A program made the position numbers and the translations under genes. A stretch of 64,000 nt of DNA from Siphonodentalium dalli (taxonomy: Eukaryota > Mollusca > Scaphopoda > Gadilida > Siphonodentaliidae). Positions 1 to 64,000 of this stretch are shown piece by piece. How positions within the stretch are numbered: the first letter of the stretch is position 1; each line of letters opens with the position of its first letter. The notes under the pieces are model-generated. The model worked only from the letters and a program-made list of their open reading frames with translations, was not told the DNA's origin and did no database searches. The DNA is taken from contig CP136062.1 of NCBI GenBank assembly GCA_032622095.1, positions 152,328,875 to 152,392,874 on the forward strand, read 5' to 3'.

Positions 1-903
1 GGTTAACACGAAGTTGTTCGGGCGCTGTTACGAGCAACCATATGGAACGTTCCTAGAGATCTGATCACCGCAAAAGGATATCTCATTTCAACGCATGTAA
101 GGTAGATAACATGTGTTTTTCGTGAAGTTTCTTTTAAATTGTTTGGTGGGTTGAAACGTAACATACTTCGTCTGTTATTCGTCGATTCGAGCATGAAAAC
201 TGTTTGTGAACTCGCGGGCTTGCACAACTAAATTCACCACCTGATGGTTCCCAGATGGTGGAGATGGTGATGTATTCCCATTGGAAACCTCGATTATGCA
301 TTGTCGGATATGGAGAAACTAATCTCAGTGAGAGCTTTCCGTTGAATGGCAACAAGCCATATTTCCGACTATATCCTGAAAATTACCCATAATTCTGCTG
401 TGGTTAAGGAGTCGATTATTTAGGGCCTTACTGTATATGTACTGAAAGAACATTTCGCAAACATCACTAGTTAAATGTATGCTAATTTATCATGCAAATT
501 ATCTCATACACGTCTTGTATTGTAAAAGTGTGGAATATAAATATATATGACACTGATAGGTGCTACTGCATACTTCAGTCAAATAACCTCATCCAGCAAC
601 CAGGTAATGGACTTACATATGTTAAAGTGATGTGATGGTGATCAAATAGACAAGGAGAATACTTTTGTTCAAATTTGTAATTTTTTACAAATAGTATATC
701 CAAATTGACACACCTTCACCGATAGATCCGTCGCGAATATTTATAATTGAGCGTAGTTCTGACGATGTTTCCTATAGAGCGGTACGGTCGATTTGCTTAA
801 AATTGTCGGGGATGTTAGTAGAATGTTACATTCCTCTAGTTGTCATAGCGCCTGAATACTAACTTGTCAGTTTCACGCACCAGAACTAGTCCATAATATG
901 TCT
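1..903. other. Gene-free unique AT-rich sequence
   Basis: I see no repeat, RNA gene or convincing coding region. Two overlapping minus-strand open frames of 73-74 codons (3-227 and 134-355) lie in different frames; the first begins at TTG rather than ATG, and neither resembles a known protein. Confidence 0.6.
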
Positions 904-1150
904 TTAATGTAGTGTTGTTCCTACTCTTGGTTGATTCAGGCCAGTTGTGCCAAGTGAAATGGCCATTTAACAATCTGTAACATCGTTAAATGCAATTGCA
1001 GATGTTTATCTGCATTTTGTTCTGTGATTATCCAATATAGGTGTGGGTTGTCAAAGGTTGTTAATACTGATTCGCCGTCTACTATGCACTTACATCAAAA
1101 GGCCATAGAATATAAAAACAACCATTGATCAACGGTTATTGTACCATTGC
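904..1150 (+). repeat. Diverged direct repeat, copy 1
   Basis: This stretch aligns collinearly with 2113-2374. Shared blocks include TAACATCGTTAAATGCA, ACATCAAAAGG and ACAACCATTGATC in the same order, with scattered substitutions and small indels. It is an old local duplication or two insertions of one dispersed repeat. No coding potential is apparent. Confidence 0.75.
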
Positions 1151-2112
1151 ATGATATAAACGCAACACACCCACATTAACACTAAACACAGAAACAAATG
1201 GCAAAATCGAAGAATATGTACGTTGGTTTAAACATGTATTGGCAAATGCTAAACGTATCTAGAAAATAGTTTAAAAATAACTTAGAAACGCCTCTCTCCC
1301 ACATAAAATTTAAACACAAATTTACATACATATGCCTGAACATTAAGATTAAGGCGAAAGAACAATAAGGCGTGTGCATATTCAAATTATGAATGTTTAA
1401 TCAAGAATGGTTGGTGTGTGATCATATATGAATAAGGAGTTTCTACGAAACGTGATTACATGTCGAATGGAGAAACTAGATTTAAGCTGGCTATATCGCT
1501 TGTGTTAATTTTGATATTAGTGGGTATTCATTCTGAACGTTCAATACAGAACTGTGTAACGAGCATGCATTAGTTGTATGACAATCAAACTCTTGAGAGT
1601 TCTGGTTTATTTAAACAACCATGTGATCACATTATATGATACATCTGATCACCCCAGCTGATATTATAATCCAGCTGTAATCTTAAACGGACATGGATCA
1701 TTGGAGTTCCAAATTTGGTCTACGTAATTTGCAAGTAGGTATAAGATAGGTTGACAAATACACGAAATATTGATATACCGGCTTCATTGTTTATGACTTC
1801 AACGCGTCTTTTTGTGACATATAATGCACGCATAAAAATAGTTATCTATCAACCTATTTAGATACCTGGACAAATTCCAAAAGTTAGGCGTAATTTGGAA
1901 CACAAACCGCCATGTGGCTTTGAGCTTTGCACAACTTTAAACACATGATGCTATTTTCTAATAAAGGGACGTCGCAAAATCTTCATATTTATATGTACGC
2001 CAATTTCCTGTGGCATAGGCATGGATTCAATCATTGAGGTTTCGACCAGCGTTCGATAACACCAGCATAGCAACCAAGGTCATGTGCTAATACCCTTGCA
2101 TTGGAGTATTAG
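1151..2112. other. Gene-free spacer between the two direct-repeat copies
   Basis: AT-rich sequence without recognisable repeats. A 67-codon open frame on the minus strand (1182-1385) has no recognisable motif, and I treat it as chance. Confidence 0.5.
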
Positions 2113-2374
2113 TTAATGTAATCTTGACTTTATTCTTGTTTGAGTCCGGCCATGTATGCCCAGGGGGAATGGGTATTTAACTAACTGTAACATCGTTAAA
2201 TGCAGTTTTCAGATGTTATCGTCTTTTGATCTGTGATTCTACTAATCCATTATAGCGAGGTGTGGATTTTTAAAGGTTGTTAATTCTGAAGTAATTGGCC
2301 CTCTACTATACTCTCACATCAAAAGGCGAGAGAGCATAAAACAACCATTGATCGACGAAGATTGTGCCATTATA
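2113..2374 (+). repeat. Diverged direct repeat, copy 2
   Basis: Partner of 904-1150, about 1.2 kb downstream in the same orientation. The two diverge by many substitutions, so the event is old compared with the satellite and segmental duplications elsewhere in the window. Confidence 0.75.
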
Positions 2375-2552
2375 TGTGCCTCAACTCACCATCAGCAACA
2401 TCTATTCAAAAAAGCTACCAGATCGAACATTTTGTACTCTTGTGGTCGGTTTTGGTGCACTAGGTCAGCTAAACAAAATTGTTCGTTTCTCATGTAATGT
2501 TTCATCCACAGAAAACAAACATGTGCCTTTTACATATTTTTGACGTGCCATA

Positions 2553-3079
2553 AATAGAGGATCTACAACGAGTGCCCATTTTATAGCAAAATTTACAAAA
2601 CGAGTCCGGTAATTTAGGTCTGGACGAGGTCCATACCTAATTTACAGGACGAGTTTTGTAAATTCCGATATAAACTCTGGACAAGTTATAGATTATATTT
2701 ATTACATGATCTAAAACCTTGATAAAACATATTTAAATCAACAAATGGGACGTGAAACTAACATCGGCATGCGAAGACGTTTCACGTAACTATGCGTTTT
2801 TTGCCCGCGTAAAGAAATAGTCCTAGATAAATAAAGACTTTGACGTAAATTCAATGAAATAACTTTTAAAACTCTTCATTCATTAGAGTTTGTTGCAAAA
2901 AATATTGGAAGCCATAGTATTTTGAGACATAGCGTACGAAATATAAACAGACGACAAACTGGAAGTCAAAGGTCACCTGACACTATTTCCTGTTATCCAA
3001 CGAACGTCTCATATCACAATTTATAGACTGGACTTATTGAATGGAATAAGGGTAGGATCATGTAATAAATATAAATTAT
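2553..3079 (+). repeat. Dispersed repeat rep-C, copy 1
   Basis: One of four related copies (others at 32,727, 39,421 and 44,377). Each begins with AGAGGATCTACAAC, then an imperfect inverted repeat of about 150 bp (the TTTACAAAACGAGTCC arm pairs with GGACGAGTTTTGTAAA), then a shared tail with AACAAATGGGACGTGA, AATAAAGACT and GAGTTTGTTG. No open frame is shared among copies, so this is a non-autonomous element rather than a gene. The hairpin head suggests a foldback/MITE-like element; class unknown. Confidence 0.75.
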
Positions 3080-3089
3080 AACACCGCCC

Positions 3090-3880
3090 ATCACAAGCAC
3101 ACAGCCTCCTCTCATATTTAACTTATTTCAAAAACACAAATAAGCCCATATCTGGATTATTTGAATATGAATAACGTTCTATATGAACATAAATCGACTT
3201 TTTATGCTCTTCATAATGTGTTTTCATTGTGGCCCGCGCCATAAAACTGAACAATGGGTATAAGTCCACTGTGAGATTATTTCAGATCAAATATGTCCAA
3301 CGTGACAACATAATTCCGCGCAAATAGGTTCATAATCACCTTTGATATTCACATAAGTTCATATTGGACTATTTGATATATTCTAAAATAAGGTAACATA
3401 TATATTATTCCGTTTTATGGAGGGGGCCACAGTGAAATGAGTGTATATCTGGTAAGTCGTGAGTTGGTGACTTGTCCGCCCATGACGAACTTATAACGTT
3501 ATTATGAGTTGATAATGGCACAAAAACACTTTCATTTTCAGTTCGTTGTGAACTTAAAATGAAGTGAGTCTACGCCGATTATGAACCTAAAACAAGTCCT
3601 AGTATAAGCCGATAACGTGATGAGTTTCGAAGCACAGACTGAATATGAACCTATGTGAATATAGAGGTCCAGTATGAGACTATTTACAGGATATGTTGCA
3701 GCACAACCACGTTCAATAACGCTCGATGACCGGTGGTCAATTAGATCAGATGTTAAGATGGAATTATACAGATGAAGTGTCCATGCCTTCGTGAGTAGTA
3801 ATGTATCCACACAAAACTATCACAATTTGTGGATTTGAAATTACTCGTAAGTGTCATGACCAACAAGCTGAGTCAGTATA
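3090..3880. repeat. Rep-B fragments in both orientations
   Basis: Degenerate copies of a dispersed family containing motifs such as GGTTCATA, ATTCACATA and GGCCCGCGCC / GGCCACAGTGAAA. One arm near 3220-3250 is inverted relative to one near 3418-3440. Related copies lie at 4398, 6402, 43,372 and 45,881. A 90-codon minus-strand frame (3538-3810) overlaps this repeat and is not supported as a gene. Confidence 0.5.
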
Positions 3881-4025
3881 AAGCCATATGGTGGTCTTGG
3901 CTCCAAATACACATTATAATATTCCGCTTTTGAACTTCTCCCGGTATCAATATAGATCGATAAATACACCTCCTTTCTATGAGCATTACATATTGGCGAA
4001 AAGACGCATTAAAGTCATAACGCGA
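3881..4025 (+). repeat. Dispersed repeat rep-F, copy 1
   Basis: This aligns with 52,361-52,500 over about 140 bp. Shared blocks include TCCCGGTATC, CTTTCTATGAGCA and AAAGTCATA / GAAGTCATA. The 63-codon plus-strand frame across it is therefore repeat sequence. The second copy directly abuts a foldback element. Confidence 0.65.
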
Positions 4026-4397
4026 CGTGCATCGGATGAGAAAAGAGAGTTCGGTGCACGTCTATTCCTGATATGGTAGAAATAAAGAGCGTTTGTTTTC
4101 ACTTATGTGCGATAATTTGAAAATAGCTGGAAATGGGCTTTGACCATGGAAAATATCTTACGTAGCTTAGGTAGATAGATGGATATATACTTTATTGCGC
4201 AATCGCTATACGGATACAGGATATGGCAAAGAAAGAAAGCATATCTTCTAATTGTCAACATGACATGTACCTCCTTCCAAATTACGTACATTAGCCACAA
4301 TTTGGAAGCTCGAAAGAGCCATCTCCGTTGAAGTGTATTTGCTGAGTTAATGATAACATATTATACATATTTGATATTTAGAAATACGTGTACCTAC

Positions 4398-4634
4398 TCA
4401 ACATATCCTCATGGAAATAGGTTCATATCTGGTTTAAATATTCACATAGGTTCATATTTGGCTTATTGTTTTAAGAATTAAGCACATATTGAGCGTATAT
4501 CCGTTATTTCGTTGAATAGCGCGGGCCGCAGTGAAAACATCATAAAGAGCGTGAATCTCGTTAGTCGTGTCGATAAAAAAGTGGATTAAATAATGCAAAT
4601 ATGACCTGATTTCATATTGAAATAAGCACTATAC
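4398..4634 (+). repeat. Rep-B copy
   Basis: Begins ACATATCCTC, continues through AGGTTCATAT, GCGCGGGCCGCAGTGAAAA and AAAGAGCGTGAATCT, and ends at the G-run element. It is closely matched in order by 6402-6745. No coding frame is conserved. Confidence 0.65.
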
Positions 4635-4635
4635 G

Positions 4636-5185
4636 CAGGGGGGGGGGGGGTGAAATTTTTGTTCCCGGCACGTATGCCGGGGTGGGTGGGTGGTCAAAGC
4701 CATCAACAAGCAATTTTGTCCGCAACTAAAATGTTTTTTTCCTGCTTGTAGTGTTTTGGCAATGAGTTGGGCTTCAAAACCACTTTGAATGAGAGAAATA
4801 GTGTAATTCTAACTGGTAAACTGACTGCAGGCAGTTATCGTGTTGTATTTTGTTGCAAATTTTGAAATCCAAGATGGCCGCTGGCAGCCATGTTTTTTTG
4901 GCCGAATGACCTCAAAATGACTCATTCCTATTTACATGTCCATGTTAACATCCATGATAAATAGTATGCACAGAAATTCATATACAGCTGTTTACAGTGA
5001 ATTCCCCCCCGCCAATCTCTGTTTTAGTGTTAAAGGGGGGGGTGTAAAAAAATGGTCGGAAAAAACTGCCAAAAATGGAAAACAATTTGGCGGTGGGTGT
5101 GGGTGGGTACAAAAAATGATCGAAAGGGAAAAAATGCCATACGTGCCTGAATATTTTTTTCCGACCCCCCCTCCTGCTATACGGG
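4636..5185. mobile_element. G-run element with inverted ends (non-autonomous)
   Basis: The left end has 13 consecutive G (4638-4650), then GTGAAATTTTTGTTCCC and GGCACGTATGCC. The right end (about 5133-5185) is the inverse: GCCATACGTGCC, a poly-T stretch, then a C-run ending CTCCTGC. This gives inverted arms of about 45 bp around a core with further G/C runs. No transposase frame is present; the 112-codon plus-strand frame is composed of the element. A right-end relative lies at 33,520-33,650. Confidence 0.5.
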
Positions 5186-5394
5186 CTAGGTTTGAAGGCT
5201 GCGTTTTAATCCCATATGAAGCGTATTTTTTCAAATACGCTCTATATGGGCTTAAAATGCGACATACAAAATAAGCCCGTATTGTGCATCTTTTCACGAG
5301 AACAGGTTGAACTACTACCATACAAATATAATTTTGACTATTTACTGTTTATCTGGCCTTACGTATATTATGATTGTACTCAATCCCTTGTTAA

Positions 5395-5495
5395 CATAGT
5401 GTACTCACAGTCAGTGTACTCAACCTCTAACTACCTCTCTAATCGAAGTAATCTGGATTCTTAACATTAAATTGGCTACCACACATTTTCTCCAA
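5395..5495 (+). repeat. Diverged dispersed repeat, copy 1
   Basis: This shares an ordered block with 29,975-30,080: TCTCTAATCGA, GTAATCTG, ATTAAATTGG and TACCACAC. Otherwise unidentified. Confidence 0.5.
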
Positions 5496-5636
5496 ATCAT
5501 TTACACGAGGCACATGAATTCAAAGGAATTCCAGCCATTGAATACATAGTATTGTATACCTCTAGTGGAATACAAGCCGGAACTATTTGTGTTGACATTG
5601 TCGCCAAGAAAGATGACGTGCATTACGTCAAAGATC

Positions 5637-5750
5637 CGCTTCGGATGATACCCCGATCACCAATGGTTATTAATCAGACTTAAATCACAACAAAGGTCCG
5701 CTTCTGGTGATACCCCGATCATTAGTGGTTATTCATCACAACACAGGTAG
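5637..5750 (+). repeat. Short tandem duplication, about 62 bp x 2
   Basis: The block CCGCTTC.GGTGATACCCCGATCA, followed by GTGGTTATT, occurs twice head to tail with minor differences. No function is apparent. Confidence 0.6.
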
Positions 5751-6401
5751 CTTTAGTTTCAGTGAAGGTGATACTCATTGACTGAACTTATATGATACAA
5801 TGGTGTAGAATAAATACAAAACAAAACTTGCATCGTAATCTAGAATCTTTTATTGAACTCGTTGCGGACGGCGGGTAGTTACATTTCGCTCCCGATACGC
5901 TCTCGCGAAATATATCTTTGCTCCATCCCCAACTCATTCCATAAAAAGTTATCCATTGAGATGCGCGTTGTGTTCTGTCTATCCATAGGATTTATACCAA
6001 CGTCTGTCCGTAATTCATCAGTAAAGGACAATAGGTGATATCGATGCTTCCTAATTGGCAGTTCGGCTTAGAATATAAAGCAATCGCGCACAGCCACGAC
6101 TAACTGGAGTTCCTGGTTTATAGCACGTCAGACGGATCAAGTCTAAAGATGTATTCGTAGTCCCAGATATCTAGTTACCGGCTACATCATACCACATATA
6201 ATTCATCAGCGTTTTCCGCGTTATTCTGAAGAAAACAACGTTACAAACAAATATTTAACTAGATCTGTAAATACTGTAATAGATAAATAAATACCAAAAA
6301 ATGTCATTCTGTTATTCAAATAAATCATAAATAATGTTTCGGGTCCCCCTAAAACACCGAGATATGATATAATTCATTATCAAACACAATAATGTCTCTC
6401 G
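5751..6401. other. Gene-free AT-rich sequence
   Basis: No repeats or coding signals that I can support. A 61-codon frame at 5853-6038 begins at TTG and lacks any motif. Confidence 0.5.
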
Positions 6402-6745
6402 TTAACATATCCTCGAGGAAATATGTTCATAGTGGACCTTAATATTCACATAGCTTCATATTGGATTTATTGGATCGAATATAAGCCCATAGTGAGCTTA
6501 TACCAGTTGAAAGGCGCGGCCGCAGTGGAAACACATTATAAAGAGCATGCATCTGGTTAGGTGTGTCGATGAAAAAAGGTGGAATAAATAATGCTAAAAG
6601 GGCTTATTTCGTATGGAAATTGTCCCATATTGGGCTGTTTTAAAAATCGAGTTTATGTTCATATAGAGCGTAATTCAGTTTCAAATGATACCGATATGTG
6701 CTTATTTGTGTTTTAAAATACGCTCAATATGAGTTTATATTCAGA
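6402..6745 (+). repeat. Rep-B copy next to the satellite
   Basis: This matches 4398-4634 in order (ACATATCCTC, GTTCATA, GCGCGGCCGCAGTGGAAA, AAAGAGCATGCATCT). It ends about 125 bp before the first 57-bp satellite monomer, so rep-B DNA forms the proximal flank of the array. Confidence 0.65.
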
Positions 6746-6869
6746 AGAACTGGCTGCTTTCTTATATAGATTCTCGTAATATGTTATGATATGCAGTACA
6801 ATAAAAGTTAATTCGACTTCGCATTAAAATTAAATAAAAAAGAAATAAGCATAGAACATTGAGAACATG

Positions 6870-9210
6870 TACGTAATAAGTTATCAGATTGTTGGATATA
6901 TATACCCTCATTCCAATCCTAATCATACCGTAATGAGTTATCAGATTGTTGGATATATATACCCTCATTCCAATCCTAATCATACCGTAATGAGTTATCA
7001 GATTGCTGGATATATATACCCTCAGTCCAGTCCTAATCATACCGTAATGAGTTATCAGATTGATTGGATATATATACCCTCAGTCCAGTCCTAATCATAC
7101 CGTAATGAGTTATCAGATTGTTGGATATATATACCCTCAGTCCAGTCCTAATCATACCGTAATGAGTTATCAGATTGATTGGATATATATACCCTCAGTC
7201 CAGTCCTAATCATACCGTAATGAGTTATCAGATTGCTGGATATATATACCCTCAGTCCAGTCCTAATCATACCGTAATGAGTTATCAGATTGATTGGATA
7301 TATATACCCTCAGTCCAGTCCTAATCATACCGTAATGAGTTATCAGATTGTTGGATATATATACCCTCAGTCCAGTCCTAATCATACCGTAATGAGTTAT
7401 CAGATTGTTGGATATATATACCCTCATTCCAGTCCTAATCATACCGTAATGAGTTATCAGAATGTTGGATATATATACCCTCAGTCCAGTCCTAATCATA
7501 CCGTAATGAGTTATCAGATTGTTGGATATATATACCCTCAGTCCAGTCCTAATCATACCGTAATGAGTTATCAGATTGATTGGATATATATACCCTCAGT
7601 CCAGTCCTAATCATACCGTAATGAGTTATCAGATTGTTGGATATATATACCCTCATTCCAATCCTAATCATACCGTAATGAGTTATCAGATTGTTGGATA
7701 TATATACCCTCAGTCCAGTCCTAATCATACCGTAATGAGTTATCAGATTGTTGGATATATATACCCTCATTCCAATCCTAATCATACCGTAATGAGTTAT
7801 CAGATTGTTGGATATATATACCCTCAGTCCAGTCCTAATCATACCGTAATGAGTTATCAGATTGTTGGATATATATACCCTCAGTCCAGTCCTAATCATA
7901 CCGTAATGAGTTATCAGATTGTTGGATATATATACCCTCATTCCAATCCTAATCATACCGTAATGAGTTATCAGATTGTTGGATATATACACCCTCAGTC
8001 CAGTCCTAATCATACCGTAATGAGTTATCAGATTGTTGGATATATATACCCTCAGTCCAGTCCTAATCATACCGTAATGAGTTATCAGATTGTTGGATAT
8101 ATATACCCTCAGTCCAGTCCTAATCATACCGTAATGAGTTATCAGATTGTTGGATATATATACCCTCATTCCAGTCCTAATCATACCGTAATGAGTTATC
8201 AGATTGTTGGATATATACACCCTCAGTCCAGTCCTAATCATACCGTAATGAGTTATCAGATTGATTGGATATATATACCCTCAGTCCAGTCCTAATCATA
8301 CCGTAATGAGTTATCAGATTGTTGGATATATATATACCCTCAGTCCAGTCCTAATCATACCGTAATGAGTTATCAGATTGTTGGATATATATACCCTCAG
8401 TCCAGTCCTAATCATACCGTAATGAGTTATCAGTTTGTTGGATATATATACCCTCATTCCAGTCCTAATCATACCGTAATGAGTTATCAGATTGTTGGAT
8501 ATATATACCCTCATTCCAGTCCTAATCATACCGTAATGAGTTATCAGATTGTTGGATATATATACCCTCATTCCAGTCCTAATCATACCGTAATGAGTTA
8601 ACAGATTGTTGGATATATATACCCTCATTCCAGTCCTAATCATACCGTAACGAGTTATCAGATTGTTGGATATATATACCCTCAGTCCAGTCCTAATCAT
8701 ACCGTAATGAGTTATCAGATTGTTGGATATATTTACCCTCATTCCAGTCCTAATCATACCGTAATGAGTTATCAGATTGTTGGATATATATACCCTCATT
8801 CCAGTCCTAATCATACCGTAATGAGTTATCAGATTGTTGGATATATATACCCTCATTCCAGTCCTAATCATACCGTAATGAGTTATCAGATTGATTGGAT
8901 ATATATACCCTCATTCCAGTCCTAATCATACCGTAATGAGTTATCAGATTGTTGGATATATATACACTCATTCCAGTCCTAATCATACCGTAATGAGTTA
9001 TCAGATTGTTGGATATATATACCCTCATTCCAGTCCTAATCATACCGTAATGAGTTATCAGATTGTTGGATATATATACCCTCATTCCAGTCCTAATCAT
9101 ACCGTAATGAGTTATCAGATTGTTGGATATATATACCCTCATTCCAGTCCTAATCATACCGTAATGAGTTATCATATTGTTGGATATATATACCCTCATT
9201 CCAGTCGTAA
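6870..9210 (+). repeat. Satellite proximal domain, A-type monomers
   Basis: About 41 monomers with the GAGTTATCAGATTG linker. Most are 57 bp. At least six (near 7050, 7170, 7290, 7577, 8263 and 8892) read CAGATTGATTGG and are 58 bp, which shifts the reading frame. The interior alternates CAGTCCAGT and CATTCCAGT/CATTCCAAT variants without the long HOR seen downstream. Confidence 0.93.
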
Positions 9211-12200
9211 TCATACTGTAATAAGACGTGGGTTGATTGGATATATATACCCTCATTCCAATATTAATCATACCGTAATAAGACGTGGGTTGATTGGATA
9301 TATATACCCTCATTCCAGTCCTAATCATACCGTAATAAGACGTGGGTTGATTGGATATATATACCCTCATTCCAATACTAATCATACCGTAATAAGACGT
9401 GGGTTGATTGGATATATATACCCTCATTCCAGTCCTAATCATACCGTAATAAGACGTGGGTTGATTGGATATATATACCCTCATTCCAGTCCTAATCATA
9501 CCGTAATAAGACGTGGGTTGATTGGATATATATACCCTCATTCCAGTCGTAATCATACCGTAATAAGACGTGGGTTGATTGGATATATATACCCTCATTC
9601 CAGTCATAATCATACCGTAACAAGGCGTGGGTTGATTGGATATATATACCCTCATTCCAATCCTAATCATACTGTAATAAGACGTGGGTTGATTGGATAT
9701 ATATACCCTCATTCCAATCGTAATCATACTGTAATAAGACGTGGATTGATTGGATATATATACCCTCATTCCAGTCGTAACCATACCGTAATAAGACGTG
9801 GGTTGATTGGATATATATACCCTCATTCCAATCGTAATCATACTGTAATAAGACGTGGGTTGATTGGATATATATACCCTCATTCCAGTCGTAATCATAC
9901 CGTAATAAGACGTGGGTTGATTGGATATATATACCCTCATTCCAATCCTAATCATACCATATTAAGACGTGGATTGATTGGATATATATACCCTCATTCC
10001 AATCCTAATCATACCATATTAAGACGTGGATTGATTGGATATATATACCCTCATTCCAATCGTAATCATACTGTAATAAGACGTGGGTTGATTGGATATA
10101 TATACCCTCATTCCAATCCTAATCATACTGTAATAAGAGGTGGGTTGATTGGATATGTATACCCTCATTCCAGTCTTAATCATACCGTAATAAGACGTGG
10201 GTTGATTGGATATATACACCCTCATTCCAGTCGTAATCATACCGTAATAAGACGTGGGTTGATTGGATATATATACCCTCATTCCAGTCGTAATCATACC
10301 ATAATAAGACGTGGGTTGATTGGATATATATACCCTCATTCCAATCGTAATCATACCGTAATAAGACGTGGATTGATTGGATATATATACCCTCATTCTA
10401 ATCCTAATCATACCGTAATAAGACGTGGATTGATTGGATATATATACCCTCATTCCAGTCGTAATCCTACCGTAATAAGACTTGGATTGACTGGATATAT
10501 ATACCCTCATTCTAGTCGTAATCATACCGTAATAAGACGTGGGTTGATTGGATATATATACCCTCATTCCAGTTCTAATCATACCATATTAAGACGTGGA
10601 TTGATTGGATATATATACCCTCATTCCAGTCCTAATCATACCATCTTAAGACGTGGGTTGATTGGATATATATACCCTCATTCCAGTCCTAATCATACCA
10701 TATTAAGACGTGGATTGATTGGATATATATACCCTCATTCCAGTCGTAATCATACCGTAATAAGACGTGGGTTGATTGGATATATATACCCTCATTCCAG
10801 TCCTAATCATACCATATTAAGACGTGGGTTGATTGAATATATATACCCTCATTCCAGTCGTAATCATACCGTAATAAGACGTGGGTTGATTGGATATATA
10901 TACCCTCATTCCAGTCCTAATCATACCATATTAAGACGTGGATTGATTGGATATATATACCCTCATTCCAGTCCTAATCATAACATATTAAGACGTGGGT
11001 TGATTGGACATATACACCCTCATTCCAGTCCTAATCATACCATATTAAGACGTGGATTGATTGGATATATATACCCTCATTCCATTCCTAATCATACCAT
11101 CTTAAGACGTGGGTTGATTGGACATATACACCCTCATTCCAGTCCTAATCATACCATATTAAGACGTGGATTGATTGGATATATATACCCTTATTCCAGT
11201 CCTAATCATACCGTAATAAGACGTGGGTTAATTGGATATATATACCCTCATTCCAGTCGTAATCATACCGTAATAAGACGTGGATTGATTGGATATATAT
11301 ACCCTCATTCCAGTCGTAATCATACCATATTAAGACGTGGATTGATTGGATATCTATACCCTCATTCCAGTCCTAATCATACCATATTAAGACGTGGATT
11401 GATTGGATATATATACCCTCATTCCAGTCCTAATCATACCATCTTAAGACGTGGGTTGATTGGACATATACACCCTCATTTCAGTCCTAATCATACCATA
11501 TTAAGATGTGGATTGATTGGATATATATACCCTCATTCCAGTCCTAATCATACCATCTTAAGACGTGGGTTGATTGGACATATACACCCTCATTCCAGTC
11601 CTAATCATACCATATTAAGACGTGGATTGATTGGATATATATACCCTTATTCCAGTCCTAATCATACCGTAATAAGACGTGGGTTGCTTGGATATATTTA
11701 CCCTCATTCCAGTCGTAATCACACTGTAATAAGACGTGGGTTGATTGGATATATATATACCCTCATTCCAGTCGTAATCATACCGTAATAAGACGTGGGT
11801 TGATTGGATATATATACCCTCATTCCAGTCATAATCATACCATATTAAGACGTGGATTGATTGAATATATATACCCTCATTCCAGTCCTAATCATACCAT
11901 ATTAAGACGTGGATTGATTGGATATATATACCCACATTCCAGTCCTAATCATACTGTGATAAGACGTGGGTTGATTGGATATATATACCCTCATTCCAGT
12001 CGTAATCATACCGTAATAAGACGTGGATTGATTGGATATATATACCATCATTCCAATCGTAATCATACCGTAATAAGACGTGGGTTGATTGGATATATAT
12101 ACCCTCATTCCAGTCCTAATCATACCATATTAAGACGTGGATTGATTGGATATATATACCCTCATTCCAGTCCTAATCATACCATATTAAGATGTGGATT

Positions 12201-12357
12201 GATTGGATATATATACCCTCATTCCAGTCGTAATCATACCGTAATAAGACGTGGATTGATTGGATATATATACCCTAATTCCAGTCGTAATCATACCATA
12301 TTAAGACGTGGATTGATTGGATATATATACCCTCATTCCAGTCCTAATCATACCGTA

Positions 12358-14694
12358 ATGAGTTATCAGATTGTTGGATATATATACCCTCATTCCAGTC
12401 CTAATCATACCGTAATGAGTTATCAGATTGTTGGATATATATACCCTCATTCCAGTCCTAATCATACCGTAATGAGTTATCAGATTGTTGGATATATATA
12501 CCCGCATTCCAGTCCTAATCATACCGTAATGAGTTATCAGATTGTTGGATATATATACCCTCATTCCAGTCGTAATCATACTGTAATAAGACGTGGGTTG
12601 ATTGGATATATATACCCTCATTCCAATACTAATCATACCGTAATAAGACGTGGGTTGATTGGATATATATACCCTCATTCCAATAATAATCATACCGTAA
12701 TAAGACGTGGGTTGATTGGATATATATACCCTCATTCCAGTCCTAATCATACCGTAATAAGACGTGGGTTGATTGGATATGTATACCCTCATTCCAGTCG
12801 TAATCATACCGTAATAAGACGTGGGTTGATTGGATATATATACCCTCATTCCAGTCATAATCATACCGTAACAAGACCTGGGTTGATTGGATATATATAC
12901 CCTCATTCCAATCCTAATCATACTGTAATAAGACGTGGGTTGATTGGATATATATACCCTCATTCCAATCGTAATCATACTGTAATAAGACGTGGATTGA
13001 TTGGATATATATACCCTCATTCCAATCGTAATCATACTGTAATAAGACGTGGGTTGATTGGATATATATACCCTCATTCCAGTCGTAATCATACTGTAAT
13101 AAGACGTGGGTTGATTGGATATATATACCCTCATTCCAATCCTAATCATACCATATTAAGACGTGGATTGATTGGATATATATACCCTCATTCCAATCCT
13201 AATCATACCATATTAAGACGTGGATTGATTGGATATATATACCCTCATTCCAATCGTAATCATACTGTAATAAGACGTGGGTTGATTGGATATATATACC
13301 CTCATTCCAATCCTAATCATACTGTAATAAGACGTGGGTTGATTGGATATGTATACCCTCATTCCAGTCCTAATCATACCGTAATAAGACGTGGATTGAT
13401 TGGATATATACACCATCATTCCAGTCGTAATCATACCGTAATAAGACGTGGGTTGATTGGATATATATACCCTCATTCCAGTCGTAATCATACCATACTA
13501 AGACGTGGGTTGATTGGATATATATACCCTCATTCCAATCGTAATCATACCGTAATAAGACGTGGATTGATTGGATATATATACCCTCATTCTAATCCTA
13601 ATCATACCGTAATAAGACGTGGATTGATTGGATATATATACCCTCATTCCAGTCGTAATCCTACCGTAATAAGACTTGGATTGACTGGATATATATACCC
13701 TCATTCCAGTCGTAATCATACCGTAATCAGACGTGGGTTGATTGGATATATATACCCTCATTCCAGTCCTAATCATACCATATTAAGACGTGGATTGATT
13801 GGATATATATACCCTCATTCCAGTCCTAATCATACCATCTTAAGACGTGGGTTGATTGGATATATATACCCTCATTCCAGTCCTAATCATACCATATTAA
13901 GACGTGGATTGATTGGATATATATACCCTCATTCCAGTCGTAATCATACCGTAATAAGACGTGGGTTGATTGGATATATATACCCTCATTCCAGTCCTAA
14001 TCATACCATATTAAGACGTGGGTTGATTGGATATATATACCCTCATTCCAGTCGTAATCATACTGTAATAAGACGTGGGTTGATTGGATATATATACCCT
14101 CATTCCAGTCGTAATCATACCGTAATAAGACGTGGGTTGATTGGATATATATACCCTCATTCCAGTCATAATCATACCATATTAAGACGTGGATTGATTG
14201 AATATATATACCCTCATTCCAGTCCTAATCATACCATATTAAGACGTGGATTGATTGGATATATATACCCACATTCCAGTCCTAATCATACTGTGATAAG
14301 ACGTGGGTTGATTGGATATATATACCCTCATTCCAGTCGTAATCATACCGTAATAAGACGTGGATTGATTGGATATATATACCATCATTCCAATCGTAAT
14401 CATACCGTAATAAGACGTGGGTTGATTGGATATATATACCCTCATTCCAGTCCTAATCATACCATATTAAGACGTGGATTGATTGGATATATATACCCTC
14501 ATTCCAGTCCTAATCATACCATATTAAGACGTGGATTGATTGGATATATATACCCTCATTCCAGTCGTAATCATACCGTAATAAGACGTGGATTGATTGG
14601 ATATATATACCCTAATTCCAGTCGTAATCATACCATATTAAGACGTGGATTGATTGGATATATATACCCTCATTCCAGTCCTAATCATACCGTA
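12358..14694 (+). repeat. Early HOR variant, 41 monomers
   Basis: This begins with the four-monomer A block and spans 2337 bp (41 x 57). It has the same ordered variant monomers as the later HOR copies plus extra units near its distal end. Confidence 0.8.
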
Positions 14695-15825
14695 ATGAGT
14701 TATCAGATTGTTGGATATATATACCCTCATTCCAGTCCTAATCATACCGTAATGAGTTATCAGATTGTTGGATATATATACCCTCATTCCAGTCCTAATC
14801 ATACCGTAATGAGTTATCAGATTGTTGGATATATATACCAGCATTCCAGTCCTAATCATACCGTAATGAGTTATCATATTGTTGGATATATATACCCTCA
14901 TTCCAGTCGTAATCATACTGTAATAAGACGTGGGTTGATTGGATATATATACCCTCATTCCAATACTAATCATACCGTAATAAGACGTGGGTTGATTGGA
15001 TATATATACCCTCATTCCAATACTAATCATACCGTAATAAGACGTGGGTTGATTGGATATATATACCCTCATTCCAGTCCTAATCATACCGTAATAAGAC
15101 GTGGGTTGATTGGATATATATACCCTCATTCCAGTCGTAATCATACCGTAATCAGACGTGGGTTGATTGGATATATATACCCTCATTCCAGTCCTAATCA
15201 TACCATATTAAGACGTGGATTGATTGGATATATATACCCTCATTCCAGTCCTAATCATACCATCTTAAGACGTGGGTTGATTGGATATATATACCCTCAT
15301 TCCAGTCCAAATCATACCATATTAAGACGTGGATTGATTGGATATATATATACCCTCATTCCAGTCGTAATCATACCGTAATAAGACGTGGATTGATTGG
15401 ATATATATACCCTAATTCCAGTCGTAATCATACCATATTAAGACATGGGTTGATTGGATATATATACCCTCATTCCAGTCGTAATCATACTGTAATAAGA
15501 CGTGGGTTGATTGGATATATATACCCTCATTCCAGTCGTAATAAGACGTGGGTTGATTGGATATATATACCCTCATTCCAGTCCTAATCATACCATATTA
15601 AGACGTGGATTGATTGGATATATATACCCTCATTCCAGTCCTAATCATACCATATTAAGACGTGGATTGATTGGATATATATACCCTCATTCCAGTCGTA
15701 ATCATACCGTAATAAGACGTGGATTGATTGGATATATATACCCTAATTCCAGTCGTAATCATACCATATTAAGACGTGGATTGATTGGATATATATACCC
15801 TCATTCCAGTCCTAATCATACCGTA
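14695..15825 (+). repeat. Internally deleted HOR copy
   Basis: 1131 bp between successive A blocks, not an integer multiple of 57. It contains a 2-bp TA expansion near 15,348 and a unit that jumps from CATTCCAGTCG directly to TAATAAGACG near 15,535. The central portion of the HOR is absent. Confidence 0.75.
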
Positions 15826-17877
15826 ATGAGTTATCAGATTGTTGGATATATATACCCTCATTCCAGTCCTAATCATACCGTAATGAGTTATCAGATTGTT
15901 GGATATATATACCCTCATTCCAGTCCTAATCATACCGTAATGAGTTATCAGATTGTTGGATATATATACCAGCATTCCAGTCCTAATCATACCGTAATGA
16001 GTTATCAGATTGTTGGATATATATACCCTCATTCCAGTCGTAATCATACTGTAATAAGACGTGGGTTGATTGGATATATATACCCTCATTCCAATACTAA
16101 TCATACCGTAATAAGACGTGGGTTGATTGGATATATATACCCTCATTCCAATACTAATCATACCGTAATAAGACGTGGGTTGATTGAATATATATACCCT
16201 CATTCCAGTCCTAATCATACCGTAATAAGACGTGGGTTGATTGGATATATATACCCTCATTCCAGTCGTAATCATACCGTAATAAGACGTGGGTTGATTG
16301 GATATATATACCCTCATTCCAGTCATAATCATACCGTAACAAGACGTGGGTTGATTGGATATATATACCCTCATTCCAATCCTAATCATACTGTAATAAG
16401 ACGTGGGTTGATTGGATATATATACCCTCATTCCAATCGTAATCATACTGTAATAAGACGTGGATTGATTGGATATATATACCCTCATTCCAATCGTAAT
16501 CATACTGTAATAAGACGTGGGTTGATTGGATATATATTCCCTCATTCCAGTCGTAATCATACCGTAATAAGACGTGGGTTGATTGGATATATATACCCTC
16601 ATTCCAATCATAATCATACCATATTAAGACGTGGATTGATTGGATATATATACCCTCATTCCAATCCTAATCATACCATGTTAAGACGTGGATTGATTGG
16701 ATATATATACCCTCATTCCAATCGTAATCATACTGTAATAAGACGTGGGTTGATTGGATATATATACCCTCATTCCAATCCTAATCATACTGTAATAAGA
16801 CGTGGGTTGATTGGATATGTATACCCTCATTCCAGTCCTAATCATACCGTAATAAGACGTGGGTTGATTGGATATATACACCCTCATTCCAGTCGTAATC
16901 ATACCGTAATAAGACGTGGGTTGATTGGATATATATACCCTCATTCCAGTCGTAATCATACCATAATAAGACGTTGGTTGATTGGATATATATACCCTCA
17001 TTCCAATCGTAATCATACCGTAATAAGACGTGGATTGATTGGATATATATACCCTCATTCTAATCCTAATCATACCGTAATAAGACGTGGATTGATTGGA
17101 TATATATACCCTCATTCCAGTCGTAATCCTACCGTAATAAGACTTGGATTGACTGGATATATATACCCTCATTCCAGTCGTAATCATACCGTAATCAGAC
17201 GTGGGTTGATTGGATATATATACCCTCATTCCAGTCCTAATCATACCATATTAAGACGTGGATTGATTGGATATATATACCCTCATTCCAGTCCTAATCA
17301 TACCATCTTAAGACGTGGGTTGATTGGATATATATACCCTCATTCCAGTCCTAATCATACCATATTAAGACGTGGATTGATTGGATATATATACCCTCAT
17401 TCCAGTCGTAATCATACCGTAATAAGACGTGGGTTGATTGGATATATATACCCTCATTCCAGTCCTAATCATACCATATTAAGACATGGGTTGATTGGAT
17501 ATATATACCCTCATTCCAGTCGTAATCATACTGTAATAAGACGTGGGTTGATTGGATATATATACCCTCATTCCAGTCGTAATCATACCGTAATAAGACG
17601 TGGGTTGATTGGATATATATACCCTCATTCCAGTCCTAATCATACCATATTAAGACGTGGATTGATTGGATATATATACCCTCATTCCAGTCCTAATCAT
17701 ACCATATTAAGACGTGGATTGATTGGATATATATACCCTCATTCCAGTCGTAATCATACCGTAATAAGACGTGGATTGATTGGATATATATACCCTAATT
17801 CCAGTCGTAATCATACCATATTAAGACGTGGATTGATTGGATATATATACCCTCATTCCAGTCCTAATCATACCGTA
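15826..17877 (+). repeat. HOR copy, 36 monomers (2052 bp)
   Basis: A complete HOR. It has four A-type monomers (the fourth with the rare CCAGCATTCC), then B-type monomers in a fixed order. That order includes unique markers: GTAACAAGACG, the TGTATACCC unit, the TACACCC unit, and the AATCCTACC / GACTTGGATTGACTGG pair. Confidence 0.9.
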
Positions 17878-19872
17878 ATGAGTTATCAGATTGTTGGATA
17901 TATATACCCTCATTCCAGTCCTAATCATACCGTAATGAGTTATCAGATTGTTGGATATATATACCCTCATTCCAGTCCTAATCATACCGTAATGAGTTAT
18001 CAGATTGTTGGATATATATACCAGCATTCCAGTCCTAATCATACCGTAATGAGTTATCAGATTGTTGGATATATATACCCTCATTCCAGTCGTAATCATA
18101 CTGTAATAAGACGTGGGTTGATTGGATATATATACCCTCATTCCAATACTAATCATACCGTAATAAGACGTGGGTTGATTGGATATATATACCCTCATTC
18201 CAATACTAATCATACCGCAATAAGACGTGGGTTGATTGGATATATATACCCTCATTCCAGTCCTAATCATACCGTAATAAGACGTGGGTTGATTGGATAT
18301 ATATACCCTCATTCCAGTCGTAATCATACCGTAATAAGACGTGGGTTGATTGGATATATATACCCTCATTCCAGTCATAATCATACCGTAACAAGACGTG
18401 GGTTGATTGGATATATATACCCTCATTCCAATCCTAATCATACTGTAATAAGACGTGGGTTGATTGGATATATATACCCTCATTCCAATCGTAATCATAC
18501 TGTAATAAGACGTGGATTGATTGGATATATATACCCTCATTCCAATCGTAATCATACTGTAATAAGACGTGGGTTGATTGGATATATATACCCTCATTCC
18601 AGTCGTAATCATACCGTAATAAGACGTGGGTTGATTGGATATATATACCCTCATTCCAATCCTAATCATACCATATTAAGACGTGGATTGATTGGATATA
18701 TATACCCTCATTCCAATCCTAATCATACCATGTTAAGACGTGGATTGATTGGATATATATACCCTCATTCCAATCGTAATCATACTGTAATAAGACGTGG
18801 GTTGATTGGATATATATACCCTCATTCCAATCCTAATCATACTGTAATAAGACGTGGGTTGATTGGATATGTATACCCTCATTCCAGTCCTAATCATACC
18901 GTAATAAGACGTGGGTTGATTGGATATATACACCCTCATTCCAGTCGTAATCATACCGTAATAAGACGTGGGTTGATTGGATATATATACCCTCATTCCA
19001 GTCGTAATCATACCATAATAAGACGTGGGTTGATTGGATATATATACCCTCATTCCAATCGTAATCATACCGTAATAAGACGTGGATTGATTGGATATAT
19101 ATACCCTCATTCTAATCCTAATCATACCGTAATAAGACGTGGATTGATTGGATATATATACCCTCATTCCAGTCGTAATCCTACCGTAATAAGACTTGGA
19201 TTGACTGGATATATATACCCTCATTCCAGTCGTAATCATACCGTAATCAGACGTGGGTTGATTGGATATATATACCCTCATTCCAGTCCTAATCATACCA
19301 TATTAAGACGTGGATTGATTGGATATATATACCCTCATTCCAGTCCTAATCATACCATCTTAAGACGTGGGTTGATTGGATATATATACCCTCATTCCAG
19401 TCCTAATCATACCATATTAAGACGTGGATTGATTGGATATATATACCCTCATTCCAGTCGTAATCATACCGTAATCAGACGTGGGTTGATTGGATATATA
19501 TACCCTCATTCCAGTCCTAATCATACCATATTAAGACGTGGATTGATTGGATATATATACCCTCATTCCAGTCCTAATCATACCATCTTAAGACGTGGGT
19601 TGATTGGATATAGATACCCTCATTCCAGTCCTAATCATACCATATTAAGACGTGGATTGATTGGATATATATACCCTCATTTCAGTCCTAATCATACCAT
19701 ATTAAGACGTGGATTGATTGGATATATATACCCTCATTCCAGTCGTAATCATACCGTAATAAGACGTGGATTGATTGGATATATATACCCTAATTCCAGT
19801 CGTAATCATACCATATTAAGACGTGGATTGATTGGATATATATACCCTCATTCCAGTCCTAATCATACCGTA
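17878..19872 (+). repeat. HOR copy, 35 monomers (1995 bp)
   Basis: This has the same marker order as the preceding copy, nearly identical through the first two thirds. The distal part is rearranged, with a substituted run of CATATTAAG monomers including one unit reading TATAGATACC near 19,613. Confidence 0.9.
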
Positions 19873-21867
19873 ATGAGTTATCAGATTGTTGGATATATAT
19901 ACCCTCATTCCAGTCCTAATCATACCGTAATGAGTTATCAGATTGTTGGATATATATACCCTCATTCCAGTCCTAATCATACCGTAATGAGTTATCAGAT
20001 TGTTGGATATATATACCAGCATTCCAGTCCTAATCATACCGTAATGAGTTATCAGATTGTTGGATATATATACCCTCATTCCAGTCGTAATCATACTGTA
20101 ATAAGACGTGGGTTGATTGGATATATATACCCTCATTCCAATACTAATCATACCGTAATAAGACGTGGGTTGATTGGATATATATACCCTCATTCCAATA
20201 CTAATCATACCGTAATAAGACGTGGGTTGATTGGATATATATACCCTCATTCCAGTCCTAATCATACCGTAATAAGACGTGGGTTGATTGGATATATATA
20301 CCCTCATTCCAGTCGTAATCATACCTTAATAAGACGTGGGTTGATTGGATATATATACCCTCATTCCAATCCTAATCATACTGTAATAAGACGTGGGTTG
20401 ATTGGATATATATACCCTCATTCCAATCGTAATCATACTGTAATAAGACGTGGATTGATTGGATATATATACCCTCATTCCAATCGTAATCATACTGTAA
20501 TAAGACGTGGGTTGATTGGATATATATACCCTCATTCCAGTCGTAATCATACCGTAATAAGACGTGGGTTGATTGGATATATATACCCTCATTCCAATCC
20601 TAATCATACCATATTAAGACGTGGATTGATTGGATATATATACCCTCATTCCAATCCTAATCATACCATGTTAAGACGTGGATTGATTGGATATATATAC
20701 CCTCATTCCAATCGTAATCATACTGTAATAAGACGTGGGTTGATTGGATATATATACCCTCATTCCAATCCTAATCATACTGTAATAAGACGTGGGTTGA
20801 TTGGATATGTATACCCTCATTCCAGTCCTAATCATACCGTAATAAGACGTGGGTTGATTGGATATATACACCCTCATTCCAGTCGTAATCATACCGTAAT
20901 AAGACGTGGGTTGATTGGATATATATACCCTCATTCCAGTCGTAATCATACCATAATAAGACGTGCGTTGATTGGATATATATACCCTCATTCCAATCGT
21001 AATCATACCGTAATAAGACGTGGATTGATTGGATATATATACCCTCATTCTAATCCTAATCATACCGTAATAAGACGTGGATTGATTGGATATATATACC
21101 CTCATTCCAGTCGTAATCCTACCGTAATAAGACTTGGATTGACTGGATATATATACCCTCATTCCAGTCGTAATCATACCGTAATCAGACGTGGGTTGAT
21201 TGGATATATATACCCTCATTCCAGTCCTAATCATACCATATTAAGACGTGGATTGATTGGATATATATACCCTCATTCCAGTCCTAATCATACCATCTTA
21301 AGACGTGGGTTGATTGGATATATATACCCTCATTCCAGTCCTAATCATACCATATTAAGACGTGGATTGATTGGATATATATACCCTCATTCCAGTCGTA
21401 ATCATACCGTAATAAGACGTGGGTTGATTGGATATATATACCCTCATTCCAGTCCTAATCATACCATATTAAGACATGGGTTGATTGGATATATATACCC
21501 TCATTCCAGTCGTAATCATACTGTAATAAGACGTGGGTTGATTGGATATATATACCCTCATTCCAGTCGTAATCATACCGTAATAAGACGTGGGTTGATT
21601 GGATATATATACCCTCATTCCAGTCCTAATCATACCATATTAAGACGTGGATTGATTGGATATATATACCCTCATTCCAGTACTAATCATACCATATTAA
21701 GACGTGGATTGATTGGATATATATACCCTCATTCCAGTCGTAATCATACCGTAATAAGACGTGGATTGATTGGATATATATACCCTAATTCCAGTCGTAA
21801 TCATACCATATTAAGACGTGGATTGATTGGATATATATACCCTCATTCCAGTCCTAATCATACCGTA
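19873..21867 (+). repeat. HOR copy, 35 monomers (1995 bp)
   Basis: Same marker order, but the GTAACAAGACG marker monomer and its neighbour are merged near 20,325 (ACCTTAATAAG), consistent with a one-monomer deletion by unequal exchange. Confidence 0.9.
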
Positions 21868-23600
21868 ATGAGTTATCAGATTGTTGGATATATATACCCT
21901 CATTCCAGTCCTAATCATACCGTAATGAGTTATCAGATTGTTGGATATATATACCCTCATTCCAGTCCTAATCATACCGTAATGAGTTATCAGATTGTTG
22001 GATATATATACCAGCATTCCAGTCCTAATCATACCGTAATGAGTTATCAGATTGTTGGATATATATACCCTCATTCCAGTCGTAATCATACTGTAATAAG
22101 ACGTGGGTTGATTGGATATATATACCCTCATTCCAATACTAATCATACCGTAATAAGACGTGGGTTGATTGGATATATATACCCTCATTCCAATACTAAT
22201 CATACCGTAATAAGACGTGGGTTGATTGGATATATATACCCTCATTCTAGTCCTAATCATACCGTAATAAGACGTGGGTTGATTGGATATATATACCCTC
22301 ATTCCAGTCGTAATCATACCGTAATAAGACGTGGGTTGATTGGATATATATACCCTCATTCCAGTCATAATCATACCGTAACAAGACGTGGGTTGATTGG
22401 ATATATATACCCTCATTCCAATCCTAATCATACTGTAATAAGACGTGGGTTGATTGGATATATATACCCTCATTCCAATCGTAATCATACTGTAATAAGA
22501 CGTGGATTGATTGGATATATATACCCTCATTCCAATCGTAATCATACTGTAATAAGACGTGGGTTGATTGGATATATATACCCTCATTCCAGTCGTAATC
22601 ATACCGTAATAAGACGTGGGTTGATTGGATATATATACCCTCATTCCAATCCTAATCATACCATATTAAGACGTGGATTGATTGGATATATATACCCTCA
22701 TTCCAATCCTAATCATACCATGTTAAGACGTGGATTGATTGGATATATATACCCTCATTCCAATCGTAATCATACTGTAATAAGACGTGGGTTGATTGGA
22801 TATATATACCCTCATTCCAATCCTAATCATACTGTAATAAGACGTGGGTTGATTGGATATGTATACCCTCATTCCAGTCCTAATCATACCGTAATAAGAC
22901 GTGGGTTGATTGGATATATACACCCTCATTCCAGTCGTAATCATACCGTAATAAGACGTGGGTTGATTGGATATATATACCCTCATTCCAGTCGTAATCA
23001 TACCATAATAAGACGTGGGTTGATTGGATATATATACCCTCATTCCAATCGTAATCATACCGTAATAAGACGTGGATTGATTGGATATATATACCCTCAT
23101 TCTAATCCTAATCATACCGTAATAAGACGTGGATTGATTGGATATATATACCCTCATTCCAGTCGTAATCCTACCGTAATAAGACTTGGATTGACTGGAT
23201 ATATATACCCTCATTCCAGTCGTAATCATACCGTAATAAGACGTGGGTTGATTGGATATATATACCCTCATTCCAGTCCTAATCATACCATATTAAGACG
23301 TGGATTGATTGGATATATATACCCTCATTCCAGTCCTAATCATACCATCTTAAGACGTGGGTTGATTGGATATATATACCCTCATTCCAGTCCTAATCAT
23401 ACCATATTAAGACGTGGATTGATTGGATATATATACCCTCATTCCAGTCGTAATCATACCGTAATAAGACGTGGGTTGATTGGATATATATACCCTCATT
23501 CCAGTCCTAATCATACCATATTAAGACGTGGGTTGATTGGATATATATACCCTCATTCCAGTCGTAATCATACCGTAATAAGACGTGGGTTGATTGGATA
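21868..23600 (+). repeat. Last HOR copy (distal end diverges)
   Basis: It follows the HOR marker order through the AATCCTACC / GACTTGGATTGACTGG pair (about 23,170-23,215), then passes into monomers carrying TTGATTGGACATATACACC. These repeat a block found near 10.9-11.7 kb. Confidence 0.8.
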
Positions 23601-25811
23601 TATATACCCTCATTCCAGTCCTAATCATACCATATTAAGACGTGGATTGATTGGATATATATACCCTCATTCCAGTCCTAATCATAACATATTAAGACGT
23701 GGGTTGATTGGACATATACACCCTCATTCCAGTCCTAATCATACCATATTAAGACGTGGATTGATTGGATATATATACCCTCATTCCATTCCTAATCATA
23801 CCATCTTAAGACGTGGGTTGATTGGACATATACACCCTCATTCCAGTCCTAATCATACCATATTAAGACGTGGATTGATTGGATATATATACCCTTATTC
23901 CAGTCCTAATCATACCGTAATAAGACGTGGGTTAATTGGATATATATACCCTCATTCCAGTCGTAATCATACCGTAATAAGACGTGGATTGATTGGATAT
24001 ATATACCCTCATTCCAGTCGTAATCATACCATATTAAGACGTGGATTGATTGGATATCTATACCCTCATTCCAGTCCTAATCATACCATATTAAGACGTG
24101 GATTGATTGGATATATATACCCTCATTCCAGTCCTAATCATACCATCTTAAGACGTGGGTTGATTGGACATATACACCCTCATTCCAGTCCTAATCATAC
24201 CATATTAAGATGTGGATTGATTGGATATATATACCCTCATTCCAGTCCTAATCATACCATCTTAAGACGTGGGTTGATTGGACATATACACCCTCATTCC
24301 AGTCCTAATCATACCATATTAAGACGTGGATTGATTGGATATATATACCCTTATTCCAGTCCTAATCATACCGTAATAAGACGTGGGTTGCTTGGATATA
24401 TATACCCTCATTCCAGTCCTAATCATACTGTAATAAGACGTGGGTTGATTGGATATGTATACCCTCATTCCAGTCGTAATCATACCGTAATAAGACGTGG
24501 GTTGATTGGATATATATACCCTCATTCCAGTCATAATCATACCATATTAAGACGTGGATTGATTGAATATATATACCCTCATTCCAGTCCTAATCATACC
24601 ATATTAAGACGTGGATTGATTGGATATATATACCCACATTCCAGTCCTAATCATACTGTGATAAGACGTGGGTTGATTGGATATATATACCATCATTCCA
24701 ATCGTAATCATACCGTAATAAGACGTGGGTTGATTGGATATATATACCCTCATTCCAGTCCTAATCATACCATATTAAGACGTGGATTGATTGGATATAT
24801 ATACCCTCATTCCAGTCCTAATCATACCATATTAAGACGTGGATTGATTGGATATATATACCCTCATTCCAGTCGTAATCATACCGTAATAAGACGTGGA
24901 TTGATTGGATATATATACCCTCATTCCAGTCGTAATCATACCACATTAAGACGTGGATTGATTGGATATATATACCCTCATTCCAGTCGTAATCATACCG
25001 TAATAAGACGTGGGTTGATTGGATATATATACCCTCATTCCAGTCCTAATCATACCATATTAAGACGTGGATTGATTAAATATATATACCCTCATTCCAG
25101 TCCTAATCATACCATATTAAGACGTGGATTGATTGGATATATATACCCTCATTCCAATCGTAATCATACCGTAATAAGACGTGGGTTGATTGGATATATA
25201 TACCCTCATTCCAGTCCTAATCATACCATATTAAGACGTGGATTGATTGGATATATATACCCTCATTCCAATCCTAATCATACCGTAATAAGACGTGGGT
25301 TGATTGGATATATATACCCTCATTCCAATCGTAATCATACCGTAATAAGACGTGGGTTGATTGGATATATATACCCTCATTCCAATCCTAATCATACTGT
25401 AATAAGACGTGGATTGATTGGATATATATACCCTCATTCCAATCCTAATCATACCGTAATAAGACGTGGGTTGATTGGATATATATATACCCTCATTCCG
25501 ATCGTAATCATACCGTAATAAGACGTGGGTTGATTGGATATATATACCCTCATTCCAGTCCTAATCATACCATATTAAGACGTGGATTGATTGGATATAT
25601 ATACCCTCATTCCAATCGTAATCATACCGTAATAAGACGTGGGTTGATTGGATATATATACCCTCATTCCAGTCCTCATCATACCATATTAAGACGTGGA
25701 TTGATTGGATATATATACCCTCATTCCAGTCCTAATCATACCATATTAAGACGTGGATTGATTGGATATATATACCCTCATTCCTATCGTAATCATTCCA
25801 TATTAAGACGT

Positions 25812-25834
25812 GGATTGATTGATTGATTGATTGG
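25812..25834 (+). repeat. (GATT)n run terminating the satellite
   Basis: The last B-type monomer ends GTGGATTGATTGATTGATTG, about five GATT repeats derived from the monomer's own TTGATTGG. Unique sequence follows. Confidence 0.85.
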
Positions 25835-26336
25835 TGTTTAAGGATCATGGGACCTAAATTTTCCAGACAATTTACAAAATGATTATTCCATAAAATCATG
25901 CATATTCCATAAACGGTTGTATAAGCCATATGCGAGAACAAAGACTACAATGTCGTTTTGACAAATATACCGGAGCCAACGACACGTGGTGTCTGATGAT
26001 TGGAAAACCACTTAAAAAATAGTAAGGAAAATGTGTAAGTTTAATGAAGATGATGTTCTGTAATTTTAAAGAATAGGTAGTATAGTAGAAAAAAAACCTA
26101 CCAGTTAAACATCTGTTAAAGTCAAGCCATATACGAGATCAAATGATCAGTGATGCGGTAAGATACCATATATATACCAACAAAGGACACAGACGAATCG
26201 AAATGGGAAAACTTTACAAACTACGAACTGAACTAAAGAACATAAAAAGAAATAGTCAAATTGTAGATTGTTAAATTCAGTATTTGTGTTTTATTATTGT
26301 GACAAAAAAAGTTGAATATCCATGTAAAAACGGAAA
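25835..26336. other. Gene-free distal flank of the satellite
   Basis: AT-rich unique sequence. A 33-bp block at 26,104-26,136 (TTAAAGTCAAGCCATATACG) recurs at about 26,998-27,026. Nothing else is recognised. Confidence 0.5.
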
Positions 26337-26588
26337 CTAAGAGTCAGCCAGACTCGTTCCTAATAAATGATGACGAGGATGATGATAAACACCATATTTG
26401 AACCTCAACATTGGTAATTTAATCGCAATTAAAGACGCTGCAACTTCAAATATAATAATAATCAGATTAGACATGATCTCATCAGGTAAGGGAAAATTGT
26501 CAACAAAATCACCAAAAAAGCTAATGTTCGTCATCAGTAATACAACAAACAGACAACATGGAGTGGCCGTCATTGATATAGAAGGCAA
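26337..26588 (-). pseudogene. Possible degenerate membrane-protein fragment
   Basis: An 83-codon minus-strand frame opens at TTG and ends with TAG. It encodes two hydrophobic stretches, around residues 12-26 (CLFVVLLMTNISFFG) and 42-57 (LIIIIFEVAASLIAIKL), joined by a short acidic/proline loop (FPLPDEIMS). A YHHPRHH tail follows. The pattern resembles the M2-loop-M3 part of Cys-loop ligand-gated channels, a family expanded in molluscs, but no diagnostic residue string settles it. There is no upstream ligand-binding region. It could be a relic exon or chance hydrophobic reading of AT-rich DNA. Confidence 0.22.
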
Positions 26589-26726
26589 ATCCTACCCCTA
26601 GTAATACATGTGTGTGATTAGTTCTGGAAGTGGCCTGGCATACGCAACAAGTAATAATTCTTCAGATGTTATGTACAGAAACACATAGATAGGTATAACC
26701 AGTAATAATCATTCAGATGTTATGTC

Positions 26727-27286
26727 AATACACAGAATGACACGATGTGTAATTTGGTTTGTCGATACGGCACGAGTGCTGTCGCAGAAGGATAGAACGA
26801 GAGGCGCTTGCAACTCGAGTTCTATCCTTCCGCGACAGCACGAGTGTCGTATCGACAAACCCATTTACACATCGTAACTTTGAAAGACACCACACAACAT
26901 TAGTGTGTTGATTCTGTCGGATGGGTTAAAGATGGCCTTCTGTGTCACCCACTGACCGTCAACTTCGCGCATTTATAAAGGCGCACGTCACGGTTAAACG
27001 TCTGTTAAAGTCAAGCCATATACGTCGATACGGCATATGGTCCATTTATGGATAATATTTACATTACGTACCGACTATCATTTATCATCGTTTCGAAGTG
27101 AGCAAATTGATACTGGTACGTCCACTCAGTCAAGTGATATCTACACCTTCACTATTGATACGACTGATGCAATGATTCAATTCAAGATTCAATGCCTCTC
27201 GTTCTATCCTTCTGCGACAGCACTCGTGCCGTATCGACAAACCAATTTAAATTTACATCGTGTCATTCTGTGTCATTCTGTGTATT
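26727..27286. mobile_element. Inverted-repeat element, about 560 bp, ends CAATACACAGAATGACAC
   Basis: The left arm (about 26,727-26,808) and right arm (about 27,193-27,286) are inverse copies sharing CACGATGT, TTTGTCGATACGGCAC, GTGCTGTCGCAGAAGGATAG and AACGAGAGGC. The left arm is itself followed by a third, inverted copy (26,815-26,876), making a local hairpin. No transposase frame. It overlaps the left end of the 1.87-kb element, so the two are nested or rearranged. Confidence 0.7.
26739..26876. repeat. Hairpin, arms of about 60 bp
   Basis: The left arm from GATGTGTAATTTGG to GATAGAACGAGAGG pairs with the right arm from GAGTTCTATCC to TTACACATCG around a short loop containing CGCTTGCAACTC. 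Mismatches are few. Confidence 0.85.
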
Positions 27287-27588
27287 GATTATATCGCGTC
27301 CTAGAATCAGTGCATTAAAAATACAGGATTAGAAGGTTTATTTCGGCTCATACAGGACGTGTTTGTCATGTGTGATTATGCTTTTATTTAAATAGTTCCA
27401 GTTTCTTGGTTGAGGCGAACGTCACGTACGTCATTTTACGTCAACCAGATGCGTATGGAACGTACGTTCCATATGGATTTGTAAATATGGAACAGCAATA
27501 ACACTGTACTTCTAGGAACAAGCGTGTAATACAGAAACACATATATAGGTATATGAGTTTAACCCTTTACCCAACAGAACGGCCCTGT

Positions 27589-27657
27589 GCCAATGCATTC
27601 TCTTATATATGCGAGTCGACCATAGGTCACCTCGCATATATAAGAGAATGCATTGGC
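27589..27657. repeat. 69-bp hairpin
   Basis: Arms of 33 bp beginning GCCAATGCATTCTCTTATAT pair almost perfectly around ATA within GACCATAGGTC. Inverse twin of the hairpin at 27,737. Confidence 0.9.
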
Positions 27658-27736
27658 TTAACACATTAAAAATTATAAAATTGTTAAAGAATGTAAGAAA
27701 AAATGGTAAAAAGTGTTAAAAAAAGATTTTTTTTAG

Positions 27737-27805
27737 GCCAATGCATTCTCTTATATATGCGAGGCGACCTATGGTCGACTCGCATATATAAGAGAATGCA
27801 TTGGC
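27737..27805. repeat. 69-bp hairpin (inverse twin)
   Basis: The same arms as the hairpin at 27,589, in reverse complement as a unit (GCGAGGCGACC TAT GGTCGACTCGC in the centre). Confidence 0.9.
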
Positions 27806-28045
27806 ACAGGGCATAACTGTAACTATCACAATGTGGTCAAGGACCGGTTCCAATGATATCCATATTTGTATGGTTCTATTGAGACAGACCGAAGATATTT
27901 TAGGCTGTTGAAGCTTTATTTGGCCGGTTTTGTTGAGTAAAGGGTTAATCAATCTGATAATACACATGTAATGTATGTGATGTGGCGGAACGATGACCTG
28001 AATAGTCAGAGGTGATGCTCTATAGATATAGACACTCAAGATGGA

Positions 28046-28629
28046 ACTGAGTAAGCATACTTTGTTAGTGAATCGTGGTGTCTTATATACTATTTGGGGT
28101 GCATATTAAATGAGGTACTTTTTGGTAATACACATCAGGATTGGTTCTTCAGTTATGGTAGTGGCCCACAACCATATTTTGAGGTGGTGTTTCATTTATG
28201 ATAATCGGTGTTCGAGGTTGGACGTGAGGTCCTTGGAGGGCCGAGAGTCTGCTATTCAGGTCTATGTTCCATGTTTTAGTTGATATGATTATTGCTACTG
28301 GTCCTTGAATCAAGCGGTATGAATCTAGTGGGTGTTATAGTAGATGTATAGGTAATTACATGACACAGAACAACAATATACCAGGCAAGAAGATGATTCG
28401 TAATGTCAAACACTGGATGATAATTCTGGAAAATTGAGGTCCCCTGAATACTAACGTCGTTTCAGCCACTAAATCACATCACGACTGAGAACATACGAAT
28501 ATAAGTGGAATACCTAATAAATAACAAAGAAATTAAATTAGATTCACCAAGGCTTCACATCGGAATATGTAAAGTAGGTTCTAACATCTGATTTTCCTTT
28601 GACAAGATAATTATAATATTTGATGAATC
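28046..28629. other. Interior of the 1.87-kb element, no gene seen
   Basis: AT-rich with no open frame of interest. GTTTCAGCCACTAAATCACATCACGACTGA at 28,458 weakly resembles sequence near 47,250. Confidence 0.4.
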
Positions 28630-28861
28630 TGACGTGCGCCTTTATAAATGCGCGAAGTTGACGGTCGGTGGGTGACACAGAAGGCCATCTTTAACCCATC
28701 CGACAGCATCAACACACTAATGTTGTGTGGTGTCTTCCAAAGTTAATTGTTTCTCTTCAAGCATCGTGTCAAACTTTACAAACTCATATATCAACATATG
28801 TTTCTGAGAGTCGAAACGCCTTTTGAGATTTTATCGATTACTTGTTTTGGAGCATATGTAC

Positions 28862-29250
28862 TTAAATGCCCAAAACATTCAATGTCGATGAATGTTTGCA
28901 TCGATTGAAGGTCAAAATAAAACTGTTCAAAGGAACTTTTTGTCCATCAACTGTCGTTGAAAATATGCGGACTTCTGTCACTGCCTGTGGTGTCAACTCA
29001 GCCAATATTTCTGATTCAGAAGAATCAGCTACTCCACGGTTTCTCAACACAGCTATGGTACTATTAAATGTCTTGTGAGCAGTAACCAACAGTGTTATTT
29101 GTCAATTTGTGCAATATATGTTGACCACCCACTGGCCCAGCGTGATTGGTTTGACATATTTCAATTGCCAGAAATGCTGTGTAGTGTTTATCAATGACAC
29201 ACACAGAAGGTCGCTTGAGCGTCGAATCAAAGCCAAGAACCAGGTACTTG
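28862..29250 (-). pseudogene. Non-LTR retrotransposon ORF1 (gag-like) remnant
   Basis: Read on the minus strand, a single frame from about 29,389 to 28,862 is broken by one TGA (29,102-29,104). Downstream of that stop it encodes VTAHKTFNS, then SESEILAELTPQAVTEVR, then DGQKVPLNSFILTF. This matches the layout of ORF1 'gag-like' proteins of jockey-type LINEs: a V-T-x-H-x-x-L/F-N-S block, an E-I-x-x-E-L-x-x-x-x-V-T-x-V block, and a D-G-x-x-x-P-x-N/S-x-x-x-L-T-F block. Upstream of the stop, RRSSDLL resembles the usual RSGDLL segment. The zinc knuckles expected next are missing; a TAA follows shortly. It is a dead fragment, assigned from remembered family patterns. Confidence 0.6.
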
Positions 29251-29389
29251 TGATATAACCAGTAACTTTGGAACTTAGCGAGTCACCACTCTTACGATCA
29301 ATGCGTTGGTTATTGGTTTGAGTTGCCATATGAAAAGCAAATAATAGACAACAAGCCCAACAGCCCACTTGGACTACCCTTCTAATCAT

Positions 29390-29974
29390 GGTCGAGGCAA
29401 CGACTGGTGCATAGCTGAAGCGGTGACCCTTTTAGCCACTTCATACAGCAGCCGCACAAAGTGCGACAAGCGTGAAAAGCACTACAGATTTAAAAAAATA
29501 GGAATCATCAATACGAAATTCAAAGAGACATAACACGACAGAAACAACATACACGAAAAACACAAAACATAACTGCAAACATCAGGAAAACAATACAACA
29601 GATGACAGAATTCGATCGAAAACACTGGGAAGCCAGTTGATGCAGCCGGGTCAACTCAACAACCCGCATTGAAGAGATGTAGGACTAAAGTGCATGGGCC
29701 ATGATGTACTAGTAAGCCATATCCGAATGTCGATGTCTCCCGTGATAAGGCCGCCATAGTACTACCAGAACTGCTACACCATATCTCGCGGGTGCAACCC
29801 ACGACAAACAGATGCAACATTATGGGATTCTTATCCATCGCAGTGGGGCGTAAGGCATATTCTAGCCGATTCCATCCGGTGAATTAAGACGTTATGTTTC
29901 TTGGTCGTGAAATACAAGATCAAAGAATTTGCACTTACGCGATCGGGTTTAGTACATTGAATGGTCCCTGATAG
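29390..29974. other. Gene-free sequence
   Basis: No repeats or coding evidence. A 60-codon minus-strand frame (29,656-29,838) has no recognisable motif. Confidence 0.45.
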
Positions 29975-30080
29975 CGTATAGAACACTCGTAACGTATTCA
30001 AACTCTTACTAACTCTCTAATCGATGCATGTAATCTGCAATCATAATATTAAATTGGATACCACACCTCTATATTAACGA
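29975..30080 (+). repeat. Diverged dispersed repeat, copy 2
   Basis: Partner of 5395-5495 (TCTCTAATCGA, GTAATCTG, ATTAAATTGG, TACCACAC in the same order). Confidence 0.5.
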
Positions 30081-30289
30081 TTGTCGGTAATGCATCATGC
30101 AGTGAAGTACAATAGAAGATATTGTTGATTGCTAATTGCCATTTCAGCTTGGAAAATACAGTAGTCGTCTCCAGCTATGACTGTTGGTAACTGTAGTTCA
30201 TGGTTCATAACCCGTCAGCACGATCATGTTGAAAGCCATGTTTTGGTTGAGTTCACATTCGCTCAAGACGCTATCATGGATATTACGCC

Positions 30290-30680
30290 CAGGGCTGCAA
30301 CGATTCAGACCTCCACGATGCGCTGCGTATCGCGATTTTATTATCACGATACGATGCGCATCACGATGCAAATTTTTGGCAACTGACGGCTGTGAAAACT
30401 ATATGAACCACTTAATCATTTTTAGTATGTATATTCTCATCAGTCTTCACCTCGGCATATTCATTGAAGTAAATTACATGACCTAACTAAAATGACCAAA
30501 TGCATGGCCGGGTATCACAAGTATACTATTATAGCTAATACAGTCCCCACATCAGCCCAGATGTGAAATTTTCAGTGGCAAAGTTTGTATCTCTGACTAT
30601 TGATAACTCGGCATACATAGCACCCTCCCACAATGCATCGTGATATTTAAAAGCGATGCATCGGAATCACCAGGGCCTGG
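30290..30680. mobile_element. hAT-like element remnant
   Basis: The left end CAGGGCTGCAACGATTC resembles the termini of many animal hAT non-autonomous elements (established pattern). The right side has GCGATGCATCGGAATCACC followed by AGGGCCTGG, a degenerate inverse. Subterminal CGATGCGC / GCATCGTGAT motifs occur at both ends. I could not find a clear 8-bp target duplication and there is no transposase. Confidence 0.35.
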
Positions 30681-30959
30681 ACCACTCCAATTTACATAGA
30701 AACCACATAATTAATAATTAATTTACAAACTTTGCGAGGTGCACGAATAAGATTATACCATGCGAGGAATCCCCGTTTATCGTGAGTAGAACCGACTCCA
30801 CTATGTCGCGATTCGCCTTACTAACTACAGGATGCTCAACTCTGAGATAGACCATTACAGTTCTCTATAGGAAATTGTGTTTCCAATCAAATGAGTAGTA
30901 AATGTCGGGTTCCTCGAAATGACATCACACAAACGTCAAGTCCAATATTACATGATATG

Positions 30960-31340
30960 ATTACATGAGCTAACTCTGCTAACCGGGACAACTCGGTGTT
31001 CCGGGTGCCCCGGTCCCATGTGCTTATCAATAAGAAGGATGGTGCGCTGCTACATGAGCCTGGACAACTCCGCAAGCCGGATAACCTGCCCGCCTGGCCG
31101 GGACAACTCGGTTAGCCGAAACAACTCAGCTCATCTAACAGCGAGTCATCCGGCTAGTGGAACATAATAACACGATCTGTTGTTACTTGATATGACGTCA
31201 GCCAATAGAATGTTCGCGTCGTGTAAATGAAGTTTCGTAGTCACCACATGTTCGTGTTAAACCGAGGTGTCCCTGCTAGCAGAATTTTCCAGTCTCGTGG
31301 AACAGCGCGACCGAGTTATCCCGGTAAACCAAGTTGTACC
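30960..31340. repeat. Cluster of CCGGGACAACTCGGT-like motifs
   Basis: A GC-richer island with the motif near 30,983 and 31,097, weaker forms near 31,060 and 31,118, and an inverse form (ACCGAGTTATCCCGG) near 31,310. TACATGAGC precedes two copies. The purpose is unknown. Confidence 0.55.
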
Positions 31341-32092
31341 TGCTCATGAAATAAGTCCCGTAACCATTTCTATACTAAATACTCATTGATGAATAGCTAT
31401 AAGTTCAGCAAACGTCGTTTGTTGAACTTATTATCTGAACAATTCTCACCAAGGAATAGGAATAATTTCTCTATTGTATTCGCATGTCTGGCGTCTGCTT
31501 TTACTATACATGAACACCCCTCAAAATTAAAATTATACCATTCCAATGTATACTTTTATAACCGAGTGGGAGAATCCATTCAGTATAGAAAGTGTTAAAC
31601 AGAAACGCGTGGAATCCAGATTTCGATTTCAGCCCTATCGTGCCTCGTCGATCACGAACAGCGCATCGCGCGGTTGTAAAAACGGATGTGCAGCTATTAA
31701 CTTCTGAACCTCCTTAAAATTAAATGCATTGAAAAGGCTATTAGTTTCCCCGGCAACGTCTTCGTTTCAATTATTCAGTGTGTAACAGTGTTGGCCATAA
31801 CCAACATCCGTTTGCTTAATTTTGGAGATTAGTATGGGTCGCTGTTTGTTGTTCGGAGCCAATTCAGTTGGCTCGTTTGGCTATCCGATCTGGCTTTGTC
31901 TCTCAAATTTTCAGATACATTTAATCCTCGGTATCAAAATATACGATATTTCCATTTCATTATGAAGATTTTTCTCGCCTTTTGCTGTGTCTTTATCGTG
32001 TTAATTGTCGGAGAATTTTAAAGATGGTCTGTCTTTTACTAACATGTTTTATATAGTTTTCGGGGCATATATAGAGGATATGAAATGAGCCG
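31341..32092. other. Gene-free sequence
   Basis: A 70-codon plus-strand frame at 31,386-31,598 shows nothing recognisable. The remainder has no repeat that I can name. Confidence 0.45.
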
Positions 32093-32212
32093 GTGTTTCT
32101 CTCATATGATATTTATGAAACGAGTCTCAGAATTTTCAGTTTTCTCGAGCCTCTGACGAGAGAAAACTTAAAATTCGTGACGAGTTTCATAAATATCATA
32201 TGAGAGAAACAC
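32093..32212. repeat. 120-bp hairpin, head of a rep-C relative
   Basis: GTGTTTCTCTCATATGATAT pairs with its inverse ending at 32,212, with arms of about 54 bp around GAGCCTCT. It is followed by ATTCTATTTATCATATGA and GTCCAAAAC, mirroring the hairpin-then-tail plan of rep-C although the arm sequence differs. Confidence 0.8.
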
Positions 32213-32726
32213 GAATTACATATTCTATTTATCATATGACACCTATAAATTGATTATGATGTCCAAAACGCACACAAATAACCAAATAGCTATATGACAT
32301 CGGCAGCAAAAGGTTAACGTGACGTCACTTCATTGCACCGGAAGCCCAATTACACCTGGTGAACTAGCAGACATAATATGCACGCGAAGATATAGTGCGC
32401 TATTCTGTTCTCAGTTTGTGACATTACATCGTATGTTTATTAGATAAATACGAATTACATATTCTATTTATCGTATAATAATGTCCAAAACTATATATTT
32501 CAAGATTATAATTGCGAGAATTTCTGCATCGCGTTGATTGACGCGCACGAATTTGACCTGCATTTAGTAAGAGATGCGGCTCGGCCCAGGCTGTCATTCA
32601 GCCAATCAGAACACACTTTTTGTCAACAAACCAATCAAATTATCGGAAGGTGATATGAACTAGTAGTTCATATGAAATTGATTTATGACATACTTTCCAA
32701 CGTAAATAATGATTGAGTCATATGAT

Positions 32727-33185
32727 AAGTAGAGGATCTACAACGAGTCCCCAGTTCATATGGGATTTACTAAACGAGTCTAGTAAATTCTGTCTGGACC
32801 GATCCTTTCGCGAGGTACATACCTAATTTACTGGACGAGTTTTGTAAATTCCGCTATAAACTTGAGACTCGTTGTAGATTATATTTATTACATTATCCAA
32901 AACATCGATAAAACATACTTGAATCAACAAATGGGACGTGAAACTAACATCGGCTTATATAAAGCACATGCGATGATGTTTCATATAGCTGTGGGTTGTT
33001 TTCCCGCAAAAAGAAATAGTCCCAGATAAATAAAGACTCTGACGTATTTAGTGGCGTATATTTAATGAAATAACTTTTCAAACTCTTCATTCATTAGAGT
33101 TTGTTGGAAAACTATTGGAAGCCACAGTATTTTGAGTCGACAAACCGGAAGTCAAAGGTAACCTGGCACTATTTCCTGTAGTCCC
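32727..33185 (+). repeat. Rep-C, copy 2
   Basis: AGAGGATCTACAACGAGTCC, the inverted head, then AACAAATGGGACGTGAAACT, AATAAAGACTCTGACGT, GAGTTTGTTGGAAAA and CACTATTTCCTGT in the same order as copy 1. It ends at CCTGTAGTCCC. Confidence 0.8.
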
Positions 33186-33519
33186 ACAGGTATCTCCGAT
33201 GCTGAATATAGGCTCACAAAGGGAGCCTGTTTCAGCTAGGTTAGTATAATAGAAGTAAGTTGCTCCAGTAGACTAATATAAGTGGTATGGAATATGTTAG
33301 ATAATGGGCTGGTTGACAGACTAATCAGGAAATAGTTAGAAATTAAAAAAAATTGTGTATTCTGCACAATGACCTTGGTTTACAAATGATCAGCAATGTA
33401 TAAAACATTTTTTTTTTCAATTAAAACAGCTTCTGACACAGGTTAAACGGTTATTTGAGCTAACTGAGATCAATCCCAGTCACATGAGTGATATCAGTAG
33501 AGTTTTATGCGATTTTAGA
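33186..33519. other. Gene-free sequence
   Basis: AT-rich, with T- and A-runs near 33,408 and 33,346. Nothing recognised. Confidence 0.45.
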
Positions 33520-33650
33520 CCAATTTTAGTGACATTTGGGGGGTGGGTGTCAAACAATTGGGACTGGGGGTGGTGGGTCCCAGAAAATGCCAGATGCCAA
33601 AAAACGGCATACGTTCCTGCAAATTTTTTACTACCCCCCCTGCTTTATAA
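33520..33650. repeat. Fragment related to the G-run element
   Basis: Contains TTTGGGGGGTGGGTG and then AAAACGGCATACGTTCCTG, a T-run and ACTACCCCCCCTGCT, resembling the right end of the element at 4636-5185. Confidence 0.5.
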
Positions 33651-34179
33651 ACAATTTGTTGTAATTGTGACCCGGATCAACAAATTAAATACAGACCTAG
33701 CTTCTTACTGGTTCGGGTCTCCCATTTGCGACAGTGTGGCGACACGTGCATAAAAAATACATAAATGTCAGCGGAACTTTGAACATGACTATAAAGCTTG
33801 GATAACATCACTGTAAATAAATGAAATTAAGTTTACTAGTCCAAATTACTTGACATAAATACCTCTACAAAATCAGGGGACATTAAAATTACGAAAGATA
33901 ACTCTGGACAAACAGAAAATTAATGATACGGTCAGGGAATCGTCACGACATATATCCGGCCACTGTAAAATCACAAAATACAGAGTCAACTACTGCAACA
34001 CAAGAGGAGTCAGAATGTATATGATTTATGTCTATAAGCTACCATCTCTGATATTGTACATAGCTGTTTGTATATACACACGTCTAACTATTATCAATAT
34101 CATGTAACATTTGATAAGAAAAATAAAGCATGGACTAGAGGGACCAACATTAAGAAGCCGATTAGCGCTTTGTTGTCGG
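33651..34179. other. Gene-free sequence
   Basis: No repeats or coding regions supported. Confidence 0.45.
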
Positions 34180-34332
34180 TTAACCCTTTACCCAACAAAA
34201 CTGCCAAAAACGCCCAAATAAATCTTCAACAGCCTAAAATATCTTCGGTCTGTCTCAATAACACCATAAAAATATGGATATCATTGAAACCGGTTCATTG
34301 ACCACACTGTGATGGTTACAGTTATGCCATGT

Positions 34333-34401
34333 GCCAATGCATTCTCTTATATATGCGAGTCGACCATAGGTCGCCTCGCATATATAAGAGAATGCATTGG
34401 C
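34333..34401. repeat. 69-bp hairpin
   Basis: Same sequence and geometry as the hairpin at 27,589. Confidence 0.9.
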
Positions 34402-34529
34402 CTAAACAAAAAATTTCTTACATTCTTGAACAATTTTATAATTTTTTCTTACATTTGTTAACAATTTTTATATATATATAATATTTTTCTACATTCTTTG
34501 ATAATTTTATCATATTTAATATGTGTTAA

Positions 34530-34598
34530 GCCAATGCATTCTCTTATATATGCGAGGCGACCTATGGTCGACTCGCATATATAAGAGAATGCATTGGC
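34530..34598. repeat. 69-bp hairpin (inverse twin)
   Basis: Same as the hairpin at 27,737. Confidence 0.9.
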
Positions 34599-34897
34599 AC
34601 AGGGCCGTTCTGTTGGGTAAAGGGTTAATCGATCCTGCTCGTAATATTGTGTTCATGTATGTCATACAAGTGTAAAACCCGAAGAAGCGATGATTCTGTT
34701 CGTCTTGCTAATGCATAATGCGACATCGTACCATTGTGTTGCTGGTGCTTGGATTAGTTGTCTCAGGCATCAATGTTGAATACATTTATACCATAATATA
34801 TGCTGCAGAAAGATCTCACATCGCCGACATCATCTCAGTTATCAAAACTACGAAACTATGTGATCTGATGAAAAACACAGGAAAAGATTGCTGATGC

Positions 34898-36285
34898 TCA
34901 GATATATTGTTGGTTAGATAAGGTTTCCTTCGTCCCCAGATGCATGGGATGTCGATGAAAACAGATATTGTCAGCCCTCCACATGTCCTGTTGGCTATTT
35001 TAATTTAAGGGGGATAACTGATCCTCAGGGGAACCAAAAGTACGCCCATGTAACTATGACCGGTGCGCGCTACAGAGGTTTCATCGCATTGTTTAAACAA
35101 AATCAATCATTCCTCCATCAATAGCGCGGCGATAGGTGGTAGTCTCGTACCTGGTCCAGAGGCTCCGCTCATTATTCCCTGCAACTCCACGACGCAAAGC
35201 TTCCGCCGAAGCGTTATGCATTCGCGTAGAGGGAGCTGAGCGCTAGGAACGAGTCCAGATTTTAAGTGCTATAGTGACTGAAATCATAACATGCAGATAT
35301 GTTGCTCGAAGCTTACCGGCGTCGCAATCCTCTCACGACGACCGATAATATGAAAAACAATTAAATTATGTGAGCCCATGCATATAGATTAGTTATACTG
35401 GCATTCTTATAGTAGTTAGTTAAATCAAGTTTCCTTCGTTGTCTACAACATGCATGGGATATTGGTTACGATAGGCGCTGGCAACACACTACCTGTTGGT
35501 CATTCTAATTAGACGTCTGTGGAATAAAACTCTGTGATCCCATTCACAACCTTATCATGATGGACTAGGAAACCAGTTCCTGTAAAAATTGGGCACCAGA
35601 ACCATAAAACATCCCCATTTCTGGAAGTGTCTTGCAGCTACCTTCCTCTTCCATCGCGATACACCTATTTGATACACATATAATGTACACAATGATATGT
35701 ATGACGACAGCATGATCAGCCGGTGTTACTCTTCTGTATTATTTTGTTGACATGTAGATAGACGAAGGGTCGCTCTGGGTTACGAGTCAACCCTTCATTC
35801 TAGTATTTTCCTGCTAGTCCAGGACTAGTGTGGTGTTTGGGCACCCTGTTTTAATTTATTAGTCTGACAACTCCTTTGTCATGTTGGCATAATCCATAAA
35901 AACATAATAGATCGGTTATGATATGCGCCGACAACACACTTATACATGTTGACCATTCTAATTAACGACTTATGTGGGAAAAACTCAGTGATCCCATGCG
36001 CAATGTTGACAAAGACTGGCTTTGTAAAGCACTCCGATCTATTGTTGGTCATCGGATCAAGTTTCCTTCGTTCCCTGGACCATGATATATCTGTGAAAAC
36101 AGATATTGGCGTCTGTCATTAATTAAAGAATTGTGTCGCAGAATAATTGATCATCGGGGAAACCAAAGGTACGCCCCGTGTAATTATGACCGGTGAGCTG
36201 CAGAGGTGTCATCTCATTTTTCCAACAAAATCAATTTTGGCTACAAAGCCTGACATCTGCGCGTCAATAAACCAGACGGTTGACT
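34898..36285 (+). repeat. Diverged internal duplications
   Basis: 34,900-35,115 resembles 36,045-36,240 (ATTGTTGGT, TTTCCTTCGT, GTGAAAACAGATATTG / ATGAAAACAGATATTG, GGGGAAACCAAAGGTACGCC). 35,400-35,555 resembles 35,905-36,000 (GGTTATGATATGCGC, ACAACACACT, GACCATTCTAATTA, TGATCCCAT). These are two old repeat modules, each present twice in direct orientation. No coding frame. Confidence 0.6.
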
Positions 36286-36602
36286 GGTGGAATGTCATCA
36301 GATTGATATAATTATCGGGCGACATGTCCAATACTCCCAACAGGCTATTATAAAGCATGCCTCACTTTGACACGTGCTGAACACATGATTAAGTGTCTCG
36401 TCATATCACAATTACTGAGTATGACATGTATTAGTGCAGTAAACAACACATTACATATAGGGGCGGTATCTCAGTCGCATAGGTGCTTACATGATTAGGC
36501 AGTCTTCAAGCCGCCCAGTGATAGCGAAACTGCTTCCATTCTTGATAAGCGAGAATTAGTAAATCACTGAAACCGTATCCATATTGCCAGATTGTCATAA
36601 TG

Positions 36603-37895
36603 TGTTAACAAATCGTGAACACCTTCTGGTATGCGAGCATCATGGTCACGGGTTGCTAATGAATCCAGGCGCTACCATCCCATTTACCAGCGCCGTGACC
36701 ACTTCATTCACGTGGTGTTAATGAAACCCGGTCACCACCCAACTTGACAGCGCCGTGACCACGTCATCCACGTGGTGTTAACGTATCCAGATCACCATCC
36801 CATTTACCAGCGCCATGACAATGTCATTCACGTGGTGTTAATGAAACCCGGTCACCACCCAACTTGACAGCGCCGTGACCACGTCATCCACGTGGTGTTA
36901 ACGAATCCAGATCACCATCCCATTTACCAGCGCCATGACAACGTCATTCACGTGGTGTTAATGAAACCCGGTCACCACCCAACTTGACAGCGCCGTGACC
37001 ACGTCATTCACGTGGTGTTAACGAATCCAGGTCACCATCCCATTTACCAGCGCCGTGACAACGTCATTCGCGTGGTGTTAATGAAACCCGGTCACCACCC
37101 AACTTGACAGCGCCGTGACCACGTCATCCACGTGGTGTTAACGAATCCAGATCACCATCCCATTTACCAGCGCCATGACAACGTCATTCACGTGGTGTTA
37201 ATGAAACCCGGTCACCACCCAACTTGACAGCGCCGTGACCACGTCATCCACGTGGTGTTAACGAATCCAGATCACCATCCCATTTACCAGCGCCATGACA
37301 ACGTCATTCGCGTGGTGTTAATGAAACCCGGTCACCACCCAACTTGACAGCGCCGTGACCACGTCATTCACGTGGTGTTAACGAATCCAGGTCACCATCC
37401 CATTTACCAGCGCCGTGACAACGTCATTCGCGTGGTGTTAATGAAACCCGGTCACCACCCAACTTGACAGCGCATTGGTCACGTCATTCACGTGGTATTA
37501 ATGAATCCAGGTCACCATCCTGTTTACCAGCGCCGTGACGACGTCATTCACGTGGTGTTAATGAAACCCGGTCACCACCCCCACTTGACAGCGCCGTGAC
37601 CACGTCATGCACGTGGTGTTAATGAATCCAGGTCACCAGCGCCGTGACCACGTCATCCACGTGGTGTTAATGAATCCAGGTCACCATCCCGTTTACCAGC
37701 GCCGTGACCACGTCATTCACGTGGTGTTAATGAATCCAGGTTACCATCCCGTTTGACAGCGCCGTGACCACGTCATTCACGTGGTGTTAATGAATCCCAG
37801 TCATCATCCCACTTGACAGCGCCGTGACCACGTCATTCACGTGGTGTTAACAAATTGTGAACACCTCGTTTCCGAGCACCACGATCACCCGTTAG
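36603..37895 (+). repeat. 60-bp tandem array with CACGTG in each unit
   Basis: About 20 units of 60 bp. Two unit types alternate (TGAAACCCGGTCACCACCC and CGAATCCAGGTCACCATCCC), giving a 120-bp dimer. Each unit contains a palindromic pair CCACGTCATTCACGTGG, i.e. an E-box core (CACGTG) beside an ACGTCA half-site. Both array ends carry the same degenerate unit (GTTAACAAAT.GTGAACACCT). The 120-bp dimer is most homogeneous in the middle and decays toward the right end. Confidence 0.93.
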
Positions 37896-38023
37896 TAGTA
37901 GTACTGGCCCCTCCATAGACCTCCGTAGGATTCTCATGTTGAGAACTGACTATATGTGCACTTCAATAAGTAGGTTATATGCTTTCAAAAAATAATTGGG
38001 TAGACATCAAACAAAGTTGCTGG

Positions 38024-38037
38024 ATTGCCATGGCAAC
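38024..38037. promoter_or_regulatory. X-box-like (RFX) motif
   Basis: ATTGCCATGGCAAC is one base from the symmetric RFX X-box GTTGCCATGGCAAC (established consensus). No promoter or gene is visible nearby. Confidence 0.35.
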
Positions 38038-38196
38038 GACTTAAACATACATGCCAAATGTTGAGGTTTTCGACAACTGGCATGCTTACATTTAATTAAC
38101 CACTTGCGTGAACATATCTATGTTTGATATATAAACAGATACACCTTGTCTGGGAAATGAAAGACACAAGTTGAATGGCCATGCACATATAGATCC

Positions 38197-38210
38197 GTTG
38201 TCATGGTAAC
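38197..38210. promoter_or_regulatory. X-box-like (RFX) motif
   Basis: GTTGTCATGGTAAC fits the RFX X-box consensus and lies 173 bp from the first. Functional status unknown. Confidence 0.35.
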
Positions 38211-38584
38211 GATCGAATACCACCGAGGATGGGCTTAGTCAATGTCTATCCTAGCCATTGCAGGAGGCAACGAATATACCATCTATTTAGAAGATACCAC
38301 CATGCCACATATCTAACAATGGACCAAATATGAGGTCATGGCATCAAAGCTACCTGTCAATCCTTTACTGCATTCAGTCATTGTTTGAAACTAATACATG
38401 TATTGGGACGCATTGTGTTTTTGCTTCTGAACACAGGTATAAGAAGATCCTATCACGATAAACCGATAATTATAACAATATACTCACACATACTAATAAT
38501 ATATGCATTGGAATTATATATTTTAGTTTATTTTTATTATTTATTTATTAAACATCCAGGGACAAACCTTGGTGCCGTTTCCAT

Positions 38585-38935
38585 GTTTTGGTTATACGGG
38601 GAAAGTATCCGACCAACGCCTAGGGAGGGGAAGTGCTGCCTGATTTACATCTTACAATATGTGATTAGGAGTTTGGGTTGGGCAAGTATCTGCCCAGCGA
38701 CTTGAGAGGGGAAGTGCTGCCCGATTTACATCTTACAGTATGTGATTAGGGAGTTTGGGTTGGGCAAGTATCTGCCCAGCGACTTGAGAGGGGAAGTGCT
38801 GCCCGATTTTAATCTTATAATATGTGATTATGGTGTCCGGGTAGGGCAAGTATCCGACCAGAGTCTAGGGAGGGGAAGTACTGCCCGATTTTCATTTTAT
38901 AATATGATTATGGGGTTCGGGTGGGGAAAGTATAG
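38585..38935 (+). repeat. 82-bp tandem repeat, about 4 copies
   Basis: The marker AAGTGCTGCC recurs at 38,631, 38,712 and 38,794 (AAGTACTGCC at 38,876), i.e. a period of 81-82 bp. Each unit has GGGCAAGTATC, GAGAGGGGAAGTGCTGCC, GATTT and TATGTGATTA. Two overlapping plus-strand frames of 77-106 codons are made of the repeat. Confidence 0.92.
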
Positions 38936-39420
38936 GGACCTTTCGCCAAATCACGAACACAGTTACGGACATTGAAATATCCTGCCATTACACGGCCAAA
39001 ATTCGATCTTTACGCACGGGGATTCGTGACGAAATATGCCTCACTCAGTTTAATTATGTGCAAATATGTCAAGGATGTGCCACCGGTCCTTCTTGTTGCG
39101 CTCTAACATTATCCGCATGGTGTATAACACACGGATAAGAACATGGGACCTGAAAGAAACACACATTACTTTTTCCATGAAATATATGTGTAACTGAATA
39201 TAGTGGGAATATGCCGTCTCACCAATTAACCATCGTAGGTAAATTGTGATGTTGTCCACCTTACTAGGACAATATATCATATCCGTAATCGTAATTGTGA
39301 TTTGCAAAAGGTCTCTATTAATGAATCCAGGCCACATTGTGGACATTTACATGTACCGTGTCTGCATGCACAGGCCATTCTTTTTGTATTACATATAACT
39401 AAATACCTATAGGCGTGAAC
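38936..39420. other. Gene-free sequence
   Basis: A 98-codon minus-strand frame (39,050-39,346) has no recognisable domain. No repeat is recognised. Confidence 0.45.
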
Positions 39421-39988
39421 TAAATAGAGGATCTACAACGATTCCCCAGTCTATAGCGGAATTTACAAAACGGGTCCAGCAAATTAGGTCTGGACGAGCT
39501 TTGGTTAGGTCCAGACCTGATTTACTGGACGAGTTTTGTAAAATCCGCTATGACGTGGGGACGAGTTGTAGATTATATTTATTACATGATCCAAAACCTC
39601 GATTAACATACTGAAATCAACAAATGGGACTTGAACTAACATCAGCTTCTTTAAGGCCTGCGATGACGTTTTACGTAACTATGTGTTGTTTGCCCACATG
39701 AAGCAATATTCCCAGATAAATACAGACTTTTTGACGTATATAATGGCGTACATTTAATGAAATAACTTTTCAAACTTTTCATTCATTAGAGTTTGTTGGG
39801 AAAATATTGCAAGCGATAGTATTTTGAGACGTAAAGTACGGAATGTAAACAGACAACAAACCGAAAGTTAAAGGTCACCTGGCACTATTTCGTGTTATTA
39901 AATGAATGTTTAATATTCCAATCTATAGAATGGGTTTATTGAATGGAATAAAATGGTAGGATAATTTAATAAAAATAAATACTTAATC
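39421..39988 (+). repeat. Rep-C, copy 3
   Basis: The fullest copy. It has AAATAGAGGATCTACAACGA, the inverted head, AACAAATGGGACTTGAACT and GAGTTTGTTGGGAAAA. It then extends through GAATGGAATAAAATGGTAGG to AATAAAAATAAAT, the 3' limit also reached by copy 1. Confidence 0.82.
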
Positions 39989-39995
39989 GGAAGGG

Positions 39996-40025
39996 GTGAT
40001 TATATATTGTTTGATATATAATCAC
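39996..40025. repeat. 30-bp hairpin just after rep-C
   Basis: GTGATTATATAT pairs perfectly with ATATATAATCAC around TGTTTG. Confidence 0.8.
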
Positions 40026-40412
40026 AACAACAGGGACACACGTGCAGGATCACTCTATTAAATCAAGATAAATCAACGACCAATATTTACTAAGAATAAG
40101 TGTTTTAAGATTGATCTTAGTAGTAATCGAGGATTAATGTTGAATAAATAACCGAAATATTTGATGAAAGTGTTTTTAAAGACTGTTTCCCTAACCTCCC
40201 CCATGAACACCCACCCAATAGGAAAATTTAACTTATGCATGACCAAAGTTGATGACGTGTTAATTCTTTCATACAAATCTCCGTTATTTAGTCACAGTAT
40301 GTTCTATATAGAGTTGTCACCCTTCCTGATTAGCGTAGGTATGCGAGTTTTTATGCATAATCGTACGCACGTGTTCCCTGGTGTCCGTTTATTATATTAA
40401 TTTCTCTTTATT

Positions 40413-40802
40413 ATGGGCCGGATTAGATATATTTTTATATCTAACGAGATGCGTATCAGGTGGCGTGCAACACGATCACGTATAGTGTTACCAAATCATG
40501 GCTATATCTCGCACGCGTACACACAGATTACGTTGGGTTACACCACTGGTCGATTGATCCTGCTAATTTGCTATTATGTTGGGTTTATATTTTATGCCAA
40601 TTATGACAAAGGGGATGTTGGGTCTAATAACTTAAAACACGGTGCACAATGCCACATAGGCCCATCGGACAGGCAGGTGCAAACCAGTATGAAGAATCAA
40701 CTGACAACAGAGAAGCGAACTCTTGGCTCTCTACAAGTCAACAAAGGCATACAGAGTAGTAAAACTGCTGATTTTTCTGTCGTCGTACATATAATGTCTT
40801 AA
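40413..40802 (+). CDS. Unrecognised 129-codon open frame
   Basis: The longest open frame outside a tandem repeat. It starts at ATG and ends with TAA. The sequence is basic in the N-terminal third (RIRYIF, RIRWRATRSR), has one hydrophobic stretch around residues 48-62 (LILLICYYVGFIFYA), and a polar, Lys/Ser-rich C-terminal half. I recognise no domain. Composition matches the surrounding AT-rich DNA and there is no visible splice or promoter context. Most likely chance; a small single-pass membrane protein is the alternative. Confidence 0.12.
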   Translation: MGRIRYIFISNEMRIRWRATRSRIVLPNHGYISHAYTQITLGYTTGRLILLICYYVGFIFYANYDKGDVGSNNLKHGAQCHIGPSDRQVQTSMKNQLTTEKRTLGSLQVNKGIQSSKTADFSVVVHIMS

Positions 40803-41690
40803 AATTATATGAATATAAAATCAGTGCATGCATATCGTGATGGAAGATGAAAGTAGCTGCACGTCATATGCAATAAATGGGGATGGTTTTAGGGTTCTGG
40901 TTGTAGCAGAGTCACTGGGCGTTTTTGTCCTGTCCTTATTTTCCTTCCGTTTCCTTTCCTTCCAATATTTTATTCTATGAATCGTGGCGACGTATTCTAT
41001 AGAAACAGATGTATGACTGGAAGATGACGAAAGCACACATACCGGTTCCAGAATTCTGGTCCAGTATGTATAGGGAATGGTCAATTTTGTTTGCAATAGC
41101 AAGTGACATATGTTTAAACTTTTTTTGTGGTTTTTCCTGGGTTCACCATGTACAGTGTACTTGAATGGCCAAATGGTCTACACGCCTAATATAACTTAGT
41201 GTCATTGTTGTCGTCACATCCTATATGTACCCTATGCAATGTTGTGATACTGCGTATCAATATGTAATAAATTGTTTATATAACTTATTTCGCAGGTACG
41301 TACAGGAATCAACCTCACCATGTCTTGTGACCAACATTCCCACGAGAGGACATCCCTGTAATTGTTCCAGTTTGAGTACACACTGTACTTTTACAATAAT
41401 CTGACTGTCGAAGTTTGATAATCTCTAGGTTTTGGTAAACTTTAATAATTTGGAAGATTCTAGTGATGGAACAGACTCCATGGAAACATCGTTCTGTTGC
41501 ACTGTTGCCCAATTTGTATAGGTACTTGTTGTTCCCTCGTCCATCATGATAAAACGTTGTGAGTCATGATCCAGGAGCGGTTTACACAAACTGGGAAATT
41601 GATTTGGAAAATACATACCAAAATAAGTTTTAAATATCCAAAACTAATCATTTGGAACAATTACAAATGTTACTCATATTTTTTAAATGG
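40803..41690. other. Gene-free sequence
   Basis: Contains a pyrimidine-rich stretch (40,930-40,965, TTCCTTCC type). Short frames of 63-93 codons on the minus strand show no recognisable product. Confidence 0.45.
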
Positions 41691-43191
41691 TCGCAATGAC
41701 ACCCCTGTATCTGTTAATGTCGAATGACACATGTATCTGTTAATGTCGAATGACACATGTATCTGTCAATGTCGAATGACACCCCTGTATCTGTTAATGT
41801 CGAATGTCACACCTGTATATGTTAGTGTCGAATAACACACCTGTATATGTTAATGTTGAATGACACACCTGTATATGTTAATGTTGAATGACACACCTGT
41901 ATATGTTAATGTCGAATGACACACCTGTATCTGTTAACGTCGAATGACACAACTGTATATGTTAGTGTTGAATGACACACATGTATCTGTTAGTGTTGAA
42001 TTACACACCTGTATATGTTAATCTCAAATGGCACACCTGTATCTGTTTATGTCGAATGACACACATGTATCTGTTAATGTCGAATGACACACCTGTATAT
42101 GTTAGTGTTGAATGACACACCTGTATATGTTAATGTCGAATGACACACCTGTATCTGTCAATGTCGAATGACACACCTGTATCTGTTAATGTCGAATGAC
42201 ACACATGTATATGTTAATGTCGAATGACACACTTGTATATGTTAGTGTTGAATGACACACCTGTATATGTTAATGTCGAATGACACACCTGTATCTGTCA
42301 ATGTCGAATGACACACCTGTATCTGTTAATGTCGAATGACACACATGTATCTGTTAATGTCGAATGACACACCTGTATCTGTCAATGTCGAATGACACAC
42401 CTGTATCCGTTAATGTCAAATGACACACTGTATCTGTTTATGTCGAATGACACACATGTATCTGTCAATGTCGAATTACACACCTGTATATGTTAATGTC
42501 GAATGACACACCTGTATATGTTAGTGTCGAATAACACCTTGTATCTGTTAATGTTGAATGACACCTGTATATGTTAATGTTGAATGACACCTGTATCTGT
42601 TAATGTCGAATGACACACCTGTATCTGTTATTGTCGAATGACACACCTGTATCTGTTAATGTCGAATGACACACCTGTATCTGTTATTGTCGAATGACAC
42701 GCCTGTATATGTTAATGTTGAATGGCACACCTGTATATGTTAATGTCGAATGACACACATGTATCTGTTAATGTCGAATGACACACCTGTATCTGTTAAT
42801 GTCGAATGACACACCTGTATATGTTAGTGTCGAATAACACACTTGTATATGTTTATGTTGAATGACACACCTGTATCTGTTATTGTCGAATGACACACCT
42901 GTATATGTTAATGTCGAATGACACACCAGTATCTGTTAATGTCGAATGACACACCTGTATCTGTTAATGTCAAATGGCACACCTGTAACTGTTATTGTCG
43001 AATGACACACCTGTATCTGTTAATGTCGAATGACACCTGTATCTGTTAATGTCGAATGACACACCTGTATCTGTTAATGTCGAATGACACACCTGTATCT
43101 GTTAATGTCAAATGGCACACATGTATCTGTTAATGTCGAATGACACCTGTATCTGTTAATGTCGAATGACACCTGTATCTGTTAATGTCGA
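41691..43191 (+). repeat. 28-bp minisatellite, about 53 copies
   Basis: The unit is GTCGAATGACACACCTGTAT followed by CTGTTAAT. Variants include ATATGTTA for ATCTGTTA, GTTGAA for GTCGAA, and 26-bp units lacking one CA. Substitutions are scattered through the array, indicating an older and less homogenised array than the 57-bp satellite. Confidence 0.95.
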
Positions 43192-43371
43192 AAACTAACT
43201 CGCGTTTTCTGCTATATATTTACGCGATATCGAACACTTTTCGATGCAAACTAATGTATTATTGTTGGTAATGTCTTTGCATTAGTATGCTGTTGATATT
43301 GGGCCTACCATCCTCGGGAAGGTAATGGTTATTGTCCCTGCATGTTCTGTTGTTGTCACGCCATGGAGTTT
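43192..43371. other. Unique flank of the minisatellite
   Basis: No feature seen. Confidence 0.4.
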
Positions 43372-43600
43372 GAACTTATAATAGGATTTGTTCATAACGG
43401 GCTTAGAATCGCTTCATTTTGAGAGTCATTTTAGTGCCAGTATGATGTACTCATATTTACTTATTATAAGTTTATTGTGAGCTGAAATTAACAGGAATTA
43501 ATAAACCAACTCACGTCTTACCATGCAGATGCACGCTCTATATAATGTGTTTTCACTATGTCCCGCGCAAGTCAACAAAATAACGGTTATAAGTCCAATA
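43372..43600 (-). repeat. Rep-B copy, inverted
   Basis: ATAATGTGTTTTCACTATGTCCCGCGCAA is the inverse of the GCGGGCCGCAGTGAAAACAT segment of rep-B. GTTATAAGTCCAATATGGGC also matches the inverted rep-B copy near 3260. Confidence 0.5.
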
Positions 43601-43733
43601 TGGGCTTCTTCCTTTGCACGAGGATATGTTGCATTGCCAGGTGAGAGGCAATTGCACCCATTCATGGTTATGGAGTTGTGTGAACTTAACCATTCAATGA
43701 CTGGGCTTTCCTGAAATTGCGCGAATACCCTGG

Positions 43734-43898
43734 GCCAATGCATTCTCTTATATATGGGAGTCGCACATAGGGAGCCTTGCACATATAAGAGAATACATTG
43801 GCCTAATCATATATACGTTGACATTCTAAGCCACTGAATTTTCTTATATATGCGATTCTCCGCATGGGAGACTCGCATATTTAAGAGAATGCAATGAC
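43734..43898. mobile_element. Degenerate paired-hairpin element
   Basis: Two decayed hairpins (43,734-43,802 and 43,830-43,898) with the same arms (CCAATGCATTCTCTTATATA in the first) but many mismatches, and a core of only 27 bp. Neither TTAA/CCCTTT nor the TGTGACCC termini are present. It is the oldest-looking copy of the hairpin pair. Confidence 0.7.
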
Positions 43899-44376
43899 AC
43901 AGGAACTTTAGTGTTACACCAGCGCAACTCCCACCATGAAAGGATTAAAATTAACCGCGTCTCGACGTACGTGCATCCACAGATGGGAATAGACCCGAAG
44001 TACGACAAATTGTGGTGCCACGTGACCACATCAAGCCAACGAAGAATGGCTATATTCAAATAGCAAGGTAGAGTTCTGTCCCCTCACTACGATGGTCAGA
44101 CCACTGCCATCACGTATTGAATGCATATGCTTTCCTAACATTTTTAATTAAGACTGTTGTCGGTTACAATTCATTCTGCGTTATTCAGACAAACAAAACT
44201 GTCCATATCAAATTTGAAATTGGCCGCATCATTGTTCGATATAATACCGCAAAATAGCCTGTCCCACAACGCCTATGCCGATTAGCCAGAAGTAAATAAA
44301 AACATGTTTCTGAAACGAGCTTGGTATACTTTCCACTAAAACTTGAATCAACTGGATATATCATACGTTAGACAAG
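43899..44376. other. Gene-free sequence
   Basis: Starts with ACACAGGAACTTTA, which recurs after the lone hairpin arm at 57,135. No coding region. Confidence 0.45.
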
Positions 44377-44788
44377 AAATAGAGGATCTACAACTCGTCC
44401 CCACTTTATAGCGGAATTTACAACTCGTCCCCACTTTATAGCGGAATTTACAAAACGAGTCCAGTAAATTTACTGGACTGTTGTAAATTCCGCTGTAAAC
44501 TGGGGACGAGTTGTAAATTATATTTATTACATGATTCAAACTTCGATAAAACATACTTAAATCAACAAATGGGACGTGACACTAACATTGGCTTCTATAA
44601 GGCCCGCGATCACGCTTCACGTACTATGACTATGCGTTGTTTGCCCGCGTAAATAAATAGTCCCAGATAAATAAAGACTCGCTGACGTATTTAATGTCGT
44701 AAATTTAATTAAATAACATTTCAAACTATTCATTCATTAGAGTTTGTTGGAAAAGGAATAAAGGTAGAATAGAATCATGTAATAAAAC
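44377..44788 (+). repeat. Rep-C, copy 4 (rearranged)
   Basis: AAATAGAGGATCTACAAC opens the copy. A 31-bp head segment (CAACTCGTCCCCACTTTATA and the next bases) is duplicated in tandem. The inverted arm is shortened, and the tail jumps from GAGTTTGTTGGAAAA directly to GGAATAAAGGTAGAA, skipping the segment present in copies 1 and 3. Confidence 0.8.
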
Positions 44789-45380
44789 GTGATTAGAAAC
44801 GACATACAGTGTACGTGGCAGCCATTTCCCGATTTTGTTTCTGTTCCAAAAATAGGCACTATAGCACGCGATGGCAGTGTGTGTCCAGCGTAGCGAGGGC
44901 ACAGAAATCCGCCTTGCAGTTTGTGATATCGTCTGAACTTCGTGCACCAGTCCACGATCACGTGGGGTTAACGAATCATGTCATATTCCCGTCTGTGCGC
45001 ACCAATATCACGTGGAATTATAACGGATCACGACCAATTATCGTCTTCGTGGTTCCATGCCATTTATCACGTGCTATTACCTCAATATCACGGAATTTGC
45101 TGCTCCGTGGACCCCGATCGCAAATGTGAATCCCGATCGTCAGTTTGATAGCACAAAAGCACACATCAATGACAACAAAGCCAGACGATATAACGATAAT
45201 GGAGAATTAAAAGCTTTTATTATTACATCCATTTACTCTGAAGGCAAATCTTTTGAAAGCGATGCGCATTGGATATTATACTTAATTGTATTAAAGGATC
45301 GACTTTCATTGTAGGGTAACAAAAGTCATAATGACACGAGCATTAACGTTGATTTAGTATGGCATTATAGCGGGACTACA
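44789..45380. other. Gene-free sequence with several ATCACG/CACGTG motifs
   Basis: ATCACGTG or close variants occur near 44,958, 45,010 and 45,066, and ATATCACGGA near 45,090. A 106-codon frame (44,809-45,129) begins at GTG and overlaps these motifs; I do not accept it as a gene. Confidence 0.4.
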
Positions 45381-45434
45381 TATGTGACCCGCCATATCAA
45401 ATCCAGTCGTAAGTCGGGATTTTGTTTACACTGT

Positions 45435-45502
45435 GCCAATGCATTCTCTTATATATGCGAGTCGCCATAGGTCGCCTCGCATATATAAGAGAATGCATTG
45501 GC
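45435..45502. repeat. 68-bp hairpin
   Basis: Same arms as the hairpin at 27,589, with one base missing at the loop. Confidence 0.9.
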
Positions 45503-45720
45503 CTAACAATTTTTTATCATTTTTTTTAAATAAATGTTTCTTACAATTTTTAGGACATAAAATAAAAAACATCCATTACCCTGCAGGGAGCCCCACACAT
45601 ATATAGAAGCATATAGAAGAGTGTCGTCTGCTCATGTTTGTCTGGGGCTCTGTATGGGTGAAATTATAAAATTGTTAAAGAATACAAGAAAAAATTATTA
45701 AAATTGTAAAAAATTGTTAG

Positions 45721-45789
45721 GCCAATGCATTCTCTTATATATGCGAGGCGACCTATGGTCGACTCGCATATATAAGAGAATGCATTGGC
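45721..45789. repeat. 69-bp hairpin (inverse twin)
   Basis: Same as the hairpin at 27,737. Confidence 0.9.
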
Positions 45790-45880
45790 ACAGGGTAAAA
45801 AAAATCCCGACTTACGACTGGATTTGATATGGCGGGTCACATATATATATCAAACACATTCAATCGAGTGGATGGTCTGT

Positions 45881-45995
45881 GACAAGATAGTCTCGTGAAA
45901 ATAGGTTCACACTGGACCCAGATATTCACATAGGGTCACACTGGAGTTATGTGGTTCTGAAATAAGCCATAGTGGATGTATACCCGTTATTCCCA
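45881..45995 (+). repeat. Rep-B fragment
   Basis: ATAGGTTCACACTGGA, ATATTCACATAGGGTCACA and CCGTTATTCC follow the rep-B order. It lies just after the TA-flanked element. Confidence 0.5.
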
Positions 45996-47229
45996 CACCT
46001 GGATAAGTGGTCCTGCTAATATGCTATGATGCGGGTAGGACAAACTGATGCCGTTACGAAAAAGTACCCTTATGTTTTCTAAAGTTGTCATTTTCGCGGT
46101 GTTTGGCTAATCCGAGCGTTTTAAGGATAAAACCAATGTGTGTATGAAACACCCAAGAACATATATATTTTTTGAATAGTATAATAATGCCTGCGCTTGT
46201 CATTCTAAAACGACATGAATAACCATCTTGACTATAGTCGAAACGAAGGCGGTTGATAACGGAATGAAGGCAGCAGTTCATTCAGTGGGTGTCGTTCTAA
46301 TTCAGCCACCGGTCATATCACGCACGACGCGATCAGTGGTCAGTTTATTTGTGGAGGAAAGCGACACAAAGGGTTAATTTTACTGGATTGTTTGTTTACT
46401 TAGGGTTTAAAGTGACGTGTTCCGAACATAATAAGGTACAATAATGCAAAAAATAATCTATTTGCATAAATTTGATATCCAAATAGTAATAAAAAAGTGT
46501 CAGTGTTATAAACTAAATACACGCAGTGAGCCAGTGACTATTATTGGCACGATCTTTGTCGTAGTGTTTATGCCCAATAACGCGTCTCGAATAAGTAACA
46601 AGAAAACCATAGTCAGAAATGGCAACGCCACCAAGATCATATTATTAGCCATAAATATAAATTATAATATAAAATATATTGGTTACATGAATGCACCGCC
46701 TCAGAATTCCGTTAAATAATACATGTAGTTATATACTGCAACCATAAGACATCCAGCGAATACACACCCCACGAAAACCCGAAATGTGTTGTTCTGCAAG
46801 ATATCCCATCGCTATAGCTCAATTTGACAAGGCCAGATTAGCTTTTCTGCACTATCCTAAAACAATAAAGCTTCTCAAATCATCGGCATATAGTCAATAG
46901 AACTTTCACGAACTTGGCCATTCCAACTACAGCTTTTACCGGACTCGTGGTCGCAGTACAACTTTAATGCGTCCCAAAATAACCGGAAAAACAATTATCT
47001 ATTTAAAAACCTATACATAGGACCATGGATTTCTATAATTTGGCCAACAGTATACACCGGTGGCATTAATAACTAATTACATGTTTGCGTAGTTTAACCG
47101 TTGTGTTCTCTGAAATGGTATACAGTCGATGTGGTTGGTATTTCCGATAATCTTAGTTCACTGTTACATTCTTCCAGTGGAGATATTGTTTTGATTGTAA
47201 CTTATCGGTTTTATTCAATGAAATAAGTC
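45996..47229. other. Gene-free sequence
   Basis: No repeats that I can name. Frames at 46,054-46,281 (minus, 75 codons) and 46,444-46,719 (plus, 91 codons) lack recognisable domains. The complement of the latter reads as hydrophobic peptide (LVALPFLTMVFLLLI), which AT-rich DNA easily produces. Confidence 0.45.
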
Positions 47230-48145
47230 AACACTATGTCTTTAAAGTCGCTTTAGCCACTTCTGTCCATATCACGACTGACAAGACTGAATCAAGAATA
47301 AGCAAAGCAACTGTGAAGAGTAAACTGTGAATTAGATTAAAAACAACGACATATCTATAAACTAGAGGCCGAGCATGATCCTCATGTTTAACCCATACAT
47401 CAAACGAGAGGCCGATCACGATTGTTCAGTTAGGTTTTAATGTCGTTTTAGCCGCTATGCCATATCACCACTGAATTAGAGGTGTGACTGTCCGAATGGG
47501 ACTAAGAATACCCCCCGTGTTTTTAAAATACTAAGATGTTTCACATGTCAGTAAACATTTAGATAAAATAATAAAATAACAGTTCCCATTGCAGGTGCAC
47601 AACCCTAACCCTAATCTTAAACATATTGACCAAAAAATTTAGGAATAAAAGTTCTAAGTCGAAAAAGGGGAATAACTCCACAAAAACAAGTCGGACAGAC
47701 ATCATAATCGCAGGTGCACAGGTTCCCATGGTACTAAATATCAGTGCCAAGATTATAAAACATTGACCTAAAAATGTAGGAATAAAAGCTCGGACAAAAT
47801 TATGCATGTTGCAAACAAATTTCTAAGTCGAAAAAGGGGGATAACTCCACCAAAAAAAGTCCGACAGATGTCATAATCGCAGTTACACAGGTTCCCATAG
47901 TGGTTGATGTCTGTGATAAGTTGCACGGAAATTGATAAAAAAAAAGACTGAGAAAAACTCCGGACAAATTTGAGTCGACGGACGGACGAACGACGGACGG
48001 ACAAGCTGATTCCAGTATACCTCCCTAACTTTGTTGCGGGGGTATAAAGAAACTGAAGCAAGATAAACGAAGCAACTGTGAAGAGGAGACTGAATTCAAA
48101 CGAGAGGCCGACCATAGTCGTCTGATGTTTAACCCATACATACAA
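47230..48145. repeat. Modular dispersed repeat of molluscan type
   Basis: Modules recur within the block: AGCAACTGTGAAGAG with AACGAGAGGCCGA at 47,306-47,413 and 48,069-48,112; CTAAGTCGAAAAAGGGG with ATAACTCCAC at 47,662 and 47,822; GCAGGTGCACA / CACAGGTTCCCAT three times. It ends in GACGGACGGAC runs followed by ATACCTCCCTAACTTTGTTGCGGGGGTATAA. Such modules are ubiquitous in mollusc genomes in my experience. The 125-codon minus-strand frame is repeat. Confidence 0.6.
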
Positions 48146-48514
48146 CCATACCGAATCATCGACTATACAGTCGAAATCATCAATCTAGAACAGAATATAT
48201 ATCTGTTCACGAAAGACTGACTGGAATGAGAGTTTACATGGCATAGAACTAGAATTTATCGACAAAATGTTTAAATCAAATCAACCAAATTACCCTAATT
48301 ATACAGGGCAGGGGTTTGTCATCATAAACTAGCTGTGCCATGAGATATAAACACTTCCAGATGACAAATCAGATAGCATGAATATGGACGGATGGAAGAG
48401 GGTTAATATTTCCCAATCGTTCATCATAGTATTGATTTAGATGTGCTAATGTGGCTCAATAATCATTGGAACCGGTTCATTGACCAAATTGTGATGGTTA
48501 CAGTTATGCCCTGT

Positions 48515-48583
48515 GCCAATACATTCTCTTATATATGCGAGTCGACCATAGGTCGCCTCGCATATATAAGAGAATGCATTGGC
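48515..48583. repeat. 69-bp hairpin
   Basis: Same as the hairpin at 27,589 with one arm substitution (CAATACATT). Confidence 0.88.
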
Positions 48584-48676
48584 CTAAATAAAATCTTTTT
48601 TTAACACTTTTTACCATTTTTTCTTATAATATTTTCTACATTCTTTGACAATTTGATAATTTTTAATATGTGTTAA

Positions 48677-48745
48677 GCCAATGCATTCTCTTATATATGC
48701 GAGGCGACCTATGGTCGACTCGCATATATAAGAGAATGCATTGGC
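48677..48745. repeat. 69-bp hairpin (inverse twin)
   Basis: Same as the hairpin at 27,737. Confidence 0.9.
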
Positions 48746-49009
48746 ACAGGGCCGTTCTGTTGGATGAACAACTATAAGTCTCATTTGTACTTATTTTTCC
48801 AACCTCAACTTTGATGATATTAATTATACTGAAAACAATTTTTGAAGCCTTACAAAAGTGGCTTTGATGTTATAACAGATGTACTCTAAACATTGTGGAT
48901 ATTGGTATTATGCTCATGATTAATCTATTATTAATTAATGTATTTTGTGCTAGTAAGTCAACATACCAAATATAGACTTATTAAAGTTATCACGGAAACT
49001 AAAACAAGA

Positions 49010-49965
49010 GCATCGCTAGGGCGTGGCAAAATACGACACTGGTAGTTTCAATAAAAGGCCGCCGGTCACAGTGTCCCCCAAAAAAGTGGCTTCATTGGGG
49101 GCATCAGCTTTTCTGAAAAAAATAACAAGGACCCTAAATCCGATTCTAAATTTCAGAACAAAATGGGTGGATCGTACCCATATTCGAACTTGATCTGTAT
49201 TTCGAGCTGATAAACTCATATACCAAATTTGATTCAGATATGATCTCACAAACTGAAGTTATCATCCGGAAACCAGAAAATTACAAGATTCTAAGTAAAC
49301 AAAAGGGCCATAACTCTCGCATAAATGGGCGGAGCAAACCCATATTCGAACTTGACCTGTATTTTCGTCTGTTAAACTCACATATGAAATTTGCTTTTGA
49401 TCTAATAACCGAAACTAAAGTTATCATCCGAAAACCATTTCCGGACGGACGGGCGGACGGACGGACACCGGCTATTTTAATAGTCTTTTTTTTTTCGGGG
49501 GACAATAAGGGTCATAACTCTGGCAAATATTGGCGGGCGGAATCCGAATCGAACATGACATGAATTTTGTGCTAGTACCAAATTCCATTCCATTCAGTTC
49601 AGACTTACTAAAGTTATCATCCGGAAACGAAAATTGAGTGCAAATTCCAACAAAAATGGCTGTAACTATGGTGTAAATTCGCTGACGGAACCCGAATTCT
49701 AACTTGACCTGTATGTTGTGCTAGTAAACACACATACCAAATTTCATTCCATTCAGACTTACTAACGTTATCATCCGGAAACGATAAAAAAAGCGGATGG
49801 ACGGACAGACGGACTAATAACATAATACGTTCCCTTTTTTTTTCAAAATGGGCGTATAAAAAGGGAACGGACGGACAGACAGACGCCCCGATGACCAATA
49901 ACATAATATGTCCCCTTATTAAATGGCGTATAAAAAGGAAAACACAAAATGATTTAATTCACTGT
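49010..49965. repeat. Tandemly arranged molluscan-type dispersed modules
   Basis: At least four related modules run head to tail. Each has AAAATGG/GGCGGA near a 'CATAACTC' motif, then ATTCGAACTTGACCTGTAT, CATACCAAATTTCATTC-like sequence and AAAGTTATCATCCGGAAAC. GGACGGACGG runs punctuate them at 49,442-49,466, 49,796-49,814 and 49,866-49,884. The flanking 77-107-codon frames are repeat-derived. Confidence 0.65.
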
Positions 49966-49967
49966 AA

Positions 49968-50190
49968 GGCAGCGGTTGTTAGAAGCAACAGAAATGTCAC
50001 TTGTCCACACTCACTTCAACATCTACAAAATTTAGTACGCATTATAACGGTCCATGGCTTATTACTAGATTAGTAAGCATTATAACGGTCCATGGCTTAT
50101 TAGTAGATTAGTAAGCATTATAACGGTCCATGGCTTATACTAGATTAGTAAGCATTATAACGGTCCATGGCTTATTAGTAGATTGTGTTC
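49968..50190 (+). repeat. 38-bp tandem repeat, 4 copies, on a dispersed repeat
   Basis: GCATTATAACGGTCCATGGC with TTATTAGTAGATTAGTAA repeats four times (50,031-50,190); the third unit is slightly shorter. The preceding 60 bp (AGAAGCAACA, CCACACTCACTTCA) and the first unit resemble 51,388-51,515, so the array grew from the end of a dispersed repeat. Confidence 0.85.
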
Positions 50191-50360
50191 TCATATTTAA
50201 CATCATCCTTTCGGATATATACAATTGATGCCGCGGAACCAGATGCAACTGCCTCAATTGAAAGGGACCATCAAAACCTCCGCGAATGGGGTCATTTGTT
50301 CGATCTCATTGTTTCCTGGTATATAAAACTGGTAAATAATACTTATGAATAATACACGTT

Positions 50361-51312
50361 TTAAAGGCCCAGTTAATTTTCGAATCTGCAGATCACATTA
50401 TATACAACACATTCCATAGTATATACCAATTGGAAGAAGAACCAAATATATATAAATTATACTGAATACGGAACAGATGTGGCCTAGGAGTGTCCACAAA
50501 TATTCCCAGATTCACACCAAGACTTCCACCGTTATTTATCACATAATGCATCATAATTCACAACTAAGAAACAGAGTTATTACACTTCCATTGAGAATAA
50601 TTGACTGGCAGTACAGGCCAGATCGAAATTAAGCATAGAACACACGTCGCCACCTTGAAAAAGGCAACATGTTCACAGTTGATTCGACCGGATAAGTTGA
50701 TAATACAATGTTTGGAGCTTCCACTTTCAAATGGTATATAGCATAGAATATGTTGTATATAATGTGATCTGGGGATTCGATGGTATATAATATGGAATAT
50801 ATTGTATATAATGTGATCTGGGGATTCGATGGTATATAATATAGAATATGTTGTATATATATAATGTGATCTGGGGATTCGATGGTATATAATATAGAAT
50901 ATGTTGTATATATATAATGTGATCTGGGGATTCGATGGTATATAATATAGAATATGTTGTATATATATAATGTGATCTGGGGATTCGATGGTATATAATA
51001 TAGAATATGTTGTATATATATAATGTGATCTGGGGATTCGATGGTATATAATATAGAATATGTTGTATATATATAATGTGATCTGGGGATTCGATGGTAT
51101 ATAATATGGAATATGTTGTATATATATAATGTGATCTGGGGATTCGATGGTATATAATATAGAATATGTTGTATATAATGTGATCTGGGGATTCGATGGT
51201 ATATAATATGGAATATGTTGTATATAATGTGATCTGGGGATTCGATGGTATATAATATGGAATATGTTGTATATAATGTGATCTGGGGATTCGAAAATTA
51301 AACGGGCCTTTA
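50361..51312. mobile_element. Inverted-repeat element (ends TTAAAGGCCC) with internal array
   Basis: The left end TTAAAGGCCCAGTTAATTTT continues as CGAATCTGCAGATCACATTA and further to about 50,430. The right end (51,244-51,312) is its inverse, ending GGGCCTTTAA. The inverted arms are about 70 bp with few mismatches. TTAA at both outer edges may be the target duplication or part of the terminus. No transposase frame. Confidence 0.82.
50731..51294 (+). repeat. 49-53-bp array, 11 copies, inside the right arm
   Basis: The unit is GATCTGGGGATTCGATGGTA plus TATAATATAGAATATGTTGT and a TA run of variable length; 49- and 53-bp units differ by four bases in the TA run. The last unit is the actual right arm of the host element, and the left arm holds a single inverse unit with GATCTGCAGATTCGA. 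Confidence 0.95.
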
Positions 51313-51377
51313 ATATATCATATGCAAAAAATAAAATAAAATAGAAAAACTAAATGTTATCGTCACTGCCATGTAAA

Positions 51378-51515
51378 TGGACTGTTATAAGCAACACAAA
51401 TAACACTCTTCCACACTCTCTTCATGGCAACATCCTCCCTCGGAACCAGATGTGTAGAATCTGCGTACACAACGTACCATTGTACGCAGCTAGTACGTAT
51501 TATAACGGTTTCCAG
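51378..51515 (+). repeat. Dispersed repeat, second copy
   Basis: AAGCAACACA, CCACACTCTCTTCA and AGTACGTATTATAACGGTTTCC parallel 49,985-50,060. It lies immediately beyond the TTAAAGGCCC element. Confidence 0.55.
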
Positions 51516-51918
51516 GCGGCCTTCATCATTAACAGATTATGTTCCCGATATAACAGCAACCTATCTCCGATTCAATTTTACGCCACATTACTTCTTAATA
51601 GCAGGTTTATCTAACTATAATAAATTCATTAACTTTCAACGGACGTGTCGACGCAGTATAATGGGAAATTGCTTCTAGTCGCGGGCGGTTATTATCGGTT
51701 ATAATGGTTATTATTGCTATTAATACAAATCAGAGGTTGCCTTCAGCTCAAAGGTGCAAATACACAGGGTCACGAAGATCGTGTTTCACAACCAGTGTAC
51801 AACGAAATGTCGCTAGGCCAGATTCGTCACCTCAAGTTTAAAGGTACTTATTTTGTTTTGGTTTGAACATATTTATTGTGACCCACATATACATGGAATA
51901 TTTTACAACACATAATAT

Positions 51919-52035
51919 ATGGTTAATGTTGTGGGTGCACAGGGGATTGGAGCACAAGTTACCAAACTTAGTGAAGCTCCTCTCCCCTGGCGTTCAGCTG
52001 CTGATGAATTTAAGTCGATGGTGTTGCAGGAATGA
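51919..52035 (+). CDS. Short open frame, 38 codons, unrecognised
   Basis: ATG to TGA with an unusually balanced composition for this AT-rich DNA (contains GAQGIGAQVTKLSEAP and WRSAADEFKSMVLQ). An in-frame TAA lies two codons upstream. I know no match. It could be a terminal exon fragment (a CACAG precedes GGGATTGG at about 51,940), a retroposon tail, or chance. Confidence 0.15.
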   Translation: MVNVVGAQGIGAQVTKLSEAPLPWRSAADEFKSMVLQE

Positions 52036-52164
52036 AATTTGATGAGAGTTTTGTTGTTATTTGTATGGGGACGGTGTCCCATACGATCGGCTAAGTATAC
52101 ATAGGGGAACCGTCTCCCAATCAAAATCATGCAGGTTATAGTTGTGGCCATGGCAGGTATTAAA

Positions 52165-52358
52165 GGGGTATTGTACACTAAATCCGACCATTTATGGCAC
52201 CATCTCCTTTTATACTCAACAGAATATGTGCAACAAATGAATCAATTTGAGCAAAATACACTCTTGTGCTCTATGAACGATATGATTGTTGTATAATATT
52301 CTGTTGAGTATAAAAGGAGATGGTCCCATAAATGGTCGGATTTAGTGTACAGTACCCC
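52165..52358. mobile_element. Foldback element, arms of about 70 bp
   Basis: GGGGTATTGTACACTAAATC to CAACAGAATATGTGCAAC is repeated in inverse from 52,288 to 52,358. The spacer is about 53 bp and arm differences are few. It is a typical short foldback/MITE and abuts rep-F at 52,361. Confidence 0.85.
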
Positions 52359-52360
52359 GT

Positions 52361-52500
52361 CAAAGCTACATGGCGGTTTGCGCTCCAAAATACACCTGAT
52401 AATATTCGATTTTGAATTTTTCCCGGTATCGAAATAGGTCGATAAACTACCTTTCTATGAGCAGTATATGTCCCAGAAGGACGCACTGAAGTCATACAAA
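52361..52500 (+). repeat. Rep-F, copy 2
   Basis: Partner of 3881-4025. It starts two bases after the foldback element. Confidence 0.65.
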
Positions 52501-52526
52501 ATACAACTTTGAACACTGTGTTTGGG

Positions 52527-52539
52527 CCCCCCCCCCCCC
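52527..52539 (+). repeat. Poly-C run
   Basis: Thirteen consecutive C followed by seven A. Prone to length error in sequencing. Confidence 0.9.
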
Positions 52540-52576
52540 AAAAAAACAATACCCAAATGATGTCTGGATGATCCAT

Positions 52577-53523
52577 TTATCTTGTAAAATAGGCAATTGG
52601 TCTGTACGTATACATGACAATGGATGCACGTGTCATCTACCTATCACCGGTGGTGACAAGAAGACAGCCTTGCTTGGCTGTCACTCCGAGTACTTTTTAC
52701 TCCGTTCTTAGTGTGCACAACACTTGCATTATTTATGTGTATATTGTATACATTGTCCATAAATTAAATGATTTTATCATAAACTTTTGTCACGCTGTTG
52801 CTTTTGTCACGTTGTTGAGTATACATTTAAGTGCACGCCAAAAAAATCGATGGCTCCCATCTAGAGATCACCCTGGAGTTTGGTGACGATCAGATGAGAG
52901 ATGTGATATGTAGGGTGTACACGCACATATTGGTGTACTAGCGCACGTCAAGTTGATCGCTGAGAACTGAGCCTTCGTTGGTGAAGAAATATGAGCCGCA
53001 TCTGGCCAACCCTTCTCCAGTCGCATATATACATGGTTGGGTATTGAGAATACATTTATTAAACTAACTGTGCTCGACTTCGTCCGGGCTATTTAGGGAT
53101 TTCTTTATGATCGCCTCCGTCTGGACAAAGAGTATTTAGTTTAGAAGGGGTTAACGTCTAGATAGTAACAATGAGCGATATCCACTATACTATTTATAAC
53201 ATTTGAGGTTTACAAAAACAGTTTCTATTTGGTCTCCATCCAAAGGAATTCGTACGGCGAGGATATGACAGGACAGCGACAAAAATCTATACGAACCTAA
53301 AATACACACAATGTGTGCATTAAAAGCATAGCATGCATTAGAAGCATCTCGGTCAGCGTGTGAATCAAGTGTGTGTAAATAATGGAATCCACTGAACATT
53401 TGACGGCCACGTTCACATGTATGATTGTTAGATAGAATGTATTCAATCCTCACAAGCTGGAGAACAATATACCAGCAAATAGACGAACCTCCGCGTTCCT
53501 CGCGTGGTGTCATCCTCAGGGCA
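52577..53523. other. Gene-free sequence
   Basis: Frames of 90-107 codons on either strand (52,614-52,886; 53,190-53,513) carry no recognised domain. No repeats recognised. Confidence 0.45.
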
Positions 53524-54050
53524 CAGGTACCTGTTGATTATGCCATGAATCTATACTCTGGCTGACGCCCGTAGAGATCATATTCCACCAGTACAAAACC
53601 TGGGAACGTTTTGAAGTTTTGACAGGTAACCCTATAAATTCGAAAAAATAACGCAGGGAATATATTTCTTCTTTATTACCCGTTCCTTCACAATGTACTT
53701 CACTGTAGGTGAAGGTCTCAACTCGAAATTGCATGCTTTTCTTTGACTTCTGTGAGCCGATATCGCAAAAAACATCGAATTACCCGGGAGAAATTCCACA
53801 ATTTTAAGCGAGGCAAAGAAAAATCACCAGCAAAGTCACTTAAATCGTGAAATTTCGAGTTGGGACATTCAGACACAGTGAAGTACATTGTTATGGAACA
53901 TGCAATAACTATATATTCCCTGCGTTATTTTTTCGACTTTATAAGGTTCCCTGTCAAAACGTCAAAAGTTCCCATATTTTTTGCTGGTGGAATATGATCC
54001 CTACGGGCGTTAACCAGAGTGGAGATCCATGGCATGATCTAATGTACCTG
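53524..54050. mobile_element. Foldback element FB1, about 527 bp palindrome
   Basis: Left arm 53,524-53,733 and right arm 53,847-54,050 are inverse copies over about 200 bp. Shared blocks include CAGTGAAGTACATTGT, ATATTCCCTGCGTTATTTTT, TGGTGGAATATGATC and CTACGGGCGT. The loop (about 113 bp) contains TTACCCGGGAGAAATTCC. The 72- and 78-codon frames on opposite strands are the two arms read in mirror image. A second member, FB2, lies downstream. Confidence 0.9.
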
Positions 54051-54061
54051 GAACAAAATGA

Positions 54062-54117
54062 CCCCACTCCCAAAAGAACATAAGAGATACTCTCTTATGT
54101 ACTTTTGGGAGTGGGGT
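54062..54117. repeat. 56-bp hairpin
   Basis: CCCCACTCCCAAAAG pairs with CTTTTGGGAGTGGGG, continuing through ACATAAGAGA / TCTCTTATGT. Arms of about 26 bp with a near-zero loop. Confidence 0.9.
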
Positions 54118-54310
54118 ACTTTTGAAGTTCATGCATGACACTGAGGTTGGCACACATGCAGTCAGATTGCGGGCCGATGCCAATGGCTGTACCGTATACA
54201 ACAATGGAACCATACAGTCCATACTGTGACGAAGAAGTCACGGATAAATAGCAAAACTATCTGGTCTGGTCATATTCGAGTTATATATCGGACTCATGAG
54301 ACCACAGTGT

Positions 54311-54422
54311 AATTAAGGCACTAGTGCCCGTGTGAATCTTCACTGAGCTATCCCGGGCCTTTGTGGAATTAAGGCACTAGTGCCCATGTGAATCTTCGCT
54401 GTGCTATCCCGGGCCTTTGTCC
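54311..54422 (+). repeat. 56-bp tandem duplication
   Basis: AATTAAGGCACTAGTGCCC with TGTGAATCTTC and GCTATCCCGGGCCTTTGT occurs twice in succession (54,311 and 54,367). Confidence 0.9.
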
Positions 54423-54464
54423 GAATAAACTCACAAGCATCAGTCTGGATAGATCATGTCATTA

Positions 54465-55684
54465 TAAATATTAAAATATTTAAAACACAACACATGTAGC
54501 AGTGTACGGTGCTTTAATGTCACTGTGCTACAATACAACTTATATTATAAGGCAAGGGGAACCAATCGTAACTCAGTGCCACCCCCACCCATCTATGCAA
54601 ATCAAATCGACATCCCTGTTGCCGTGGGCCGTCTTTAGACCTGCACGCGTATACAAATACAGAAGATAACTTACCTAGATGCATTCTATAGTTGCTGCCC
54701 ATGAGAGACTGGTGTTGACGAAAGAACTGTCTCGTATTGTCATATTTAGAACAAATCTTTAAATCAAAAACCTTGCGAAAAGAAACAGCCAAACATTTTC
54801 GAACAGATGTGACCTAGTGCCGTTAAAACTCGAACAAACCACGATTCTCCTCTTTCAATTCAAGTCTCTAACTTAAAGTCTACTAGTAAGCAGTCTCGGT
54901 AAATTAGACACCTCATGACAACTACACAGACACGAACAACAATATAATACCTACTCCGTGATTAGATCACTAATTCTCTTTTAATTTCTCTCTAATTCAA
55001 ACAAACGGTGAATTAGAAGAGAGAACCAAACAGCGACATTGCATGATAATAAAATCACATCTGTGATACTAGGTCAGTAAGCGAGCAAGTGGACCGAATC
55101 ATGTTCACGTGCAGGTCAAAATGACGCGATGTTTTATTGCGACAGGGGTGCACTGAGGGGGGCGATCGAAGATGTATCTTTTTGATGTGATGTTATGCCA
55201 GTAACCGACGCGTATTTTCAGAACAGTGTATGCATATGCGGTGGATCCATCCCACTCACAGCCAACTCATTCGGCAGTAAATGGTATTATATCTACCATA
55301 GAGCGTAGGCTTTGGGTCCGTATATAACATGTAACTTGACATGGGCCCGAGTTGGTCATGCTCGCCCAGCGTCGATCTCTACTCTTGGCGAGCCGGACCA
55401 GCCCGGCAAAATGTTCTGTTATATAAATACGCACCTAATAATAACCACATATATGATATATATATAAATCAAGTTAATAAAATGACTATAGATTAATACA
55501 TGTTAGAAAGATCTTAAATGAACAGGGAAATTAATTCAATGTATTATGATTATATTATGCGTGATGATGCACACGTGACTGTATATATTACTTGTATATA
55601 TTTATTTGTAATTTGTCTTGAATGTCTTATATATAGATGGTAGACAATAAATGATGATGATGAAAAAAAAAAAAAAAAAAAAAA
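54465..55684 (+). mobile_element. Poly(A)-tailed insertion absent from copy 2
   Basis: About 1220 bp ending in GACAATAAATGATGATGATG and 23 A (55,663-55,685). It is flanked by ATTA (54,461-54,464 and 55,685-55,688). The other duplicate shows the empty site GTCATTAATATTACG at 62,421. An AATAAA, a GATGATG run and poly(A) are typical of a retroposed transcript or LINE 3' end. No reverse-transcriptase motif and no long frame on the sense strand. A 4-bp target duplication is short for a LINE, so its boundaries may be off by a few bases. Confidence 0.8.
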
Positions 55685-55688
55685 ATTA

Positions 55689-56262
55689 ATATTACGCCCG
55701 TATATATAAGAGATAATATTACGCCCGTATATATATAAGAGATAAGATTACGCCCGTATATATATAAGAGATAATATTACGCCCGTATATATATAAGAGA
55801 TAATATTACGCCCGTATATATAAGAGATAATATTACGCCCGTATATATAAGAGATAATATTACGCCCGTATATATAAGAGATAATATTACGCCCGTATAT
55901 ATAAGAGATAATATTACGCCCGTATATATAAGAGATAATATTACGCCCGTATATATAAGAGATAATATTACGCCCGTATATATAAGAGATAATATTACGC
56001 CCGTATATATAAGAGATAATATTACGCCTGTATATATAAGAGATAATATTACGCCCGTATATATAAGAGATAATATCACGCCCGTATATATAAGAGATAA
56101 TATCACGCCCGTATATATAAGAGATAATATTACGCCCGTATATATAAGAGATAATATTACGCCCGTATATATAAGAGATAATATCACGCCCGTATATATA
56201 AGAGATAATATTACGCATATAAGAGATAATATTACGCCCGTATATATATAAGAGATAATATT
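55689..56262 (+). repeat. 27-bp array, about 21 copies (FB2 left arm, copy 1)
   Basis: The unit is ATATTACGCCCGTATATATA plus AGAGATA. A few units are 29 bp (one extra TA) and a few have ATATCACG. The last unit runs directly into the FB2 arm (AGATAATATTCTACCAGTAC), whose FB1 equivalent is ACGCCCGTAGAGATCATATT, so the unit derives from the element itself. Frames open on the minus strand are 9-residue periodic and not genes. Confidence 0.95.
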
Positions 56263-56596
56263 CTACCAGTACAAAACCTGGGAAACTTTTTTATGTTCTG
56301 ACGTGGAACTGTATAACATTGAACAAACAATGCAGGGAATATAGCTCTTTTTTGTCAATACTTGTTCCTTAATAATCTATTTCACAGTAGGGGCTGATCC
56401 CAGCTCGAGATTGCACACTTGTTGTGACTTATGTGAGTCGATATCGCAATAAATATTGAATTTATTACCCAGGGGAAATTCCATGATTGCAAGGGACGCA
56501 AAATCGGCTCACCGTGTCACCTAATTCATGAAGTTTCGAACTGGGACCTTCACCTATATATACTGAATGTGGAATTCGTTGTTAATTAACATATAT

Positions 56597-56731
56597 ATTT
56601 TTTTTGTTTTTTGTTTTTGTTATTATTTTTTTATTGAATAGCAAAACATACACGGAATATCACAGACATACATTAGCATACGATACTTCAAGGGCGAGAG
56701 GGGAAACTATCTCACTGTCACATGCGCACTG
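56597..56731 (-). mobile_element. 5'-truncated retroposon with 11-bp target duplication, copy 1
   Basis: Bounded by TTAACATATAT at 56,586-56,596 and 56,732-56,742. The plus strand begins with a T-rich run (TTTTTTTTGTTTTTTG), i.e. an A-rich tail on the minus strand preceded by a CAATAAA signal. The 135-bp size implies strong 5' truncation or a SINE fragment. It lies in FB2's right arm. Confidence 0.75.
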
Positions 56732-57112
56732 TTAACATATATTAACTAAGTAATCAATTAGTGCATTGTTTTTCAATGTTATCAACTTTTAGCTGGTGGA
56801 GTATGATCACCACGGGCGTAGACATACTGCCAGAGTAGATATTTATGGCATGATCTCGTCTGGAATGTGAATGCGATCACTGGTTCTTGTTATGCACTGC
56901 GTATCCGCCACAAAGGTGGCGTTTCGACGAGGTTTATTAATTTCGAAGGGCCAGCAGGTCATAACGTGTTGCATGTGGATATTGTTCCTCACGCTGCATC
57001 GTGCATGTAGTAAGTATAAACATGAGCTATATAGCAGAGATCAAAAGTTGGCACGATAAATTTATCAATCCATGGGCCATAAATCTGCACAAAACTAATG
57101 GATTAATCCCGT

Positions 57113-57140
57113 CCATATATAAGAGAATGCACTGACACAG
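57113..57140. repeat. Lone half of the paired-hairpin arm
   Basis: CATATATAAGAGAATGCACTG, followed by ACACAGGAACTTTAATG, matches the right edge of the degenerate element at 43,898. Repeated at about 63,880 in copy 2. Confidence 0.55.
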
Positions 57141-57235
57141 GAACTTTAATGCTGCTCATATCTTTAATGCAAGGCATTAACGATCATGTGCCAGTGCATA
57201 CTCATCACTATCTTGCAACTGCCCATTGTGATGTT

Positions 57236-57399
57236 TTGCAATAAATTATTGTATCTTGTATTGATATCCGCTCCCTCACTGGTTCATGAGTTTAAACCCT
57301 ATTCTCAATACTCACTTCGCTTGGAAATAACAAAATCCGATAACCATGCCCAAGGTAAAGCTGATATGTTCAAACAGAGACAAAATTAAGAAATTTCCA
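57236..57399. other. Unique sequence after duplication copy 1
   Basis: The window ends before the duplicate's corresponding position, so the real right edge of the duplication may lie further on. No gene seen. Confidence 0.4.
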
Positions 57400-57960
57400 T
57401 GTCAAACAATGGCTGTAACTCTGGTAAAAATGAATGGACGAATCCTGTAGTAAATCGGTATCCTTTCACCGATCTGAGCTATCAATATACCAAAGCACAA
57501 CTGAATAAGAAGATCTTTGCCCAAGTTACAAGCTGAAATTTCGGACACAAAATTTCCAAATTTCCAAGTCAAACAATGGCCGTAACTCTGATAAAAATTA
57601 AAAGACGAAACCCGTAGTTTGTGGATATCCTTTTTCCCAACCTGTGCTCTCATCATGTCAAAGGACAATAAACCCAATAATAAAGGCACTCACAGCATAA
57701 TGGTTGTTGTGGACGCGCTGTGCACTAAGTCCAGCAAATGGTCATAACTCTGGAAAAAAGTGCGGACAAAACCTGCACTATGTGCAGATCCTTTCCACAA
57801 TGCTGGTCTACTGACATACCAAATTACATCCAAAATTGGACTATCGATATTTGAGCTGTATTTTGAAATATTTGTTACGGACCGATTGACGGAGAACGGA
57901 CTGACGGAGGTATTCACAATATACCCCCGAATCCTACTTCGGATGGTCGGAGGCATAAGA
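57400..57960. repeat. Molluscan-type dispersed modules
   Basis: AAATTTCCAAGTCAAACAATGGC with GTAACTCTG and AAAAATTAAA / AAAATGAATGGACGA occurs twice (about 57,388 and 57,557). It is followed by CATAACTCTGGAAAAAAGTGCGGACAAAACC, then GACGGAGAACGGACTGACGG and ATACCCCCGAATCCTACTTCGG. Same style as 47.2-48.1 and 49.0-49.9 kb. The 88- and 95-codon frames are repeat. Confidence 0.6.
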
Positions 57961-58663
57961 AATAGTGATGTACAGTGATAAATATCAATAACTAATTCAA
58001 GCTTAAGCGACGAGTCTCACAGTCAACAGACGTATTTCCTGGTATAGTATGCGCATGATCAATCACGTGATTTAAATAGTCCGGCAAATATGGTGTCTAT
58101 TTATGGAAGAATGCGGTAAGCCCCATCCTATATAGCCCCGTCCAACTTGGGAGGGGTTAAAAGACTAAGCTAACAATCGTATCAAATTGGAAGCTCATAA
58201 TCTTCAACCAACACATTAACCCTTGATATATTAAATGGATTCTCCAAGTCAGTTAAAAAGAGTACATCGGAATGATATATTATTGATTTGGAGGGAAGTT
58301 AAGGTGATAAAAGCAGACGACAGATAAATAAAAGTGAAGAACCATACTTAGTGAGGACATTTTTAGATAATAATTGCAACAAACGACATGTGAACTTATT
58401 ATCTGAACATTTCCAGCTGATAACTACTCATAAATGATGGTTTATTTTAGAAAGGTTTAACAGCAATTTCTCGACTTTGTCACGTTCTGTGATCAACATA
58501 CAGTACAGTACTCGTATTTCAATTTGCGCAGTACTATATTTCGCGCACCCATCGATGCGCTAATTTAAAACTGGGCGAAAAATAGTACGAGACCTAAGAT
58601 TACACCAACCCACATGGAAAATGAGAGGCAGTTGTATCTGTATATGTGCAACATATGGAACGG
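57961..58663. other. Gene-free sequence
   Basis: No repeats or coding region recognised. Confidence 0.45.
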
Positions 58664-59632
58664 CCACAATGCTCCGGCTCGATTTAAGCGTAATAATTTA
58701 TTCCAGTATACGTCTATGTGCAGATTGTATCATATTGTGGGCGGATCAGACTTTAAAGCATCCGCTTTCATCCTGATATAATCAACCACCATCTACATTC
58801 ACAGGATTACCCCCACGATGGTGTGCATCAGTAGCAGGCTTCGAGGATGACATGATTCCTGGTCGGACAACTGATATATTCACGGCGTCTGCAACAATCA
58901 ACGGAACATGTATCGCGTGACGCGATGGCGAATCACCACGTCGGAGATACAAACATGCATCATACCAATGAGGAGCTAATCGCGTGACGTCGGACATTAC
59001 TCCCTGACACATAGTCTGTCTGCTGCACTTTACAAGCAACGAAAGGGAATATTTTAACGTCAATTGAACTTCCGGAAATGACGCCACAATGCTCCGGGTC
59101 GATTTAAGCGTAATAGTTTATTCCAGTATGTCTATGTGCAGATTGTATCATCTTGTGGGCGGAGCAGACTTTAAAGCATCCGCTTTCATCCTGATATAAC
59201 CAACCACCCTCTATATTCACAGGATTACCCCCGTATGAATCAGTAGCAGGTTTCGAGGATGACGCGATTCCTGGTCGAACACCCGATATATTCACGGCGT
59301 CTGCAACAATCAACGGGGCATGTATCGCGTGACGCGATGGCGAATCACCACGTCGGAGATACAAACATGCATCATACCAATGAGGAGCTAATCGCGTGAC
59401 GTCGGACATTACTCCCTGACACATAGTCTGTCTGCTGCACTTTACAAGCAACGAAAGGGGATATTTTAACGTCAATTGAACTTCCGGAAATGACGCCACA
59501 ATGCTCCTGGTCGATTTAAGCGTAATAGTTTATGTCCAGTATGTCTATGTGCAGATTGTATCATCTTGTGGGCGGATCAGACTTTAAAGCATCCGCTTTT
59601 ATCCTGATATAATCAACCACACTCTACATTCA
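58664..59632. repeat. 412-420-bp tandem repeat, 2.3 copies, with conserved minus-strand frame
   Basis: CCACAATGCTCC marks unit starts at 58,664, 59,083 and 59,495. On the minus strand the first two units keep a frame of about 100 codons with the same protein (TRLAPHWYDACLYLRRGDSP, PLIVADAVNIS); it has no ATG start (GTG/ATT context). In unit 2 the frame reads through a TGG that is TGA in units 1 and 3. I recognise no domain. It may be a duplicated exon or repeat with fortuitous coding. Confidence 0.85.
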
Positions 59633-59649
59633 CAGGATTAACCCCTGTA

Positions 59650-59815
59650 TGAATCATTACATTTCGCCATACGGTTTATGTGAATCATTACATTTCGTCA
59701 TACAGTTTATGTGAATCATTACATTTCGCCATACGGTTTATGTGAATCATTACATTTCGTCATACAGTTTATGTGAACGTTTCCCGTATGAATCAGTACA
59801 TTTCGACATACGGTT
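59650..59815 (+). repeat. 31-bp tandem repeat, about 5 copies
   Basis: GAATCATTACATTTCGCCAT plus ACGGTTTATGT, alternating with TCATACAG variants, suggests a 62-bp dimer. The last unit is GAATCAGTACATTTCGACAT. Confidence 0.9.
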
Positions 59816-59833
59816 TATATGAACGTTCTCGAT

Positions 59834-59883
59834 GTTCATAAACCAATAACTGAAGTCGACACTTCAGTTATTGGTTTATGAAC
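59834..59883. repeat. Perfect 50-bp hairpin
   Basis: Arms of 23 bp (GTTCATAAACCAATAACTGA plus AGT, and its exact inverse) around CGAC. It sits just after the 31-bp array. Confidence 0.95.
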
Positions 59884-60764
59884 ACCGGAAACGCCTACGT
59901 CACTTCAAGCCGATCGTGTGCACACGCTCGCTGCGTGTTGTTATTTGAGACTGTGTTGGAATTTGAACAATATGTTACTTACAATAGTTTTTGAAAAGTT
60001 AAATTATTAATGTTCTATTAAAATGTACTGGTATATGATTATAAGGAATGACAAGTATATGATTACAATGAATGACTACAGATCGATTGGGGTCATTGGG
60101 TTTGACCAGCAGAGTAATTAACAAAGTACGCTTGTCTCCGGCTGTTTACCAGTCTGTGGGTTCTATATTTAGCGTGGTTTTTCCAGCAAAAATGGCGATT
60201 TCGATCTCCCCAAATTCAAATGTCCCATAATGATGTGCTTTGAGAAGAATTAAATTCCTAAACTTATTGACAGAACGGGGATTTAGAATAGTATAGTCTG
60301 CTTGACGATTTTGCATAATACTCAGCAATATGGCAGCCAATTGGAACTCTTGTGTTTGATTTGACTGACGTTAGCCATGCGTGTTTTAGTCTATGTGCGT
60401 TTAGACATTTGTGCTGATAAAATAATCGGAGAACCTAAGCACTACATTGTGCGAAATAGTTCCTAGTTCTACTGGGACTTTCAAACTTTACGAACGACAC
60501 TTTGTTAGAATTATGTGCGCATGATCAGGGCAACGTATGGCTCTGTTCGCGTGGTGTATATATTCATATTGCGGAAGGCCACACATTGTGGGTAAAATAT
60601 GGACGATGTCAGCGGTCTTATCGAGTCATCAAGGGAGATAAACCCTGCATGGTGTTTGCAAAAGTATACCGTGTGTTTATAAAACTATTTTGATCCGCGG
60701 AACCGTGTCGGGGGTAATACGCAACTAATCATTAGGCTTGGCTGTAATGAGGGTGAATATTGTA
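59884..60764. other. Gene-free sequence
   Basis: No repeat recognised. Frames at 60,146-60,340 (minus) and 60,502-60,693 (plus) are 63-64 codons without domains. Confidence 0.45.
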
Positions 60765-61262
60765 CGTCGCTATAAGAGGGTATCACCCCCTTCCCCCTGA
60801 ATCTTGAATACCAGTTAATTTTGGGGGGTGAATCCTGAATACATGTTAAGAAATAATATGCGATAAATGACATACAACTTGACTGTTTTAATATACCGGT
60901 TAATTAAAAGTTTGGAATTGGAACACATTTCAAATATATTTCCGGACGCTTTCCGGTTAACGACCGAAGAGACGCCGGTCGCGTTAAGGGCGTTATGAGG
61001 CCGTTATGATACGATTGATGATTCTTTATGATGGCATGGTGGTCGAATGTGCACAAGAAGCTATTCTACCCACTCATTCATACAGATAACTAGCACAAAA
61101 TATTATTTTGCGCCATAAAAACCTGCGTCCAAGATGTTTTGCTTGAACTCAAATACCAGTTAATTCGGGGTGTGAATCCCGCGTACGGCTTCAAAACACC
61201 CTGAATCCCGCGTACCGAAAAAAAATGGGGGGGGGGGGGGGTGATACCCTCCTATAAGCACG
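60765..61262. mobile_element. Inverted-end element with TATAAGAGGGTATCACCCCC termini
   Basis: The left end (about 60,770) TATAAGAGGGTATCACCCCC mirrors the right end GGGGGTGATACCCTCCTATA (to about 61,257), including a 14-G run. TACCAGTTAATT and GTGAATCC motifs repeat inside. No transposase. Confidence 0.65.
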
Positions 61263-61733
61263 AAACGTTGTATCCCATGCATGTGTAACTAAGTAAACAA
61301 TTATTTGCTTACAGATGCATTCATGCGTCCAGATCTCTATTTACAACAACGACAACATAAAAAGCATTGTTTTAACAATTGTTCTGCTTTTGTTATGTTG
61401 ACAAATTTTGAAAACAAAATATGGCATTTAAACTGGACCTAGTAATACAACAGAAGATTATTTGTTATTGAAAATTTAACAAAATAATTTTTGGTGTCCC
61501 TCTTACTCTAGTAGATCATGGTGGTTTTGTATGCACTTGCATGTCCAGAGCTAAACTCTTCATAAATCAACTAATTGAAGGTCCAGGAACAATATTTGGT
61601 TGGTAACGGATTTTGAAATCTCGTTTAGTTTTCGCGTCTGCCATAATATCTTTTCAGAGAATAATTGTTTACGTTCCAAAGGAAATTAGAATGAACTAAA
61701 CAAACTGCTGATAGGCGCCATACTTTCAGGAAC
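61263..61733. other. Gene-free sequence before duplication copy 2
   Basis: Nothing recognised. The last bases (TTTCAGGAAC) are unrelated to the loop sequence preceding 53,772, fixing the duplication edge. Confidence 0.5.
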
Positions 61734-62023
61734 ACATCGAATTACCCGGGAGAAATTCCACAATTTTAAGCGAGGCAAAGAAAAATCACCAGCAAAGTCA
61801 CTTAAATCGTGAAATTTCGAGTTGGGACATTCAGACACAGTGAAGTACATTGTTATGGAACATGCAATAACTATATATTCCCTGCGTTATTTTTTCGACT
61901 TTATAAGGTTCCCTGTCAAAACGTCAAAAGTTCCCATATTTTTTGCTGGTGGAATATGATCCCTACGGGCGTTAACCAGAGTGGAGATCCATGGCATGAT
62001 CTAATGTACCTGGAACAAAATGA

Positions 62024-62079
62024 CCCCACTCCCAAAAGAACATAAGAGATACTCTCTTATGTACTTTTGGGAGTGGGGT
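62024..62079. repeat. 56-bp hairpin (duplicate)
   Basis: Copy of the hairpin at 54,062-54,117. Confidence 0.9.
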
Positions 62080-62426
62080 ACTTTTGAAGTTCATGCATGA
62101 CACTGAGGTTGGCACACATGCAGTCAGATTGCGGGCCGATGCCAATGGCTGTACCGTATACAACAATGGAACCATACAGTCCATACTGTGACGAAGAAGT
62201 CACGGATAAATAGCAAAACTATCTGGTCTGGTCATATTCGAGTTATATATCGGACTCATGAGACCACAGTGTAATTAAGGCACTAGTGCCCGTGTGAATC
62301 TTCACTGAGCTATCCCGGGCCTTTGTGGAATTAAGGCACTAGTGCCCATGTGAATCTTCGCTGTGCTATCCCGGGCCTTTGTCCGAATAAACTCACAAGC
62401 ATCAGTCTGGATAGATCATGTCATTA

Positions 62427-63027
62427 ATATTACGCCCGTATATATAAGAGATAATATTACGCCCGTATATATATAAGAGATAAGATTACGCCCGTATATA
62501 TATAAGAGATAATATTACGCCCGTATATATATAAGAGATAATATTACGCCCGTATATATAAGAGATAATATTACGCCCGTATATATAAGAGATAATATTA
62601 CGCCCGTATATATAAGAGATAATATTACGCCCGTATATATAAGAGATAATATTACGCCCGTATATATAAGAGATAATATTACGCCCGTATATATAAGAGA
62701 TAATATTACGCCCGTATATATAAGAGATAATATTACGCCCGTATATATAAGAGATAATATTACGCCCGTATATATAAGAGATAATATTACGCCTGTATAT
62801 ATAAGAGATAATATTACGCCCGTATATATAAGAGATAATATCACGCCCGTATATATAAGAGATAATATCACGCCCGTATATATAAGAGATAATATTACGC
62901 CCGTATATATAAGAGATAATATTACGCCCGTATATATAAGAGATAATATCACGCCCGTATATATAAGAGATAATATTACGCATATAAGAGATAATATTAC
63001 GCCCGTATATATATAAGAGATAATATT
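62427..63027 (+). repeat. 27-bp array, about 22 copies (duplicate)
   Basis: Exactly one unit longer than in copy 1 (offset change of 27 bp). Variant units (29-bp units, ATATCACG units) keep the same order. Confidence 0.95.
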
Positions 63028-63361
63028 CTACCAGTATAAAACCTGGGAAACTTTTTTATGTTCTGACGTGGAACTGTATAACATTGAACAAACAATGCAG
63101 GGAATATAGCTCTTTTTTGTCAATACTTGTTCCTTAATAATCTATTTCACAGTAGGGGCTGATCCCAGCTCGAGATTGCACACTTGTTGTGACTTATGTG
63201 AGTCGATATCGCAATAAATATTGAATTTATTACCCAGGGGAAATTCCATGATTGCAAGGGACGCAAAATCGGCTCACCGTGTCACCTAATTCATGAAGTT
63301 TCGAACTGGGACCTTCACCTATATATACTGAATGTGGAATTCGTTGTTAATTAACATATAT

Positions 63362-63496
63362 ATTTTTTTTGTTTTTTGTTTTTGTTATTATTTTTTTATT
63401 GAATAGCAAAACATACACGGAATATCACAGACATACATTAGCATACGATACTTCAAGGGCGAGAGGGGAAACTATCTCACTGTCACATGCGCACTG
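63362..63496 (-). mobile_element. 5'-truncated retroposon with target duplication (duplicate)
   Basis: Copy of 56,597-56,731 with the same TTAACATATAT flanks, so it predates the segmental duplication. Confidence 0.75.
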
Positions 63497-64000
63497 TTAA
63501 CATATATTAACTAAGTAATCAATTAGTGCATTGTTTTTCAATGTTATCAACTTTTAGCTGGTGGAGTATGATCACCACGGGCGTAGACATACTGCCAGAG
63601 TAGATATTTATGGCATGATCTCGTCTGGAATGTGAATGCGATCACTGGTTCTTGTTATGCACTGCGTATCCGCCACAAAGGTGGCGTTTCGACGAGGTTT
63701 ATTAATTTCGAAGGGCCAGCAGGTCATAACGTGTTGCATGTGGATATTGTTCCTCACGCTGCATCGTGCATGTAGTAAGTATAAACATGAGCTATATAGC
63801 AGAGATCAAAAGTTGGCACGATAAATTTATCAATCCATGGGCCATAAATCTGCACAAAACTAATGGATTAATCCCGTCCATATATAAGAGAATGCACTGA
63901 CACAGGAACTTTAATGCTGCTCATATCTTTAATGCAAGGCATTAACGATAATGTGCCAGTGCATACTCATCACTATCTTGCAACTGCCCATTGTGATGTT

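Follow-up and report, generated by a model that had tools for sequence, protein, structure and literature searches.

A paired 69-bp hairpin cassette that may pass between short mobile elements of Siphonodentalium dalli

A pair of long hairpins in the genome of Siphonodentalium dalli suggests, judging from sequence, a cassette that passes between short non-coding mobile elements, rather than a part of one piggyBac-like element. The window, i.e., the whole stretch of DNA analysed, covers 64,000 nt of assembly GCA_032622095.1 (contig CP136062.1, positions 152,328,875-152,392,874, forward strand). It contains five copies of a hairpin-core-hairpin cassette (C1 to C5), not counting short fragments at 57,114 and 63,879. 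Within C1-C3, most plausibly non-autonomous MITEs of piggyBac (TTAA) type, the cassette is 229-278 bp long. It opens with CCCTGT and closes with ACAGGG, and between these lie two copies of a 69-bp palindrome, the second inverted, on either side of an AT-rich core. Clean TTAA ends accompany two of the five copies, and TTAA is found at none of the six distinct cassette junctions, which represent three contexts; the cassette is, therefore, not tied to TTAA ends. That it also lies within C4, whose ends are unrelated, and in the older, third setting of C5 argues that it has been passed between carriers.

Two intact TTAA elements are present, in opposite orientations. C1 (27,559-27,948, plus strand) lies between TTAA copies at 27,559-27,562 and 27,945-27,948, and its 14-nt ends (27,563-27,576 and 27,931-27,944) read CCCTTTACCCAACA, with one mismatch at the right end. 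Its first hairpin (27,589-27,657, plus strand, 69 bp, 31/33 positions paired) starts 26 bp from the left tip and is followed by a 79-bp AT-rich core (27,658-27,736, plus strand), then by a second 69-bp hairpin (27,737-27,805, minus strand, 32/33 paired), which differs by one base from the reverse complement of the first and ends 139 bp from the right tip. C2 (34,180-34,628, minus strand), with TTAA at 34,180 and 34,625, has CCCTTTACCCAACA exactly at both ends, and its hairpins are 26 and 149 bp from the tips. They are located at 34,333-34,401 (plus strand, 32/33 paired) and 34,530-34,598 (minus strand, 32/33 paired, with folding energies of -54.3 kcal/mol as RNA and -37.8 kcal/mol as DNA), on either side of an AT-rich, 128-bp core of repeated units (34,402-34,529, minus strand). 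C3 (48,462-48,763, minus strand) keeps its hairpins (48,515-48,583 and 48,677-48,745) and has neither end.

The TTAA duplication thus flanks both intact copies on both sides, C3 being truncated, and CCCTTTACCCAACA occurs at all four ends of C1 and C2, once with a mismatch. These ends agree with the TIR definition quoted in the available text of PMC2872659 (about 12-19 bp, with a CC[C/T]T tip). Among the 1,203 TTAA pairs spaced 150-600 bp apart in the window from 25,901 on, C1 and C2 rank top for matching ends, with scores of 16.0 and 14.0, the next one being 8.5. With their TTAA duplication and CCCT-type ends, both look like piggyBac-type insertions. The first-pass annotation had described these flanks and ends on two copies, the paired near-perfect hairpins, and an end-less copy near 48,465, and all three descriptions hold. 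The TTAA family counts only three copies in the window, one of them truncated.

In C1-C3, 31-32 of 33 palindrome positions pair, while the best stretch with the same geometry in five Markov-shuffled windows reaches only 20-22 pairs. Both hairpins of one TTAA-family element are mutual reverse complements, with zero or one difference. Of the eight hairpins of C1-C4, five match the consensus exactly, two have one substitution, and one lacks a single base; the private changes of C1 and C3 are one-armed, unmirrored in the opposite arm. Several further long inverted repeats, unrelated to the TTAA family, are also found in the window.

The same cassette (45,429-45,795) is enclosed in a different element, C4 (45,377-45,847, minus strand). 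Its 52-bp outer arms (GTGACCCGCCATATC...; 45,377-45,428 and 45,796-45,847) carry GTGACCCGCCATATCAAATCC exactly at 45,384 and its complement at 45,820, and the cassette is adjoined by TA on both sides, between these symmetric arms. One hairpin (45,435-45,502, plus strand) is 68 bp long, with one base absent near its centre, and the other (45,721-45,789, minus strand) matches the consensus exactly. TTAA is absent from the ends of C4, the outer flanks being ACATAT and ATATATAT, and the closest TTAA sites are 83 and 325 bp from the cassette. An old, diverged cassette, C5 (43,728-43,904, minus strand), occupies a third context, with a short core between hairpins at 43,734-43,802 and 43,830-43,898 (26/33 paired each). 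TTAA occurs 39 and 40 bp outside it, with weak end similarity. Its end match score of 5.5 is reached or exceeded by 27 of the 1,203 window TTAA pairs and by 74 of 4,000 random pairs, and C5 is, therefore, a weak candidate for a clean TTAA element. A hairpin-arm fragment with flank common to C5 is found at 57,114-57,151 (C6, plus strand, 92% over 38 bp) and duplicated at 63,879-63,916. The first-pass annotation overlooked the C4 and C5 cassettes, inside its own range, and this 38-bp fragment and its duplicate, outside it. Its piggyBac-type reading stands for C1 and C2, but the hairpins do not define TTAA elements, as C4 and C5 have them too. It had proposed that a majority of copies without TTAA duplication would refute this reading; with two clean copies in five, such a majority exists locally for the cassette, though it does not extend to the two TTAA elements.

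The hairpins were also claimed to be the best conserved part, more so than the cores, and the direction of this claim is borne out by small numbers. In the single full-length comparison, C1 against C2, the hairpins differ by 1/138 substitutions versus 11/143 for the right flank (p=0.005). The left end shows 0/30, and the hairpins thus behave like the left end. The core differs at 17/79 positions, but this AT-rich repeat is difficult to align. For C1 against C3, the contrast of hairpins (2/138) with core (3/79) is not significant (p=0.36), and the trimmed right flank shows 3/52 differences; the C3 right-flank counts were trimmed to 3/52 and 4/53, the untrimmed values (8/57 and 9/58) taking in a non-homologous tail, and the p-values derived from the untrimmed C3 right flank are disregarded. 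The slower change of the hairpins between C1 and C2 points most readily to constraint acting on the source elements, or else to copies exchanging sequence, rather than to repair in place. Self-repair of the palindromes is unsupported, because C1 and C3 each have their private changes in one arm only and because C5 is decayed: with six and seven pairs broken relative to the consensus, its hairpins indicate that copies decay after insertion. At two centre positions of C5, there are three instances in which both sides depart from the consensus yet remain paired (pair 31 in each hairpin and pair 30 in one of them), a hint of symmetry once kept, with too few pairs to count.

An account in which piggyBac-type MITEs carry a cassette passed between carriers, probably acting as a cis-acting dyad, has, in our judgment, about an even chance of being right as a whole. 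C1-C3 would be mobilised in trans by a transposase recognising TTAA and CCCTTTACCC ends. The palindromes may have mediated the transfer between carriers, visible as shared sequence, through recombination or template switching; nested insertion is another possible route. The most likely role of the hairpins would be that of a cis-acting dyad near the element ends. According to the available text of PMC7351741 and PMC11707139, the C-terminal zinc domain dimer of piggyBac-family transposases binds palindromic internal repeats; in piggyBac, one repeat lies closer to its tip than the other does. The palindromes described here are also unequally spaced from the tips, with 26 bp on one side in both elements and 139 bp (C1) or 149 bp (C2) on the other, a likeness in spacing rather than in any shown motif, and they measure 69 bp versus 19 bp in piggyBac. 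C4 carries the hairpins without TTAA, and a piggyBac-specific role, therefore, fails to account for them there. A broader possibility, which we regard as rather unlikely, is that the palindrome pair is a promiscuous mobility cassette acting in cis, its dyad serving as a recognition site for a host factor or for transposases from at least two superfamilies. Capture would then raise the transposition of any MITE, and the cassette would spread across families with unrelated ends.

The hairpins may instead be functionless passengers, a possibility to be taken seriously, if short of probable. On this view, a palindromic (foldback) MITE would have entered the TTAA family through one of its ancestors, by insertion or recombination, and the carrier of C4 in an independent event, and the apparent conservation would reflect small numbers or homogenising exchange between nearby copies. 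The unrelated inverted repeats of the window fit such an origin, as do the clear hairpin-flank contrast in C1-C2 alone, the unmirrored private changes of C1 and C3, and the C4 cassette, which sits between symmetric arms with TA on both sides, like an insertion at a central TA. Nevertheless, the cassette edges show no target duplication, either in the TTAA family or in C5, and flank and hairpin divergence between C1 and C2 are about tenfold apart, despite identical cassette junctions. It is quite improbable that the hairpins are kept as a source of double-stranded or hairpin RNA feeding small-RNA silencing of an autonomous relative or a host response. The folds are very stable (-50.9 and -54.3 kcal/mol for single hairpins, -204.2 kcal/mol for the whole C1, z -23), but such folding is expected of any near-perfect palindrome, and positions 26,000-64,000 yield no Rfam match at the gathering threshold. 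We give very little credence to the cassette being itself an independent TTAA (piggyBac-type) transposon with edges CCCTGTGCC, nested in other elements. Most cassette edges start with CCCT, exactly or with one base changed, and the available text of PMC2872659 cites CC[C/T]T as the hallmark of piggyBac ends; this reading was rejected, as TTAA is found at 0/6 junctions in three contexts.

The 234 stop-to-stop ORFs of at least 50 aa, a list leaving out overlaps with large tandem arrays and ORFs ending beyond 61,700, include 113 of at least 63 aa, the set scanned, in which no transposase or other Pfam match was found at E 0.01. When seven ORFs were first scanned against Pfam at E 0.1, the sole match fell far short of its curated cut-off. 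ARAGORN (bacterial code) found no tRNA. Exact scans gave no match for the hairpin arm in viral contigs or prokaryote genomes, nor for the TTAA end, the C4 end, a 27-bp satellite and a second arm pattern in viral contigs, and these zeros say little, given that the collections are viral and prokaryotic. A relationship between the hairpin and the 27-bp satellite, which both contain CGYATATATAAGAGA, was dropped (nhmmer E about 1, not significant).

No published account of the present hairpin was found in the literature listings, most subscription journals being outside their scope, and a literature search by raw sequence gave, among the matches listed, only unrelated titles. The coral CMITEs of Acropora (Wang et al. 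2010, PMC2872659) are a close precedent. In the available text, they are small TTAA-flanked elements with CCCTTT-type ends, as here, and form families with different ends sharing an interior conserved above the ends, ascribed to piggyBac-like transposases. The same text mentions no long palindrome pair in the CMITE interior, which takes up 75 bp of elements of about 100 bp. The interior common to different ends here (C1-C3 versus C4) is such a pair, only one family is surely of TTAA type, and in C4, one of the carriers, the long ends are unrelated and lack TTAA. The ends of piggyBac and piggyBat also combine a TTAA target with palindromic internal repeats, which the available text of PMC7351741 and PMC11707139 gives as 19 bp in piggyBac and as short, imperfect, and restricted to the left end in piggyBat, versus 69 bp and near-perfect here. 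Drosophila Foldback4 is likewise non-autonomous, with long inverted repeats and interior modules gained, lost, or repeated between copies; its terminal palindromes exceed 400 bp within one family, and cross-family sharing with unrelated ends is undescribed in the available text (PMC2955051). Pithovirus M1/M2 are palindromic MITE-like repeats combining in modules, likened here by description and not by sequence, in viral hosts and with TTAA ends undescribed in the available text (PMC10664404). Palindromic and tandem-repeat-bearing MITEs are also already described, as the available texts of PMC3212995 and PMC12628747 indicate.

The function of internal MITE sequences and the reasons for MITE multiplication are still unclear, and a near-perfect palindrome pair found with differing ends offers a natural test case. 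If the hairpins raise mobility, an internal enhancer open to exchange would account for part of the success of a MITE; if they do not, the case would show palindromes moving between elements by recombination.

Two elements in opposite orientations, C1 (27,559-27,948) and C2 (34,180-34,628), carry TTAA on both sides and CCCTTTACCCAACA at their ends, three of the four ends being exact and the fourth having a single mismatch, which bears out the first-pass annotation of TTAA flanks and matching ends on two hairpin elements. Each contains two 69-bp palindromes, mutual reverse complements, separated by an AT-rich core that is 79 bp long in C1 and 128 bp in C2. The palindromes of this family are paired at 31-32 of 33 positions; the best stretch with the same geometry in five Markov shuffles of the window pairs at 20-22. 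Their distances from the element tips are unequal: one palindrome lies 26 bp from its tip in C1 and C2 alike, and the other is 139 bp from the opposite tip in C1 and 149 bp in C2. A third family member, C3 (48,462-48,763), has lost both ends. C1 is bracketed by a 116-bp inverted repeat, 97% identical (26,875-26,990 / 28,630-28,745), perhaps a larger element that received the C1 insertion.

Blast of C1-C3 against the window located further copies of this hairpin-core-hairpin cassette. C4 (45,429-45,795) has the same organization and lies within 52-bp outer arms containing GTGACCCGCCATATCAAATCCAGTCGTAAGTCGGGATTTT, and the inverted repeat extends inward past the arms to take in hairpin sequence, with 88 nt at 97% complementarity. 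These arms show no evident likeness to the CCCTTTACCC ends and lack flanking TTAA. The C4 and C1 cores, both AT-rich, share a 53-bp local match (87%), so that the entire cassette, core included, appears common to both, beyond one hairpin; about 108 bp of the C4 core (45,553-45,660) is an insert for which blast finds no C1 counterpart. C5 (43,728-43,904) is a diverged copy, and C6, a 38-bp piece of C5-type sequence, is present twice, at 57,114 and 63,879. Similarity among the three contexts (C1-C3, C4, and C5) ends at an edge resembling CCCTGTGCC. The four bases outside this edge, in C1 orientation, are ACGG / CATA in C1-C3, TTTA / TAAA in C4, and AAGT / TATT in C5; TTAA is found at none of these six distinct junctions, and TA on both sides in C4 only.

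Across the eight C1-C4 hairpins, departures from a single consensus total two substitutions and a one-base deletion. Between C1 and C2, differences number 1/138 in the hairpins, 0/30 in the left end, 11/143 in the right flank (Fisher p=0.005 against the hairpins), and 17/79 in the core. The corresponding values for hairpins, core, and right flank are 2/138, 3/79, and 3/52 for C1 against C3, and 1/138, 17/93, and 4/53 for C2 against C3; the flank values cover the part that C3 keeps. The earlier proposal that hairpins are better conserved than cores holds in direction (1/138 versus 17/79 for C1-C2), on a basis of three copies and with a core that is a variable AT-rich repeat. The C5 hairpins are paired at 26/33 positions each, with changes mostly on one arm, so a cassette copy decays once it has inserted; source elements, recent spread, or exchange among copies must then account for how uniform the young hairpins are. 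At some centre pairs in C5 (43,734-43,898), both bases differ from the hairpin consensus and still pair, which hints weakly that an ancestor kept its palindrome symmetry.

Other inverted repeats are present in the window. A four-copy dispersed family (2,550-3,076; 32,725-33,187; 39,421-39,980; 44,377-44,754) has an imperfect palindrome, about 160 bp long, at its start. A long hairpin at 26,742-26,875 (62-nt arms, 87%) has an arm recurring inverted about 390 bp away (27,194-27,249), a hairpin-plus-arm theme as in the cassette, unrelated in sequence. Another inverted repeat (52,160-52,227 / 52,296-52,363) has 68-nt arms, 94% complementary. A 57-bp satellite forms a 19-kb array of about 332 copies (6,887-25,821), and a 27-bp satellite occupies 55,687-56,262 and 62,425-63,027. 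The latter's unit includes TAATATTAC, the nine bases known as the geminivirus rolling-circle origin; all 35 plus-strand occurrences lie inside these two arrays, with none on the other strand. The match may be due to chance. Around the arrays, near-identical stretches (99.8-99.9%; 53,769-54,462 = 61,731-62,424 and 56,263-57,235 = 63,028-64,000) mark a recent duplication, each copy of which holds C6. The satellites, the MITE-like repeats, and the absence of recognisable genes together suggest that the window is eukaryotic DNA.

TTAA, matching ends, a common cassette, and unequal palindrome spacing are directly observed, and we infer that C1-C3 would be mobilised in trans by a piggyBac-family transposase. 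A Pfam scan (E 0.01) gave no match among 113 window ORFs of at least 63 aa, taken outside the large tandem arrays and up to position 61,700; sequence scans of viral and prokaryotic collections gave zero matches. Structural work on piggyBac describes a 19-bp palindromic internal repeat, bound by a dimer of the C-terminal cysteine-rich domain of the transposase, and the requirement in cells for an asymmetric arrangement of the two ends (PMC7351741; PMC11707139). By analogy, the 69-bp palindrome could be an overgrown repeat of this kind serving the same purpose, which would account for hairpin change as low as that of the left end. That the cassette is a plain passenger is a serious rival, to which we attach a sizeable but minority probability.

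The nearest precedent for these elements is the coral CMITE group, described as TTAA MITE families with differing ends and an interior conserved between families, proposed as important for transposition (PMC2872659). The likeness lies in the TTAA MITEs and in an interior common to elements with differing ends; here the common interior is a near-perfect palindrome pair, and one carrier, C4, is not of the TTAA type, so that C1-C3 form the one family that is surely TTAA-type. TTAA MITEs with a conserved interior are known already, and what is added here is the palindrome-pair interior and the non-TTAA carrier, which argues against a hairpin role confined to piggyBac.
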